A DNA stretch of 64,000 bases from assembly GCF_030549525.1 (NCBI RefSeq), contig NZ_CP130831.1, forward strand, positions 1-64,000. Direction: 5' to 3'. The notes beneath the pieces were generated by a model that was given only the letters and a program-made list of their open reading frames with translations, was not told the DNA's origin and made no database searches. Shown here piece after piece: positions 1-64,000 of this stretch. This DNA comes from Stenotrophomonas sp. 704A1. GTDB lineage: Bacteria > Pseudomonadota > Gammaproteobacteria > Xanthomonadales > Xanthomonadaceae. Each line of letters begins with the position of its first letter. Within the stretch, counting starts at the first letter, position 1. Position numbers and translations under genes: made by a program.

Positions 1-1332
1 ATGGATGCCTGGTCCCGTAGTCTCGAGCGCCTCGAAGCGGAGTTCCCGCCTGAAGACGTTCACACCTGGTTGAAGCCGCTGCAGGCCGATCTGCGCGCTG
101 ACAGCCTGGTGCTGTATGCACCGAATGCCTTCATCGTCGATCAGGTGCGTGAACTGTACCTGGCGCGGATCCGCGAACTGCTCACCCATTTCGCCGGTTT
201 CAGCGACGTTTTCCTTGAAATCGGCTCGCGGCCGCGCACCGTGGAGGCGCAGACCGCGCCTGCATCCACGACGTCGGCACATGTGCCGGTGGAACCGCAG
301 GTACCGTTCGCCGGCAATCTGGACAACCACTACACCTTCGCCAACTTCGTCGAAGGCCGCAGCAACCAGCTCGGTCTGGCGGCGGCGTTCCAGGCTGCGC
401 AGAAGCCGGGCGACCGGGCGCACAACCCGCTGCTGCTGTACGGGGGCACCGGCCTGGGCAAGACCCACCTGATGTTTGCCGCCGGCAACGCCATGCGCCA
501 GGCCAATCCGGGGGCAAAGGTGCTGTACCTGCGGTCGGAACAGTTCTTCAGCGCGATGATCCGGGCGCTGCAGGAAAAGACCATGGACCAGTTCAAGCGC
601 CAGTTCCAGCAGGTGGACGCGCTGCTGATCGATGACATCCAGTTCTTCGCCGGCAAGGACCGCACCCAGGAAGAGTTCTTCCACACCTTCAACGCCCTGT
701 TCGATGGCAAACAGCAGATCATCCTGACCTGCGACCGCTATCCGCGCGAGGTGGAAGGCCTGGAAGCGCGCCTGAAGTCGCGACTTGCCTGGGGCCTGTC
801 GGTGGCGATCGAACCGCCGGACTTCGAGACCCGGGCCGCGATCGTGCTGGCCAAGGCCCGCGAGCGCGGCGCCGAGATTCCCGATGATGTCGCGTTCCTG
901 ATCGCCAAGAAGATGCGCTCCAACGTGCGCGACCTCGAAGGCGCGCTGAATACCCTGACCGCCCGCGCCAATTTCACCGGCCGCGCGATCACCACTGAAT
1001 TCGCGCAGGAAACCCTGCGCGATCTGCTGCGCGCCCAGCAGCAGGCGATCAGCATTCCCAACATCCAGAAAACCGTGGCCGACTACTACGGGCTGCAGAT
1101 CAAGGATCTGCTGTCCAAGCGCCGGACCCGTTCCCTGGCCCGCCCGCGCCAGGTCGCCATGGCCCTGACCAAGGAACTGACCGAGCACAGCCTGCCCGAG
1201 ATCGGCGATGCCTTTGCCGGTCGTGATCACACCACGGTGCTGCATGCCTGCCGGCAGATCCGCACCCTGATGGAGACCGACGGCAAGCTCCGCGAGGACT
1301 GGGACAAGCTGATCCGGAAGCTGAGCGAATGA
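1..1332 (+). CDS. dnaA: Chromosomal replication initiator protein DnaA
   Basis: DnaA binds 9-bp boxes at the origin and opens the DNA as an ATP-dependent AAA+ oligomer. The 443-residue product has the short N-terminal domain I (about 1-80), a variable linker, the AAA+ core with Walker [10 protein letters not shown] at about 148-156 and Walker B LLIDD at about 208-212, and the C-terminal DNA-binding domain IV with the signature [14 protein letters not shown] at about 407-420. Length is normal for the family. The window opens on its ATG, so its promoter is outside. It is followed by dnaN, recF and gyrB in the classical origin order, all on the same strand. Confidence 0.98.
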
Positions 1333-1400
1333 TGCACGCTCGCCGATAAGGCGTCACCGCATAAAACGGTGCAGAATCCGGTAGCAAGCGCGGGACAGGG

Positions 1401-1444
1401 TGTGGATAAAAATGCCGTTCGATTTCGCGGTAGATTTATCCACA
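1401..1444. promoter_or_regulatory. Pair of perfect DnaA boxes between dnaA and dnaN
   Basis: Two exact TTATCCACA boxes face each other: one on the minus strand at 1401-1409 and one on the plus strand at 1436-1444. They lie in the 275-bp dnaA-dnaN gap, which then becomes AT-rich just before dnaN (about 1495-1600). They may be part of the origin, an autoregulatory site, or both. Confidence 0.75.
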
Positions 1445-1607
1445 GCTTTCCCCACCCCTTGGGGGCGGGTAATGCAGAGGGTTTCGATGTCTAAAATTCT
1501 TTTGCTTACAACGACTTAGCTGTGTTTTCCAGCAATTCTGCCGCTACCAGCACCACCAAGCTTTTGATTTATTCCACATTTTTTAAAGCATAGGGGCACG
1601 GAACCAC

Positions 1608-2708
1608 ATGCGTTTCACACTGCAGCGCGAAGCCTTTCTCAAGCCGTTGGCACAGGTCGTCAACGTGGTCGAACGCCGCCAGACCCTTCCGGTTCTGGCC
1701 AATTTCCTGGTGCAGGTGCAGAACGGCCAGCTGTCGCTGACCGGCACCGACCTGGAAGTGGAGATGGTGTCGCGGATCGCGGTAGAAGATGCCCAGGACG
1801 GCGAAACCACCATCCCCGCCCGCAAGCTGTTCGAGATCATCCGCGCTCTGCCCGATGGCAGCCGGATCACCGTCTCGCAGACCGGTGACAAGATCACCGT
1901 GCAGGCGGGCCGCAGCCGTTTCACCCTTGCCACCCTGCCCTCCAACGACTTCCCATCGGTGGATGAGGTGGAAGCCACCGAGCGCGTGGCCATTGGCGAA
2001 GCGACCCTGAAGGAACTGATCGAGCGCACCGCGTTCGCGATGGCCCAGCAGGACGTGCGCTATTACCTCAACGGCCTGCTGTTCGACCTGCGCGGCGATG
2101 CGCTGCGCACTGTCGCGACCGACGGCCACCGCCTGGCCCTGTGCGAAACCGACCTGGCCAAGCCGAGCGGTTCCAAGCGCCAGATCATCGTCCCGCGCAA
2201 GGGCGTGACCGAGCTGCAGCGCCTGCTCGAGAGCGGCGATCGCGAGATCGAGCTGGAAGTCGGCCGCAGCCACGTCCGCGTCAAGCGCGACGATGTCACC
2301 TTCACCTCGAAGCTGATCGACGGCCGTTTCCCGGATTACGAAGCCGTGATCCCGATCGGTGCCGACCGTGAAGTGAAGGTCGACCGTGAAGCCCTGCGTG
2401 CCTCGCTGCAGCGTGCCGCGATCCTGTCCAACGAGAAGTACCGCGGTATCCGTGTGGAAGTCTCGCCGGGCAATCTGAAGATCAGCGCGCACAACCCGGA
2501 GCAGGAAGAAGCCCAGGAAGAGATCGAAGCGGATACCACGGTCAGCGATCTGGCCATCGGCTTCAACGTGAACTACCTGCTCGACGCCCTGTCCGCACTG
2601 CGCGATGAGGAAGTCATCATCCAGCTGCGCGATTCCAACTCCTCGGCGCTGGTTCGTGAATCCAGCAGCGAGAAGTCGCGTCATGTGGTGATGCCGCTGC
2701 GTCTCTGA
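1608..2708 (+). CDS. dnaN: DNA polymerase III beta sliding clamp
   Basis: The 366-residue product is a ring-forming processivity clamp. It starts MRFTLQREAFLKPL and ends with the conserved HVVMPLRL tail that is usual for DnaN. The three-domain length is normal. It follows dnaA after 275 bp and is closed by a strong hairpin terminator, so recF is not simply co-transcribed with it here. The start is ATG at 1608, before which lies an AT-rich leader. Confidence 0.98.
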   Translation: MRFTLQREAFLKPLAQVVNVVERRQTLPVLANFLVQVQNGQLSLTGTDLEVEMVSRIAVEDAQDGETTIPARKLFEIIRALPDGSRITVSQTGDKITVQAGRSRFTLATLPSNDFPSVDEVEATERVAIGEATLKELIERTAFAMAQQDVRYYLNGLLFDLRGDALRTVATDGHRLALCETDLAKPSGSKRQIIVPRKGVTELQRLLESGDREIELEVGRSHVRVKRDDVTFTSKLIDGRFPDYEAVIPIGADREVKVDREALRASLQRAAILSNEKYRGIRVEVSPGNLKISAHNPEQEEAQEEIEADTTVSDLAIGFNVNYLLDALSALRDEEVIIQLRDSNSSALVRESSSEKSRHVVMPLRL

Positions 2709-2717
2709 CCGCACTGC

Positions 2718-2733
2718 GGTTCCACGTGGAACC
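2718..2733. promoter_or_regulatory. parS-like centromere site 1
   Basis: The 16-bp palindrome GGTTCCACGTGGAACC has the CCACGTGG core and matches the Pseudomonas-type parS consensus TGTTCCACGTGGAAC(A/C) in 14-15 positions. It lies just after the dnaN stop. ParB would load here for origin segregation; parA and parB are not in the window. Confidence 0.8.
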
Positions 2734-2739
2734 TGTCTA

Positions 2740-2766
2740 CGCCCGGGCCAGTCCCGGGCGTTTTTT
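2740..2766 (+). terminator. Rho-independent terminator of dnaN
   Basis: An 8-bp GC stem (CGCCCGGG at 2740-2747 with CCCGGGCG at 2753-2760) and a 5-nt loop are followed by six T residues. The T tract runs directly into the second parS site. Confidence 0.85.
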
Positions 2767-2781
2767 GTTCCACGTGGAGCA
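2766..2781. promoter_or_regulatory. parS-like centromere site 2
   Basis: TGTTCCACGTGGAGCA differs from the palindromic consensus at one or two positions. It overlaps the last T of the dnaN terminator. Confidence 0.7.
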
Positions 2782-3592
2782 TTGCACTCGTCGTCGGAGG
2801 CACCCGAGTGCTGCCCTGCCGTCCGCGAGCCGGCAGCCTGGTCACTGCCACGCTTCGCGGTGAATCGCGGCCGCTTCCCATCGCGAAGCGGAGTGTCTTC
2901 GGCGTGCGACGTCTGCTCGCTTGAGCAGAGGATCAGAATCCTCGGGTCTCTGCTGACGCTGCTGTCCACAGGCTCGATTCGAGGGCTGAGGCGTGCTGCA
3001 AAGCTTTTAAATCTGGGTATAAATCTAAAGCTTGGTGGTGATGGTAGGAGCAGATTTCATGTAAAACTTAGTCAACTAATTGATATTAAAAGAATTTATG
3101 GTGCTGAAACCCCCTGTATGGAAGGCCCTGAGGCTGGGGGGGAACCTGTGGATAGTTTCGCGGTTCGGCAAAAGGGGCTTTTTTATCCACAGATGACCCA
3201 CACCTTGTGTATAAGTCATACAGGCCGCCTGTGGATGGCGTGGAACGGTACGCCTGAATTTCTTGAATTCTGTGGAACCGTGCAGCGTCATCGGCCGCAG
3301 ATTTCACGCAGAACACGGCGATTGCCAGCCCGGTGTACCGGGGGCAACGGGAGCGGTCATCCGCCAAGAGCGTGGATTCGCTGGAATCTGGGCAGACCAG
3401 TGCACAACGATCGGTCAGAATTCACGCAGTTTCGGCATCGGACCGCTGCTGCCACGTGGAACGCGGCAGTCGCTCCAGGGCTGCCACCCGTGGGAATGCC
3501 CAGGCGATAGCCCCGGGACCGGCTTGACCGATGCAGTAAGCTGATGCGATCCCCTGCTTTCTGCCGCTGCGCGCGGCCGGTTCCTCTCGTCC
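2782..3592. other. dnaN-recF intergenic region: probable oriC with AT-rich unwinding stretch
   Basis: This 800-bp region holds no convincing gene. Bases 3000-3115 are strikingly AT-rich inside a GC-rich neighbourhood and carry a repeated AAAGCTT, as expected for a DNA unwinding element. DnaA boxes follow at once: CTATCCACA (minus, 3147-3155), perfect TTATCCACA (plus, 3183-3191), TTATACACA (minus, 3206-3214) and a weaker one at 3230-3238. Another weak box is at 2962-2970. The combination of an unwinding stretch, clustered boxes and flanking parS sites fits the replication origin. Whether initiation occurs here, at the dnaA-dnaN boxes, or at both cannot be told from sequence alone. Confidence 0.7.
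3448..3463. promoter_or_regulatory. Degenerate parS-like site 3
   Basis: The core CCACGTGG and the right arm AACG are kept, but the left arm is GCTG. It is a weak candidate, listed because it sits inside the parS cluster. Confidence 0.4.
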
Positions 3593-4687
3593 ATGCAGAT
3601 CCGCCGTCTTTCCCTGCACCACCTGCGTCGATTCGATGCAGTGGAGCTGTTGCCGAACCCTGGCTTGAACCTGCTGACCGGCGACAACGGTGCCGGCAAG
3701 ACCAGCGTGCTCGAAGCGCTGCATCTGATGGCCTATGGCCGCAGCTTCCGCGGTCGGGTACGCGACGGCCTGGTACGCCAGGGCCATGAAGCGCTGGAGA
3801 TCTTCGTGGAATGGGACGAACAGCGGGGAACGCTGCCGTTGCAACGGCGGAAGGCCGGCTTGCGTCACAGCGGGCAGGACTGGAAAGGCCGTCTGGATGG
3901 CGAGGACGTTGCCCAGCTCGGGAACCTGTGCGCGGCGCTGGCGGTGGTCACCTTCGAGCCTGGCAGTCATGCGCTGGTGAGTGGTGGCGGTGAACCGCGC
4001 CGCCGTTTCCTCGATTGGGGCCTGTTCCACGTGGAACCAGACTTTCTTTCCCTGTGGCGTCGCTATTCCCGGGCGCTGAAGCAGCGCAATGCCCTGCTCA
4101 AGCAAGGCGGACCGGCGCGGATGCTGGATACCTGGGACCACGAGCTCGCCGAAGCCGGTGAACCGCTCACCAGCCGGCGCCAGCACTATCTGGAACGGCT
4201 GCAGGAAAGAACCATTGCCCTGGCCGATGTTCTCGCGCCGCAGCTGGGTATCCGCGGCCTGGAACTCAGCCCCGGCTGGCGTCGGCACGAGCTGCCCCTG
4301 GCCGATGCCCTGCTCCTGGCCCGCGAGCGCGACCGTCAGGCCGGCTACACCTCGGTCGGCCCACACCGCGCCGACTGGAGCGTGGATTTCACCCACATTC
4401 CGGGCCGAGACGCGCTGTCGCGCGGCCAGGCCAAACTCACGGCGCTGGCCTGCCTGTTGGCGCAGGCCGAGGATTACGCCGAGCAGCGTGGCGAATGGCC
4501 GGTCATCGCGCTGGATGATCTGGCCTCGGAGCTGGACCGCACCCACCAGGCCCGCGTTCTGCAGCGGCTGCTTACCGGCCCGGCGCAGATCTTCGTCACC
4601 GCCACCGAGATCCCGGCAGCGCTCGAGACCCTCAGCGAAATCACCCGGTTCCACGTGGAACATGCACAGATCGTGGCTGTGCCATAG
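3593..4687 (+). CDS. recF: DNA replication and repair protein RecF
   Basis: RecF is an SMC-like ATPase that loads RecA at gapped DNA together with RecO and RecR. The 364-residue product starts [15 protein letters not shown], carries Walker [10 protein letters not shown] at about 30-38 and has the C-terminal signature and Walker B region ([12 protein letters not shown]). Two parS palindromes lie inside the coding sequence; at 4023-4038 they force the peptide FHVEP and at 4647-4662 the peptide FHVEH. Its place between dnaN and gyrB is the standard one. Confidence 0.97.
4023..4038. promoter_or_regulatory. parS-like centromere site 4, inside recF
   Basis: TGTTCCACGTGGAACC is an exact match to the Pseudomonas-type parS sequence. 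It is read as codons of recF, so the site is constrained both as DNA and as protein. Confidence 0.85.
4647..4662. promoter_or_regulatory. parS-like centromere site 5, at the 3' end of recF
   Basis: GGTTCCACGTGGAACA is a near-perfect palindrome located 26 bp before the recF stop codon. Confidence 0.8.
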
Positions 4688-4716
4688 TGGGCGCAACAAG
4701 GCCGATCAGCCCCGGC

Positions 4717-7259
<2,543 letters not shown>

Positions 7260-7326
7260 CACAATCGGACCGTGACCGGTGCGCGGGGAGGCGCGCCGGT
7301 CCTGCTCCCCTGAACACAGGTAATCG

Positions 7327-8172
7327 ATGTCCGCTTCCGTCCCGGTTTCCGCCCCGCCGCCGGTTCCCCCGGCGTCCGCCGCGCCACGCCCTGGCTCGCC
7401 TTTGGCCGGCTTTTTCATCGATCTGGGCATTGCAGCCGCGACGCTGTTCGGGCTCAGCCTGATCAGCGGCATGGCCTGGGGCCTGTACCGGACCCTGTCG
7501 ATCACCTACGCCAATTCCCAGGCGTCCGGCGCGGCCGCCGACCCGGCCGCGGTCGCCACGCAACTGGGGCAACCCGGCGCCCTGGGCCAGATCCTGATGG
7601 CGCTGATCGCCACCGGCGGCGCCGCGCTGCTGGTCTATTTCTGGCGACGCCCGGCCGATCGGGCCGAGCGCCAGCGCTCACGGCAGGCCCTGCGCCGACC
7701 CGCCACCTGGGGCTGGACGCTGCTGGTGGCCACCCTGATCGTGATCGGCAGCAACGGCATCGCCTTCCTGGCCAAGCAGATCGGTATCGAGCCGGTCCCC
7801 ACCAATCTGGAGCTGATGCAGAACGCGATCGCGCGTTTTCCGCTGTTCCTGACCCTGTTCGCCGTGGTGCTCGCGCCGGCCTATGAAGAGCTGCTGTTCC
7901 GGCGCGTGCTGTTCGGACGGCTGTGGCAGGCCGGCCGCCCCTGGCTGGGCATGCTGTTGAGCAGCCTGGCCTTCGCCCTGATCCACGAGATTCCCGGCGT
8001 CAGCGACAACGGCCTGCCGGGCATGCTCCAGTTGTGGCTGGTCTACGGTGGCATGGGCGCGGCGTTCTGCTGGCTGTACCGGCGCACGGGCACGCTGTGG
8101 GCCGCGATCGCCGCGCATGCGCTGAACAACGCGGTGGCACTGGCCGCACTGGTGTTTTTCGGTGCAACGTAA
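7327..8172 (+). CDS. CPBP family intramembrane glutamic endopeptidase
   Basis: The 281-residue protein has several membrane segments and the three CPBP/Abi motifs: EELLFRR (E187, E188, R192), ALIHE (H220) and HALNNA (H264, N267). These residues form the intramembrane active site of the Rce1-like family. The N-terminus is alanine- and proline-rich before the first helix at about 27-55. The start is ATG at 7327, 67 bp after gyrB. The substrate is unknown; bacterial members are linked to bacteriocin immunity and protein maturation. Confidence 0.9.
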   Translation: MSASVPVSAPPPVPPASAAPRPGSPLAGFFIDLGIAAATLFGLSLISGMAWGLYRTLSITYANSQASGAAADPAAVATQLGQPGALGQILMALIATGGAALLVYFWRRPADRAERQRSRQALRRPATWGWTLLVATLIVIGSNGIAFLAKQIGIEPVPTNLELMQNAIARFPLFLTLFAVVLAPAYEELLFRRVLFGRLWQAGRPWLGMLLSSLAFALIHEIPGVSDNGLPGMLQLWLVYGGMGAAFCWLYRRTGTLWAAIAAHALNNAVALAALVFFGAT

Positions 8173-8243
8173 GGCCCCGTCCGCTTGACGAAAGATTAAG
8201 CAGACCCGTTACACACTGCGCTTCTGAACACGGGGGTGGATCC

Positions 8244-9050
8244 ATGAAACAACTGCTGCTGGCCATCGTCATCACCACTCTGGTCAGCGCCTGCGCGACC
8301 ACCACGTCCCCTACCGGCCGCCGGCAGATGGTGGGCGGTGTGTCGCAGGCGCAGCTGGACCAGCTGGGGGCGCAGGCGTTCGCCGAAACCAAGCAGAAGG
8401 AAAAGATCAGCAGCGACGGCCGCCAGAACGGTTACGTGCAGTGCGTGGTCAACGCGCTGGTCGCGCAGCTGCCGCCTCAATACCGTGGCGTACGGTGGGA
8501 GACCGCGGTGTTCGTCGACAAGGAACCCAATGCGTTCGCACTGCCCGGTGGCAAGGTGGGCGTGAACACGGGCATCTTCACCGTGGCGAAGAACCAGGAC
8601 CAGCTGGCGGCGGTCATCGGCCACGAGATCGGCCATGTCATCGCGCGCCACCACGAGGAGCGCATCACCCGGCAGATGGGCGCGCAGACCGGCCTGGCGG
8701 TGCTGGGTGCGCTGGCCGGTGCCTACGGCGGCGAAGGCGCGGCCAGCACGGTCAACCAGCTTGGCGGAATGGGCGCGCAGGCCGCCTTCCTGCTGCCGGG
8801 ATCGCGCACCCAGGAGAGCGAGGCCGACGTGATCGGGCAGCGCCTGATGGCCGAAGCCGGATTCAACCCGGCCCAGGCGGTGGATCTGTGGCAGAACATG
8901 ATGGCCGCCAGTGGCGGGCGCAGCCCGCAGTGGTTGTCCACCCACCCCGATCCGGCCAATCGGATCAGGGAGTTGCAGCGTGACGCGCCGGCCCTCGCCC
9001 CCGTTTACCAGCAGGCCCAGGCCGCCGGACGCCGGCCAAAGTGTGGCTGA
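8244..9050 (+). CDS. M48 family metallopeptidase, outer-membrane-type lipoprotein
   Basis: The 268-residue protein begins with a lipoprotein signal (lipobox LVSAC, cysteine near residue 18). It carries the zinc motif HEIGH at 127-131 and the third zinc ligand glutamate in ESEAD at about 193. It resembles LoiP/YggG and the protease part of BepA, periplasmic quality-control enzymes of the outer membrane. The start is ATG at 8244. It stands alone between the CPBP gene and the TPR-tonB block. Confidence 0.9.
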   Translation: MKQLLLAIVITTLVSACATTTSPTGRRQMVGGVSQAQLDQLGAQAFAETKQKEKISSDGRQNGYVQCVVNALVAQLPPQYRGVRWETAVFVDKEPNAFALPGGKVGVNTGIFTVAKNQDQLAAVIGHEIGHVIARHHEERITRQMGAQTGLAVLGALAGAYGGEGAASTVNQLGGMGAQAAFLLPGSRTQESEADVIGQRLMAEAGFNPAQAVDLWQNMMAASGGRSPQWLSTHPDPANRIRELQRDAPALAPVYQQAQAAGRRPKCG

Positions 9051-9181
9051 GTGCGCAGATTCATGCTGTATTGCAGCACATAAAACGATTTCTCACGCCA
9101 TCTGTTTCTGATACGTTTGGCGGCTCAGATTTTTCTGACAGTCCGACTTTGCCGCTCCCGGCGGTTCGATCGAGGTGAACG

Positions 9182-10369
9182 ATGATTTCCCGTAACCACA
9201 AAGCTGTGCTTTCCGTCCTCATCGCGACTGCCCTGACCGGCGCCGTGGTCACCGATGCGTTCGCGCAGTCCTCGCGTTCGTCCGAGCGTGGCAACCGCGG
9301 TGGCAAGCAGGCCAAGGCCGAGGTGCTGTTCCCGGATGCAACCCGCCAGGAGCCGGCGGCGAAGTCGTCGGCGAAGCTGGGCAGCAAGCTGCAGAAAATG
9401 ATTGACAGCTACAACAAGGAAAAGTTCCCGGAGACCCGCACGCTGGCCGATGAGGTTCTGGCCAACGACGGTGCCAACGAATACGACAAGTCGCTCGCAG
9501 CCCAGCTGGCCTCGCAGGCGGCTTACCAGACCGACGACACCCCGGCCGCGATCGCGTACCTGAAGCAGGTCCTGCAGTTCAACGGCCTGGACAACAACGG
9601 CCACTTCCAGTCGATGTTGATGCTGGGCCAGCTGCAGATCCAGGAAGACCAGACCGCCGAAGGCCTGGCGACCCTGGACAAGTACTTCGCCGAGAGCAAG
9701 TCGACCAAGCCGGAAGAACTGATCATCAAGGGCCAGGCGCTGTACCAGCTGGAGCGCTACCAGGAAGCGATCCCGGTGCTGAAGCAGGCCATCGCCGGCG
9801 CCACCGAGCCGAAGGACAACTGGAACCAGCTGCTGATGGCCGCCCTGGCCGAAGCTGGCCAGACCGGTGAGGCCGTGCAGGCCGCCGAGGCACTGGCCGC
9901 GAAGAACCCCACTGACAAGAAGGCCCAGCTGAACCTGGCCAACATGTACATGCAGGCGGACCAGATGCCGAAGGCCGCCGCGGTGATGGACAAGCTGCGC
10001 AGCAGCGGCCAGCTCACCGAAGAGCGTGAGTACAAGCAGCTGTACTCGATCTACGCCAATACCGAGAACAAGGAAAAGGACGTCATCGCGGTCATCAACG
10101 AAGGGTTGCAGAAGGGCATCCTGAAGCCGGATTACCAGGTCTACCTGGCGCTGGCCCAGTCCTACTACTACTCCGACCAGGTGCCGCAGGCGATCGATGC
10201 GTGGCAGAAGGCCGCCCCGCTCTCCAAGGACGGTGAGACCTACCTGAATCTGGCACGTGTCTTGCACAGTGAAGGGCGTGTCCCGGAGGCCAAGCAGGCC
10301 GCCCAGCAGGCGCTGGCGAAGGGCGTGAAGAACCAGGCTGATGCCAAGAAAATCATCAACCTGAAGTAA
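9182..10369 (+). CDS. Periplasmic tetratricopeptide-repeat protein upstream of tonB
   Basis: The 395-residue protein has a Sec signal peptide (cleavage after about DAFAQ, residue 29), a short basic linker and then helical TPR-type repeats through most of its length, such as QALYQLERYQEAIPVLKQAI. It is a likely scaffold. Its position 143 bp before tonB on the same strand suggests a role with the TonB system, but no activity can be read from the sequence. The start is ATG at 9182, preceded by GAGGTG. Confidence 0.85.
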   Translation: MISRNHKAVLSVLIATALTGAVVTDAFAQSSRSSERGNRGGKQAKAEVLFPDATRQEPAAKSSAKLGSKLQKMIDSYNKEKFPETRTLADEVLANDGANEYDKSLAAQLASQAAYQTDDTPAAIAYLKQVLQFNGLDNNGHFQSMLMLGQLQIQEDQTAEGLATLDKYFAESKSTKPEELIIKGQALYQLERYQEAIPVLKQAIAGATEPKDNWNQLLMAALAEAGQTGEAVQAAEALAAKNPTDKKAQLNLANMYMQADQMPKAAAVMDKLRSSGQLTEEREYKQLYSIYANTENKEKDVIAVINEGLQKGILKPDYQVYLALAQSYYYSDQVPQAIDAWQKAAPLSKDGETYLNLARVLHSEGRVPEAKQAAQQALAKGVKNQADAKKIINLK

Positions 10370-10512
10370 GTAGGAATAACGCCTGAACGCCTGCTCAGTT
10401 GATGCGCAGGCGCTCAGGATTGGTATAAGCTTGGAGGTTCCTGCGGTGTCATGCACCGCTGATCAGGGATCCCGCCCCCGGGATTCCGGCCCCACTATTG
10501 AGCTCTTGGCGC

Positions 10513-11181
<669 letters not shown>

Positions 11182-11275
11182 TGCGCCCGGGTGGCCGCCT
11201 GGCCACCCTCGCCTTCCGTTCGATTGTTTAGCTTAGCTACACCCTTTATCACCACACACAACAAAGGTAAGCGTC

Positions 11276-12037
11276 ATGCTGCAGGAAATTTTCATCGCCG
11301 CTGCTGCCGGGGGCAATCCGTCCAATGCCCTGTCGCAGATGGGCTTCGAGCATCTGATCCACGAAATGACCACCAAGCCGGGTGATTTCGCGGTTTCCTG
11401 GGTCGTGCTGCTGACCCTGGTGATCATGTCGGCCATGTCCTGGTACTGGACCGTCATCAACATCTTCCGCGCTACCCGCCTGAAGAGCGCTGCTGACCGC
11501 GTCGTCAGCCTGTTCTGGGATACCCCGAACGCACAGGACGCCATCCGTGCGATGGAAGAACAGCCGGCTTCGGAGCCGTTCTCGAAGATCGCCCTGGACG
11601 CTGCCCAGGCAGCTGCCCACCACCAGCGCGCTGAAGGCGGCGCCACCGGTGGCGTGGGTGAGAACCTGAGCCGTTCGGAGTTCGTCGACCGCGCCCTGCG
11701 CCAGGCCGTCACCCGTGAAAGCAACAAGCTGCAGTCGGGCATGACCCTGCTGGCCACCGTCGGTGCAACCGCTCCGTTCGTCGGTCTGCTGGGTACCGTG
11801 TGGGGCATCTACGGCGCGCTGATCAAGATCGGTGCCACCGGCTCCGCTTCGATCGACGCCGTTGCCGGCCCGGTGGGTGAAGCGCTGATCATGACCGCGA
11901 TCGGTCTGTTCGTCGCCATCCCGGCCGTGTTCGCCTTCAACTTCTTCAGCAAGATCAACAGCGCGACCATCAGCAAGTTCGATACCTTCGCGCACGACCT
12001 GCACGACTTCTTCGCCACCGGTTCGCGCGTCCGCTGA
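11276..12037 (+). CDS. exbB: Biopolymer transport protein ExbB (MotA/TolQ/ExbB family)
   Basis: ExbB is the five-subunit proton channel core of the TonB motor. The 253-residue product has three membrane segments (about 39-62, 158-185 and 200-225) with the family motif TVGATAPFVGLLGTVWGI. The start is ATG at 11276, preceded by AAAGGTAA. It lies 94 bp after tonB and 61 bp before exbD1, as one transcription unit. Confidence 0.95.
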   Translation: MLQEIFIAAAAGGNPSNALSQMGFEHLIHEMTTKPGDFAVSWVVLLTLVIMSAMSWYWTVINIFRATRLKSAADRVVSLFWDTPNAQDAIRAMEEQPASEPFSKIALDAAQAAAHHQRAEGGATGGVGENLSRSEFVDRALRQAVTRESNKLQSGMTLLATVGATAPFVGLLGTVWGIYGALIKIGATGSASIDAVAGPVGEALIMTAIGLFVAIPAVFAFNFFSKINSATISKFDTFAHDLHDFFATGSRVR

Positions 12038-12098
12038 TTGCGGCGCGCGTCACCCAGCGACGAAGTAAGTAGTCACCAAGATCTAGACGGAGCCCGTT

Positions 12099-12524
12099 AT
12101 GGCTTTCAGTAGTGGTAACAGCGGCGGCCCCATGGCCGACATCAACGTTACGCCCCTCGTGGACGTGATGCTGGTGCTGCTGATCATCTTCATCATCACG
12201 GCGCCGCTGATGTCCCACAAGGTCAAGGTGGATCTGCCGGAGGCCAACCTGGTCCAGAAGCCGGACGACACCAACGACCGCAAGGGTCCCATCACCCTGG
12301 CAGTCAAGGAAGACGGTTCGATCTACTGGAACGACGAGGAAATCGACAAGCAGACGCTCGAGTCGCGCTTGGCGACCGCCGCCCAGCAGACCCCGCAGCC
12401 GCCGTTGAACCTGCGTGGTGACCGCACCACCAAGATGCGCGTCATCAACGAGATGACCAAGGTCGCGCAGGAGCAGGGCATGCTGGACGTCGGCTTCGTC
12501 GCGACCAAAGAGAAGGGGCAATAA
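12099..12524 (+). CDS. exbD1: Biopolymer transport protein ExbD (first copy)
   Basis: The 141-residue product has the usual ExbD plan: a short cytoplasmic start ([20 protein letters not shown]), one membrane helix with the proton-carrying aspartate in the [15 protein letters not shown] motif, and a periplasmic domain. It is followed by a paralogue after only 3 bp. The doubled exbD arrangement is known from Xanthomonas. Confidence 0.95.
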   Translation: MAFSSGNSGGPMADINVTPLVDVMLVLLIIFIITAPLMSHKVKVDLPEANLVQKPDDTNDRKGPITLAVKEDGSIYWNDEEIDKQTLESRLATAAQQTPQPPLNLRGDRTTKMRVINEMTKVAQEQGMLDVGFVATKEKGQ

Positions 12525-12527
12525 GCC

Positions 12528-12941
12528 ATGGCATTCAGTAGTGGTGGTGGCAAAGGCCCCATGGCAGACATCAACGTCACGCCCCTCGTGGACGTGATGC
12601 TGGTGCTGCTGATCATCTTCATCGTGACCGCGCCGATCATGACCTACCCGATCGCCGTGGACCTGCCGCAGCGCGTGCTCAACCCACCGCCGCAGCTGGT
12701 CGAACCGCCGCCGCCGATCGAACTGAAGATCGACGCCAGCAACCAGGTCTCGTGGAACAACAGCCCGATCAGCACGCACGAACTGCAGCAGCGGATGGAG
12801 CAGGAGGTCCAGCGTGACCCGACCAACCAGCCGGAACTGCGGATCGATGCCAGCCCGGATTCCGAGTACGACGTGATGGCCAAGGTCCTGGCCGCCGCGA
12901 AGAATGCTCAGATGAAGAAGATCGGCTTCGTGCAGCAGTAA
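12528..12941 (+). CDS. exbD2: Biopolymer transport protein ExbD (second copy)
   Basis: The 137-residue paralogue of the preceding gene is nearly identical over its first 45 residues, including the membrane helix and aspartate, but has a quite different periplasmic part. In X. campestris exbD2 is described as dispensable for iron uptake and needed for plant interaction, so the two copies may serve different receptors. It is the last gene before a strong terminator. Confidence 0.94.
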
Positions 12942-12980
12942 TCCGCTACACCGCAATACAACAGTCATGACGCGACTGCG

Positions 12981-13011
12981 GACGCCCCTGGAAACAGGGG
13001 CGTCTTTTTTT
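12981..13011 (+). terminator. Rho-independent terminator of the tonB-exbBDD unit
   Basis: A perfect 10-bp stem, GACGCCCCTG with CAGGGGCGTC, is closed by a GAAA tetraloop and followed by seven T residues. Confidence 0.93.
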
Positions 13012-13105
13012 GTGTGGGTGCGTGCCCGAAACGCGCAACGGGTGGATGCCTGCAGCACCCCGCAGCGCAGGTCGCAGGGTGCCGTGCACCCGTTATGATC
13101 GGCAG

Positions 13106-14566
13106 ATGCTCGCCCTCTTCGATTCCCTGCGCCATTGGCTGGATGGCATCGCCCACCTGGGAACGATCCTGGCGGTGGCCTACCTGTTGTACCTGCTCGC
13201 GCTGACCGGCTGGATCATGCTGCAGAAGCGCGAGCCGGTGGCCACGCTGAGCTGGATCCTGTCGCTGGCGCTGCTGCCCTACCTGGGCCTCTTCATCTAT
13301 TACCTGCTGGGCCCGCAGAAGGTGAAGCGGCAGCGCCTGCGGCGCGGCCGCGCGCGCTCGGGCATGGAACACTACAGCGACGTCTGCCCGCCCGATGCCG
13401 ACTGCACCGAGCTGGCCAAGGTGGCGCAGGCGACCACCGGGCTGGCGCCGAGCACGGCCACCGAAGTCACCTGGCTGGTGGATGGCGCAGCGACCTACGC
13501 TGCCCTGCTGGAGGCGGTTGCACAGGCGCGCGACCACGTGCACCTGGAGTACTACATCTTCAACCCGGACCACGCCGGCACCGCCCTGCGCGACGCGCTG
13601 GTCGAGCGCGCGCGGGCCGGCGTGCAGGTGCGTCTGCTGCTGGATGCGGTCGGCTCCTCGGCGCTGCCGCGCCGCTTCCTGCAGCCGTTGCTGGACGCCG
13701 GCGGCGAGGCCATCTGGTTCCACCCGCGCCAGCTGCTGAAGCCCTTCAAGCGGCCGTGGCTGAACCTGCGTACCCACCGCAAGCTGGTGATCGTCGACGG
13801 CCGGCTGGCGTTCACCGGTGGCATCAACATCACCGATGACGAGGACGAGAGCCGCGACCCGAACGCCTACCGCGACCTGCACATGCGCATCCGCGGCCAC
13901 GTGGTGCGCAGCCTGCAGCTGGTGTTCGCCGAGGACTGGCTGTACGCCAGCGGGCAGGACCACTCACGCTTCGACATCGCCCGGCTGTGGCCGGGCGACA
14001 TGCCGCTGCGGGGCGATGGCCGCATCGATGCCCAGGTGCTGGTGTCCGGGCCGGATTCGGGCTGGGAGACGATCCATCGCCTGCATGTCGCTGCGATCCA
14101 GGAAGCGCGCGAGCGGGTCTGGTTGGTCACCCCGTACTTCGTACCCGGCGAGGCCGCGCGGATGGCGCTGACCTCGGCGGCCCTCGGCGGCCTGGACGTT
14201 CGCCTGCTGGTGCCGAAGATGAGCGACTCCTGGTTCGTCACCCAGGCCGCCCGTTCGTACTTCGACGAGCTGCTGCATGCCGGGGTGAAGATCTATGAGT
14301 ACGGGCCGCGCATGCTGCACACCAAGGCCTTCATCGCCGACGATGACGTCTGCATTGTCGGCAGCGCCAATTTCGACCACCGCAGCTTCCGCCTGAACTT
14401 CGAGCTGTCGATGATGATCAGCGACCGCGACCGGGTGGCCGCGCTGTCGACGCTGCTGCAGGCCGAGTTCGAGCGAGCCAGCCGCGTGCACGACCAGGCC
14501 GGTCGCTCGCTGTGGCTGCATCGGCTGCCCGAGGCATTCGCACGGTTGGCCTCGCCGCTGCTGTAA
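13106..14566 (+). CDS. cls: Cardiolipin synthase
   Basis: This enzyme condenses two phosphatidylglycerol molecules to cardiolipin and glycerol in the inner membrane. The 486-residue protein has two N-terminal membrane helices (about 17-36 and 50-70) and two phospholipase D motifs, HRKLVIVDG and HTKAFIADDD, each followed by the GS/GG-N segment. Length matches ClsA-type enzymes. The start is ATG at 13106, which begins the conserved N-terminal helix. Confidence 0.95.
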   Translation: MLALFDSLRHWLDGIAHLGTILAVAYLLYLLALTGWIMLQKREPVATLSWILSLALLPYLGLFIYYLLGPQKVKRQRLRRGRARSGMEHYSDVCPPDADCTELAKVAQATTGLAPSTATEVTWLVDGAATYAALLEAVAQARDHVHLEYYIFNPDHAGTALRDALVERARAGVQVRLLLDAVGSSALPRRFLQPLLDAGGEAIWFHPRQLLKPFKRPWLNLRTHRKLVIVDGRLAFTGGINITDDEDESRDPNAYRDLHMRIRGHVVRSLQLVFAEDWLYASGQDHSRFDIARLWPGDMPLRGDGRIDAQVLVSGPDSGWETIHRLHVAAIQEARERVWLVTPYFVPGEAARMALTSAALGGLDVRLLVPKMSDSWFVTQAARSYFDELLHAGVKIYEYGPRMLHTKAFIADDDVCIVGSANFDHRSFRLNFELSMMISDRDRVAALSTLLQAEFERASRVHDQAGRSLWLHRLPEAFARLASPLL

Positions 14567-14606
14567 GGCGGCGCTACACTGCGGCGGTCAACGGGGAGAC
14601 TGACGA

Positions 14607-14867
14607 ATGTACTGGTTATACCTGCTGCTGGCGCTGGGCTGCTTCGCCTTCGCGCTGAAGACGCCGAACATGGGCGTGATGTCACTGGCCCTGCTGGGCG
14701 CTCTCGCCTTCCTGCTGGCCTGGGTGCGCGGACGCTATGTCGCGCGCTTTGGCGACCTTCAGCGCGACCCGGCGACACTGGTCGACAGCGATGAGCTGCG
14801 TCGCCTGCACGAGCAGGCCCGGACCGGCCAGACCGACCGTGGCGACCCTCCCTCCTTCTCCCCGTAG
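14607..14867 (+). CDS. Small two-helix membrane protein of unknown function
   Basis: The 86-residue protein has two hydrophobic helices (about 3-18 and 24-42) and a charged C-terminal tail. It lies between cls and pdxJ with a 9-bp gap to pdxJ, so it is probably co-transcribed with it. The start is ATG at 14607, preceded by GGGGAG. No family is recognised. Confidence 0.75.
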   Translation: MYWLYLLLALGCFAFALKTPNMGVMSLALLGALAFLLAWVRGRYVARFGDLQRDPATLVDSDELRRLHEQARTGQTDRGDPPSFSP

Positions 14868-14876
14868 TTCCGTTCC

Positions 14877-15620
14877 ATGACCCAGCTCAGCGTCAACGTC
14901 AACAAGATCGCCGTCCTGCGCAACTCGCGCGGCGGTGCCGAACCGGACGTGCTGCGTGCCGCCCAGGCCTGCCTGGACGCCGGCGCGCACGGCATCACGG
15001 TGCACCCGCGCCCGGACCGCCGCCACATCACCGCCGAGGATGTGCTGGGGCTGTCCACGCTGACCCGTGCCCGCGGCGTTGAGTTCAACATCGAAGGCAA
15101 TCCGTTCGCGCCGCCGCGCGAGGGCTACCCCGGCCTGCTGCCGCTGTGCGCGCAGACCCGCCCGGCGCAGGCCACGCTGGTTCCCGATGGCGATGGCCAG
15201 ATCACCTCCGACCATGGCTTCGACTTCGAACGCGACGGCCAGCGACTGCGCCCGCTGGTGGCCGAACTGAAGGCGATGGGCTGCCGGGTAAGCCTGTTTG
15301 TCGACGCCGGCAACCCGCTGCTGGAGCAGGCCGCCGACGTGGGCGCCGACCGCATCGAGCTGTACACCGGCCCCTACGCCGAGGCCCATGCCGCCGGCGA
15401 CGCGCGCGCCATGCTGGCGCTGTTCGCCACCGCCGCGCGCCGTGCCCAGGCCGTCGGCCTGGGGGTGAATGCCGGCCACGACCTGTCGCAGGACAACCTG
15501 CGTGACTTCCTGGCCGCCGTGCCGCAGGTGCTGGAAGTGTCGATCGGCCACGCGCTGATCGGCGAGGCGCTGTACGACGGCCTGGATGCCACGGTGAAGG
15601 GCTACCTGGCACTGCTGTAG
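14877..15620 (+). CDS. pdxJ: Pyridoxine 5'-phosphate synthase
   Basis: PdxJ joins 1-deoxyxylulose 5-phosphate and 3-amino-2-oxopropyl phosphate in the last ring-forming step of vitamin B6 synthesis. The 247-residue TIM barrel shows the family motifs [38 protein letters not shown] and [10 protein letters not shown]. Length is normal. The start is ATG at 14877. Confidence 0.96.
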
Positions 15621-15926
15621 CGGTGCGTGGCGCTGGCCGCGGGTTCCCTCGCCGCCTGTCCCGGCAGATCAACGCCTGAAGCGGTGCGCCAGTTCCTGGC
15701 GCGCCGACCGATCTTCCCATCGCAGCTGCTGAGACACCCGTGGCCCATGCTGGGCTGCCGCGGCGATGGCGCGCGCCCGGTCCCCACGCCTTGCCACCCT
15801 GTGGACAAGTCTGGGGTCAACGTGCGGCCCGATCCGCCTCCGCGCCTACAGCTACATGAATCCTGGCCGCTTGCGCCGCCTGTGGTTAGCAATAATACTA
15901 ACAGCCCGTAACGGCCGGAGGGCACC
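15621..15926. other. Gene-free leader of the interrupted radical SAM gene
   Basis: This 306-bp gap holds no supported gene. Its last 127 bp contain a DnaA-box-like word (TGTGGACAA, 15800-15808), a promoter and a LexA box. The 102 bp from 15800 to 15901 align without a gap with 16376-16477 of the inserted element (79 of 102 identical by hand count). Confidence 0.75.
15871..15901 (+). promoter_or_regulatory. LexA-controlled promoter of the host radical SAM gene
   Basis: The palindrome TTAGCAATAATACTAA at 15886-15901 fits the Xanthomonad LexA box TTAG-N6-TACTA exactly. It covers a likely -10 (TAATAC, 15893-15898) placed 16 bp after a likely -35 (TTGCGC, 15871-15876). LexA bound here would block the promoter until DNA damage. 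PA0069, the Pseudomonas homologue, is a known SOS gene. Confidence 0.85.
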
Positions 15927-16199
15927 ATGCAGCACCCCCCTCGCAACGCCCAGGCCGCCATCAAGGGCCGGGGTTCCACGTCCCATCTTGCGGGGCGTTT
16001 CGAAAGCACCGTCAGCGAGGCGGTGGACGACGGCTGGGCAGTGGACGAAAGCGAGGAGTTCCTCGCCCCACGCCTGCGCACCGAAGTACGCGCGGAGACC
16101 GCCCGCAGCATCATCAGCCGCAACACTTCCCCGGACGTCGGCTTCAGCCAGTCGGTGAATCCGTATCGCGGCTGCGAGCACGGTGCGAACGTGCCGTAA
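15927..16199 (+). pseudogene. 5' part of the host PA0069-family radical SAM gene, cut by the island
   Basis: The first 86 codons match the N-terminus of the element-borne copy (shared [12 protein letters not shown] and [10 protein letters not shown]). Homology stops after the first cluster cysteine (C83) at about position 16183; four foreign codons and a stop follow. The missing 3' part resumes at 37875 on the same strand. The product here cannot bind an iron-sulfur cluster. The start is ATG at 15927 after GGAGGGCACC. Confidence 0.92.
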
Positions 16200-16206
16200 G
16201 TGCTCA
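16198..16206 (+). repeat. Subterminal island repeat, left outer copy
   Basis: AAGTGCTCA lies about 15 bp inside the left junction. The reverse complement occurs at 16249-16257 and near the right end at 37842-37850. These may be recombinase binding sites. Confidence 0.45.
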
Positions 16207-16248
16207 CGGCAATTATTTATATAAAACAATCACATATGCTCATTCTGA

Positions 16249-16257
16249 TGAGCACTT
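16249..16257 (-). repeat. Subterminal island repeat, left inner copy
   Basis: TGAGCACTT is the reverse complement of the left outer copy. It overlaps a small hairpin, TGCTCAT with ATGAGCA. Confidence 0.4.
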
Positions 16258-16446
16258 CGCACACTGAATGCAACCCGCGCCTCTCTGCTAAGGCCAATGG
16301 AACGCCTCCTAGTTCGTGCCCGCACTTGGAAGTACCCAACGAGCCGTCTGGCTCAACGGCGCCTGCCTTGAAAGGTGTGGATAACTCTGGGGGCAATGGG
16401 ACGTCGAATTCAGCTCAGTCCCTACGGCTACATGAATCCCCGTCAG

Positions 16447-16477
16447 TTGCGCTGCCTGTGGTTAGCAATAATACTAA
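16447..16477 (+). promoter_or_regulatory. LexA-controlled promoter of the island radical SAM gene
   Basis: A second TTAGCAATAATACTAA (16462-16477) has the same -35 (TTGCGC, 16447-16452), the same 16-bp spacer and the same -10 (TAATAC, 16469-16474) as the host promoter. The substitute gene is thus wired to the same SOS control. Confidence 0.85.
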
Positions 16478-16504
16478 TTGCTCGCTGTAGGGCTTGGGGG
16501 AGAT

Positions 16505-17596
16505 ATGGAACAAGACGCTCGCAAGGTCCAGGCGCCAATCAAAGGCCGAGGCTCCGCCTCACGCGTACCGAGCAGGTTCGATACGACAGCGACAGTCGGA
16601 ATCGATGATGGCTGGGAATCAGTCTATGAAGATCTTCGCGAGATGCCCTCGCTGAGGACTGAGGTAACTGAAGAGCGGGCGCGGAGTGTGATCAGCCGGA
16701 ACACTTCACCTGATGTTGGCTTCAGCGCATCGGTCAATCCCTACAGAGGTTGTGAACATGGATGTGTCTACTGCTTCGCCAGACCCTCGCACGCCTACCT
16801 GAGCCTATCGCCGGGTTTGGACTTTGAGACGAAGCTCTTTGCCAAGACGAATGCCGCAGAGCGATTGCGTAGTGAGCTGAGCCGCCCGAGCTACAAATGT
16901 GCAGCAATCGCTCTAGGCATCAACACAGATGGCTACCAGCCTATCGAAAGGAGTTATCAGATTACCCGCCAATGCCTTGAGCTCCTGGCCGAGACGCGCC
17001 ACCCTGTGAGCTTCGTCACCAAGAGTGCGCTGATCACTCGCGACATCAACCTGCTCGCAGCGATGGCGAAGGATCGTCTGGTCACGGTCTACTTCTCCGT
17101 GACCACACTTGATCGAAAGCTGTCAGCTAAGCTCGAGCCCAGGGCAGCGGCACCGCATGCGAGATTGAGGGCGATGGATGCACTGCATAGAGCCGGCGTT
17201 CCGGTAGGAGTACTGGTTGCCCCAGTAATTCCCCGCATCACTGACAACGAGCTCGAGGCGATCCTCGAAGCAGCTCATGCCCATGGAGCGCGGGCTGCAG
17301 GGTATGTGTTGCTGCGCCTACCCAACGAGATCAAGGAAATCTGGAAAGAATGGCTGGAGCTGCACTATCCGGATCGGGCGGAACATGTGCTGAGCCTGAT
17401 GCGCCAACTGCATGGTGGGAAGGAATACGACTCTACCTTCGGAACGCGCATGCGTGGTACCGGGCCCTTCGCAGATCTCCTGGCGCAGCGTTTCAAGAAG
17501 GCACACCGGCAGCTTGGCTTCACAAAGCTCCCGCCTCTGAACACAGAACTGTTCCAGCCTCCTAGGGAGTACTCCCCACAAGGCCAACTCTTCTAA
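16505..17596 (+). CDS. Complete PA0069-family radical SAM protein carried by the island
   Basis: The 363-residue protein resembles spore photoproduct lyase-like radical SAM enzymes. The cluster motif is C83-EHG-C87-VY-C90, followed by PSHAYLSLSPGLDFETK, and the C-terminus is FGTRMRGTG...YSPQGQLF. It is a clear but diverged homologue of the host gene that the island has cut. The base composition is lower in GC than the host copy. ATG at 16505 follows GGGGGAG. The substrate of the family is not established; SOS control and the lyase-like fold suggest DNA damage handling. It probably replaces the lost host function. Confidence 0.92.
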   Translation: MEQDARKVQAPIKGRGSASRVPSRFDTTATVGIDDGWESVYEDLREMPSLRTEVTEERARSVISRNTSPDVGFSASVNPYRGCEHGCVYCFARPSHAYLSLSPGLDFETKLFAKTNAAERLRSELSRPSYKCAAIALGINTDGYQPIERSYQITRQCLELLAETRHPVSFVTKSALITRDINLLAAMAKDRLVTVYFSVTTLDRKLSAKLEPRAAAPHARLRAMDALHRAGVPVGVLVAPVIPRITDNELEAILEAAHAHGARAAGYVLLRLPNEIKEIWKEWLELHYPDRAEHVLSLMRQLHGGKEYDSTFGTRMRGTGPFADLLAQRFKKAHRQLGFTKLPPLNTELFQPPREYSPQGQLF

Positions 17597-17696
17597 CGCC
17601 GAAAAGAGCGATCGCTGCAGGCATCTAGGGACGAAACGGTCTCACGCCGTGAGACAGGCTGAGCCTAGCCTTCCAACGACGAAGGAGAGCAAACCT

Positions 17697-18029
17697 ATGA
17701 ACTGGCTGAAGCTACTGCGCTTGTACTTCCCCGCCCTGCTGGCCGCTTTCCTGTCCTTGATCTGCGCGCTCATAGTGTCCTCGCTAAGCGGCAACAGCAT
17801 GACCAGAGGGTTCTATCAGGCGATGATCTGGCTCCCAGTGGCCGGAATGGTTTACGCCTTCATTCTCGGGGCTTGGACAACCTATCGCTGCAGGCAAGCG
17901 GAGCTCGGACTTGGTCCAACCTGCCCCTACTGTGGCGGCCCGCTTGGCCCTGAGAAACAAGGCCGATACAGCTTGCATCGGACATGTATGGCTTGCGGCA
18001 AGCATGCAAATGAGCGCCACTACCGCTAA
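17697..18029 (+). CDS. Small membrane protein with a C-terminal zinc ribbon
   Basis: The 110-residue protein has two hydrophobic helices (about 9-29 and 41-61) and then CPYCGG and CMACGK, two Cys-X2-Cys knuckles that can hold one zinc ion. ATG at 17697 follows GAAGGAGAGC. It lies 100 bp after the radical SAM gene on the same strand. No family is recognised; it may be island cargo or part of the mobility module. Confidence 0.75.
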   Translation: MNWLKLLRLYFPALLAAFLSLICALIVSSLSGNSMTRGFYQAMIWLPVAGMVYAFILGAWTTYRCRQAELGLGPTCPYCGGPLGPEKQGRYSLHRTCMACGKHANERHYR

Positions 18030-18339
18030 CGGTAGCTAGAGGTCAAAGGACCTCGGACATGGTTGCCTACAGGCAAAAAAGTTGAAGCGTTGCATGCTGC
18101 AGCACCGAGTCAGCTCCGCAGCGAGCGCACAATCTGCGCACTGGCCTTGGAGAAAATGCGACCTGAGTCGCACAAACTTCGTTCTGTGAAATCGGTCTAA
18201 GAACGCATCCTTCCTTCTGAGCGTAACGCATTGAGTTCCCACAACCAACTGTTCGAAGATTGAGGCTGTCTGAGCGATCTCCGACAAGAATTTTTCCAGT
18301 CTTGAACTGGGAACAATGGTGCGACTATGTTCTCGCGCC
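18030..18339. other. Gene-free region before the integrase remnant
   Basis: No supported gene lies in these 310 bases. A minus-strand open frame at 18036-18341 has no recognisable domain or ribosome binding site. Confidence 0.5.
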
Positions 18340-19456
18340 ATGACGATCTATGACGCTGAAATCCGGCACGTAAAAGCGCCAAAAGCAAAGGATCAAAGCG
18401 CTGGGAAGCGCACACATTCAAAACGATCCGAAGATGCCGGCACACCGCTACCAGCAGGTTTCAGCTTCCTGGTCAGCCGAAACACGGCAATGGCCATCGA
18501 GCCAGCGTTTGAGTTTCTTTGCTATGAAACCCTGACCAGGGAAAAGCGACCGTCTCTCGTCTGTTCCCCTGCATCAGCAAAAGGCTGGGCTGAGGACCTC
18601 ATAGACTTCCATCACTACCTCGATGCGAGAGACAGAACGTTCGAGCTGATCGATGAAGAGCTTCTTCAAAACTATGCATACGATCTAAACAACAGCATTT
18701 CGCCTGTGACCTTTAGGAAGTTTGCGGCAAGTACGATACGTCGCCGCTGGTCAACATTGACCAAGGCAATCCGGTTCTGCCAGAGCCGTGGCTACCTGAA
18801 AAAGCCGCTTCGCTATCGTAGAGGTGCAGACGCCACAGGGCACCGCTCTCAACCTCGACGTTGGAGTGAAGCTTCCGGGTCTCAATGAGGCGGACGAACA
18901 CGTTACCGCGCTGCATATAGACACACTCAATGGCGTGTTCGATCAGCTTGGGCCCAGTCCCACCCATGTGGAGGACGGGGAACTCATCATCAACGATGGC
19001 CTGACAGGCCCACGCCTTATGGCAGAGCTCTGCAGGCATGCTGGACTTAGAAGAGCAGAAGTCTGCGATCTGAAAGCTCAGACAGTTCTGAACGCGATCA
19101 CGAATGGAAAGGACAACTTTGTTCAAGTCGCGATCCAGGTGATGGGCAAGGGATCGAAGAAGCGGAAGGTGCCGGTTCCCGTTTGGCTTCTCAACGCGCT
19201 CAAAAGATATGCCGTGGAGGAGAGAGCCCGCCTACTTGGGCCGAGGACAGCCAGGGGCGGAATGGACCACGGCTTCCTCTTCGTTCAAAGGACCAAGAAC
19301 TCGCGCTACAAAGGCAAACCAGTCACTCCCGAAACACTCAATCGCGTCTTCGCCAGAGCGCGAGACGAGTATCTGAAGAAGCTGGCAAGCAAAGACGACA
19401 TAGCTTATTCGCCGCCACGCGGGATCTGGCAAGAAGCTGTAGTCAGACTTGCTTAG
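18340..19456 (+). pseudogene. Decayed tyrosine recombinase/integrase
   Basis: The first part (ATG at 18340) looks like the core-binding domain of a phage-type integrase. At 18799-18804 a run of five A residues shifts the frame; with four A residues the reading would go straight on as LKSRFAIVEVQTPQG. The second part has the catalytic arginine region LRRAEVCDLK and the lysine region KGSKKRKVPVP, but the frame ends soon after AYSPP, exactly where the HxLRHT box should begin, and the catalytic tyrosine is absent. A deletion seems to have joined it to a convergent gene. The protein is very likely inactive. Confidence 0.8.
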
Positions 19457-20098
19457 TGTTCCCAATGCTTGCTTGTGAGAGAGCCAGTCTGTTCGACTTC
19501 GTATCTCGCGGCTCAGCACGGTGACTGCCGCCGATTCATCGCCGCCGGTGCTCAAGAACTGACTGGCGGCTCCTCGAATTGATGACCAAAGCACATACCG
19601 CTTGCGTCCCAAGCTCAGCTGAAGCCAGCCTTCTTCCTGCACGCGTAAGATCTCCTCTGCGTGCTGAATCCCGATTCGATGCTTGCGTAGCAGTGACACG
19701 AGATAGGCGGCAACTTCTCGGTCGGAGAGCTGACGCCAAAGCCACTGACGGTCGTGTGCTCCAAGCGAGGGGCACCAGGCTCTCAATGCACGGGTTAGCG
19801 AAGCACCCAGATCGTCTGGCAGCTGACTGCTTTCCCGATAGCTCCAGCTTATAGGGTCGTAAAGAGAGCGCCTTGTAGAACCGTTTGACGAGCCCGTCTC
19901 AGCCAGAACCCCCGCTGCCTTAAGGAATAGCAGCAAGTGCTGCGCAGTAGCTGGGTCAGCGGCTACAGGTGCGGAGATCGAAGTCGAGCGCTCAAGCGCA
20001 CACCACGCGCATGCGTAGAACGGCCCAAGCGATACCAGTAGCGCATCGAGGTCTGGCCACGGGGAGATGAGGGTCTGTTGGTCACGCCCATAGATCAC
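19232..20098 (-). CDS. Unknown protein, probably 3'-truncated, convergent with the integrase
   Basis: From GTG at 20098 the frame encodes about 225 plausible residues, including DREVAAYLVSLLRKHRIG and SLGRKRYVLWSSIRGAASQF. Beyond about 19415 it is only the antisense of the integrase gene, so the true C-terminus was probably lost in the deletion that also cut the integrase. I do not recognise the family. It is divergent from the XRE regulator (120-bp gap). It may have been an accessory of the recombinase or a regulator. Confidence 0.5.
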   Translation of the reverse strand: MIYGRDQQTLISPWPDLDALLVSLGPFYACAWCALERSTSISAPVAADPATAQHLLLFLKAAGVLAETGSSNGSTRRSLYDPISWSYRESSQLPDDLGASLTRALRAWCPSLGAHDRQWLWRQLSDREVAAYLVSLLRKHRIGIQHAEEILRVQEEGWLQLSLGRKRYVLWSSIRGAASQFLSTGGDESAAVTVLSREIRSRTDWLSHKQALGTLSKSDYSFLPDPAWRRISYVVFACQLLQILVSRSGEDAIECFGSDWFAFVARVLGPLNEEEAVVHSAPGCPRPK

Positions 20099-20218
20099 TC
20101 GATCCCCGGCAGTTCAACCAGCTCCGATGCTAGCAAGCTGCCGGGAACCCGTCCACACAATTTTCATGTATTCGCTGCCTCGGCCATAGATTCCATTCCG
20201 CCCCTACAGGCGGACCCG

Positions 20219-20494
20219 ATGGCTACTAAAACGATCTACCAAAGTGCATACCTTCGGTTGGTCGGCCAGCTTCGCGAGCGACGTGAGTCCCTGGGGATCA
20301 GTCAAGCCAAGCTGGCTTCCCATCTGGGATGGCCCCAGCAGAGAATTTCTTCGGTCGAGTCCGGCGCACGGCGCCTGGATGTTCTGGAGTTTTGTCTCAT
20401 CGCCTCTGCCCTGGGGCTCTCCCCTACCGAGGTCTCTGAGCACGTATCGAAGCTGGTGAAGAGCGTGCGTGCCAGCCAGATTAAGGACAGATAG
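20219..20494 (+). CDS. XRE-family helix-turn-helix transcriptional regulator
   Basis: The 91-residue protein consists mainly of one Cro/C1-type helix-turn-helix: LRERRESLGISQAKLASHLG, then WPQQRISSVESGARRLDVLE. ATG at 20219 gives the usual length for a small XRE repressor; the frame is open further upstream but without domain support. It is divergent from the unknown gene ending near 19.4 kb and may control it. Confidence 0.85.
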   Translation: MATKTIYQSAYLRLVGQLRERRESLGISQAKLASHLGWPQQRISSVESGARRLDVLEFCLIASALGLSPTEVSEHVSKLVKSVRASQIKDR

Positions 20495-20753
20495 CGTCGG
20501 ACGAATCGCCCGCAGAGATCAGAGCCTCTGGATCCAGTGGCTCTCTCCAGATCCGAACACAGAATCGGAGGTCCCAGTCGAGGCCATCCTTCCCTAGCAC
20601 ATTCAGATGCAGCACATCATCTTCCCCGAGACTACACATGTAGATCCTATGCGGGAGAACATGTACGTCATCGATTCCTATCTCTAGTCGGTACAAATGG
20701 CAGCAATAACCGCGTTGGAAGGCAACAAAGGTGGATGCAATTGCCCTAACCAA
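20481..20753 (-). CDS. Hypothetical small protein convergent with the XRE gene
   Basis: The frame encodes 90 residues from a TTG start and overlaps the 3' end of the XRE gene by 14 bp. The composition (balanced charged and hydrophobic residues, WDLRFCVRIWREPLD) looks protein-like, but no family or good ribosome binding site is seen. Confidence 0.35.
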   Translation of the reverse strand: MVRAIASTFVAFQRGYCCHLYRLEIGIDDVHVLPHRIYMCSLGEDDVLHLNVLGKDGLDWDLRFCVRIWREPLDPEALISAGDSSDAICP

Positions 20754-20823
20754 CAGGGACTAGCGTGGGGAGCGTTGCGCTAGCCCCGCTCCTCAGGAGA
20801 TCCGCCTATCCATGCAGACAGCG

Positions 20824-21474
20824 CTACCTACGGAAGTAGAAATCCCGGTGGATGTCGTTGTCTGCCTCGCACAAGAAATCGATGCATCTCTCCAAGCGAG
20901 CCATAGTTTCGTGGAGCGCGATCTCTGAAGGATGCCCGTAAAGCGCATCTTCGAGCCTGTCCCAGCGCATCTCTCTCGTCTTGGGATGGACAAGACGATT
21001 TCTATCGTCGAACAACTGCCTGAAATCCCTACGAACTTCTGAATCAGGCGCGAGGGTCCACTGACGGCAGCATACGCCCAAGATTGCGAGCTTCTCTGTG
21101 ATGCCCACGCGCTCCAGGTTTTGCTGGTAGAACCGTTCGCCTAGCCGGCGAACTCCGTAGGCGTTGATGAATCCCTCCAGAGCCATGCACACAAAAAGAT
21201 GGCAGCTAATGGCATGGCGATAGGCGGCCTCGTGAAGCTCAATAAGATCATCCGGCACATCACTCGCAAACACGTCATTGAACCCGGCAGCCCCATGCAC
21301 TTTCGTCCACTGCGCTTCCCCAGCAGTCAGCCGCTCCATAGCAAGGACGTAGGCGTCGGCCTCTTGATAGGCATAACGGTAGTAAGGAGAGTGAGTATCC
21401 CACCACGCGCCATCCCGCAGGAGTGGCATCACGGCATCTTCCAAATCAAAGGCACTTTGCGAGGTACTGTTCAA
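20824..21474 (-). CDS. HEPN-type protein, putative ribonuclease
   Basis: The 216-residue, mostly helical protein carries RNRLVH (R158 to H163) in the context FDDRNRLVHPKT. This fits the Rx4-6H catalytic signature of HEPN domains, with the common RN start. HEPN proteins act as RNases in toxin-antitoxin, Abi and CRISPR systems. It lies downstream of the ptuA-ptuB pair on the same strand with a 258-bp gap, so it may be a third component or an independent system. The start is TTG at 21474 with GGAG upstream; an internal ATG (residue 16) is possible. Confidence 0.6.
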   Translation of the reverse strand: MNSTSQSAFDLEDAVMPLLRDGAWWDTHSPYYRYAYQEADAYVLAMERLTAGEAQWTKVHGAAGFNDVFASDVPDDLIELHEAAYRHAISCHLFVCMALEGFINAYGVRRLGERFYQQNLERVGITEKLAILGVCCRQWTLAPDSEVRRDFRQLFDDRNRLVHPKTREMRWDRLEDALYGHPSEIALHETMARLERCIDFLCEADNDIHRDFYFRR

Positions 21475-21732
21475 CGCGAAACTCCAATGCGGTCACTTAC
21501 TGCCCAACAGTCCAGAGCTTCGATATCGTCACGTACCAAAGTCTAAGAATAATGCTCATCATCAGTAGCAATTGATGCTCTAAGTCCAAACGTCGCTACT
21601 CTCCGCCACGACTACGTCGAAGAGCCCCCCGGCGGCTGCCGGTTGGGTCGACCAACCAGTCGCTCCGACGAAGTTATCTCCATCGACGTGGCGTAGGCGC
21701 GTCGTCGAACTACTGCACCGCCCTTTCTGCGC

Positions 21733-22314
21733 TTACCCCTCATGGAACCTATGACGTTGCATAACGGCATGCAAGTCGTTGAAGAGCTCATCGGACATAC
21801 CCAGCTCACTAAGATAGCGACCTAGATGGCAGACATAGAAGGTGTAGCTGCCCTTCTGGCTCATCGGTATGTAGAGTATGCCGGCCCGCCTAATGTGCTT
21901 TGAGTACTCATCAAAGTGCGGGTGTACGATCCTAAACTTCTCAGGATCATTGGGGTAAGCCACAGGAACGTAACCCTTGACGGGTGGGTCGACATGAACC
22001 TCCCGGCTACTCTTGTACTCATTACAATCAGGACAGCAGACGCACAGGTTGAGTGGCTCAAACATGTATCCTAGGTACATCGCCTTAGGAGCAATGTGTT
22101 CGACGGGAGAGCCTGCGGCCGACCTGATCGATATGGGGTTGAGGCAGTACACACACGCCAAGCGTTGCACGCGTCGGTAATGATCTCGGACTTCCACACG
22201 GACCGGCTCAAGACTGGCGTCGGACCACATCGTATGGTCGTATGCTGGATGAGCACGTACGGTCGCAATTCTATTGAGCGCATCCGCGCTAAAGACAACA
22301 GGGTCGTCAATCAA
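21733..22314 (-). CDS. ptuB: HNH endonuclease, PtuB-like (Septu defence)
   Basis: The 193-residue protein has the HNH plan C54-VY-C57, EH at 72-73, LNLCVCCPDCN ending at N98 and K101, with two zinc knuckles. In Septu systems PtuB is the nuclease that works with the ATPase PtuA against phage. The TTG start at 22314 overlaps the ptuA stop (TTGA) and follows GGGAGGAGCG, so the pair is translationally coupled. Length is within the range of PtuB proteins. Confidence 0.8.
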   Translation of the reverse strand: MIDDPVVFSADALNRIATVRAHPAYDHTMWSDASLEPVRVEVRDHYRRVQRLACVYCLNPISIRSAAGSPVEHIAPKAMYLGYMFEPLNLCVCCPDCNEYKSSREVHVDPPVKGYVPVAYPNDPEKFRIVHPHFDEYSKHIRRAGILYIPMSQKGSYTFYVCHLGRYLSELGMSDELFNDLHAVMQRHRFHEG

Positions 22315-23648
22315 GTCCGCTCCTCCCTGAGAAGCGCCGAGAGTGAGTCGATCAACGCTATCAGCTTGTCGCTAGGGTCAAGCTTTGAGCGCATCTCGAA
22401 CAGCCAGTCGATTTCGCGCTTCATTTCGAGCGTGAGTGGGCGGCCGACGCGCACTTGGGCGATGAGATTGAAGCATACCCTGGAGATGTACTCGTTCATC
22501 ATGCCGGGCGCATCAAACAGCTCCGCCAGTTGGAAGTCTGCGGAGCGGCGTTGAAACTGCGATGCAGGATAGAGCTTCCTTTTGCGTAGGTGACAGATGA
22601 AGGAGCCGGGGCCACTAAGCCTAGAGATGATCTGAGGCGAGTGCGTGGCAATCACAAACTGGCAGCCGCTGTAATGTGAGAACGCGGACTGCAGGAGCGC
22701 CATGAAGCGCTCCTGCCACTCTGGGTGGAGACTGATTTCGGGCTCGTCTATCAGTATCAGAGAGTGGTCTTGGATGTGTCCTGCGACGCCGAGCATCAAC
22801 ACAAGCAAGCACTGCTCACCAGAGCTTGCCCGCTTAAGGCTGAAGGGCTGCCGTCCATTTTTCTCCACCTCGATGTCCATCAGCCGAAGCAGATTCTCGT
22901 CGAACAACCTTAGAATTGCGCCAAGATGCTTTGGTTCTATCACCGCCCCGCTAAGTGTTGCGACGCTACTTCGGAAATCAACTGTGAGACGCAACGCGCC
23001 AGGCGCATCCATAAGGGCAGAGGCGAAGTGGAGGTCCCTCAAGACTGTCCGTAAGCTTTCGGTCGCCTCAAGGATGGATGCGACGCGGGTATCGAAGCTG
23101 TACCTGTAGGCGCCAAACTTGAAGGAGGTTCTGTCACCCCTGTGACGGGTCGACGTCTCATTCTCGCGCGAGCGTTCAAACTGCGGCTTTAAGACAAAGT
23201 GGAACACTGGAGAGAACTTCAGCGAATCCAGAACACCCAGTAGGTTCAAGCTAGGTGGAGCTTCGGACAATTTAGATAGCAATCCGCGAGCTGCGGAAGA
23301 CAGCAGCGATACAGCTGATGAAGCGCCATAAATACCTTCACCGCGCATGCCAACATAGCGGTAGTTCTTCTGTGCTTTCGCTTGTCGCCTCGGCGGGGCA
23401 GGAAACTTGTCGAACGGACTGGTTGATGCCGCTATGACCACAGGCAAGGGGGAGGCGCTAAGGCGCCGAGCACCCATTAGGTTGTAGTCGCTGATCCGTC
23501 CCCGAGCAATGTCCGACAACAGCCGGCTTTTCCCAACGCCATTCTCCCCCACAACAACTGTATATGTGTTGTCCCTTGCACTGACTTCAGCCTCGTCGAC
23601 CAGACGTACCGGACCACCGTCGTGGTAGACCTCGAGTACTCGTTCCAT
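22311..23648 (-). CDS. ptuA: AAA+ ATPase, PtuA-like (Septu defence)
   Basis: The 445-residue ABC/OLD-like ATPase has Walker A GENGVGKS at 34-41, a signature segment SSGEQCLLVLML, Walker B LILIDEPEISLHPEWQ and the H-loop ATHSPQI. Immediately upstream of an HNH gene with a 4-bp overlap, this matches the PtuA-PtuB architecture of Septu. No reverse transcriptase is nearby, so it is not the retron version. The start is ATG at 23648. Confidence 0.82.
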   Translation of the reverse strand: MERVLEVYHDGGPVRLVDEAEVSARDNTYTVVVGENGVGKSRLLSDIARGRISDYNLMGARRLSASPLPVVIAASTSPFDKFPAPPRRQAKAQKNYRYVGMRGEGIYGASSAVSLLSSAARGLLSKLSEAPPSLNLLGVLDSLKFSPVFHFVLKPQFERSRENETSTRHRGDRTSFKFGAYRYSFDTRVASILEATESLRTVLRDLHFASALMDAPGALRLTVDFRSSVATLSGAVIEPKHLGAILRLFDENLLRLMDIEVEKNGRQPFSLKRASSGEQCLLVLMLGVAGHIQDHSLILIDEPEISLHPEWQERFMALLQSAFSHYSGCQFVIATHSPQIISRLSGPGSFICHLRKRKLYPASQFQRRSADFQLAELFDAPGMMNEYISRVCFNLIAQVRVGRPLTLEMKREIDWLFEMRSKLDPSDKLIALIDSLSALLREERT

Positions 23649-24199
23649 GGGGGACCCTCCCTGTCTATCGTCGGAATGTTGGCAGATGTTGGATGGCTAT
23701 CCAAGATCGAGCGCCGTCCACTCCGGGCACCACATTGTGGGGATGGGATCAAGTCAGAGGAGTGTAGGTCAGTCTTTGGCCGGAGCCGCGTATGGTCAAA
23801 GACATATAACTGGTCCTTTGGCAACGCCCATCAGGACCAGGTCGTTTCAAGCTGCGAAGCGCTAAGGATGCACTGCGTTGAATGCGAGCTTTCCTCCAGT
23901 TGGCACGCGGCGAGCGGTATAAATGGCTACTACTGGTCGGCGTCAGCTCCTAAAACACCGGACATGGCTTGATGGCACCTGTCTCTTACTCACCAGGCGC
24001 CCCGCCCAAGCACCGGCGCATCCCGGCCGGCTACTCCTGGAAAGATCGATAGGGTAGGCGGAGGTTGACCCGGGAGGCATGGGCTATACCTTGGGGACAG
24101 ATCCCGGGCACTCTACATACATCCCCCATCGGGAAGGCATAATCTAGCGGGGGAAGAAGATCTCGACCACCTGCTAATTCAGTCGACGGGGAGAATGAG
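23649..24199. other. Gene-free region between ptuA and the four-helix protein
   Basis: These 551 bases separate two divergent genes and must contain both promoters. Open frames on either strand here lack domain support. No clear operator was seen. Confidence 0.5.
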
Positions 24200-24835
24200 G
24201 TGTCTGCAAAAGGAGGACTGCTTAGGTGGATCGGAGCCTTTGTAGCTTTCGACATGGCGCTGCTGACATATGCACTGACGCCCGATTGGCGGTGGGGTGC
24301 CGCCGAGCCGAAAATGATCATCGGCGGGCTGACGACAGTGCTGTCGCCCCCCATGCTGTACATGATGACGTCAGTGTTGTCACCGGAGCTGAAGGCAGCG
24401 ATCGTCTTCTGGAAAACTAGGTATCACTTGCCTGGCTATTCGGCATTCTCGAGGCACCTGAAGGAGGATTCGAGAATAGACGCCGACGCAGTTGCGGCAC
24501 GACGGGGTCCTCTTCCGTCGGACCCGGATGCCCAGCAACGCCTTTGGTACAAGATTTACCGCGACCATCGCAATGATGAGGCCGTCGTTGATGCCAATCG
24601 TCGCTATCTCACTTTTCGGGATCTGGCAGTAGTCTCACTCATGGTAACCGTGGCGGCTCCCATCACACTCACTGTCTTTGATCTCGGCTTCGCCCGCGGT
24701 CCCGTCGCAGCAGTTTTCTGTCTTCAGTACCTTGGCGCTAGTGTCGTGGCCCGCGTAGCCGGTGTCCGTCTGGTTCGAACTGTTCTAGCCATTGAGGGAA
24801 CCCAACCAGGTTCCGCTGCTCCTGGCGCGGCATGA
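24200..24835 (+). CDS. Membrane protein with two helix pairs, unknown function
   Basis: The 211-residue protein has membrane helices at about 8-26 and 38-58, a hydrophilic middle of about 80 residues containing LPGYSAFSRHLKEDSRID and QQRLWYKIYRDH, and a second helix pair at about 144-187. GTG at 24200 follows GGGGAG. It is convergent with the WYL gene (12-bp gap). Its place in a defence island next to a ubiquitin-like operon suggests a membrane effector, but this is inference. Confidence 0.7.
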   Translation: MSAKGGLLRWIGAFVAFDMALLTYALTPDWRWGAAEPKMIIGGLTTVLSPPMLYMMTSVLSPELKAAIVFWKTRYHLPGYSAFSRHLKEDSRIDADAVAARRGPLPSDPDAQQRLWYKIYRDHRNDEAVVDANRRYLTFRDLAVVSLMVTVAAPITLTVFDLGFARGPVAAVFCLQYLGASVVARVAGVRLVRTVLAIEGTQPGSAAPGAA

Positions 24836-24847
24836 TCGCCCCTTCAT

Positions 24848-25750
24848 CTACCGCTCCGGCCGCACAATGTTGGGGAGGTAGGTTGACAGTTCAGCGCGAT
24901 TGGCAAGGACGATCTGCTGCGATTTTGCGGATTCGTTCTCCTGCTCCTTGAGACCCAAGCGTGCCAACAAGTAGTAGCCCATAGCCTGTCTGCACCTCAA
25001 CTTCAATCTTCCGTCTGACATGCCGTAGTCAAGTTCAATAACTCGCCGCGCGCCCTCAGAGAGCGCGGGGTTAGGGGCTATCTCGACATCGATTATGCGG
25101 TTCCATTGTTCGTCTCCACTGATCGCGGCTTGAGCGTCTCCAGATGGCTTGGCCGTCAAGATTCGGGCGAAGAGGAAGTCGCGGTAGTCCTTGCGCATGT
25201 GACAGTAGGCTCGGATGTGCCACCGAAACCCGTCGTATGCCAATGCTAAGGGAGAGATACACCTTACATCTGGCTCAGCACGTGCCATGGTCTGGTAGGT
25301 GATCTCCAGAGACTTAGCGGACTGAACTGCAGTTAAGGTCTCCCGCAGGAGCCCGATATCGACCCGACGGGTCGGGAAGCTCACGATCTCTGAAGGCGGC
25401 GGATTGCCTAGGAAGCTTAGGTCGGGGCTCAGCAAGCCAGTGGTGATGGCATGCAGCTCTGCCAGATATCGGGCGCTCGATCCTTCGGTAAATATCGGCG
25501 CATAGGTCGGCATTGCAACGTACGCGCGTTCCTTGGCGTCGTACTTCGCATTCTCGGGCGCGCGTGCAGCGTATTCAGCAAAATCCAGAGTTGCTTGAGG
25601 GGGCGAAATTTTGAAGAACTCGACCAGGTCGGAACGATTGACCTTTCCCGCCCACAAGAGACGGGAGTCAATGAACTCTAGCCGGCGGGCCTGCCCCCAA
25701 CGCTCCTTACGGCCAGCGCTTACTTTCAAGTCATTGAATTTATTAGTCAT
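24848..25750 (-). CDS. WYL-domain transcriptional regulator
   Basis: The 300-residue protein has an N-terminal winged-helix region (about 20-75, with VNRSDLVEFFKISPPQA), a WYL domain (about 150-210, ISPLALAYDGFRWHIRAYC) and a C-terminal extension. Length and order match BrxR/CapW-type repressors that control phage-defence operons. It is divergent from the MBL gene with 109 bp between them, and probably regulates both. Confidence 0.85.
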   Translation of the reverse strand: MTNKFNDLKVSAGRKERWGQARRLEFIDSRLLWAGKVNRSDLVEFFKISPPQATLDFAEYAARAPENAKYDAKERAYVAMPTYAPIFTEGSSARYLAELHAITTGLLSPDLSFLGNPPPSEIVSFPTRRVDIGLLRETLTAVQSAKSLEITYQTMARAEPDVRCISPLALAYDGFRWHIRAYCHMRKDYRDFLFARILTAKPSGDAQAAISGDEQWNRIIDVEIAPNPALSEGARRVIELDYGMSDGRLKLRCRQAMGYYLLARLGLKEQENESAKSQQIVLANRAELSTYLPNIVRPER

Positions 25751-25820
25751 CTCTGCATTGTCCGATGGAGGCCACTAATTTTTATGACCTCGTATTTTTT
25801 CGTAGTATAGTGCGTCCAAC

Positions 25821-25837
25821 GGCCACCAGGGGTGGTC
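25821..25837. promoter_or_regulatory. Candidate operator in the WYL-MBL divergent region
   Basis: GGCCACC-AGG-GGTGGTC is a 7-bp inverted repeat with one mismatch, 23 bp before the MBL start codon and downstream of an AT-rich stretch (25778-25812) that could hold both promoters. WYL repressors bind such repeats. Confidence 0.4.
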
Positions 25838-25859
25838 AACACGATGAGGCGCAACTCGC

Positions 25860-27035
25860 ATGAGCAACATCACGTTCTTCCCGGTCGACTGCGGTGACAT
25901 GACCCTGATCCGCCTCGCGGATGCTGCGGTCAGTTCTATCCTGATTGACGTTAACATCCGCGCCGCGGCGGACGATGCTGACGACACTTCGGTACGTGAT
26001 GTGGCTTCGGATCTGCGAGCTAGGCTGCAGCGGGATGGACTTGGCCGGCCCTATGTAGACGTCTTCATGTTGAGTCACCCCGACAAGGACCACTGTCTCG
26101 GTCTGGCCCGTCATTTCTATCTGGGGCCGATCGAGGACTATCCTGACGACAAGAAAGCTGACAAGGACAAGCGGATTGTTATACGTGAAATCTGGTCGTC
26201 TCCGTTGGTCTTCCGCCGTCGTTCAAAGGACCATGTTCTTTGCGACGACGCCTTGGCCTTCAATCGCGAGGCAAAGCGGCGGGTAACCCAGTACCGCCAT
26301 GGTCTAGGGAACAAGGACGGTGAGCGTGTACTTCTGATGGGTGAGGACGTTGACGGCAAGACGGACGATCTCTCCCCTATCGTCATCAAACCTGGCAGCA
26401 CCTTCAGCCGCATTAATGGTGCTAATAGTTCCTACTTTGAGGCAACACTGCTCGCGCCCATCCTCTGCGACGACCCGGACATTGTTGAGGAACTGAAGAA
26501 GAACAATTCCAGCATCGTCATCAACTTCGCATTGGACTCTGTCGAGGCCGGACGCCCCCGCTGCAAGTTCCTGTCTGGCGGCGATGCGGAGGTTTACGTA
26601 TGGGAGCTTCTCTGGACTGAGTATGGTAAGAGCGGTGCGCTACAGTACGACCTTCTTCAGGCACCACACCATTGCTCGTGGCATTCGCTGTCATGGGATA
26701 GCTGGTCCGAAAAGGGCGAGAAGGCTCAAGTGTCACCTGAAGCGCGAGCTGCCCTGGGTCAGGCGAAGACCGGTGCCGTGATTGTGGCTAGCTCAAAGCG
26801 GATCCTGGATGACAAGAATGATCCGCCGTGCATTCGCGCTAAGAGGGAGTACGAGAGCATCCTGGCTGCTGTGGGTGGAAAATTCATGTGCACCGGAGAG
26901 TATCCGCAGTACTGGGAGCAGGCTCCGCTGGATCTCCAGGTTTCATTCGGGGCTGTCCGAGTCAGGAAGGCAGGCGCAGGCTCTTCTACGGTAGCGGCAC
27001 TGGCTGCCGCGCCGCGCGCGGGCAGCCCCCAGTGA
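25860..27035 (+). CDS. ComEC-type metallo-beta-lactamase fold hydrolase of the ubiquitin-like operon
   Basis: The 391-residue protein has the metal motif HPDKDH at 73-78, in the form HxDxDH seen in ComEC-like members, and a second ligand segment PHHCSWHS around 270. The middle region is long and charged. Its stop overlaps the GTG start of the E2-E1-JAB gene (GTGA), so the two are coupled. MBL hydrolases next to E2-E1-JAB fusions were noted in comparative surveys of prokaryotic ubiquitin-like systems; the substrate is unknown. ATG at 25860 is the first start. Confidence 0.85.
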   Translation: MSNITFFPVDCGDMTLIRLADAAVSSILIDVNIRAAADDADDTSVRDVASDLRARLQRDGLGRPYVDVFMLSHPDKDHCLGLARHFYLGPIEDYPDDKKADKDKRIVIREIWSSPLVFRRRSKDHVLCDDALAFNREAKRRVTQYRHGLGNKDGERVLLMGEDVDGKTDDLSPIVIKPGSTFSRINGANSSYFEATLLAPILCDDPDIVEELKKNNSSIVINFALDSVEAGRPRCKFLSGGDAEVYVWELLWTEYGKSGALQYDLLQAPHHCSWHSLSWDSWSEKGEKAQVSPEARAALGQAKTGAVIVASSKRILDDKNDPPCIRAKREYESILAAVGGKFMCTGEYPQYWEQAPLDLQVSFGAVRVRKAGAGSSTVAALAAAPRAGSPQ

Positions 27036-29284
27036 CTTCAGATTTTCTCGACTGGGGGGTCAGCATCCCCAAAGGTGAGGCTGATCCATTCCGCGATGGT
27101 CGCATGCAAGCCCTCCTCACGGCCTGCAATGCACATGCGGATATCAATGTTGTGGAGCTGAGACGGCTTGAACACCCATTCGTTGCAGAGATCATAGTGG
27201 CCGATGTTGGTGATGGCGCCGTGTCCCCTGGGAACGACGCAGGAATTCACCGCATCGAACGAATGGCACTTCTTTACCGAACTGGTGCCCGATTCCCATT
27301 CGAAGCTCGACCTCTCAGGAAGAGCTTTCCGAGAGCGCTGCATCAGTACTCTACGGGCGACCAAGGACCACCGTCGCTCTGCATCATGGAGGGAGACTGG
27401 GAGCTTGCGGAACACAGGTTCACGCCAGAAGCGCTACTCGAGACCCTTCTAGCCTGGCTGGAAAAGACGGCAGATGGGACGATTCATGGGGCCGACCGCG
27501 GCTTGGAACCCGTCTTCTACAGCCTTGGGCAGTGCCTAATGCTTCCACCGGACTTTGCAGAGGCTTTGAGCGATCCGTCCAAGGAGCTTGCTTTGATGGA
27601 TGCGTGGGAGTGGGAACGCGGAGTGACATATCGCACGCGCATTGTCGCGTCCGCTTCTCCGGCACGGGCGCCTCATCGCATACTCATCATGGATGCCGCC
27701 CCGATCGCGCACCTGCCACTCTCCTCGCCGCCGTCATCGCTTGGCAGTCTTGAAGAGCTGCTTGCAGCTAAGGGAAGCTCGCTGATGCCGGGACTGGCCA
27801 AATCAGTTCAAGAGGCTTTCCGGCGATGCTGCGACGCCAACGTCCGGCCGGGTCAGGGGCGAATCATCTTGATCGTTCGTCTTCCGCGGACAATAGACGG
27901 TGAAGTTGTGAGCATCGACTCGATAGGCTTCAGAATCGACTGTGACCTCGTCGCGCTAGGGCTAAAAATGCAGGCACTTGGCCGGTACGGAGAGAACGAT
28001 ACAGTCCAGCCAGTCCTTATACTTGGAGAAGGACCAAGGTGGCCAGAGAAGGGTTGGCAAGATATCGAAGTGCTGCACATCGACGTCAGCCGCAGTCTTG
28101 ATCGAGACGAGGCGAAGCGATGGTCGGGAATTGAGGACGGTGAGTTCCGCGGCGTAATTGCAGGAGTGGGCGCCCTGGGAAGTGCCCTTATCGATATATG
28201 GTCACGCTCCGCATGGGGTCACTGGGACTACATCGATCCCGACGTTCTAGCTCAGCACAACGTCGTCCGGCATGTCGGCACCCAAGATCAGGTTGGGTTG
28301 CCAAAAGTCGAAGTAGCCAAACGCCATGCGCGGCGGACGCTCGGGTTTGCCGACCCAGATGTGAAAGCGTTGCAGAACCGGGCCTCGGACCTTGATACAG
28401 AGCCGGTACACGCGTGCCTGAAGCGTGGCGATCTCCTCATCGATGCATCAACAACCATCCAGGTAACTAGGGCGTGGTCTGGAGCGGACTTACCTCGAGG
28501 TATGGCAACCTTCTTGACGCCGTCGGGAGATGGCTGCGTGCTTCTTGCTGAGGACAGCGCGCGGGAAATCAGAGGCGCATCGCTTGAGGCCCAGTACTAC
28601 AGGGCGATCATCCAGCAAGATTGGGGAGCAGTGCACCTCGAAGCAAAGGGGCGCCCCCTTCGAAGTGGGGCGGGCTGTCGCGATGTCTCTGTCGTCCTAG
28701 GCTACGACCAGGTGCTGCGAAGTGCATCATTACTTGCAGGGCAGATCAGGAATTGGTCAATGCTTTCCGGTGCAAGTATCGATGTATGGGAGTCTTCGAG
28801 CGACGGCAGCATTCGTCACATTGAGGTGGCGGCCAGACGAACCTTTTCGAAAAAGGTAGGAGACTGGGAGATTTTCTGGGACGAAGGTCTCTGCGAACAA
28901 CTCCTGGGGGAACGAGCCAACTCGCTTCCACTCGAAACCGGAGGAATCCTTCTGGGCGTCGTCGATTTCAAACTCAACACAATCCATCTCGTGGACGGCC
29001 GTTCTGCGCCAAGGGATAGTGTGTCAACTGAGGCGGACTTCCAGTGCGGTAGCTACGGCGTGCAGGAAGACATCAGTGAGGCCCAGCGACGAACAGCCGG
29101 TATGGTCCTTTGGATAGGTGCTTGGCACTCGCACCCCAAGGGCGTTAACGCAGTTCCCAGCATCCAAGATCAGGACCTGCTGTCACATCTCTGCACAAGG
29201 CTGGGTGCGCACGGATTACCCGCGGTGATGCTCATCGCGGGCGAGAATGGCATCGACGTATTCCTGCAGGTGAAAGGGAGTTAG
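27032..29284 (+). CDS. E2-E1-JAB triple-domain ubiquitin-like conjugation protein
   Basis: The 750-residue protein reads as three enzymes in one. An N-terminal prokaryotic E2-like domain (about 50-170) has a candidate catalytic cysteine C117 in SLCIMEGDW. A ThiF/E1 domain follows with nucleotide loop GVGALGS at 378-384, then YIDPDVLAQHNVVRH and a candidate cysteine C502. A C-terminal JAB/MPN isopeptidase has E635 (ETGGILLG), H699-S-H701-P and D713. The order equals CBASS Cap2 plus Cap3 fused, but no nucleotidyltransferase is nearby. GTG at 27032 overlaps the MBL stop by 4 bp; the frame's earlier ATG at 26888 would overlap MBL by 148 bp and adds no domain. Confidence 0.87.
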   Translation: MTSDFLDWGVSIPKGEADPFRDGRMQALLTACNAHADINVVELRRLEHPFVAEIIVADVGDGAVSPGNDAGIHRIERMALLYRTGARFPFEARPLRKSFPRALHQYSTGDQGPPSLCIMEGDWELAEHRFTPEALLETLLAWLEKTADGTIHGADRGLEPVFYSLGQCLMLPPDFAEALSDPSKELALMDAWEWERGVTYRTRIVASASPARAPHRILIMDAAPIAHLPLSSPPSSLGSLEELLAAKGSSLMPGLAKSVQEAFRRCCDANVRPGQGRIILIVRLPRTIDGEVVSIDSIGFRIDCDLVALGLKMQALGRYGENDTVQPVLILGEGPRWPEKGWQDIEVLHIDVSRSLDRDEAKRWSGIEDGEFRGVIAGVGALGSALIDIWSRSAWGHWDYIDPDVLAQHNVVRHVGTQDQVGLPKVEVAKRHARRTLGFADPDVKALQNRASDLDTEPVHACLKRGDLLIDASTTIQVTRAWSGADLPRGMATFLTPSGDGCVLLAEDSAREIRGASLEAQYYRAIIQQDWGAVHLEAKGRPLRSGAGCRDVSVVLGYDQVLRSASLLAGQIRNWSMLSGASIDVWESSSDGSIRHIEVAARRTFSKKVGDWEIFWDEGLCEQLLGERANSLPLETGGILLGVVDFKLNTIHLVDGRSAPRDSVSTEADFQCGSYGVQEDISEAQRRTAGMVLWIGAWHSHPKGVNAVPSIQDQDLLSHLCTRLGAHGLPAVMLIAGENGIDVFLQVKGS

Positions 29285-30315
29285 ATCGTTTTACGTGCGG
29301 ACGAGCTTCCAAACCTGCTTTCGCTCACTCCCATCCGACTTGTCTGCGTGACCGAGCCTGCGCCAAGCTCAGGTATCTCTGAGGTGGTTGCCTACTTCAG
29401 CCGGCGAGGATAGGCCCTCCGGCTCCCTCGGCCTGCAAGCATCGCTGAATCCCCTGAGCCCGGCCGGGCGCGGCACGGGCTCCAATGGCGGAAGCGATTT
29501 AGGCGCTAACCGGCGCTCAATTGCCTTAGCTGAAGGATTGGCCATCAGCAATCTGCGGAGCGCGACATACTCTGGATTGCTCTATCTGCTGCCAGTAACG
29601 CAGGAGACCAACAAGTTCTGTAGCGCCTCGACCTAGTCGAGTTGTTCATTCATGCCAATCACCGGTATCCCTATCGGAGAAGCACGGACCCCTGCAATGC
29701 GATCGAGCCAGGGGCGTTCGCAGCCATACCCTGAGGAACGCATACTATGAAGTTCATGATAATTCAACAATAAAGTGTGCCCGAAGCTCCCGAGCTACTT
29801 CGCTCGGGCTGCTCGGATCGATACAGGGCCGACGCCAGGAAGTACGTTCGGATGATGGCACTCGCCCTTGGCTGGACGGCAATCCTGACAAGCATTCAGT
29901 GGTCACCCAGCCCCCCTAGGGAAGTTACGGTCTTCGCCCTCTCTCGAAACAAGACGAAGGCGTCAGAAGTACTCTTGTCTCTGAACTCTGACCTTAGCGG
30001 TGCCGGGTACGCGCCACCATTCGGCCCCGCGACATCTAGGCTAGGCGGCACTCGCTCAGAGTGAATATTGGGCTTAATGCTGATAAGTAGCGACAAGAAA
30101 CCCCAGTCTCCTCCTTCTCACAGATGATAATTGATGCTGGTCCTGCGCTAGCCACCGTTACGTTCTTCTTGCCATCCCATAGCTTACGCACTGGGGGCTG
30201 TCGGAGATTTCCTACAGCACGATGCGGGGAGTCCCTATGGCCACGACGCTCGGGATCCGGTGCAAACTCTCAGCGGTTCATGAACGAGTCGTTCATCTAC
30301 TGCCGGGGGACAGGA
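29285..30315. other. Gene-poor spacer between the conjugation operon and the RHS genes
   Basis: About 1 kb without a supported gene. Open frames at 29388-29636 and 29777-30064 have neither a good ribosome binding site nor a known domain. A 17-bp palindrome, ATGAACGAGTCGTTCAT (30280-30296), sits 20 bp before the RHS start codon and could be an operator. Confidence 0.5.
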
Positions 30316-32655
30316 ATGGTTTCCAGAAAATGGTGCGTAGCGTCAGCAATTGCATGCCTCGTCTGCAGTACTGCAGGGGCCCAGGATCGGGTCGAACCCG
30401 AGTCGCAATATGCGAACAAGGTTGGCAAGGCTCAGCACACTGGGCAGCTGGATGAAGGTTCGTTTGGTGAAAACGTCTCCCTTTTCAACGGGCAACTCGA
30501 CTTCTCGATAACGGATATCACCATCCCGGGCAACAACGCTCTGTCTGTAGCGCTCCGTCGCAAGCGGACAATCAGTGAGCGTTACCTCCATCAGAATGCC
30601 AGACCTGGCGACCTGGCCGGCTTCTACGATTGGGATTTGGACGTGCCCTACCTGGAAGGCATTTTCAGTTCCCGTGGCTGGGTGGTTGGGGCAGACGATG
30701 ATGCCAGCCGCTACCAGCGCTGCTCATTGCAGAAGAAGCCCTTTATCGGGGAAAGCACGCCCTACCCGGAGGACCTGATCTGGAACGGATATAACCTGCA
30801 CCTGCCTGGGGAGGGTGATGCGCAGTTGCTGGTTGCCTCGGCCAACATCCCAATGCCAAGCGATGGGAAAAGCTATCCTTGGGTGACCGTTGGTGACACA
30901 CGCGTGCGTTGCTTACCGCAGACTCAGAACGGTGTTCCTGGCGAGGCTTTTCAGGTCGTTACTCCGCAGGGAATCACGTACTCCTTGAACTGGGTCGTCA
31001 GCCGCGAGATGCCCCTGTACAGTTACAAAGACAACCCCCTAGCGCCCACCCGCTATCTGTCGCGTAGCCATGTTTTCTTCATGGCCACCCGCGCTGAGGA
31101 CCGCTTCGGCAACTGGGTGAACTACGGCTACACAGGCGACAAGCTGACTTCTATCAGTAGCAGCGACGGCCGCAGTATCAGCATCACCTATACTGGGGAG
31201 CGCATCACCAGTGCGACGGCCAATGGCCGGACTTGGACATACCAGTATCGTGAGCCGGGAGCGCTGGGGTCGCGGCTTGACGGGGGGCTAGCCGCCGTCA
31301 TTTTGCCGGATGGCTCCCGATGGACCTATTCACCCAATGGAACCTTGCGCCCACCGATCTTCGGCCCCACGCCGGAGGGCTCTGAATGCGATCCCCGCAT
31401 GCCCGATGTGCTGGGACCCTATATCTACACCGTGACCCACCCGGCCGGGGCGACGGCCACTTATACCCTGAACTATAGGTACTTCTACCGCGCCACTGAC
31501 ATCAGTCCCTGCTCGTCCAGCGAGCGCGCGCCTTATGTGGCGGTTTGGAACCTGCAGCAGCGCTCAGTCACCGGGGCCGGACTATCAGGGATGACCACCA
31601 CCTACGCTTATGAAGGCACATTCGGGCCGCAGGGCCGCTGGACCACGGTAACGCAGCCCGATGGGTCCACGAACCGATATCGGTTCGGCGTACGACCGCG
31701 CCAAGACGAAGGCCGTTTGCTGGAAAGCCGGACGGTCAGCACAGCGGGAACGACCCTGGAAACGGTGAACTATGAGTACCTCGCTAAGGAGCAGGCGGCC
31801 GGGCAGTTCGTGCCGCTTGTGGGGCAGTCCCTAAGCGCCATCACCCCCACAGAAGGTCTGGTCGAGCCGCAGCGGCTCGTCACGACTGTTCGCGACGGAA
31901 CGCAGTACGTGGAGCGAGTGGATCGCTTCGATGCTTTCGCACGCCCGGTGGAAACATTCAGCGGCAGCGATTTGGGTGTCGCAAAGGACAGAATCACCTA
32001 TCACGACGGCCTGGGAAGCTGGACGTTGGGCCAGAAGGCGGTCGTGGCGGACATCGATTCTGGCGTGGAAAGCTCACGCATAGAGTTCAACGCGCAGTCG
32101 CTGCCGTACAAGACCTGGACGTTCGGCAAGCTTACCTCCACGCTTGCATATGATTCACAGGGCATGCTCAGTCAGAGCATGGATGGCAACGGCAATACCA
32201 CCCACTTCCAGGACTATTACCGCGGGACTCCACGCACGATTCTCTATGCAGACGGTACCGGCATTACCGCGCTGGTGGACGGTAACGGCTGGCTTTTGAA
32301 CCGGACCGACGAGACGGGGGCAGTTACCAGCTTTGGCTACGATCCGATGGGTCGCCTGACCCAGATCAACTATCCCAGCGGCGACAGCGTGGGATGGAAT
32401 GCCACAACCTTCATACGCCAACGCACCGCCAGCACGGAGCGGGGTTTGGCACCAGGTCACTGGCGGGAGCTCGAGGCGACTGGCAGTGCACGACGCATAA
32501 CCTACCGCGATGTGCTGCTCCGCCCTGTGCTGTCTGAAGAATACGACGCGACAAATCGCGGCGACACGCTCCGACAGGTGATTAACAGTTATGACTATGC
32601 TGGCCGAGTGACCTTCACCTCCTATCCCGGCCGCTATCGCATGGGAGAGCCGTGA
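30316..32655 (+). CDS. Secreted RHS/YD-repeat protein, N-terminal partner
   Basis: The 779-residue protein has a Sec signal peptide (MVSRKWCVASAIACLVCSTAGAQ region), the opening segment typical for Xanthomonad RHS proteins (SLFNGQLDFSITDITIPG) and many YD repeats such as YGYTGDKLTSISSSDGRS. It lacks the conserved core end and any toxin. It stops in the overlap TGATG with the next gene, so the two RHS chains are coupled. ATG at 30316 follows GGGGGACAGGA and starts the signal peptide exactly. Confidence 0.85.
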   Translation: MVSRKWCVASAIACLVCSTAGAQDRVEPESQYANKVGKAQHTGQLDEGSFGENVSLFNGQLDFSITDITIPGNNALSVALRRKRTISERYLHQNARPGDLAGFYDWDLDVPYLEGIFSSRGWVVGADDDASRYQRCSLQKKPFIGESTPYPEDLIWNGYNLHLPGEGDAQLLVASANIPMPSDGKSYPWVTVGDTRVRCLPQTQNGVPGEAFQVVTPQGITYSLNWVVSREMPLYSYKDNPLAPTRYLSRSHVFFMATRAEDRFGNWVNYGYTGDKLTSISSSDGRSISITYTGERITSATANGRTWTYQYREPGALGSRLDGGLAAVILPDGSRWTYSPNGTLRPPIFGPTPEGSECDPRMPDVLGPYIYTVTHPAGATATYTLNYRYFYRATDISPCSSSERAPYVAVWNLQQRSVTGAGLSGMTTTYAYEGTFGPQGRWTTVTQPDGSTNRYRFGVRPRQDEGRLLESRTVSTAGTTLETVNYEYLAKEQAAGQFVPLVGQSLSAITPTEGLVEPQRLVTTVRDGTQYVERVDRFDAFARPVETFSGSDLGVAKDRITYHDGLGSWTLGQKAVVADIDSGVESSRIEFNAQSLPYKTWTFGKLTSTLAYDSQGMLSQSMDGNGNTTHFQDYYRGTPRTILYADGTGITALVDGNGWLLNRTDETGAVTSFGYDPMGRLTQINYPSGDSVGWNATTFIRQRTASTERGLAPGHWRELEATGSARRITYRDVLLRPVLSEEYDATNRGDTLRQVINSYDYAGRVTFTSYPGRYRMGEP

Positions 32656-35600
32656 TGTACATGATTCGACACCTCCTCGATGCCTTGCGCAGCCACTGCG
32701 CAGCTTCGGCACTGCTGGCAATCTGCTTGCTTGGGGTCAGCCCATCGGTGTTGGCGCAGGCCTGGGTGCGGCTAACCGGGCCTGCACAGACCGTCTACAC
32801 TGCGCCGGCAACCGTAAGCATGACGGTCGAGTTCGGTAGCACCAACGGCGGCCCCAAATCGGAATACATCGACAATGTCCGCTTGACGCAGAACGGCACC
32901 CTAGTTACCAACTTCGCCTACGGCACCTATACCGTGCAGGGCCTGCCGCCCGGCACCTACGTCTACATGCTTACCGCGCAGGGCATACGCAACCTCAATG
33001 GTGAGGAAGTGGTGCGGTCGCTATCCAGTGGACCGGTGACCATAACGGTGAATGCACCGCCTGCGCCCATCGATTCGGCTGAGAAGGTGACCGCATCTCT
33101 TTCCACCAATCGCGTTGTGGCCGGACAACCCTTCAATGTCAGCGTGACGATGAAGAACACCGGTGAGACGACTTGGACGCCTGAAGGAGGCTATGCACTA
33201 GCCATGCCTCAGGGCGGCTGGGGTGTAGGTAGCATCCCGGTGTCTGGACCTGTGGCCCCGGGCCAGACTGCCACATTCAACTTCACTGCCACCCCCAACT
33301 CGGGTGCCACCAATGGCGGGTGGTACGGCTTTCAGTTGCAGATGCAGCGCAATGGCGCCTGGTTCGGCTTGGCCACAGGGCAGATTGGCTTCTTTGTCTG
33401 GCAGCCAGTCAACAATGCCGATTTCGAAGCCCAGTCGGTGCCAACGTCTATGAAGACCGGTGTCGCCCAGGTGGCTACGGTGCGCATGAAAAACACCGGA
33501 GATATCGCTTGGCAGCCGGGTAGCTACTGGCTGGGTTCGCAGAATCCCACCGACTCTACCGTATGGGGCGCGGTACGTACTGCGCTGCCACGGACGGTTG
33601 CGCCTGGCGAATCCGTGGACATACCCGTTACGCTGCAGGCGCCGCCTACGCCAGGCACCTACAACTTCCAGCGCCAGATGTGGGCGGATGGTAAGGGCTG
33701 GTTCGGCCCTGCCACGCCAAATGTGGCGATCAACGTCAGTGCCCCGGTGAACTCGGCGCGAATGGAGGGCGGTCCGATGCCGCTGGGCATGCAGACCGGA
33801 AGCTCTACGCAAATGCGCCTGCTGGTTCGCAACAATGGTGAGACAACCTGGACCTCAGCCGCCGGCTATGCATTGGCATCGGAAAATCCTGCCGACAACA
33901 CGGTCTGGGGCATGCAACGTGTTGCGCTACCAAGCAGCGTGCCGCCTAACGGGCTGGTGGAGTTCGTCTTCACAATCACTGCTCCCTCCACGCCGGGTAG
34001 CTACCCGCTGCAGTGGCGGATGAACCAAGAAGGCGTCGGCCGGTTCGGTGAGTCCACGCCGAACACCAACGTGCAGGTAACGCTGCCTCCGGTGAAGGGC
34101 ACATGGAAGGAATACGATGCGCTGGGTCGCGTTACATCTACCGCCCAAGACACAGACGATGGACTGGCCATCACTGTATCCACCTACCAGCCAGGTAATT
34201 GGCAAACCACGGTGGATCCGCTAGGCCACACGACGCAGATCCAATACCAAGCCTTTGGTACCCCGGCGCAGTCGAATCCCATCGCCATTCGCGCACCGGA
34301 AGGATCATTCACAGACGTGCTACGTGACCGCTACGCCCGGCCCACCGCTGTGATCCGACGCAACGCAGACAGCAGCGTGCAGCTACGCCGCAGCTTTGCC
34401 TATGGCGAGGGCGGAACTCTGTGCAAGCTCATCGAGCCGGAAGCAGGTACGACGGTAACCGCCTATGATGGCGCCGGTAACCTGGCCTGGTCCGCGAGTG
34501 GCCTCAACCTGCCCAGTCCAGACAACTGTGATCTGACAGCTGCACAGGGCTCCGGGCGTCAGGTGACGCGTGCCTACGATGTCCGCAACCGTATCATCAC
34601 CCTGACTTTCCCAGACGGCAACGGCAACCAGAGCTGGAGTTACACCTCTGATGGGTTGCCGGCGGAGGTGCAGACCGCAAACGACGGTGGTGCTAACCAC
34701 ACTATCAACACTTACACCTACAACAAACGTAGGCTGCTGGTGGGGGAATCCACATCCCAGGCCGGATGGTTTACTTGGGCACTAGGCTATGCCTACGACG
34801 CCAACGGCGCACGATCGGGCATTCAGTATCCAAGCGGAACCTACATTGCACTTGACCCCAATGCGCTCGGTCAGGCAACGCGGGTAGGCAACTACGTCCT
34901 CGGCGTAACCTACCATCCCAATGGCAGCCCGGTGGGCTTCTCCTACGGTAACGGCGTCAGGTTCGAGCAGGCGTTTAACATCCAGCAGGCGCCCAGCAGC
35001 ATCGGTGCTCTTCCGAGCGTCAGTAGCTTAGCGTATGCGTATGATCGCGTCGGCAATGTCACCCGCATCACTGACATGGTCAGCGCAGGACGCGACCGCC
35101 AGATGAGCTATGACGGTTTGGGGCGGCTAGTGCAGGCAACGTCCCCCACCTTTGGTGGCGACGGAAGCCTGCTATATACCTATGACGTGCTGGACAACAT
35201 CCGCAGTGCGCGGGTTGCGAGCGGCAAGGACCACACGTACGTATACGATGCGAAGAACCGCCTGACCAATGTCATGTCCAGCCAAGGCGCCACCACCATC
35301 GGCTTGGCCTACGACGCTCAAGGCAATCTCGCACTCCGCAACGGCCAACCTTTCATCTTTGATATGGGCAACCGTCTGCGCTCTGCTCCTGGACCGGAAA
35401 ACTACCGCTATGACGCGGAGGGTCGTCGCGTACTGGCGTGGTTGCAGGGCAGCGGTTCGATCCTATCGATGTACGATGGGGACGGTAAGCTTCGCCGTCA
35501 GCAGAGCGAGCGCGACGGCAAAAGTCGCGAGTACCTTTACCTTGGCGGTATGCTGGTAGCTACCTTGGAAACCGGTACTGATGGCGTGACTCGTCCAACC

Positions 35601-36440
35601 TACCAGCATCTGGATGCGTTGGGATCTCCGGTGGCCGTGACCGATGCCTCTGGAACTGTGGTCGAGCGCAGCTACTACGAGCCCTATGGCGAACTACGCA
35701 ATCGTCCCCTAACCGATGGCATCGGCTACGCCGGACATGTTTCGGATAGCGCAAATAGCCTGTCCTACATGCAGCAGCGCTACTACGACCCGAGCATCGG
35801 CATCTTCCTGAGCGTGGACCCGATTACGGCTCTACAGAAGCCCGCCTCGCACTTCAATCGCTACCGCTATGCCAATAACAATCCATACAAATTCATCGAT
35901 CCTAACGGAGAGGCGGGGCGTGTGGCATGGCTAGTTCGGCTGACGGCGAATCAGGCGAACAAGGTGGCCCGCATCACACAAGAGCAAGCAGTTGCTGCAC
36001 GCCGGGCGGGGCAGAATGTCGTTGCAGATCGCAGGCAAGTGGCAAGTCAGATCGAAACAGCTGCGCACGGAAGAGCAGATCAGTTAAAGCATGCGGCTCA
36101 TGAATTGGAAGATGGCAGCAAAGGCTTGCCGCACTATCAAACAGAAGGTATTAGAGGGCATTCGTTCTGGGGCAAACTGAGTGTGGCTGCGCTGGCGGCA
36201 GCGGGCGCACTTGAGCAGGTGGCAGAGGCAGCAGAGTACATTCCGGACCCTACGCCGCGACCGGCTGAGCAGGCCGATATAGATAGATGGAACAACTTGA
36301 TGGGAACGATCAATAAGTCCACGGGCATACCTATGCCAGGCGTCAAGGTCGGGCAGGACGGGGGATTCCAAGGCTACTTCAATGTTGGGGGAAGACTTGA
36401 TTCCAAGAAGCTCGACGAAAAGCTAAATGGAAATAGATAG
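32655..36440 (+). CDS. RHS-repeat toxin with Ig-like domains
   Basis: The 1261-residue protein has its own signal peptide (cleavage near SVLAQ, residue 35). At least three NBR1-type Ig-like repeats lie at about 145-475 (TGETTWTPEGGYALA, TGDIAWQPGSYWLG, NGETTWTSAAGYALA). RHS repeats run from about 482, and the core end is RYRYANNNPYKFIDPNG at about 1082. The last 175 residues are a variable, probably toxic, tip containing LPHYQTEGIRGHSFWG; I cannot assign its activity. ATG at 32655 overlaps the previous stop. The next gene is a likely immunity gene. Confidence 0.85.
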   Translation: MYMIRHLLDALRSHCAASALLAICLLGVSPSVLAQAWVRLTGPAQTVYTAPATVSMTVEFGSTNGGPKSEYIDNVRLTQNGTLVTNFAYGTYTVQGLPPGTYVYMLTAQGIRNLNGEEVVRSLSSGPVTITVNAPPAPIDSAEKVTASLSTNRVVAGQPFNVSVTMKNTGETTWTPEGGYALAMPQGGWGVGSIPVSGPVAPGQTATFNFTATPNSGATNGGWYGFQLQMQRNGAWFGLATGQIGFFVWQPVNNADFEAQSVPTSMKTGVAQVATVRMKNTGDIAWQPGSYWLGSQNPTDSTVWGAVRTALPRTVAPGESVDIPVTLQAPPTPGTYNFQRQMWADGKGWFGPATPNVAINVSAPVNSARMEGGPMPLGMQTGSSTQMRLLVRNNGETTWTSAAGYALASENPADNTVWGMQRVALPSSVPPNGLVEFVFTITAPSTPGSYPLQWRMNQEGVGRFGESTPNTNVQVTLPPVKGTWKEYDALGRVTSTAQDTDDGLAITVSTYQPGNWQTTVDPLGHTTQIQYQAFGTPAQSNPIAIRAPEGSFTDVLRDRYARPTAVIRRNADSSVQLRRSFAYGEGGTLCKLIEPEAGTTVTAYDGAGNLAWSASGLNLPSPDNCDLTAAQGSGRQVTRAYDVRNRIITLTFPDGNGNQSWSYTSDGLPAEVQTANDGGANHTINTYTYNKRRLLVGESTSQAGWFTWALGYAYDANGARSGIQYPSGTYIALDPNALGQATRVGNYVLGVTYHPNGSPVGFSYGNGVRFEQAFNIQQAPSSIGALPSVSSLAYAYDRVGNVTRITDMVSAGRDRQMSYDGLGRLVQATSPTFGGDGSLLYTYDVLDNIRSARVASGKDHTYVYDAKNRLTNVMSSQGATTIGLAYDAQGNLALRNGQPFIFDMGNRLRSAPGPENYRYDAEGRRVLAWLQGSGSILSMYDGDGKLRRQQSERDGKSREYLYLGGMLVATLETGTDGVTRPTYQHLDALGSPVAVTDASGTVVERSYYEPYGELRNRPLTDGIGYAGHVSDSANSLSYMQQRYYDPSIGIFLSVDPITALQKPASHFNRYRYANNNPYKFIDPNGEAGRVAWLVRLTANQANKVARITQEQAVAARRAGQNVVADRRQVASQIETAAHGRADQLKHAAHELEDGSKGLPHYQTEGIRGHSFWGKLSVAALAAAGALEQVAEAAEYIPDPTPRPAEQADIDRWNNLMGTINKSTGIPMPGVKVGQDGGFQGYFNVGGRLDSKKLDEKLNGNR

Positions 36441-36445
36441 CTGAG

Positions 36446-36820
36446 ATGATCTCCTATCGGATAATGATCGAAGGCGTTTTCGTTCACGCCCCTGAGCTTG
36501 AGGGGCGTGTCGGCGGCTTCCATACAACCTTCTTCTTGAGTGCAAACAATGCCGATAACGCGGTCATTCGGGCAAGCAAGCTGCTTGCCGAGCGAATGCA
36601 CAATAACGAAGTAACGGGGCGTGAGAGGGGGCTCTTGAGAACGTACTGCTGGGTTCACAATTTGTGGGAAGTCGCAGAGGAAAGTCCCTCTCGACGGCAG
36701 AATGGCGACTCAGGATTTACATTCTTCCGGATTGGTCCACTGGAGCGTTTCTACCTGGGCATTCGTCGTCTCTTCTTTCAGCGATACAAGCCATGGCTGC
36801 TAGTAGCGCAATCGGTGTAG
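36446..36820 (+). CDS. Probable immunity protein for the RHS toxin
   Basis: The 124-residue soluble protein starts 5 bp after the RHS stop. Position, small size and lower GC than the core chromosome fit an immunity gene for the preceding toxin tip. No family is recognised. The C-terminus RLFFQRYKPWLLVAQSV is rather hydrophobic. Confidence 0.65.
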   Translation: MISYRIMIEGVFVHAPELEGRVGGFHTTFFLSANNADNAVIRASKLLAERMHNNEVTGRERGLLRTYCWVHNLWEVAEESPSRRQNGDSGFTFFRIGPLERFYLGIRRLFFQRYKPWLLVAQSV

Positions 36821-36881
36821 CTACCAGATCGATCAATAGCGTCGACGTCCTTTAGGTATTTTGTTCTCACAGTGGATATTT

Positions 36882-37349
36882 ATGCTCGCCGCGCTTGGAA
36901 TTGTTGGAACCATAGCATCACTTGTTAGTCTTCTTATCGCAGCTCCAACTGCTAGGTCTAGATTGGTGCATGTTGTATATGCGCTATTTATCACCGCTTT
37001 AGCTCTGGGAATGGCTTCCTATCAAAAGAAGGCCTCTGACGCGGAGCAGAGGGTTGTCGAGATGCGTAAGATCGAGCGAGAAGCCAGTGCGCTCTTGTCG
37101 GGTTTTGACTTCACCACAAGTGGATCTATGTCCGGATTTATGCTGGCAGCTCTCTCATTCTTAGAGAAGCACAAGGCGGAACTTCCTGATACATATCAGC
37201 GGGCGCAGACACTGTGTGAGAATACAGGTTGCCTGAAAGCTAGCAATGGAGACTACAATTCAAGCATGGAGCACTTCAGAGATCTGCAGGATGCCTCCTC
37301 CGCAATGAAATACCTCGTTCAAGGGATCGCCAAGAGTGAGGGGGGATAG
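36882..37349 (+). CDS. Membrane protein with periplasmic domain, second immunity candidate
   Basis: The 155-residue protein has two N-terminal membrane helices (about 2-22 and 29-47), a short coiled segment (KKASDAEQRVVEMRKIEREA) and a cysteine pair (CENTGC) in the C-terminal domain. The start may be ATG at 36882 or in-frame TTG at 36861. It follows the first immunity candidate by 61 bp. Base composition is AT-rich. It could protect against a membrane-acting toxin, or be unrelated. Confidence 0.6.
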   Translation: MLAALGIVGTIASLVSLLIAAPTARSRLVHVVYALFITALALGMASYQKKASDAEQRVVEMRKIEREASALLSGFDFTTSGSMSGFMLAALSFLEKHKAELPDTYQRAQTLCENTGCLKASNGDYNSSMEHFRDLQDASSAMKYLVQGIAKSEGG

Positions 37350-37874
37350 TTCATCTAAGGCGACGCCAGATCCTTTTCTTTAGTGACTCCAGAATCTCGA
37401 ACGTCCGCGCTCGGTCGAAAGCAGAGCGAGGGAATGAAGGTCTGTGGGGCAGAAGAGTTCTGCTCCTCGCCCGTCCCGGCCATTCGAGAGACCCCATCGG
37501 AGCCTTCGGTGCCAGGTGCCCAACGATTGGGGTCAGCTTCCGCCGAGCGTGATGCCTGAAGTGGCGGTAATCTAAAAGTGTCTCTTCAATGAGCTCCGCC
37601 CTTGGCGGACAGCGAGATATTGTTCGCACCGGTATGGTCAAAATTGATCATTGATGCAGTCAGTTCGGCCTGACGCGGCAAAAATTGCGGAGCGAGAGCG
37701 GTTCATTCTCAATTGCCCGATCACTGGACCCATGTCCCGACTAGCTGGGCTAACCTACCCTGTATTGGCTTGGGCTAAGGGACAAGAAGGTGGGATTCTG
37801 AGGCTAGGCTGTGGCGACACCAGCTGCAGGCGATCTCATGCTGAGCACTTTCTCTCGAACACATATAATGTTGC
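37350..37874. other. Right end of the island, no supported gene
   Basis: Open frames on both strands (37351-37641 minus, 37651-37914 plus) show no domain and no good ribosome binding site. The inverted subterminal repeat TGAGCACTT is at 37842-37850. Host radical SAM coding resumes at about 37875. Confidence 0.55.
37842..37850 (-). repeat. Subterminal island repeat, right copy
   Basis: TGAGCACTT is the inverse of the left outer copy and lies about 24 bp inside the right junction. Confidence 0.45.
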
Positions 37875-38729
37875 TGCTCCTACTGTTTCGCCCGCCCCTC
37901 GCATGCCTATCTGAACCTGTCGCCTGGCCTGGACTTCGAGACCAAGCTGTTTGCCAAGACCAACGCGCCGCAGCTGCTGCGCAAGGAGCTGTCGAAGCCG
38001 GGCTACGTGCCGCAGCCGATCGCACTGGGCATCAACACCGACGCGTACCACCCGATCGAGCGCACGTTCAAGCTGACCCGCCAGTTGATCGAAGTGATGC
38101 TGGAAACGAAGCATCCGTTCTCGCTGATCACCAAGAATGCGCTGGTCGAGCGCGACATCGATCTGCTCGCTCCACTGGCGGCTGAGAACCTGGTCAGCGT
38201 GCATTTCTCGGTGACGTCGCTGGATCCGCATCTGTCGGCAAAGCTGGATCCGCGCGCCTCCGCACCCCATGCGCGGCTGCGTGCGATGAAGCGTCTGCAC
38301 CAGGCCGGCATTCCGGTGGGCGTGATGGTCGCGCCGGTGATCCCATGGATCAACGACAGCGAGCTGGAAGCGGTGCTGGAGGCTGCACACGATGCCGGCG
38401 CCAGCACTGCCGGTTACGTACTGCTGCGCCTGCCGCTGGAAGTGGCGCCGCTGTTCCGCGACTGGCTCGATACCCATCATCCGGATCGCGCTGCGCACGT
38501 GATGAGCACCATCCAGCAGCTGCGCGGCGGCAAGGATTACGACAGCCGGTTCGGCACGCGCATGCGCGGCCAAGGGGTGTACGCAGAGCTGTTGAGCAAC
38601 CGCTTCAAGCTGGCGCGCAAGCGGCTGGGCTTCAATGCGCAGAACAGCCACTGGCCGACGCTGGACTGCAGCCGGTTCCAGAAGCCGCTGCCGCCGCAGA
38701 AGGATTCGCCGCAGGGGTCGCTGTTCTAA
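37875..38729 (+). pseudogene. 3' part of the host PA0069-family radical SAM gene
   Basis: Reading from 37875 gives CSYCFARPSHAYLNLSPG, that is, the second and third cluster cysteines and everything after them, up to DSPQGSLF and the stop. Joined to the 86 codons at 15927 it would make a normal gene. On its own it has no start at the break. An internal ATG at 38007 would give a product without the cluster motif, so it should be inactive. Confidence 0.92.
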
Positions 38730-38766
38730 AAAATTACGGGGCGTACGGAGACGACGCCTTAATCGC

Positions 38767-39694
38767 ATGAGCCGCAGCTACATCGGTGGTACTCCGACTG
38801 ACTACGTGCTCAATGCGCAGGGGCAGCGCGTTGCAAAGATCAACCAGACCACCAACAGCCGCTACTTCTACGCCGGCCAGAACCAGCTCATGACTGAGCT
38901 GAACAACGGGGTGTGGACCAATTATTGCTGGTTTGAAGGTGAACTGGTTGGGCTTGCTCGCAGCGGGCAGCACAATTATGTGCATACCGATCATCTTGGT
39001 CGCCCGGAGTTCGTCACCAGCCCGGGCCAGCAGACCGTCTGGAAGGCGTACAACTACGCCTACGGACGTAGCGTCCAGAAGGATGAGATCGGAGGGTTGA
39101 ACATTGGCTTCCCCGGCCAGTACTACTATGTGGAAAGCGGACTCTGGTACAACGGCTTCCGCGACTATGACGCGAGTATCGGACGATATGTGCAGAGTGA
39201 TCCGATCGGGTTGGCGGGGGAACCAATACGTACGCCTATGCTGGCGGCAATCCAATCAATTCGGTTGACCCCCTCGGACTTCAGGCTCGCGCACTGCGTC
39301 CGACCTACTATCCAGGCAACTACACCACGGGCGGTTCTGAAGAGTATGGTGGTCCTCGATTGGATGCGGGGAGTTTTGGCATCTTCGGGACCATCGTCCT
39401 TGTCTCTCCTTCACTTCCTCAGCTTGCGAGGGCGCTGTACAACAAGCCACCCGCCGATGCAACAGATCCCAACGGCGCGAAAGCTCCGGGTCTTCCTGGC
39501 GAGGTTGAGGGATACTGTGCACCCAAGAAGGGGCCTCAGTGGGTTAAGAGCCCGAATGGCAGAGGGAGTGGATGGCTGGACAAATCCGGAGATGTCTGGG
39601 TTCCCTCTGGTCAAGGAGGGGGAGCCCACGGTGGGACGCTCAATCCCCAAATGGCGACTACATTAATGTCTATCCTGGTGGAAGAAGGCGCTAA
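38767..39694 (+). pseudogene. RHS core end plus toxin tip, broken by two small lesions
   Basis: From 38767 the frame gives the end of an RHS core (YVLNAQGQRVAKI, HTDHLGRPEF, YNGFRDYDASIGRYVQSDP). At about 39214-39218 a run of five G residues is one short; with six, the frame continues as GGTNTYAYAGGNP into the toxin. The tip (WVKSPNGRGSGWLDKSGDVW) resembles polymorphic toxin type 37. At about 39631-39635 the expected GGPHWD is lost by a short out-of-frame deletion; afterwards a third frame gives NGDYINVYPGG and a stop at 39692-39694. Only the last part of the RHS gene is present. Confidence 0.8.
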
Positions 39695-39698
39695 TTCT

Positions 39699-39995
39699 GT
39701 GCTGAAGCTGGAAGTTGAATCTTTGAGGTTCTATTCACGACTGGACGAGGACGCTTTCTTCTCCAGATTGAGTAAGACATCGGGCGTGGTGTCTGTTGAG
39801 GGGTTTCTCAGAATGATCAACGTATCTGTTGATCCGTCGGCTGTGGATGAGGACGCTATGAGAGAGCTGATTTCGTTGTTCCAACGCTATGGGATAGACA
39901 TGCGCCAGCTGCGGGAACTGGAGACGGAAGAATTCAGCTCATGGATGCGGAACAGATCCGCCTACTGGTTCAAGTCGATGTATCCGGACCAGTAG
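39699..39995 (+). CDS. Immunity protein of the broken RHS toxin
   Basis: The 98-residue acidic helical protein begins at GTG 39699, 4 bp after the toxin stop, with AGAAGG inside the last toxin codons as ribosome binding site. The frame is intact although the toxin in front has two lesions. Its longer upstream reading frame is only an artefact of the toxin frameshift. No immunity family is recognised with certainty. Confidence 0.7.
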   Translation: MLKLEVESLRFYSRLDEDAFFSRLSKTSGVVSVEGFLRMINVSVDPSAVDEDAMRELISLFQRYGIDMRQLRELETEEFSSWMRNRSAYWFKSMYPDQ

Positions 39996-40004
39996 GCCTA
40001 TGAA

Positions 40005-40187
40005 ATGAGGACTATCCACTGGCTCGGCATCGCGTTCCTGTGGATGCTTCCGCTGAACGTCCTGCTGCTGACGGCCGGCAAGCTGATGTGGGGCGAAGCG
40101 CTCGGAGAAGAAGAGCTCGTTGGCTTGGGTGTGGCGGTGTTCGGCGCTGTGGCGGGCGGGATTCTCTATCGCCGCCGTCCTCGGTAG
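40005..40187 (+). CDS. Small two-helix membrane protein
   Basis: The 60-residue protein has two hydrophobic helices (about 5-25 and 38-54) and a basic tail YRRRPR. It follows the immunity gene by 9 bp. Its TAG stop is part of the GTAG end of a SMAG-like palindrome. The function is unknown. Confidence 0.6.
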   Translation: MRTIHWLGIAFLWMLPLNVLLLTAGKLMWGEALGEEELVGLGVAVFGAVAGGILYRRRPR

Positions 40188-40252
40188 CGTCGAGCCTGCT
40201 CGACTTCGCTCCAGGTTCAGTCGAGCAAGCGATATCGTCGAGCAGGCTCGAG
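40184..40252. repeat. Inverted pair of SMAG-like palindromes
   Basis: GTAGCGTCGAGCCTGCTCGAC (40184-40204) has the terminal GTAG and a GC palindrome. Its core returns inverted at 40237-40252 as GTCGAGCAGGCTCGAG. The pair sits between convergent genes and can form hairpins. Confidence 0.65.
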
Positions 40253-40253
40253 G

Positions 40254-40961
40254 TCACCCCCCAAACAACTTCTGCGCGCTCTGGAACAGGATCCAGCTGG
40301 TGGCGATGAACTTGTCGCCGCCCTGCGGCCGGTTGCCGCGATGGGTGTGGGTGAACGCGGTCGGGGCGATCAGCAGGCTGCCGGTACGCGGTGCGATCTT
40401 CCGGCCCTGGAACAGGAACTCGGTTTCGCCCTCTTCGAAGTCGTCGTTGAGGTACAGCGTCCACAGCACGTGCCGGTGCAGCGTCTCGGCCTGCGCGTCC
40501 TTCGGGTACAGCTCGCAGTGCCAGTACGGGTAGCCGCCCTCGCCCGCCGCATACCATTGCAGGTTGATTGCGCCGGGGCGCAGGCAGGTGCGCGCCAGAT
40601 CCGCCAGCTGCTCCGGCGCCATGTCGGGGAAATCCTCGGCCGACAGGCGTCGCGGCTGGCCGTTGCTGTCCTGGATCTGCAACATCAGCGGCGCGATCAA
40701 TGCCTGTGGATAACGGCGTAGATAAGTCTGCAGACCGGCAAATACCGCCTGCTGCAGCTGCTGGTCCACATCCTGCCAGCCGTCCACGCCGCTGATCCGC
40801 AGATCCTTGCTGTGCTTGAGTTCCGGGAATACACCGCTGCCCACCGCACCGGGTTTCAGGCCCTGGCTTGCACGCATGCGCGCGACGATCGCAGCGCACA
40901 CGTCGCTGGGGACGGCGTTGTGGATGACCTCGATGAAATCGACAGGGCCCGGCGCGTGCAT
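40254..40961 (-). CDS. 2-oxoglutarate/Fe(II)-dependent oxygenase (prolyl 4-hydroxylase type)
   Basis: The 235-residue protein has a double-stranded beta-helix core in its C-terminal half: YPYWHCELYPKD, LWTLYLNDDFEEGETEF, KIAPRTGSLLIAP and FTHTHRG, ending with the likely 2-oxoglutarate-binding strand KFIATSWI. The layout equals the P4Hc family. The substrate is unknown. ATG is at 40961. Confidence 0.85.
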   Translation of the reverse strand: MHAPGPVDFIEVIHNAVPSDVCAAIVARMRASQGLKPGAVGSGVFPELKHSKDLRISGVDGWQDVDQQLQQAVFAGLQTYLRRYPQALIAPLMLQIQDSNGQPRRLSAEDFPDMAPEQLADLARTCLRPGAINLQWYAAGEGGYPYWHCELYPKDAQAETLHRHVLWTLYLNDDFEEGETEFLFQGRKIAPRTGSLLIAPTAFTHTHRGNRPQGGDKFIATSWILFQSAQKLFGG

Positions 40962-41022
40962 GCGTGCATTCCTTGGACGGCAAGGGCTTGATGGTGCCGT
41001 TTGCCGCCCCTGCTGTCACCCC

Positions 41023-41052
41023 GCGGTCATGTCATCAAGGTGCCATGACCGC
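41023..41052. terminator. Possible hairpin between fbp and the oxygenase gene
   Basis: GCGGTCATG pairs with CATGACCGC across a 12-nt loop. There is no T tract, so it may be a weak or Rho-type terminator. Confidence 0.3.
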
Positions 41053-41069
41053 TGTAGGGATGGCCGCGG

Positions 41070-42086
41070 TCAGACGCTCTTCGCGTCATGCTCCTGGTGA
41101 TAGCGCACGGCTTCGGCGACCTCTTCGCGCGAACCGAGGAACACCGGCACGCGCTGGTGCAGGTGGTCGGGCTGGAGGTCGGTAATGCGCTCGCGACCGG
41201 TCCAGGCAGCGCCGCCGGCCTGCTCCACCAGCAGGCCCATCGGGTTGGCCTCGTACATCAGGCGCAGCTTGCCGGCCTTGGACGGATCCTTCTTGTCCCA
41301 CGGATAGATGAAGATGCCGCCGCGGGTGAGGATGCGGTGCACATCGGCGACCATGCTGGCGATCCAGCGCATGTTGAAGTTCTTGCCGCGCGGGCCATCC
41401 TTGCCGGCCAGCAGGTCTTCCACGTAGGCCTGCATCGGCGCTTCCCAGTGCCGCTGGTTGGACATGTTGATGGCGAACTCCTGGGTGGCCGCCGGGATCT
41501 GCATGTTCTCGGTGGTCAGCACGAACTCGCCGGTTTCGCGGTCCAGGGTGAAGGCATGGGTACCGTGGCCGACGGTCAGCACCAGCTGCGTGCTGGGCCC
41601 GTAGATGCAGTAACCGGCGGCGATCTGCCTGCTGCCCGGCTGCAGGAAGGCGTCATCGCCAGGCAGTTCGACGTTGGTCGGGCAGCGCAGCACCGAGAAG
41701 ATGGTGCCGACGGAGACGTTGACGTCGATGTTGGAACTGCCATCCAGGGGATCGAACAGCAGCAGGAAATCGCCGCGCGGGTAGATGTCCGGCACCGGCT
41801 GGCTGTGGTCCATCTCCTCCGAGGCGCAGGCGGCGAGGTGGCCACCCCAGGCGTTGGCTTCCAGCAGGATCTCGTTGCTGATGACATCCAGCTTCTTCTG
41901 CGCTTCGCCCTGCACGTTGCCAGTACCGGCCTCGCCGAGCACGCCACCGAGGGCGCCCTTGCTGACGGCGATGGAGATGCTGGTGCAGGCGCGGGCGACG
42001 ACCGCGATCAGCTGGCGCAGATCGGCGTTGATGCGGCCGGCGTGCTGCTGCTGGATCAGGAAGCGGGTCAACGAGGTACGGGACAT
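41070..42086 (-). CDS. fbp: Fructose-1,6-bisphosphatase, class 1
   Basis: This gluconeogenic enzyme hydrolyses fructose 1,6-bisphosphate to fructose 6-phosphate. The 338-residue product has the metal-site motifs ASEEMD and [17 protein letters not shown] and the C-terminal [20 protein letters not shown]. Length is normal. The start is ATG at 42086. Confidence 0.97.
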
Positions 42087-42214
42087 GAGCGGGCAGGTCT
42101 CGGCAGCGGGAAAACGCCTATTGTCGCCCGTCTGGCGGGGCCGTGCGTGAGCGCGGGAAGGCGTAATCGTTTCCAGATGCGTTGCGCTCGTGGCGCCTTC
42201 CTTTTATCGAGGCT

Positions 42215-42318
42215 CGTGGGAGGGGGAGGCGATGCAGGACACGCTGCAAGTACGTCCATGTAAGCTCGATGGCGCCATCCATGGCGCCAACGGTCCTGCA
42301 TCGCCTCCCCCTCCCACG
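42215..42318. repeat. Perfect 26-bp inverted repeat with a nested hairpin
   Basis: The arms at 42215-42240 and 42293-42318 are exact reverse complements over 26 bp. The 52-bp interior contains a second perfect repeat, TGGCGCCAT with ATGGCGCCA (42270-42278 and 42281-42289). The structure could be a dispersed intergenic element or a non-autonomous mobile sequence; it codes for nothing recognisable. Confidence 0.8.
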
Positions 42319-42363
42319 CGCTTCAGGGTTCGCCGCGAGCGCGGTGGGGATGGCAAAGGCAAG

Positions 42364-42397
42364 AGCAAAAAACAAAGGCGCCTTTCGGCGCCTTTGT
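42364..42397 (-). terminator. Rho-independent terminator of tyrB
   Basis: On the minus strand an 11-bp stem (ACAAAGGCGCC with GGCGCCTTTGT) with a GAAA loop is followed by a T-rich tract. It lies 24 bp after the tyrB stop. Confidence 0.88.
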
Positions 42398-42420
42398 CTT
42401 CAATCCACTTGAGCGTTGCT

Positions 42421-43623
42421 TCAGCCCTTGGCGACGGTGGCCACGGCCTTGGCGACGTACTCCAGGTTGTTCTGGTTCAGCGCGGCCACGCAGATGCGGC
42501 CGGTGCCGACGGCGTAGATACCGAACTCGTCGCGCAGGCGCTCGACCTGTTCGCGGCTCAGGCCCGAGTAGGAGAACATGCCTGCCTGCTCGTTGATGAA
42601 ACCGAACTGCGGGGCACCGGCAGCGGCCAGCTTCTCGACCAGGCCCTGGCGCAGGGCGTGGATGCGCTCGCGCATCTCGGTCAGTTCCTGCTCCCACATC
42701 GCGCGCAGCTCGGGGTTGGTCAGCACACCGGCAACCAGCGCGGCACCGTGGGTGGACGGACTGGAGTAGATCGTGCGGATCACGCGCTTGACCTGCGACT
42801 GCACCGCCTTGGCGTCCGCGGCGGTCGGCGCGACCATCGACAGCGCACCCACGCGCTCGCCGTACAGCGAGAACGACTTGGAGTACGAGTTGGCGACGAT
42901 GAAGCTGTCGATGCCGGCCTCGGCGATGATGCGCACGGCAGCGCCATCCTGCTCGATGCCCTTGTCGAAGCCCTGGTAGGCCATGTCGATGAAGGGGAAC
43001 AGCTGCTTGTCCTTGAGCAGCTGGGCCACCTGCTTCCACTGGCTGACGGTGAGGTCGGCGCCGGTGGGGTTGTGGCAGCAGGCATGCAGCAGCACCACGG
43101 TACCGGCCTGCAGCTTGCCCAGATCGGCCAGCATGCCGTCGAAATCAACGCCATGGGTGGTCGGGTCGAAGTAGGTGTAATCCACCACCTCGAAACCCGC
43201 GGCACTGAACACCGCGCGGTGGTTCTCCCAGCTCGGGTTGCTCAGGGCGACGGTGGCGTGCGGCAGCAGCTTCTTCAGCACGTCGGCGCCGACGCGCAGC
43301 GCACCACTGCCACCGACGGTCTGCGCGGTGGTGACGCGGCCGGCGGCCAGCAGCGGCGAGTCCTTGCCGAACACCAGCTCACGGGTGGCCTGGGTGTACG
43401 CCGGCAGGCCATCGATCGGCAGGTAGCCGCGCGGTTTGGCTTCAGCGGCGAGCTGCTGCTCGATCTGCTTGACGGCGCGCAGCAGCGGAATGCGGCCGCT
43501 CTCGTCGTAGTAGATGCCCACACCCAGGTTGACCTTGGTCGGGCGGCTGTCGGCGTTGTACGCCTCGGTCAGGCCCAGGATCGGGTCGCCTGGGACCAGT
43601 TCCACGTTTGCAAAGAAGGACAC
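42421..43623 (-). CDS. tyrB: Aromatic amino acid aminotransferase
   Basis: This PLP enzyme of the aspartate/tyrosine aminotransferase class I family transfers amino groups between aromatic or dicarboxylic amino acids and 2-oxoglutarate. The 400-residue product begins SFFANVELVPGDPILGL and has HACCHNPTGADL and the PLP lysine in NSYSKSFSLYGERVG. The start is GTG at 43623, where the conserved N-terminus begins; the longer frame upstream adds unrelated residues. It is divergent from a TonB receptor. Confidence 0.93.
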   Translation of the reverse strand: MSFFANVELVPGDPILGLTEAYNADSRPTKVNLGVGIYYDESGRIPLLRAVKQIEQQLAAEAKPRGYLPIDGLPAYTQATRELVFGKDSPLLAAGRVTTAQTVGGSGALRVGADVLKKLLPHATVALSNPSWENHRAVFSAAGFEVVDYTYFDPTTHGVDFDGMLADLGKLQAGTVVLLHACCHNPTGADLTVSQWKQVAQLLKDKQLFPFIDMAYQGFDKGIEQDGAAVRIIAEAGIDSFIVANSYSKSFSLYGERVGALSMVAPTAADAKAVQSQVKRVIRTIYSSPSTHGAALVAGVLTNPELRAMWEQELTEMRERIHALRQGLVEKLAAAGAPQFGFINEQAGMFSYSGLSREQVERLRDEFGIYAVGTGRICVAALNQNNLEYVAKAVATVAKG

Positions 43624-43794
43624 GGCGGTACTCGTTCGGTAGACGGAAAGGGGGAGGAATTGCGCCACGCGGCTTGCGGCCTGTCGGCCGAAACCGACCC
43701 ATCGTAACAAAGCCGGCCGGGGCTGGACGCCGCCATCGTCATCCGTGGCCCCGTACCATGGCGTGCGTTGCCGCCCGATCCATCAACCTGAATC

Positions 43795-45885
43795 ATGAAT
43801 CCTGCTGCACGACGTAACTGCCTACTGTCCTCGGCCCTGTTGCTGTCGCCCCTGGCAGCGGCCGGCGCTCCCGCGCCGAGCACCCTGCCCACGGTGCAGG
43901 TGCAGGCGGCGCGGGTGCAGGGGGTGGATCCCTTCGCTCTGCCGGGCAGTCTGGACACGGTCTGGATCGACCCCGACCGGGCCGGTCCGGGCGTGCAGCT
44001 GTCCGAGGCCCTGGGCGGAGTGCCCGGTCTGCTGGCCCGTGACCGGCAGAACTTCGCCCAGGACACCCAGCTGTCGATCCGTGGCTTCGGCGCGCGCTCG
44101 ACCTTTGGCGTGCGCGGGGTCCGGGTGCTGATCGACGGCGTGCCGGCCACCATGCCTGATGGCCAGGGCCAGCTGTCGCACGCCAGCCTGCTCGGTGCCG
44201 AGCGCGTCGAAGTCCTGCGCGGGCCGTTCTCGGCCCTGTACGGCAACTCCTCCGGCGGCGTGCTGCAGGTGTGGAGCGCGCAGGGCCAGGCCGGTGATCC
44301 CTGGCGGCTGCGGGTGAACGCGGGTGCCGACGCGACAGTCAGCGTCGGCGCCCAGCTGCGCGGCGCGGGCAGGGGCATCGACTACAACATCGCGGCCAAC
44401 CACTTCCGAACCGATGGCTGGCGCGACCACAGCCGCGCACGCCGCGAATCGCTCAATGCCCGCTTCGGCACCGAGCTGGGCGGCGGCCGCCTGGAGCTGC
44501 TGCTCAACGCGCTGCAGGCCCCGGATGCACAGGATCCGCTGGGCCTGACCCGCGCACAGGTGGCCGCCGATCCACGCCAGGCGACGGCGGTGGCGGCGCA
44601 GTACAACACCCGCAAGTCGGTGCGCCAGCAGCAGGCCGGCCTGCGCTGGACCCGGGAAACCGGCGCGCAGCGCTGGCAACTGATGGGATATGCCGGCCAG
44701 CGCACCGTGACCCAGTTCCTGCCGATTCCACCCGCGCCGCAGGCCAACCCGCTGCACGCCGGTGGGGTGATCGACCTGGACGGCGGCTACGGCGGACTGG
44801 ATGCGCGCTGGGGCTGGAACGGCGATGTGGCGGGGCGCCCGCTGGACCTGGTGGTCGGGATCAACGCCGACCGCCAGCGCCAGCACCGCACCGGTTACGA
44901 GAACGTCGTCGGCAGCCTGCTGGGCGTGCGCGGCCGGCTGCGCCGCGACCAGATCGATGTGGTGCAGAACCTGGATCAGTTCGCCCAGCTGTGGTGGCAA
45001 TGGAGCCCGCGCTGGTCGCTGCTGGCGGGCGTGCGCCACAGCGCGGTGCGCTTCGAATCGGATGATCGCTACATCGTCGGCCGCAACCCGGATGACAGCG
45101 GCCACCGTCGTTACCAGGCCACCACGCCGGTGGCGGGCGTCAGTTTCGAGGCCAGCCCGCAGTGGCGTCTGCACGCCGCGGTGGGGCGCGGCTTCGAGAC
45201 GCCGACCTTCAACGAGCTGGGCTATCGCGCCGACGGGCAGGCCGGATTGGCGCTGGACCTTGCCGCCGCACGCAGCCGCAACCTGGAGGTCGGCAGCAAG
45301 TGGCGTGCGCAGGATGGAACCCAGCTCGATATCAGCCTGTTCCGTGCAGATACCGACAATGAGCTGGCTGTTGCCAGCAACAGCAACGGTCGCAGCACCT
45401 ACCGCAACATCGGCCGCACCCGCCGCCAGGGCGTGGAACTGCAGTACCGCCATCCGCTGACCGAGCAGCTGGCGCTGCAGCTGGCCTGGACCCGGCTGCA
45501 GGCGCAGGTGCGCTCGCCGTACCTGACCGCCAACGCAGTGGTCGCCGCCGGCACCCGTCTTCCCGGCGTGCCGCGGCAACAGGCCTTCGCCCGCCTGCAG
45601 TGGACCCCGGGGGACTGGCAGTGGGCCGTGGAAGGCAGCGCCGGCAGCGACGTGGTGGTGAATGACCTGGCGACCGATCGCGCGCCGGGCTACGCCGTGC
45701 TGAACCTGGAAGCCGGACGTCGCTGGACGCTGCAGGCCGGTGAACTGCGCGCGTTTGCCCGCATCGACAATGCGCTCGACCAGCGCTACATCGGCTCGGT
45801 GATCGTCAATGATGGCAACGGCCGGTTCTTCGAGCCGGGCCCGGACCGTCGCGCGGGCGTGGGGCTGCAGTGGTCCTGGCGTTAG
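43795..45885 (+). CDS. TonB-dependent outer-membrane receptor
   Basis: The 696-residue protein has a signal peptide (cleavage near AAAGA), a possible TonB box TVQVQAA near 33, a plug domain with QLSIRGFGARSTFGVRGVRVLIDG and VEVLRGPFSALYGNSSGG, and a beta-barrel C-terminus. It is of the siderophore/metal receptor size class, but the ligand cannot be told from the sequence. ATG at 43795; 171 bp from tyrB, which is divergent. Confidence 0.92.
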   Translation: MNPAARRNCLLSSALLLSPLAAAGAPAPSTLPTVQVQAARVQGVDPFALPGSLDTVWIDPDRAGPGVQLSEALGGVPGLLARDRQNFAQDTQLSIRGFGARSTFGVRGVRVLIDGVPATMPDGQGQLSHASLLGAERVEVLRGPFSALYGNSSGGVLQVWSAQGQAGDPWRLRVNAGADATVSVGAQLRGAGRGIDYNIAANHFRTDGWRDHSRARRESLNARFGTELGGGRLELLLNALQAPDAQDPLGLTRAQVAADPRQATAVAAQYNTRKSVRQQQAGLRWTRETGAQRWQLMGYAGQRTVTQFLPIPPAPQANPLHAGGVIDLDGGYGGLDARWGWNGDVAGRPLDLVVGINADRQRQHRTGYENVVGSLLGVRGRLRRDQIDVVQNLDQFAQLWWQWSPRWSLLAGVRHSAVRFESDDRYIVGRNPDDSGHRRYQATTPVAGVSFEASPQWRLHAAVGRGFETPTFNELGYRADGQAGLALDLAAARSRNLEVGSKWRAQDGTQLDISLFRADTDNELAVASNSNGRSTYRNIGRTRRQGVELQYRHPLTEQLALQLAWTRLQAQVRSPYLTANAVVAAGTRLPGVPRQQAFARLQWTPGDWQWAVEGSAGSDVVVNDLATDRAPGYAVLNLEAGRRWTLQAGELRAFARIDNALDQRYIGSVIVNDGNGRFFEPGPDRRAGVGLQWSWR

Positions 45886-45895
45886 GCGGCCCCCG

Positions 45896-45918
45896 GTAGC
45901 GCCGGGCCATGCCCGGCG
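45896..45918 (+). repeat. SMAG repeat (GTAG at the left end)
   Basis: A 23-bp palindrome starting GTAGCGCCGGGCC. With the next, inverted copy it fills the space between two convergent genes and probably acts as a two-way terminator. Confidence 0.85.
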
Positions 45919-45944
45919 GATCCGTCACGTCCGCGCTGCGCGCT

Positions 45945-45967
45945 CGGCGGGCATGGCCCGGCGTTAC
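45945..45967 (-). repeat. SMAG-like repeat, inverted copy
   Basis: The reverse strand reads GTAACGCCGGGCC, a one-base variant of the SMAG start. It forms an inverted pair with the copy at 45896. Confidence 0.75.
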
Positions 45968-45970
45968 CGC

Positions 45971-48012
<2,042 letters not shown>

Positions 48013-48015
48013 GTC

Positions 48016-50490
48016 GTGTCGCTGCACCAGTACCGTCGCAAGCGGCGCCTCGGCGGTGGCAGCGGGCAGACGCCGGAACCGGACGATGCACCGGCCCATG
48101 GCGATCCGCGGCGGCGGCCGATCTTCGTCATCCAGCTGCACCATGCCAGCTCGCGCCACTACGATTTCCGCCTGGAAATGGATGGCGTGCTGAAAAGCTG
48201 GGCGGTGCCGAAGGGGCCGTCGTTGCGGGTCGGAGAGAAGCGCCTGGCAGTGGAAGTGGAGGATCATCCGCTGTCCTATGCCGGCTTTGAAGGTGATATC
48301 CCGCAGGGCCACTACGGCGCCGGCCATGTGCAGGTGTTCGACCACGGCAGCTGGGCCTGCGAAGGCGATCCGCTGGCGGCCTTGGCGGCGGGCAAGATCG
48401 ACTTCGTGCTGCATGGGCAGCGCCTGGCCGGTGGCTGGAAACTGGTGCGCACGGCAATGAAGGGCCGGCAGGTGCAGTGGCTGCTGATCAAGCGCGATGA
48501 CGACGAGGCCCGCGACGCCGAGGCCGATGATCTGCTGGATGCTGCCGCGCCAGCGAAGAAATCGACGAAGAAGTCGACGAAGAAGTCAGCAAAGAAGGCC
48601 GTGCGGGCATCCCCGCGCACATCGGACGCACGTTGGCGGGCGCGCGCGCTGACGCTGGACGGCGCGCGTGACCGCCCCTATCCGCAGGCATTCAAGCCGC
48701 AGTTGACCGACCACCGCGACAGCGCGCCGGATGGCGACCGCTGGCTGCACGAGATCAAGTGGGATGGCTACCGGCTGCTGGCCGATCTGCACGACGGTCA
48801 GGTCAAGCTGCGATCACGCAACGGCCTGGACTGGACCGCCGACTTCCCCGAGGTGGTGCAGGCGGTACTGGCATTGCCAGTCGGCGATGCGCGCCTGGAT
48901 GGCGAACTGGTCGTGCTGGACAGCAACGGCCGCAGCGATTTTGCCGCGCTGCAGCGGGTGATCGACGGCAGCTCGAAGCAACCGCTGCGCTACATCGTGT
49001 TCGACCTGCCCGGTGTGGCGGGCGTTGATATCAGTCGCGCACCGCTGCACGAGCGCAAGGCGCTGCTGAAGGCGCTGCTCGGTGACACGCCGGGGACGCT
49101 TGCCTTCAGCGAGCATGTCATCGACCACGGACCTGCGGTGTTCGATGCCAGCGGCAAGGCCGGCTTCGAAGGCATCGTCAGCAAGCAAGTCGACGCGCCC
49201 TACGTGAACACCCGTGCGCGCAGCTGGGTGAAGGTGAAGCACGAGGACACCGACGAGTTCGTGATCATCGGCCATACCGCGCCGAAGGGATCCCGGGTCG
49301 GATTCGGTTCGTTGCTGCTGGCAGCACCGGACAAGGGGGGACTGCGCTATGTAGGCCGCGTCGGCACCGGCTTCGACGATGACAGCCTGCGCGCGCTGAG
49401 CGCGGCGTTGCAGCCACTGGCGGTGACCTCGCCGGTGCTGGAGCTGCCCGCGCACGTACCGTTCCGCGCGGCCAGCGTGCGCTGGGTGAAGCCGGTGGCC
49501 GTGGCCGAAGTGGCGTTCCGTGGCTGGGGCAAGGAAGGGCTGCTGCGCCAGGCCAGCTTCAAGCGGCTGCGCAGCGACAAGAAGAAGGAGGACCTGGCGA
49601 TGCGCGAAACGGTTGCCGTCGACAGCGGGGACGTTGCCATCACCCACCCCGAGCGCGTGGTGTTTGCACGGAAGAAGCTCAGCAAGGGTGACGTGGCCGA
49701 CTACTACCGGCAGATGGCGCGCTGGATCCTGCCGGAAATCGGTGGACGGCCGCTGTCGTTGCTGCGCTGCCCCGATGGCGTCGGCAAGGCCTGCTTCTTC
49801 CAGAAGCATCACGGCGCCGGGCTGGGCGACGCGGTGCATGCGGTGCCCCTGCAGCAGAAGAGCGGGCGCGAGGAGTATGTCTTCATCGACGACGCCCGCG
49901 GCCTGCTGCAGCTGGTGCAGATGAACACCCTGGAACTGCACCCCTGGGGCGCGACGGTGGCCGACCCGGAGCATCCCGACCGGCTGGTGTTCGATCTCGA
50001 TCCGGGTGAAGGAGTCAGCTGGGCGCAGGTGAAACGGGGGGCACGTGAAGTGCGCGACCGCCTGCAGGAGGTCGGACTGCAGAGCTTCGTGCGGTTGTCC
50101 GGCGGCAAGGGCGTGCACGTGGTGGTGCCGCTGCAGCCGAAGGCGGACTGGAACGAGGCCAAGGCGTTCTGCGAAGCGTTCGCACAGGCCATGGCCGCAC
50201 AGGCGCCGGACCGCTACGTTGCCACGATGAGCAAGGCCAAGCGCACTGGCGTGATCTTCATCGACTGGCTGCGCAATACCCGTGGCGCCACCAGCGTGTG
50301 CTCGTGGTCGCTGCGGGCGCGCGAAAGCGCCGGGGTGGCCGTTCCGCTGCGCTGGGAAGAACTGGCGCGGGTCAGCGCGGCCGATGCGTTCCCGATGGAC
50401 AAAGCGCTGGCACGCGCAAAGCGCCTGAAGGCCGACCCATGGCAGGGCATCGAGCGGTTGCGGCAGACCCTGCCCACATTGAAGCGGTAG
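48016..50490 (+). CDS. ligD: Multifunctional ATP-dependent DNA ligase LigD
   Basis: The 824-residue protein has the Pseudomonas-type order: 3'-phosphoesterase (about 30-160, HHASSRHYDFRLEMDG, WAVPKGPS), a lysine-rich linker (about 175-195), ligase with the adenylation lysine in EIKWDGYRL (near 252) and VNTRARSWVKVK, and the primase-polymerase domain (about 535-800, VFDLDPGEG, SGGKGVHVVVPL). Start GTG at 48016, 3 bp after ku. Its TAG stop falls in the GTAG of a SMAG repeat. Together with Ku it forms a complete minimal end-joining system. Confidence 0.97.
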   Translation: MSLHQYRRKRRLGGGSGQTPEPDDAPAHGDPRRRPIFVIQLHHASSRHYDFRLEMDGVLKSWAVPKGPSLRVGEKRLAVEVEDHPLSYAGFEGDIPQGHYGAGHVQVFDHGSWACEGDPLAALAAGKIDFVLHGQRLAGGWKLVRTAMKGRQVQWLLIKRDDDEARDAEADDLLDAAAPAKKSTKKSTKKSAKKAVRASPRTSDARWRARALTLDGARDRPYPQAFKPQLTDHRDSAPDGDRWLHEIKWDGYRLLADLHDGQVKLRSRNGLDWTADFPEVVQAVLALPVGDARLDGELVVLDSNGRSDFAALQRVIDGSSKQPLRYIVFDLPGVAGVDISRAPLHERKALLKALLGDTPGTLAFSEHVIDHGPAVFDASGKAGFEGIVSKQVDAPYVNTRARSWVKVKHEDTDEFVIIGHTAPKGSRVGFGSLLLAAPDKGGLRYVGRVGTGFDDDSLRALSAALQPLAVTSPVLELPAHVPFRAASVRWVKPVAVAEVAFRGWGKEGLLRQASFKRLRSDKKKEDLAMRETVAVDSGDVAITHPERVVFARKKLSKGDVADYYRQMARWILPEIGGRPLSLLRCPDGVGKACFFQKHHGAGLGDAVHAVPLQQKSGREEYVFIDDARGLLQLVQMNTLELHPWGATVADPEHPDRLVFDLDPGEGVSWAQVKRGAREVRDRLQEVGLQSFVRLSGGKGVHVVVPLQPKADWNEAKAFCEAFAQAMAAQAPDRYVATMSKAKRTGVIFIDWLRNTRGATSVCSWSLRARESAGVAVPLRWEELARVSAADAFPMDKALARAKRLKADPWQGIERLRQTLPTLKR

Positions 50491-50509
50491 CGCCGGGCCC
50501 TGCCCGGCG
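50487..50509 (+). repeat. SMAG repeat overlapping the ligD stop codon
   Basis: The sequence starts GTAGCGCCGGGCC and has a central CCT variant. The ligD stop (50488-50490) is inside it. Confidence 0.8.
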
Positions 50510-50544
50510 AGCGCGCAGCGCGGTGGGCGGAAGCCTGCCGGGCG

Positions 50545-50940
50545 TCAGGCCGACGATACGCTGCGTGACGCGCGGCGGCCGAACCGCCAGCCCAGCAGCA
50601 GCTGCACCGGCAGTGACAGCAGCAGGCCGATGACGAACCAGCGCGGGAAGTCGCCGCCGGTCATCCACAGCCCGTACCCGGCGCCGAGCAGCAGCAGCGA
50701 CCACACCGAAAAGCCGTGGGACCGCGGCCAGCACGGTGCGTAGTACGTGGCAAAGGCAATGGCCGCGATGCCACCCAGCACGGTGAAGGCCAGATCCCAG
50801 CCCAGCTGGGCCTCGCTGCCCGGATGCAGGCGCAGCAACGACGGCAACCAGCCGCCGGCACTGGTCACCAGCGCAAGCGCAAGCAGCGCGCCGATGAGGG
50901 CGAGCAGGGACAGCAAGACGTTCTTGAGGGGGCTGGGCAT
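50545..50940 (-). CDS. Four-helix membrane protein of unknown function
   Basis: The 131-residue protein has hydrophobic helices at about 8-28, 43-66, 75-95 and 99-118 and a basic tail. ATG at 50940. It is convergent with ligD. No family is recognised. Confidence 0.7.
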   Translation of the reverse strand: MPSPLKNVLLSLLALIGALLALALVTSAGGWLPSLLRLHPGSEAQLGWDLAFTVLGGIAAIAFATYYAPCWPRSHGFSVWSLLLLGAGYGLWMTGGDFPRWFVIGLLLSLPVQLLLGWRFGRRASRSVSSA

Positions 50941-51049
50941 GCGCGCATTGTACGGCGCGCCGGCCGCGGGTTCGCGGGCGGACCCGTGACCGGCACGGCC
51001 GCCGTATCCGTGGGAGAGGGAAACGGATACGACGGCCCTGCACAGGCGG

Positions 51050-52078
51050 TCAGGCGGCGAAGTCGAGCACCACGCGGCCCTCGATGGCGCCCGCGCGCAT
51101 GCGCGCGAACACATCGTTGATGTTTTCCAGGCGGTCGGTGCTGACCGTTGCGGCAACCTTGCCCTCGGCAGCGAACCGCAGTGATTCCTGCAGATCCAGG
51201 CGGGTGCCGACGATCGAGCCACGCACGGTGACACCGTTGAGCACCATGCCGAAGATGTCCAGCGGGAAATTGCCCGGTGGCAGCCCGTTGAGCGATACGG
51301 TGCCACCGCGGCGCACCATGCCCAGCGCCTGCTCGAAGGCCTTGGGCGAAACCGCGGTGACCAGCGCGCCATGTGCGCCGCCGATTTCCTTCTTCAGCAG
51401 CGCGGCCGGATCGGTGGTGCGCGCGTTGACGGTGACCTGCGCTCCCAGCCGCCGCGCCAGCGCCAGCTTGGCCTCGTCCACGTCCACCGCCGCCACGTTC
51501 AGGCCCATGGCCCGCGCGTACTGCACCGCCATGTGGCCGAGGCCACCGATACCGGAGATGGCGACCCAGTCACCGGGCCGGGTGTCGGTGACCTTCAGGC
51601 CCTTGTAGACGGTCACACCGGCGCACAGCACCGGCGCGATCTCCACGAAGCCCACGTCCTTCGGAAGCAGGCCGACATAGTTGGCATCGGCCAGTGCGTA
51701 CTCGGCGAAGCCGCCGTTGACCGAGTAGCCGGTGTTGCGCTGCGTCTCGCACAGCGTTTCCCAGCCCCCCAGGCAGTGTTCGCAATGGCCACACGCCGAG
51801 TACAACCAGGGGATGCCGACCCTGTCGCCTTCCTTGACGTGCCCTACCCCGCCTCCCACGGCCACGATGTGCCCCACGCCTTCGTGGCCGGGGATGAATG
51901 GCGGGTTCGGTTTCACCGGCCAGTCGCCCTCGGCGGCGTGCAGGTCGGTGTGGCAGACGCCACAGGCCTCGATCCTGACCAGCACCTCGCCCGCCCCCGG
52001 GCGTGGTACCGCGACTTCCTCGATGACCAGCGGCTTGCCGAACTCGCGCACCACGGCGGCCTTCATGGTTCTGTTCAT
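51050..52078 (-). CDS. adhP: Zinc-dependent alcohol dehydrogenase (AdhP type)
   Basis: This enzyme oxidises primary alcohols with NAD. The 342-residue product has the catalytic zinc site [15 protein letters not shown] and GHEGVG, the four-cysteine structural zinc loop (CGHCEHC and the cysteine after GGWETL), and the nucleotide fold [20 protein letters not shown] at 52078 has GGAG seven bases upstream; a second ATG at 52066 is possible. Confidence 0.92.
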
Positions 52079-52258
52079 GCGTGGATCTCCGTAGTGCGCT
52101 TGCGTCCAAGGATGGAGCAGGCGCACCGTCGCCGCCTTGATCCCGATCAATCGCGGGCGCAGGGCCGGGCGCAGGCCCACCGTGATTGCGCGGCCCCGCG
52201 GTGCAGCACCCCGCGTCGGCCAGCAGCGTGCCGCCCGCGCCCACTGCGGAGCGGGCGC

Positions 52259-52897
52259 TCAGCCTGCCAGCACGGCCGCTTCGCGGGCCAGGCGCTCGAT
52301 CGCATCCCAGTCGCGGGTCTGCATCAGTGCTGCGGTGGTCAGCCACGACCCGCCGACGCACAGCACGTTGGGCAGGTGCAGGAACTGGCTGGCGGTCTGT
52401 GCGCTGATGCCGCCGGTGGGACAGAACCGCACATCGGCGAACGGGCCATGCCAGGCCGACAGCAGTGCAGCGCCGCCGGCCTGCACTGCCGGGAAGAACT
52501 TGAAGGTATCCAGGCCGTGCTCGAGGCCGACGATCAGCTCGGAGCCGGTGGCGACGCCCGGCAGGTACGGCAGGTCGGCATCGCGTGCGGCCGCGTACAG
52601 CGTCGGTGTCGCACCGGGCGATACCGCAAAGCGCGCACCGGCGGCCTTGGCGGCCTGCATCTGTGCGGGGGTCAGGACCGTGCCGGCACCCACCACTGCA
52701 TCGGGCACCGCCGCGACCATCGCCGTGATCGCCTCCAGCGCACGCGGCGTGCGCAGGGTCACCTCGATCACCGGCAGGCCGCCACGGAACAACGCCTGCG
52801 CGACCTGCACCGCATCGTCGATGTCATCGGGGGTGAACACCGGAATCACCGGGGCCAGTTTCAGTACCGCACGAACGCGTGGATCAGCGCCGGACAT
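52259..52897 (-). CDS. eda: KDPG/KHG aldolase
   Basis: The enzyme splits 2-keto-3-deoxy-6-phosphogluconate to pyruvate and glyceraldehyde 3-phosphate. The 212-residue product has the family motifs PVIEVTLRTPRA, VGAGTVLTP and, around the Schiff-base lysine, LDTFKFFPA. Its start overlaps the 3' end of kdgK by 14 bp, so the pair is coupled and completes the last two steps of uronate breakdown. Confidence 0.95.
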   Translation of the reverse strand: MSGADPRVRAVLKLAPVIPVFTPDDIDDAVQVAQALFRGGLPVIEVTLRTPRALEAITAMVAAVPDAVVGAGTVLTPAQMQAAKAAGARFAVSPGATPTLYAAARDADLPYLPGVATGSELIVGLEHGLDTFKFFPAVQAGGAALLSAWHGPFADVRFCPTGGISAQTASQFLHLPNVLCVGGSWLTTAALMQTRDWDAIERLAREAAVLAG

Positions 52898-53903
52898 CGA
52901 ATCGCTCCTCGCCCACCAGGGCCAGTACGTCAGCTTCGCTGACGGGATTGAAATCGCCGGGAATGGAGTGCTTCAGGCCCCCGGCAGCCAGGCCGAAACG
53001 CACAGTGGCATCGGCATCGAAGCCGGACAGGATGCCATGCAGGATGCCCGCCGCGAAGGCATCGCCGCCGCCGATGCGGTCGACGATGCCCTGCAGCTGG
53101 CGCACCGGCGCCTGCGCGCGGGTGCCATCACGGCCCAGCAGCAACGCGCCGAGCGCATGGTGGTCCACGCTCAGTGCCTGCCGCTGGGTGCAGGCCATCC
53201 ACTGCAGCTGCGGGAATGCCTGGAACGCGGCCATGGCCGCCGCTTCCACGCGTGCGATCAGCTCGGGCTGTTCGAAGCGCTGGCCAAGCACGACTTCGAT
53301 ATCGCGGTGGTCGGCGAAGACGATGTCGGCCTGGGCAAACAGTTCACGGAGAATCGCCTGCGCGTCGCCGCCCCAGCGCTGCCACAGCCTCGGCCGGAAA
53401 TTGCCGTCGAACGACACGCGCACGCCGAGCGTGCGTGCGGCGCGCGCTGCCTCCAGCGTCGCCTGCGCGACCTGCGGGCCGAGCGCCGGGCTGACCCCGG
53501 ACAGGTGCAGCCACTGCGCGCCCTGCAGCAGGGCCGGCCAGTCGTAGTCGGCGGCGGTGCTGTTGGCGAACGCGGAGCCGGCGCGGTCGTAGACCACTTC
53601 GCTGGCGCGCTGCACCGCACCGGTGGTGAGGAAATACAGGCCCATGCGGCCGTCCGCATCCTCGCGTACGCCGCGGGTATCGACGCCGTGCCGGCGCAGT
53701 TCGGCCAGCGCGTGCGCACCCAGCGCGTTGCCCGCCACGGTGCTGACCATGGCCACCGGATGTCCGAAGCGGGACAGCGAGACACCGACGTTCGCCTCTG
53801 CCCCGCCCACGTGTACCTGCAGCTGTGGCGACTGCAGCAGCAGTTCGCGACCGGGCGCCCCCAGCCGCAGCAGCACTTCCCCGAAACACACGACACGACC
53901 CAT
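52884..53903 (-). CDS. kdgK: 2-keto-3-deoxygluconate kinase
   Basis: This PfkB-family kinase makes KDPG from KDG. The 339-residue product has the N-terminal GGAEANVGVSLSRFG and the C-terminal PfkB signature with catalytic aspartate, VDRIGGGDAFAAG. ATG at 53903 follows GGAGCGG. It is divergent from the TonB receptor at 54188 with 284 bp between, which fits shared control by the incoming sugar acid. Confidence 0.93.
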   Translation of the reverse strand: MGRVVCFGEVLLRLGAPGRELLLQSPQLQVHVGGAEANVGVSLSRFGHPVAMVSTVAGNALGAHALAELRRHGVDTRGVREDADGRMGLYFLTTGAVQRASEVVYDRAGSAFANSTAADYDWPALLQGAQWLHLSGVSPALGPQVAQATLEAARAARTLGVRVSFDGNFRPRLWQRWGGDAQAILRELFAQADIVFADHRDIEVVLGQRFEQPELIARVEAAAMAAFQAFPQLQWMACTQRQALSVDHHALGALLLGRDGTRAQAPVRQLQGIVDRIGGGDAFAAGILHGILSGFDADATVRFGLAAGGLKHSIPGDFNPVSEADVLALVGEERFDVRR

Positions 53904-54187
53904 TTCCGCTCCTTCACGCTTGCCGCCGGCATGTGACACTGCTCGGCGAGTTGGGGACCACGCGTGGGGCGTGGCGGTTGACTATCGGTGTCATTCCAGC
54001 CGGCACCGGCCTTGCCCGTAGCCTATCAAACTGTTGGAAGCATTGTCCTGCAAGCGTCTTGGAGACATTTCAGATCTGTTGCGGTGCAAGATGCCGGATC
54101 GGGAACGTGCTGCTAACGTCCGGCCTGACCAGCGGTGTCATCACGCTGAAACAGCCGCGATACCAGACCTTTGGGAGAGGGAAAGGC

Positions 54188-56968
54188 ATGCATTCTCGGA
54201 ACCATGGAAAAAAGACACCGGTTACCTTGCTCGCGTTGGCCGTCGGACTGGCGCTGGCAGGCAGCGCTGCCGCCCAGCAGCAGGGTGCCCAGCCGAACGC
54301 CACCGAACTGGATACGGTGACCGTCACCGGGTACCGCGCCAGCGTGGAGAAGGCGCTGGACATCAAGCGCGGCGAAGCCGGCGTGGTCGATGCGATCGTT
54401 GCCGAGGACATCGGCAAGTTCCCTGACCTGAACCTGGCGGAATCGCTGCAGCGCATCCCGGGCGTGGTCATCACCCGCGAAGCCGGCGAAGGCCGCAACA
54501 TCTCCGTGCGCGGCCTGGGCCCGGACTTCACCCGCGTACGCATCAACGGCATGGAGGCGCTGACCACGGTGGGCGCCGGTGACCAGAGCGGCGGCACCAA
54601 CCGCGGCCGCGGCTTCGACTTCAACGTGTTCGCGTCGGACCTGTTCTCGCAGCTGCTGGTGCGCAAGACCGCGTCGGCCGATGTGGAGGAAGGTTCGCTC
54701 GGTGCCACCGTCGACCTGCGCACCGCGCGTCCGTTCGACTATGACGGACTGACCTTCGCCGCCAGTGGCCAGGCGAGCTACAACGCGATGGCCGAGAAGG
54801 CCGATCCGCGGGTGGCCGCGTTGATCTCCAACACCTTTGCCGATGGCACCTTCGGAGCGCTGCTGTCGGTGGCCTATTCCGAGCGCCAGGCGCTGGAGGA
54901 AGGCTCCAACACCGGCCGCTGGGCCAACGGCCCGAGCAACGGCAACTTCGCCGCGTCTTCGCCGTTCGCCGCCGCGCGTGCCGCCGACGTGTTCCATCCG
55001 CGCTTCCCGCGCTACGTGCAGATGGCGCACGAACAGAAGCGGCTGGGCGTGACCGGCTCGCTGCAGTGGAAGCCCAACGACGCCACCGAGTTCTCGCTGG
55101 ATGCGCTGTACTCGAAGATCGATGCGACCCGCGACGAGAACTACATCGAGGCGATCTCCTTCAGCCGCAACCGGGATTCGGCCACCGGCGCGGCGCGGCG
55201 TGCCGACCGTGACGGCAAGCCGTCCACCATTGTTAGGAACGGTGAGATCCGCAATGGCGCGCTGCTGTACGGCGAGTTCGACAACGTCGACATCCGCACC
55301 GAGAACCGCCACGACGAGTGGAGCACCGAGTTCAAGCAGATCGCGCTGAATGGCCAGCACCGCTTCGGCGAAGACTTCACCCTGTCCGGCAAGATCGGCA
55401 TCTCGCGCTCCAGGCATGAGAATCCGGTGCAGACGACCGTGATCATGGACAAGTACGACGTCGACGGCTACAGCTACGACTACCGTGGCAACAGCCGCGC
55501 GCCGGTCCTCAACTACGGCATCGACCCGACCAACCCCAGCGGCTGGGAGCTGGCCGAGATCCGCATGCGTCCGCAATACGTGGACAACGATTTCGACACC
55601 GGCCAGATCGACTTCAACTGGAACATCAGCCCGGGCTTCCGCCTGAAGGGCGGCGTGCTGGCCAAGGACTACACCTTCAAGACCACCGAGCTGCGCCGCG
55701 CCAGCGAACTGGCCGTGTCGAGCTTCGCCGACGGCAGCAGGATCGTGCCGGTGGACATGACCCAGCCCGCCGGGCTGAAGGGCATCAGTGGCAGCCCCGG
55801 CAGCTGGGTCGTGCCCAACCTGGACGCCATCGCCGAACAGTTCGACATCTACAGCAACAACGGCATCTACGCGGTGGCGCCGCGCGCCAACAACGTGCGC
55901 AGCGTGGAGGAGAAGGACCGCGGCGGCTACCTGATGGGTGAGTTCTCCACGGAGATCGGTGCGCTGCCGCTGTCGGGCAACATCGGCGTGCGTTACGTGC
56001 GCACCAAGCAATCCTCCACTGGCCTGTCAACGTTGGCCAACGGCACGGTGGAAACCACCGAAAGCCGCACTTACAACGACACCCTGCCCTCGTTCAACCT
56101 GGTGGCCGAAGTCACCCCGGATTTCCTGATCCGCCTGGGCGCCGCCAAGGTGATGAGCCGCCCCGGCCTGGGCAGCCTGACCCCCGGCGCGACGGTGGCA
56201 GTGGCCGGCGGTGCGCGCACCATCGCCAGCGGCAATCCGGCGCTGGATCCGATCCGCGCCACCAACGTCGATCTGGGCTTCGAGTGGTACTTCGCCGAAG
56301 GGGCCATGGCCGGCATCGGCCTGTTCTACAAGGACATCGAAAGCTTCGTGCAGACCACCCGCGAAGTGCGTCCGTACAGCGACAGCGGCCTGCCCGCCTC
56401 GCTGCTGGTCGGCACCGGCGCATCGGCGAGCGATGACTTCACCTACAGCAAGCCGGTCAACACCCCCGGCGGTGAACTGCACGGCGTGGAAGCCAACTAC
56501 ACCCAGCCCTTCACCTTCCTGCCGGGCAGGTGGTCGAACCTGGGCGTGCAGCTGAACTACACCTGGGTGGAATCGAAGATCCAGTACATCAACGCGGCCG
56601 GGCAGCCGGTGATGAAGACCGACCTGACCGGCCTGTCGAAGTCGTCCTGGAACGCCACGCTGTTCTACGAGGGCGAGAAATTCGCCGGCCGCATCTCGGC
56701 CACCAACCGCGACGACTACCTGACCCAGGCACCGGGCCAGGAAACCGGCTTCAACCTCGATGGCTATCACGGCATGACCGGCACCACGGTGTTCGACGCC
56801 TCCATCCGCTACACGATCAGCGAGCAGCTGGAACTGAGCCTGGAAGGCATCAACCTGACCAACGAGGCATCGGATGAGTGGGTCTACTCGCCGCTGACCG
56901 GTCGCCTGCCGCTGCAATACACCGAAACCGGCCGCCAGTACCTGCTGGGCCTGCGCTACAAGTTCTGA
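54188..56968 (+). CDS. Large TonB-dependent receptor, probably for oligosaccharides
   Basis: The 926-residue protein has a signal peptide (cleavage near GSAAAQ), a TonB-box-like TVTVTGYR at about 40-47 directly followed by the SVEKALDIKR segment typical of Xanthomonad carbohydrate receptors, a plug (FPDLNLAESLQRIPGVVI, NISVRGLGPDFTRVRING) and a barrel ending in the aromatic LRYKF. Neighbouring kdgK, eda and the secreted LamG protein suggest uptake of uronate-containing oligosaccharides. Confidence 0.9.
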   Translation: MHSRNHGKKTPVTLLALAVGLALAGSAAAQQQGAQPNATELDTVTVTGYRASVEKALDIKRGEAGVVDAIVAEDIGKFPDLNLAESLQRIPGVVITREAGEGRNISVRGLGPDFTRVRINGMEALTTVGAGDQSGGTNRGRGFDFNVFASDLFSQLLVRKTASADVEEGSLGATVDLRTARPFDYDGLTFAASGQASYNAMAEKADPRVAALISNTFADGTFGALLSVAYSERQALEEGSNTGRWANGPSNGNFAASSPFAAARAADVFHPRFPRYVQMAHEQKRLGVTGSLQWKPNDATEFSLDALYSKIDATRDENYIEAISFSRNRDSATGAARRADRDGKPSTIVRNGEIRNGALLYGEFDNVDIRTENRHDEWSTEFKQIALNGQHRFGEDFTLSGKIGISRSRHENPVQTTVIMDKYDVDGYSYDYRGNSRAPVLNYGIDPTNPSGWELAEIRMRPQYVDNDFDTGQIDFNWNISPGFRLKGGVLAKDYTFKTTELRRASELAVSSFADGSRIVPVDMTQPAGLKGISGSPGSWVVPNLDAIAEQFDIYSNNGIYAVAPRANNVRSVEEKDRGGYLMGEFSTEIGALPLSGNIGVRYVRTKQSSTGLSTLANGTVETTESRTYNDTLPSFNLVAEVTPDFLIRLGAAKVMSRPGLGSLTPGATVAVAGGARTIASGNPALDPIRATNVDLGFEWYFAEGAMAGIGLFYKDIESFVQTTREVRPYSDSGLPASLLVGTGASASDDFTYSKPVNTPGGELHGVEANYTQPFTFLPGRWSNLGVQLNYTWVESKIQYINAAGQPVMKTDLTGLSKSSWNATLFYEGEKFAGRISATNRDDYLTQAPGQETGFNLDGYHGMTGTTVFDASIRYTISEQLELSLEGINLTNEASDEWVYSPLTGRLPLQYTETGRQYLLGLRYKF

Positions 56969-57102
56969 GCAACGCCGGCGGCGCGCACCCGCACGCCGCC
57001 GCTCGCCACGCTCGCTGCTGCGCCGCAAGGTGCCGTCGCGGCGTGGCCTTGCTACGGTCCGGCGGCCCTCGCCGGCCGTCGCCCGTTGAAAGGAAACGCC
57101 TG

Positions 57103-60100
57103 ATGCCGCACCGCTCGACCCTGTTCCACTGCGTACTGCTGGCGGTGGCCGTGGCCGCTGGCCCCGCGATGGCCGCCACCGATACGCCCACCCTGCTGTT
57201 CCATGTCGATGCTGACAGCGGCCTTGAGGCAGTGGTGGCGCACGGGGAGGCGGTGCCGAACTTCCGCGACAGGATCGACATCGTCGACGACGGCGCGCGT
57301 GGCAAGGCGATCCAGTGGCAGGACGACGGCGTGCTTGCCTGGAATGCGCCCGGCAACATCCTCGCCCAGCGCGGCACCCTCGCCTTCGACTGGCGCGCGC
57401 GCTACGCAGTGGGCGCAGCACCGTTCGTGATCTTCCGCGTCGGCTATGCCGATCACAGCAGCTGGGACATGGCATGGCTGCGCATCGACTGGAACGGGCA
57501 CGGCTTCGATGCGTTCGTCACCGATGCCAACCTCGCCCGTACCCGCGTGTCGTTCCGCATGGACACGCCGCCACGCGCAGACCAGTGGCTGCACCTGGCC
57601 TTTGCCTGGGACGAAGACCAGGGCGTGCGTCTGTTCGTCGACGGCCGCGAGGTGGCCCGCGCACAGACCACTGGCGATTACGATGCGGCGCTGGACCAGC
57701 TTGGCCTGGCCGGGCGGGTGATGGCGCCCTACCAGGTGCAGAGCCGCTACAACTTCCTGCGCGGCAGCGACTTCCAGCACATCCGCGTCTACGACCGGAT
57801 GCTTGATGCTGCGGCGGTCAGCGCGCTCGCGCACGGCAGGGCTGCTGAAAGCGCCGTCGCCAGCGTTGCCGATGACCGCGCCTGGCGCCACCGTTTCGGC
57901 TGGGAGGGCGCGGCGCCACCGGCACTGACCGCCGCGCGCACGCGCATCCGCAAGATCGAGTTCGCCGACAGCCGCGACCTGAAAGCCTGGATGTGGAAGG
58001 CCACCGACGGCATCGCCGAAACCACCTGGCCCGGTGTCTACAACCGCTCGCGCCTGCCCGGCCGCAACGACTACTTCCAGCTGCCGGACTGGAACACCTA
58101 TGTGGAGGGCGGCCAGCATCTGGACCTGACCCTGCCGGCCGGCGAGACCGTCAACCGGGTGGAGATCCGCGGCGCGGCGTTCGGCACCCTCGCCCACGGC
58201 CCCGGTCCCGCGCAGGCCACCCGGGTGCTGGCGACCCGCCCGCGCGGCGTGGTGCGCAGCGTCGATGACATTCCCGCGCAGCGCGGTGGCGTGCTGCGCT
58301 TCAGCAACGTCGAACAGGAAACGCCGATCCAGGAGATCTGGGCCTACAACGTGAGCGAGGGTGCCGAACCCGATGGCACGGTCAAGCAGACCTACCTCAT
58401 CGACAGCCAGGCCCTGCCCGACTACACCAACCTGGATACGCTGCGCCGCTACATCAACGGCCGCTATCCGGCGGCCGAACGCAGCACGGTGATGGCCCTG
58501 CCCAAGGGCGCCGGCTCCCGCCGCCGCGGTGCCGACAGCCTGCCCGCGCATCCGCAGCCCATCGTGCACGTGCTGATTCCCTCCGGCGTGGGCGATGCCC
58601 CGGCCAACCAGCCGCTGATCCGCAGCTGGGCCTACAGCTGGGAGAACATGCATGACGGCCTGGATGGCGTGGCCATCGACCTTCCCGCGCTGGACCTGCC
58701 GGCCACGCACGCGGGGCTGATCCCGCTGAACATCCGCATCAAGGATCCGATCTGGCCGGCGCGCGACATGATCGATGTGTCGGTGTCGGTGCAGCCCGGG
58801 CAGCAGCGCACGCTGTGGCTGGACCTGCGCGACCGCATCCTCACCCCCGACAGCCTGTGGCTGAGCATCGCTTCGGCTGCGCCCGGCTTCGATGCGCGTG
58901 CACTCGACGGCGCGCAGATCCGCCTGGTGTTCAAGCCGCGCGCCGACGCGGTGAAGGAACACGTGGCCGACCGCTTCAACCAGGTGCGCGACAACTGGGG
59001 CTTCCTGGTGGAAGAGCACACCACGTCCAAGCGCCAGCGCCTGTACGCGCGCGTCCATGCGGACCTGAGCGACCTGCTGCGGGTCGACCCGGACCACGAA
59101 CTCGGCCGTCTGTACTGGAACTACATCAGCTACAACAGCCAGGGCCGCCCGCCCTACAGCGCACCGGCCGTGCCCAAAGGCGTGCCGGCGTGGGCGTTCC
59201 ACCAGGTGCAGGACCTGGCCCAGGTGCGGCAGTTCGTCGACTGGTGGATCGATGAGCGGCAGGTGGCCTACGGCGATTTCGGTGGCGGCATTTCCGATGA
59301 TTCCGACCTGACCCAGCAGTGGCCGGGGCTGGCCTTGATGGGCGTGCGGCCGGAGCGCTTGAACGCCTCGCTGACCGCGCTGTCCGATGCGGTGTACCGC
59401 AATGGCATGTTCAGCAACGGACTGAGCACGATCGAAACCGACGAGCTGCACGCCTACGAGGAAGGCATCAACACCAACAGCGCCATGCTCTATCTCAACT
59501 GGGGCGATCCGCTGACGCTGGAGCGCCTGATGGAAACGGTGAAGGCCTTCGACGAGCGCATCATCCTGCGTAACCCGCAGGGCCACCTGCTGTTCTCCAG
59601 CAACTGGTTCGGCGGCAACACGGTCTACCGCGAGCCGAACTGGCAGTGGCAGAAGCCCTATTCGTTCCCGGTGCTGCACCCGGCGTTCCTGCTCGGCCAG
59701 TACAACGCCGACCCCACCGGCCGCCGGCTGGTGATCGGCCTGGCCGATGGCTACCTGGCGCACGCGGGCACCGACGACAAGGGCCGCTTCACCCTGCCCA
59801 ACGAGATCCACTGGGCCACCGGGGCTACCCGTGGCGGTGAGCTCAACAACGGCTCTGGCGGTGGCGACACGATGCACACGTTCTGGGCGGCCTGGCGCTG
59901 GACCGGCGATGCGAAGTACCTGCAGGCGCTGGACTACCGCGTAGCGCGTGGCGGGCCCGGCGCACTGGCCAACCTGGGCGAGAACTACGTGGACGTACTC
60001 GGCCGGCAGCGCGACTGGTATCCGCTGCTGACCGCCGAGGCCGATGCGGGAAAGACCGGTTTCGCCAGCCTGATGGCCTGGCAGGCCAGCGGCGACAGGG

Positions 60101-60906
60101 CGTACATCGACGCACTGCATGCCGATGGCCTGCAGGCCAAGGTGCAACGTGCCTACATGAACACTGAAGGCCACTGGTGGTCGGACCGCGTGGATGCACC
60201 CAGCGAGTTCCTGCAGCGCGCGCGACTGGGCGGCATTGCGCTGAAGCGCAACCAGAGCTGGCCGGGACACACCGTCAGCTGGCGCTTCGACCGCGACGGT
60301 GCCGCCGAGCAGGTGGCCCTGCTGGTGCATGCGCCCTCGCGTGAGCGTTTCAGCGTGACCAGCCATAACCTGGGCGCGCGCACCATCGCAGCCGACATGA
60401 CCGGCTGGAACGTGGCCAGCGGCACCTGGCGCGTGCGCAGCGGCGTGGATGCCGATGGCGATGGGCGCATCGATGGCACCGCCGCCGAACGCAGCGTGCA
60501 GCTGGAGACCAGTGTCCCGGTGCCGATGCAGTTCCGTCCCGGCCGCACCGAAGTGTTCGAGTTCGAGCGGATCAGCGCCGGTACGCCGGTGGAAATGCGT
60601 GCGGACCTGGGCATCGGCCGCGGCGATGTGCGGGTGGACGGGCGCCAGGTGCAGGTGACCGTGCACAGCCTGGGCCATGCCGGCAGCGGCGTGGGTGTGG
60701 CGGTGCTGGAGGATGCGCGCGGCCGCGAGATCGCCCGTACCGAAGTACCGGCGATGGCCGCACCGGCTGACCTGCAGCCGAAGACGGTGCAGGTTTCACT
60801 GCCGCTGCCCGCGGGCGAGCGCAGTGGCCTGCGTGTGCGCGTGGCGCTGGCCGATGGCGGCGAGGAAGTGACCCGGTTGAACAACGTGGCCGACGTGCCG
60901 CGTTGA
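57103..60906 (+). CDS. Large secreted LamG-domain protein, putative polysaccharide-degrading enzyme
   Basis: The 1267-residue protein has a signal peptide (cleavage near GPAMA), a LamG/concanavalin-like domain at about 60-230 (LHLAFAWDEDQGVRLFVDGREVARA), a discoidin-like middle, a large helical region (about 600-1090, WNYISYNSQGRPPYSAPA, GGGISDDSDLTQQWPG, ETDELHAYEEGINTNS) that looks like an alpha/alpha toroid, and a CARDB-like C-terminal domain. ATG at 57103 follows GAAAGGAAACG. No lyase family can be named from memory. Position behind the sugar receptor and opposite kdgK-eda suggests cleavage of an acidic polysaccharide. Confidence 0.75.
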   Translation: MPHRSTLFHCVLLAVAVAAGPAMAATDTPTLLFHVDADSGLEAVVAHGEAVPNFRDRIDIVDDGARGKAIQWQDDGVLAWNAPGNILAQRGTLAFDWRARYAVGAAPFVIFRVGYADHSSWDMAWLRIDWNGHGFDAFVTDANLARTRVSFRMDTPPRADQWLHLAFAWDEDQGVRLFVDGREVARAQTTGDYDAALDQLGLAGRVMAPYQVQSRYNFLRGSDFQHIRVYDRMLDAAAVSALAHGRAAESAVASVADDRAWRHRFGWEGAAPPALTAARTRIRKIEFADSRDLKAWMWKATDGIAETTWPGVYNRSRLPGRNDYFQLPDWNTYVEGGQHLDLTLPAGETVNRVEIRGAAFGTLAHGPGPAQATRVLATRPRGVVRSVDDIPAQRGGVLRFSNVEQETPIQEIWAYNVSEGAEPDGTVKQTYLIDSQALPDYTNLDTLRRYINGRYPAAERSTVMALPKGAGSRRRGADSLPAHPQPIVHVLIPSGVGDAPANQPLIRSWAYSWENMHDGLDGVAIDLPALDLPATHAGLIPLNIRIKDPIWPARDMIDVSVSVQPGQQRTLWLDLRDRILTPDSLWLSIASAAPGFDARALDGAQIRLVFKPRADAVKEHVADRFNQVRDNWGFLVEEHTTSKRQRLYARVHADLSDLLRVDPDHELGRLYWNYISYNSQGRPPYSAPAVPKGVPAWAFHQVQDLAQVRQFVDWWIDERQVAYGDFGGGISDDSDLTQQWPGLALMGVRPERLNASLTALSDAVYRNGMFSNGLSTIETDELHAYEEGINTNSAMLYLNWGDPLTLERLMETVKAFDERIILRNPQGHLLFSSNWFGGNTVYREPNWQWQKPYSFPVLHPAFLLGQYNADPTGRRLVIGLADGYLAHAGTDDKGRFTLPNEIHWATGATRGGELNNGSGGGDTMHTFWAAWRWTGDAKYLQALDYRVARGGPGALANLGENYVDVLGRQRDWYPLLTAEADAGKTGFASLMAWQASGDRAYIDALHADGLQAKVQRAYMNTEGHWWSDRVDAPSEFLQRARLGGIALKRNQSWPGHTVSWRFDRDGAAEQVALLVHAPSRERFSVTSHNLGARTIAADMTGWNVASGTWRVRSGVDADGDGRIDGTAAERSVQLETSVPVPMQFRPGRTEVFEFERISAGTPVEMRADLGIGRGDVRVDGRQVQVTVHSLGHAGSGVGVAVLEDARGREIARTEVPAMAAPADLQPKTVQVSLPLPAGERSGLRVRVALADGGEEVTRLNNVADVPR

Positions 60907-60914
60907 TGGGGCCC

Positions 60915-60937
60915 CGCCGGGCATGGCCCGGCGCTAC
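60915..60937 (-). repeat. SMAG repeat, minus orientation
   Basis: The reverse strand reads GTAGCGCCGGGCC. It pairs with the copy at 60992 between convergent genes. Confidence 0.85.
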
Positions 60938-60991
60938 CGATGGGCGCGCGTTGATGGGCCGCCGGGGATGGGGTGCCTGCAGGAGGCAGGG

Positions 60992-61014
60992 GTAGCGCCG
61001 GGCCATGCCCGGCG
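60992..61014 (+). repeat. SMAG repeat, plus orientation
   Basis: Starts GTAGCGCCGGGCC; second half of an inverted pair, directly after the end of the convergent cupin gene on its 3' side. Confidence 0.85.
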
Positions 61015-61022
61015 GGAGGCGG

Positions 61023-61610
61023 CTACGCCGCGTCGGTCTCCATCACCTTCACCCGGCGCTGGTACCAGCCATCCGCCAGCGGTTCGAACACCGCGCTGCG
61101 CTCCATCACGCCCTGGTAGACGTGCACCGATACCGCCACGTCCTCGTCGCTGGCATTGCGCAGCGTGTGGTACTCGTGCGGCGGGATCAGGCTGCCGGCG
61201 CTGCCGCGCTGACCGTACAGGGTGTCCTGCGCAGTGAAACGATGGCGCTCACCCTGCCGCTCCTGCAGCGCATACGGGGTGACGATCAGTTCGCCCTGCC
61301 AGACGCCTTCCACGCACCACATGGCATCGTGGTCATGCAGCGGCGTGCCCTGCCCGGGACCCCAGCACATGGCGATGACGCTGTAGCCCAGGGTCGGGCT
61401 GCGATGCAGCTCGCGGCGCGCGTAGTGGCCGTCCACCGGGCGTCGCACGCACGGCGGCAGCTGGATCGACGGATCAGCGATGGCCGCGCACAGCACGCGC
61501 TGCAGCGCGCTGGTGATCGCCCGCGGGTCGGCCAGGCACACCGCGCCATCAATTGCGGCCAGCAGCTGCTCGCGGCCCGGAAACGGCAATGATGTGGCGA
61601 TCCTTCCCAT
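61023..61610 (-). CDS. Cysteine dioxygenase-like cupin
   Basis: The 195-residue cupin has the iron site PLHDHDAMWCVEGVWQGEL and the second cupin motif around PPHEYHTLRN. It resembles bacterial cysteine or 3-mercaptopropionate dioxygenases, which turn a thiol into a sulfinate. The cysteine in MWCVEG is in the position of the crosslink cysteine of some members. ATG is at 61610. Confidence 0.8.
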   Translation of the reverse strand: MGRIATSLPFPGREQLLAAIDGAVCLADPRAITSALQRVLCAAIADPSIQLPPCVRRPVDGHYARRELHRSPTLGYSVIAMCWGPGQGTPLHDHDAMWCVEGVWQGELIVTPYALQERQGERHRFTAQDTLYGQRGSAGSLIPPHEYHTLRNASDEDVAVSVHVYQGVMERSAVFEPLADGWYQRRVKVMETDAA

Positions 61611-61661
61611 GGCCCGACTCTAGCCGAGCAGGGTTAACAGAATGTTTGCGCGCCGCTGTCA

Positions 61662-63284
61662 TCACTGCGTGCCGCGCTGCACGAACGGCACTTTTCCATA
61701 CAGCAGGCGCTCCCCCGCGCGTGGATCGTCCACCAGCTGGCTGTGCTGGTCGAACAGCATCGTCTGTCGTCGCGGCAGCGTGTAGGGAGCCCAATGCGAC
61801 ATGGCGGCGTGATTGGGATCACCGCTGCGTGCGAATGCGATCAATGCCCCGCTCATCGTGGCGGCCAGTGCATGGGCCTGCGCGCCGCCGCCGGTGCGGG
61901 CAGCGGGCACGCCGGCATTGTCGAACACCAGTGGGATGTCCAGCGTGTGGAAGGCGCGCAGGCGTCCGTCCTCGACCGGTGATCGCCAATCGAGCTGATA
62001 GGCCCACGTCGGCGCCGCGCCCGTGGCCTGGCGCGCACGCGCATCCAGTTCCTCCACCGCGCCACGCCACGAGCGCCCTGCCGTGGTGGCGGCAAAGAAC
62101 ACCTCCGACGGCGTGTAGTGTGGATACAGGCGGCGATACGTGGCGATCACCGTGGAAGGCAGCAGGTCGACGAATTGCTGCTTCTCCAGCTGCGCCGGCA
62201 GCGTGTCCCAGGTCAGGGCGAAGTTGGCCGGATCGTTGCCGAGGAAGGCGCGGGTCTCATCGTGGGTGTTGCCGATCACCATCGGGATGCCCGCCGACTG
62301 CCGCGGCGCCTGTGGCCAGAACGGGTGGATCGGCAGTACCACCTCGTCCAGCACCGGCCCGAAGTAGAGCGATGTGTCCTCCACCCGCGACGGATCACGT
62401 GCGCGGGTCGCGGCGAGCAGTTCGTGGGGCGACATGCGCAGCAGCGCCGCCAGGTCGGGTGCGCCCACCGCCTGCATGGCAATCGCCGCCCGTTGCGCCG
62501 CGGCGCGCGGCCCGGCCGCCGTCACCTGCTGCCCGCTCATCGTCCACGCGCGCTGGAACAGGCCCTGCGCCGCCGGCATCGCCATCAGCGTGGCGATCTT
62601 GGCGCCGCCGCCGGACTGCCCGAACACGGTGATGTTGCCGGCATCGCCACCGAACACCGCCGCGTGTTCCCTCACCCACTGCAGCGCCTGCACCAGATCG
62701 AGCTGGCCGACGTTGCCCGATGCGGCATAGCGCGGGTCGCCCAGCGCACCCAGGTACAGGTAGCCGAAGGCATTCAGACGATGGTTGAGCGTCACCACCA
62801 CCACATCGCCGCGCCGGCACAGCGCGCTGCCGTCGTACAGCGGATCGCTGCCGGAACCATTGTTGAAGCCGCCGCCATGGAGGTAGACCAGCACCGGGCG
62901 GCGACCGCCATCGCCCAGCGCCGGCGTCCACACATTGAGGAACAGGCAGTCTTCGCTGCCGGGACCCTCGGCGCCGCCCTGGGGAGCCGCCGCGCCGTAC
63001 TCCAGCGCGTCGGCGATGCCACGCCAGGGCGCCTCGCGACGGGGCGGCTGGAAGCGGTAGGCGCCGGTATCGGCGCCATAGCGCAGTCCGCGGAAGACAT
63101 GCACGCCCTGCTCACGCTGGCCGCGCACGCGTCCACCGCGCACGCGCACCCCCACCTGGCGGTCATCGCGCGGCCCGGGCGCCGCCGCCGCAGGCAACGA
63201 TGCCACGGTGGCGGTGGCCAGCCCCCAACGCGCGCTGTCGCACAGGAAGCGTCGCCGCGTCAGGTCGGACGGTGCATCGCTCAT
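61662..63284 (-). CDS. Exported type-B carboxylesterase/lipase
   Basis: The 540-residue alpha/beta hydrolase has a twin-arginine signal (LTRRRFLCDSARWG) and family motifs SEDCLFLNVWTP, VLVYLHGGGFNNGSG and the nucleophile elbow FGQSGGGAKIA. The nucleophile is S in GQSGG, where GESAGG is more usual; the third motif is LRAFHTLDIPLVFDN with the catalytic histidine. ATG at 63284 is chosen because it leads into the signal; it overlaps the upstream esterase stop by 4 bp. Confidence 0.88.
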   Translation of the reverse strand: MSDAPSDLTRRRFLCDSARWGLATATVASLPAAAAPGPRDDRQVGVRVRGGRVRGQREQGVHVFRGLRYGADTGAYRFQPPRREAPWRGIADALEYGAAAPQGGAEGPGSEDCLFLNVWTPALGDGGRRPVLVYLHGGGFNNGSGSDPLYDGSALCRRGDVVVVTLNHRLNAFGYLYLGALGDPRYAASGNVGQLDLVQALQWVREHAAVFGGDAGNITVFGQSGGGAKIATLMAMPAAQGLFQRAWTMSGQQVTAAGPRAAAQRAAIAMQAVGAPDLAALLRMSPHELLAATRARDPSRVEDTSLYFGPVLDEVVLPIHPFWPQAPRQSAGIPMVIGNTHDETRAFLGNDPANFALTWDTLPAQLEKQQFVDLLPSTVIATYRRLYPHYTPSEVFFAATTAGRSWRGAVEELDARARQATGAAPTWAYQLDWRSPVEDGRLRAFHTLDIPLVFDNAGVPAARTGGGAQAHALAATMSGALIAFARSGDPNHAAMSHWAPYTLPRRQTMLFDQHSQLVDDPRAGERLLYGKVPFVQRGTQ

Positions 63285-64000
63285 CGCGTGCCCTCGTCGC
63301 TGCCCAGCCAGCGCTGCGCCAGCTGCGGCCACAGCGCCAGCGTCGAGGCGGGCGGCACGCGCATGCCGAATCCGTGCCCGCCGTGCGCGAACACATGCAG
63401 TTCGTGCTCGACACCGGCGGCCGCCAGCGCCTGTGCCATTGCTTCACTGTTGTGCACGCTGACCACGTGATCGTCGCTGGCGTGGATCAGCAGCGTCGGC
63501 GGCATGTCCGCACGGACCTGCGTCTGCATCGAGTACTGCGCTGCCAGCGGCGCATCCGGTTCACTGCCGAGCAGGCGCCCGCGCGACCCGCTGTGGGCAT
63601 GCGCGCCCATGTCGATCACCGGATACACCAGCACCGCCCGTGCTGGCCGCGCGCTCAGCTGATCGATGGCATCGCGTGCCGGGTATGCCGCCAGATCAAA
63701 CCCGCTGGCCAGCCGCGCGGCCACGTGGCCGCCTGCGGAGAAGCCCATGACCGACACGCTGTCGGCATCGAGTCCACGTCGCGCGGCCTGCTCGCGCACC
63801 ACGCGCAGGGCGCGCTGTGCATCGGCCAGTGCGGCCTGGCGGTCGCGCCCCGGTTGCGGCAGCCGGTAACGCAGCACGAACAGCGTGTAGCCGGCACGCT
63901 CGACCCACTCCGGCACCAGCGCGCTGTCTTCCTTGTCGATCACCACGCGCTGGTAGCCACCGCCAGGAATCACCAGCAGCGCGCGGCCATTGGAACGGGC
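63281..64000 (-). CDS. Alpha/beta hydrolase (acetyl esterase type), 5' end outside the window
   Basis: The visible 239 residues carry the oxyanion motif VIPGGGY, the nucleophile elbow MGFSAGGHVAARLA, the acid in HASDDHVV and the histidine in HGGHGFG. This is the pattern of BD-FAE/acetylxylan-esterase-like hydrolases. The gene continues beyond base 64000. It is translationally coupled to the carboxylesterase that follows (ATGA overlap). Confidence 0.85.
   Translation of the reverse strand, partial: ARSNGRALLVIPGGGYQRVVIDKEDSALVPEWVERAGYTLFVLRYRLPQPGRDRQAALADAQRALRVVREQAARRGLDADSVSVMGFSAGGHVAARLASGFDLAAYPARDAIDQLSARPARAVLVYPVIDMGAHAHSGSRGRLLGSEPDAPLAAQYSMQTQVRADMPPTLLIHASDDHVVSVHNSEAMAQALAAAGVEHELHVFAHGGHGFGMRVPPASTLALWPQLAQRWLGSDEGTR

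Follow-up and report, generated by a model that had tools for sequence, protein, structure and literature searches.

A degraded GInt-like island in Stenotrophomonas that probably makes good the PA0069-family radical SAM gene it interrupts

Genomic islands with three integrases (GInts, with ginABCD) have been described by Bardaji et al. (2017, PMC5385486), and in the available part of that report they lie at the ends of genes, in intergenic DNA or at a 5' end, with the target probably not completely inactivated. According to the available sections of the article by Rapa et al. (PMC4405046), Vibrio cholerae S24 has a recA mobile element (RME) that interrupts an SOS gene internally, at a fixed position, and brings a complete copy of that gene; the copy is diverged, has a LexA box and comes from another lineage, and the authors propose that it preserves the function. 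For Tn6283, an integrative element of Vibrio, compensation for the loss of its target, bcp, has been suggested on the basis of growth rates, and the element has been likened to RME (PMC5991714, available in part). As far as these portions of the papers go, the principle of complementation is already in print, for RME in recA (PMC4405046) and as a suggestion for Tn6283 in bcp (PMC5991714). A search of the open-access literature over titles and the beginnings of abstracts found no description of a PA0069-family target, nor of GInt-like machinery with a complete replacement, relatives that lack a copy at this codon, transfer of copies from one element to another or the possible end state in which a rescue copy becomes a resident gene.

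The locus investigated here lies in a window of 64,000 nucleotides, the whole stretch of DNA that was analyzed, from Stenotrophomonas sp. 704A1 (NZ_CP130831.1). Its island is very probably a degraded GInt-like element with a copy of the gene that it breaks, a case of target-gene complementation in which the copy would serve as an exchangeable rescue module. In common with GInts, as described in the available part of PMC5385486, such elements have, side by side, three genes resembling tyrosine recombinases (about 430, 600-630 and 680-700 codons in the present family) and a small gene near one end, together with variable cargo and one fixed target; unlike the published GInts, they interrupt a gene internally and in most cases supply a complete substitute for it. 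They differ from RME, again as far as the available text of PMC4405046 describes it, in that RME has other integrase genes, 9-bp inverted repeats at its ends and recA as its target, whereas the target here is a PA0069-family radical SAM gene; Tn6283 has another target as well. The designation as GInt-like follows layout and motifs and is putative to that extent. The principal features of the locus are the following.

15886..15900, + strand: LexA-type box TTAGN6TACTA, upstream of the host gene (motif scan of the window)
15927..16183, + strand: 5' part of the host PA0069-family radical SAM gene, through the first two bases of codon 86 (comparison with relatives, profile match)
16184..37873, + strand: island, 21,690 bp (21.7 kb) (comparison with uninterrupted relatives)
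16184-16190, + strand: 7-bp spacer TGCGAAC, apparently element-derived, at the left end of the island (comparison with uninterrupted relatives)
16462..16476, + strand: LexA-type box of the replacement copy (motif scan)
16505..17596, + strand: replacement copy, a full-length diverged PA0069-family radical SAM gene of 363 aa with CEHGCVYC intact (profile match, alignment)
18316..19456, + strand: decayed tyrosine recombinase TR1 in two frames (18433-18807, 18812-19405), with 50-53% identity to the TR1 of S. maltophilia EA1
within 16184..37873, + strand: ATATAATGTTG, the right end of the island (comparison with uninterrupted relatives)
37862..37880, + strand: right junction, element up to 37873, then the host-type spacer CTGCTCC at 37874-37880 (comparison with uninterrupted relatives)
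37874..38729, + strand: 3' part of the host radical SAM gene, frame still open (profile match, alignment, frame check)

The genome, a single contig of 4.69 Mb, contains two PA0069-family genes, of which one is complete and the other is in two pieces; a whole-genome search returned three matches, at 16505-17593 (full-length) and at 15930-16223 and 37872-38726 (host pieces). Profile positions 1-71 of NF033668 (NCBIfam) are covered by the 5' piece and 116-347 by the 3' piece (the latter scanned from 38007 only). The host sequence GAGCACGG terminates at 16183 with the first two bases of Gly codon 86, beyond which the 5' frame runs through four foreign codons to a stop at 16197-16199, and the host restarts at 37874 with the third base of the same codon, followed by TGC TCC TAC TGT. 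The break had been placed by the first-pass annotation at about 16183 and about 37875, right to within a base, and its location of the insertion between cysteines 1 and 2 of the CxxxCxxC motif (codons 83 and 87) is confirmed.

Comparison with uninterrupted relatives, which had been proposed at the same time, fixed the exact ends. Seventeen split genomes were first aligned with such relatives, then 20 left and 19 right ends, and G1033 added one further end on each side. At the left junction the usual sequence is GAGCAYGG, with GAACAYGG in G351 as well as G1033 and an altered form in G007; T and then six element bases follow in 21/21 cases. Codon 86 is thereby GGT at 20 junctions and TGT in G007, whereas intact Stenotrophomonas sites have GGC in 14/19. 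At the right, the element closes with a motif, ATATARTGYTG in Stenotrophomonas and related ones in the other lineages, and the next seven bases include a host-type codon: TCN in Stenotrophomonas (9/9 junctions and 19/19 intact sites), AGT in Xanthomonas (both junctions and 2/2 intact normal-type sites), AGY in Pseudoxanthomonas g17 (3/3 junctions; the 35 intact sites comprise 18 AGY and 17 TCN), ATC at the Rhodanobacter junction (ATN at 28/29 sites of its genus) and GTC in G312 (GTG in two intact relatives), with G307 and the MAG being without a comparable intact relative. Given the constant T on the left and the host-type codon on the right, the most suitable limits for the element are 16184-37873. 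Of the 7-bp spacers, the left one seems to come from the element and the right one from the host, which fits the staggered cuts made by tyrosine recombinases. In G007, TGTTG from the right end is present at the left junction, a hint of what a circular joint could give. In a by-eye look at the aligned ends, these were precise, and attL and attR shared little beyond a few bases (published GInts: imperfect direct repeats of 10-17 nt at the ends). Conservation of this DNA between genera makes it plausible that, as had been suggested, insertion at a metal-cluster motif explains a stable site. As a separate observation, the copies of three Pseudoxanthomonas genomes (G350, G359, G399) read GTT, and the intact sites of their genus have Ser codons in 35/35.

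The full-length diverged homologue that the first reading had recognized just inside the left end is indeed a member of the PA0069 family (NF033668 score of 511.6 bits, cut-off 360, profile 1-348 of 348), with 59% identity to the first part of the host gene and 63% to the second. The 64-kb window has exactly two matches to TTAGN6TACTA, which we take to be the LexA box of Xanthomonadaceae, one ahead of the host gene and the other ahead of the copy; the mean in 100 shuffles was 0.00. The description of the host gene as an SOS gene holds to this extent, the putative SOS link of both genes resting on a LexA-type box.

A complete recombinase module was found in relatives. In S. maltophilia EA1 (L041), the copy is followed by a 296-codon gene, a NIF/HAD-like gene, TR1 (436 aa, Phage_integrase 7e-14), TR2 (633 aa), TR3 (688 aa) and, on the other strand, a 168-codon gene. 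The same trio occurs in other lineages at 25-43% identity, and begins within about 300 bases of the left junction in G350, G359, G399, G351, G447, G307 and G312. Seven TR1 sequences have the full catalytic set invariant (R228, K261, H360, R363, H392, Y402) and a Pfam Phage_integrase match, most of the set is invariant among 18 TR3 sequences (R319, K360, R467, H491, Y501), and part of it among seven TR2 sequences (only R448, H472, Y482). TR2 and TR3 had no Pfam match, and proof of their fold was not gained from predicted structures (pLDDT 48 for TR2; pLDDT 76 for TR3, with no significant Foldseek hit). The small gene, recognized solely from its location and length, lies on the opposite strand in Stenotrophomonas, G307, G350, G351 and G447 and on the same strand in G312, the MAG and Frateuria. 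The GInt layout of three recombinase genes and a ginD-like small gene at one end was present in the intact relatives L041, L108, L112 and L115, and plasmid modules with the same four-gene layout were also found; it is absent from the window's own island, where the recombinase genes have decayed. Besides the broken TR1, neither TR2 nor TR3 had a match in this island, and TR3 had none in the whole genome; with no working recombinase genes, the island is not now self-mobile. TR3 had no match in the genomes G000, G017, G054, G033 and G979 and a weak partial one on another contig in G072, and the intact copy is kept in all six of these genomes.

In total, 22 insertions at the same codon were found in three families of the order; because the genomes are related, these counts are not independent. 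A full-length copy accompanies 20 of them, 19 of these copies being stop-free, so that, in sequence, a mid-gene insertion with a complete diverged copy inside the element, as in RME, is seen in 20/22. It had been asked whether the insert always carries an intact copy and whether islands without the homologue exist at this site: the elements of G307 (Pseudoxanthomonas suwonensis DSM 17175) and G312 lack it, so that the refuting condition named there holds for 2/22.

Within the genus, all 91 surveyed genomes have a full- or near-full-length PA0069 gene and ten have a split one; an island-type full-length copy is present in 10/10 of the split genomes and a second full-length copy in 0/81 of the others (Fisher p 1.6e-13, only a guide as the genomes are related). 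As it appears in these genomes, the association of copy and split gene is not due to chance. Island-type copies of the genus (11 including G033) are 81-100% identical to that of the window, compared with 62-66% for host-type genes, and in the ten split genomes and G033 the complete PA0069 gene is of the island type. G050 has an intact gene and partial pieces, and the host-gene pieces of G077 lie on two contigs. A survey of the family, in which at most five candidates per genome were scored, gave a PA0069 match in 324/395 genomes and none in 71. Re-examination of 40 chosen family genomes, including all those outside the genus with at least two matches, revealed seven further splits, five with a copy (Xanthomonas pisi G447, X. 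nasturtii G351 and Pseudoxanthomonas G350, G359 and G399) and two without (G307, G312). A TR3 profile recovered 13 loci, three of them in new genomes (a MAG, Frateuria sp. Soil773 and Rhodanobacter sp. Soil772), all split at the same codon and each with a full-length copy; the Frateuria copy has one in-frame stop, and the host-gene halves are on different contigs there. The right-junction pattern alone, a search blind to the copy, identified 11 of 398 genomes of the order (G307 and G312 being outside these 398), and a full-length copy was present in 11/11, one with a stop. Two of these genomes, G979 and G1033, were new, each with a full-length copy; the 5' piece was not found in G979, where the copy presumably lies within the element. 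Among 369 genomes of the class, the strict right-junction pattern was found in the window's genome only, a weak sign that the site is absent outside the order, as variants would be missed.

Position and sequence suggest that the copy behaves as a module. In Stenotrophomonas it lies 0.3-1.2 kb inside the left end and ahead of the trio; in X. nasturtii and Pseudoxanthomonas it is about 6 kb in, directly after the trio and small gene, and in X. pisi about 8 kb in. The copies of Rhodanobacter, Frateuria and the MAG are inverted and close to the right end, and that of G1033 is not inverted and about 6 kb from the right end. In X. pisi, TR3 is 87% identical to that of X. nasturtii and 30% to that of Stenotrophomonas, whereas the copy shares 98% identity with the one in Stenotrophomonas sp. 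PS02298, a mismatch which implies that elements have exchanged copies. A tree of 98 sequences was built from the region after the insertion site. In it, the split host halves of Stenotrophomonas, Xanthomonas and g29 group with congeneric intact genes; those of g17 cluster together, with the one intact g17 row nearby but not firmly placed. The 19 copies require three label changes, with the MAG copy on a long branch. An independent origin of each copy type was not established from the tree alone: AU tests did not firmly exclude a single origin of all copies (p 0.056) and gave no separation between the types of Stenotrophomonas and Pseudoxanthomonas (p 0.55). The case for re-acquisition of copies is based on the X. 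pisi exchange and the differing positions.

The dN/dS values were 0.000-0.032 for Stenotrophomonas/X. pisi-type copies (nine usable pairs, two more saturated, several with dS above 1), 0.064-0.104 for Pseudoxanthomonas/X. nasturtii-type copies (three pairs) and 0.031-0.085 for intact host genes (six pairs); by this measure, which speaks of sequence rather than activity, the copies are under strong purifying selection. The CxxxCxxC motif is present in 19/19 copies checked, 18/19 being stop-free, and a LexA-type box lies upstream of 16/19 (exceptions: MAG, Rhodanobacter and Frateuria). The split 3' halves also gave 0.040-0.171 against intact relatives (10 pairs), and their mostly good conservation may only mean that the insertions are recent. 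Recoding of the copies for immunity to insertion was considered and rejected, as several keep both arms exactly (e.g., G447 and G350) and the G312 host was hit despite having the same Val codon as the Xanthomonadaceae copies.

The site and the junctions are observed, and we infer that recombinases of the GInt-like family insert the element at one site within the CxxxCxxC codons of a PA0069-family gene. The host protein then ends four codons on, before cysteine 2, as can be read in the sequence. A complete copy from another lineage, with its own promoter region and usually a LexA-type box, would allow the cell to retain the function, as its conservation, its retention and the repeated association suggest. 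Carrying the copy would then be a selected trait that lets insertion into the middle of a useful gene be tolerated and puts a cost on losing the copy, and the copy itself could be exchanged between elements; after decay of the recombinases, it would remain as the only complete PA0069 gene of the cell, as in the window. Target-gene complementation, proposed in the first-pass annotation, gains support in that the copy accompanies 20/22 insertions, is conserved and is intact where the recombinases are gone. The elements of G307 and G312 indicate that a copy is not obligatory, and together with the 71/395 family genomes lacking a PA0069 match they suggest that the gene is dispensable in some lineages.

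The copy might instead be cargo that raises fitness by itself, as a damage-inducible form of the gene, and would then be carried even without disruption of the host gene. Its frequent LexA-type box would suit such a role, since an exact box within 150 bases, in a scan where start sites may be off, was found at 12/23 unsplit host loci (6 of 12 rescue type) and 2/8 split host genes, leaving 11/23 and 6/8 without one; the recA mobile element is also reported to protect against UV, in the available part of PMC4405046. The lack of a second full-length copy in all 81 unsplit genomes of the genus ties the copy to the broken gene and makes this account unlikely, and it is in any case not mutually exclusive with complementation. 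Capture of the gene once by an ancestral element, followed by inheritance without any rescue function, would agree with the single origin left possible by the AU tests, but is improbable given the strong purifying selection, the retention of copies where recombinases are lost, their different positions and orientations and their exchange between recombinase lineages.

The copy could also be mainly an attachment-site device, an internal target that aids recombination with new hosts, and many copies do retain the arms GAGCAYGG and TACTGYTTYGC; however, copy and host gene are just 53-69% identical in protein, the junctions are at the element ends rather than within the copy, and 0/21 island-type copies are split, so that we consider it very improbable. 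It is scarcely credible that the host-gene halves still form a working two-piece enzyme, with the copy redundant: the 3' halves are open in 13/13 checked, but the cut falls inside CxxxCxxC, the 5' half is stopped at the same codon, exactly four residues beyond codon 86, at 21/21 left junctions, the 3' piece is truncated with a stop in G072 and has two stops in G979, and G033 keeps a remnant of residues 1-46 only.

Under the preferred reading, that of complementation, some loci may illustrate an end state. G033 has the island-type gene only, located between the remnant and the normal downstream gene, and the host 3' half was searched for there and not found. In six Xanthomonas-code genomes (G289, G410, G226, G441, G429 and G180), the sole PA0069 gene occupies the normal slot (CLS/PdxJ pair on one side, 2OG oxygenase on the other) but is inverted compared to the normal G153; the first five group with Pseudoxanthomonas-type copies (SH-aLRT 97 in a quick tree, G180 being outside it), and the gene of G180 is broken into two frames. 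A LexA-type box is upstream in all three of the first five that were examined for it (L078, L081 and L083). With the gene masked, no host remnants were detected beside the lone rescue-type genes of these six genomes, G256 and G295, and G347 gave a weak match only (residues 9-28, E 0.022), about at the expected start of the old gene; in G295, broken host-gene pieces lie about 75 kb off. The inverted Xanthomonas genes fit a history in which a rescue copy took the place of the resident gene, without proving it. We tentatively suggest that a GInt-like family tied to one mid-gene site might have repeatedly taken up, swapped and repositioned its rescue copy, which on decay of the element would become a permanent resident, a foreign gene replacing a chromosomal one in place, perhaps as seen in the inverted Xanthomonas PA0069 genes.

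These loci offer many natural replicates of a rule so far drawn from single cases, namely that a useful gene can serve as an insertion site if it is brought along, and suggest that such elements persist by making good their own damage. How dependence on an island arises becomes testable, and a route is offered for the in-place exchange of chromosomal genes between genera.

The anchored island of the window also has two anti-phage systems aboard, among the following cargo.

20078..20494, + strand: helix-turn-helix protein (sequence match)
21733..22314, - strand: PtuB-like HNH protein of a Septu-type anti-phage system (sequence match)
22311..23648, - strand: PtuA-like ATPase of a Septu-type anti-phage system (sequence match)
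24848..25750, - strand: WYL-domain protein (sequence match)
25860..27035, + strand: MBL-fold protein of a 6A-MBL anti-phage system (NF058524, 413.4 bits, cut-off 220)
26888..29284, + strand: cap2_3 (E2/E1/JAB) protein of a 6A-MBL anti-phage system (NF058523, 548.8 bits, cut-off 320)
30124..36440, + strand: two Rhs-repeat genes (sequence match)

In all 21 of the left junctions compared, the interrupted 5' part of the PA0069-family radical SAM gene is closed by a stop at one fixed codon just inside the element, and this shared position holds even across lineages whose recombinases are less than 35% identical. Such a fixed stop could reflect either a constraint imposed by the recombinase site or selection for clean termination. 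The left arm in S. bentonitica VV6 (G007, L050 near 1481) reads GAGTGTTGT, which resembles what would result if the left junction had picked up five bases copied from the circular joint.

Four-gene recombinase modules with the layout seen in relatives of the island were also found on the Methylomonas plasmid pUP202 (L149) and the Sphingobium plasmid pSES189 (L150); the module on pUP202 lies between traU and traN and has no cargo. The island's own cargo and the DNA adjoining the host gene include the following features of the window:

within 21733-29284, Septu-type PtuAB pair and 6A-MBL anti-phage system, island cargo
38635-39995, Rhs fragment and protein with Ntox37 domain, outside the island, adjoining the host gene 3' part downstream

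The element that occupies this insertion site in S. maltophilia EA1 has a gene resembling the island's PtuB, as compared by eye (L041 12978-13559). In G054, the 2OG oxygenase gene comes immediately after the host gene; in the window, the Rhs fragment and the Ntox37 protein take that place.

Five genomes coded as Xanthomonas (G289, G410, G226, G441 and G429) carry a single PA0069 gene each, of the rescue type (the kind of the island's full-length copy), which occupies the normal slot in inverted orientation (L152, L151, L156, L157 and L160); no host gene halves were found beside it in these genomes. In G050, a second, partial host-type 3' piece lies about 1 kb after an intact host gene (L043 4709-7302).
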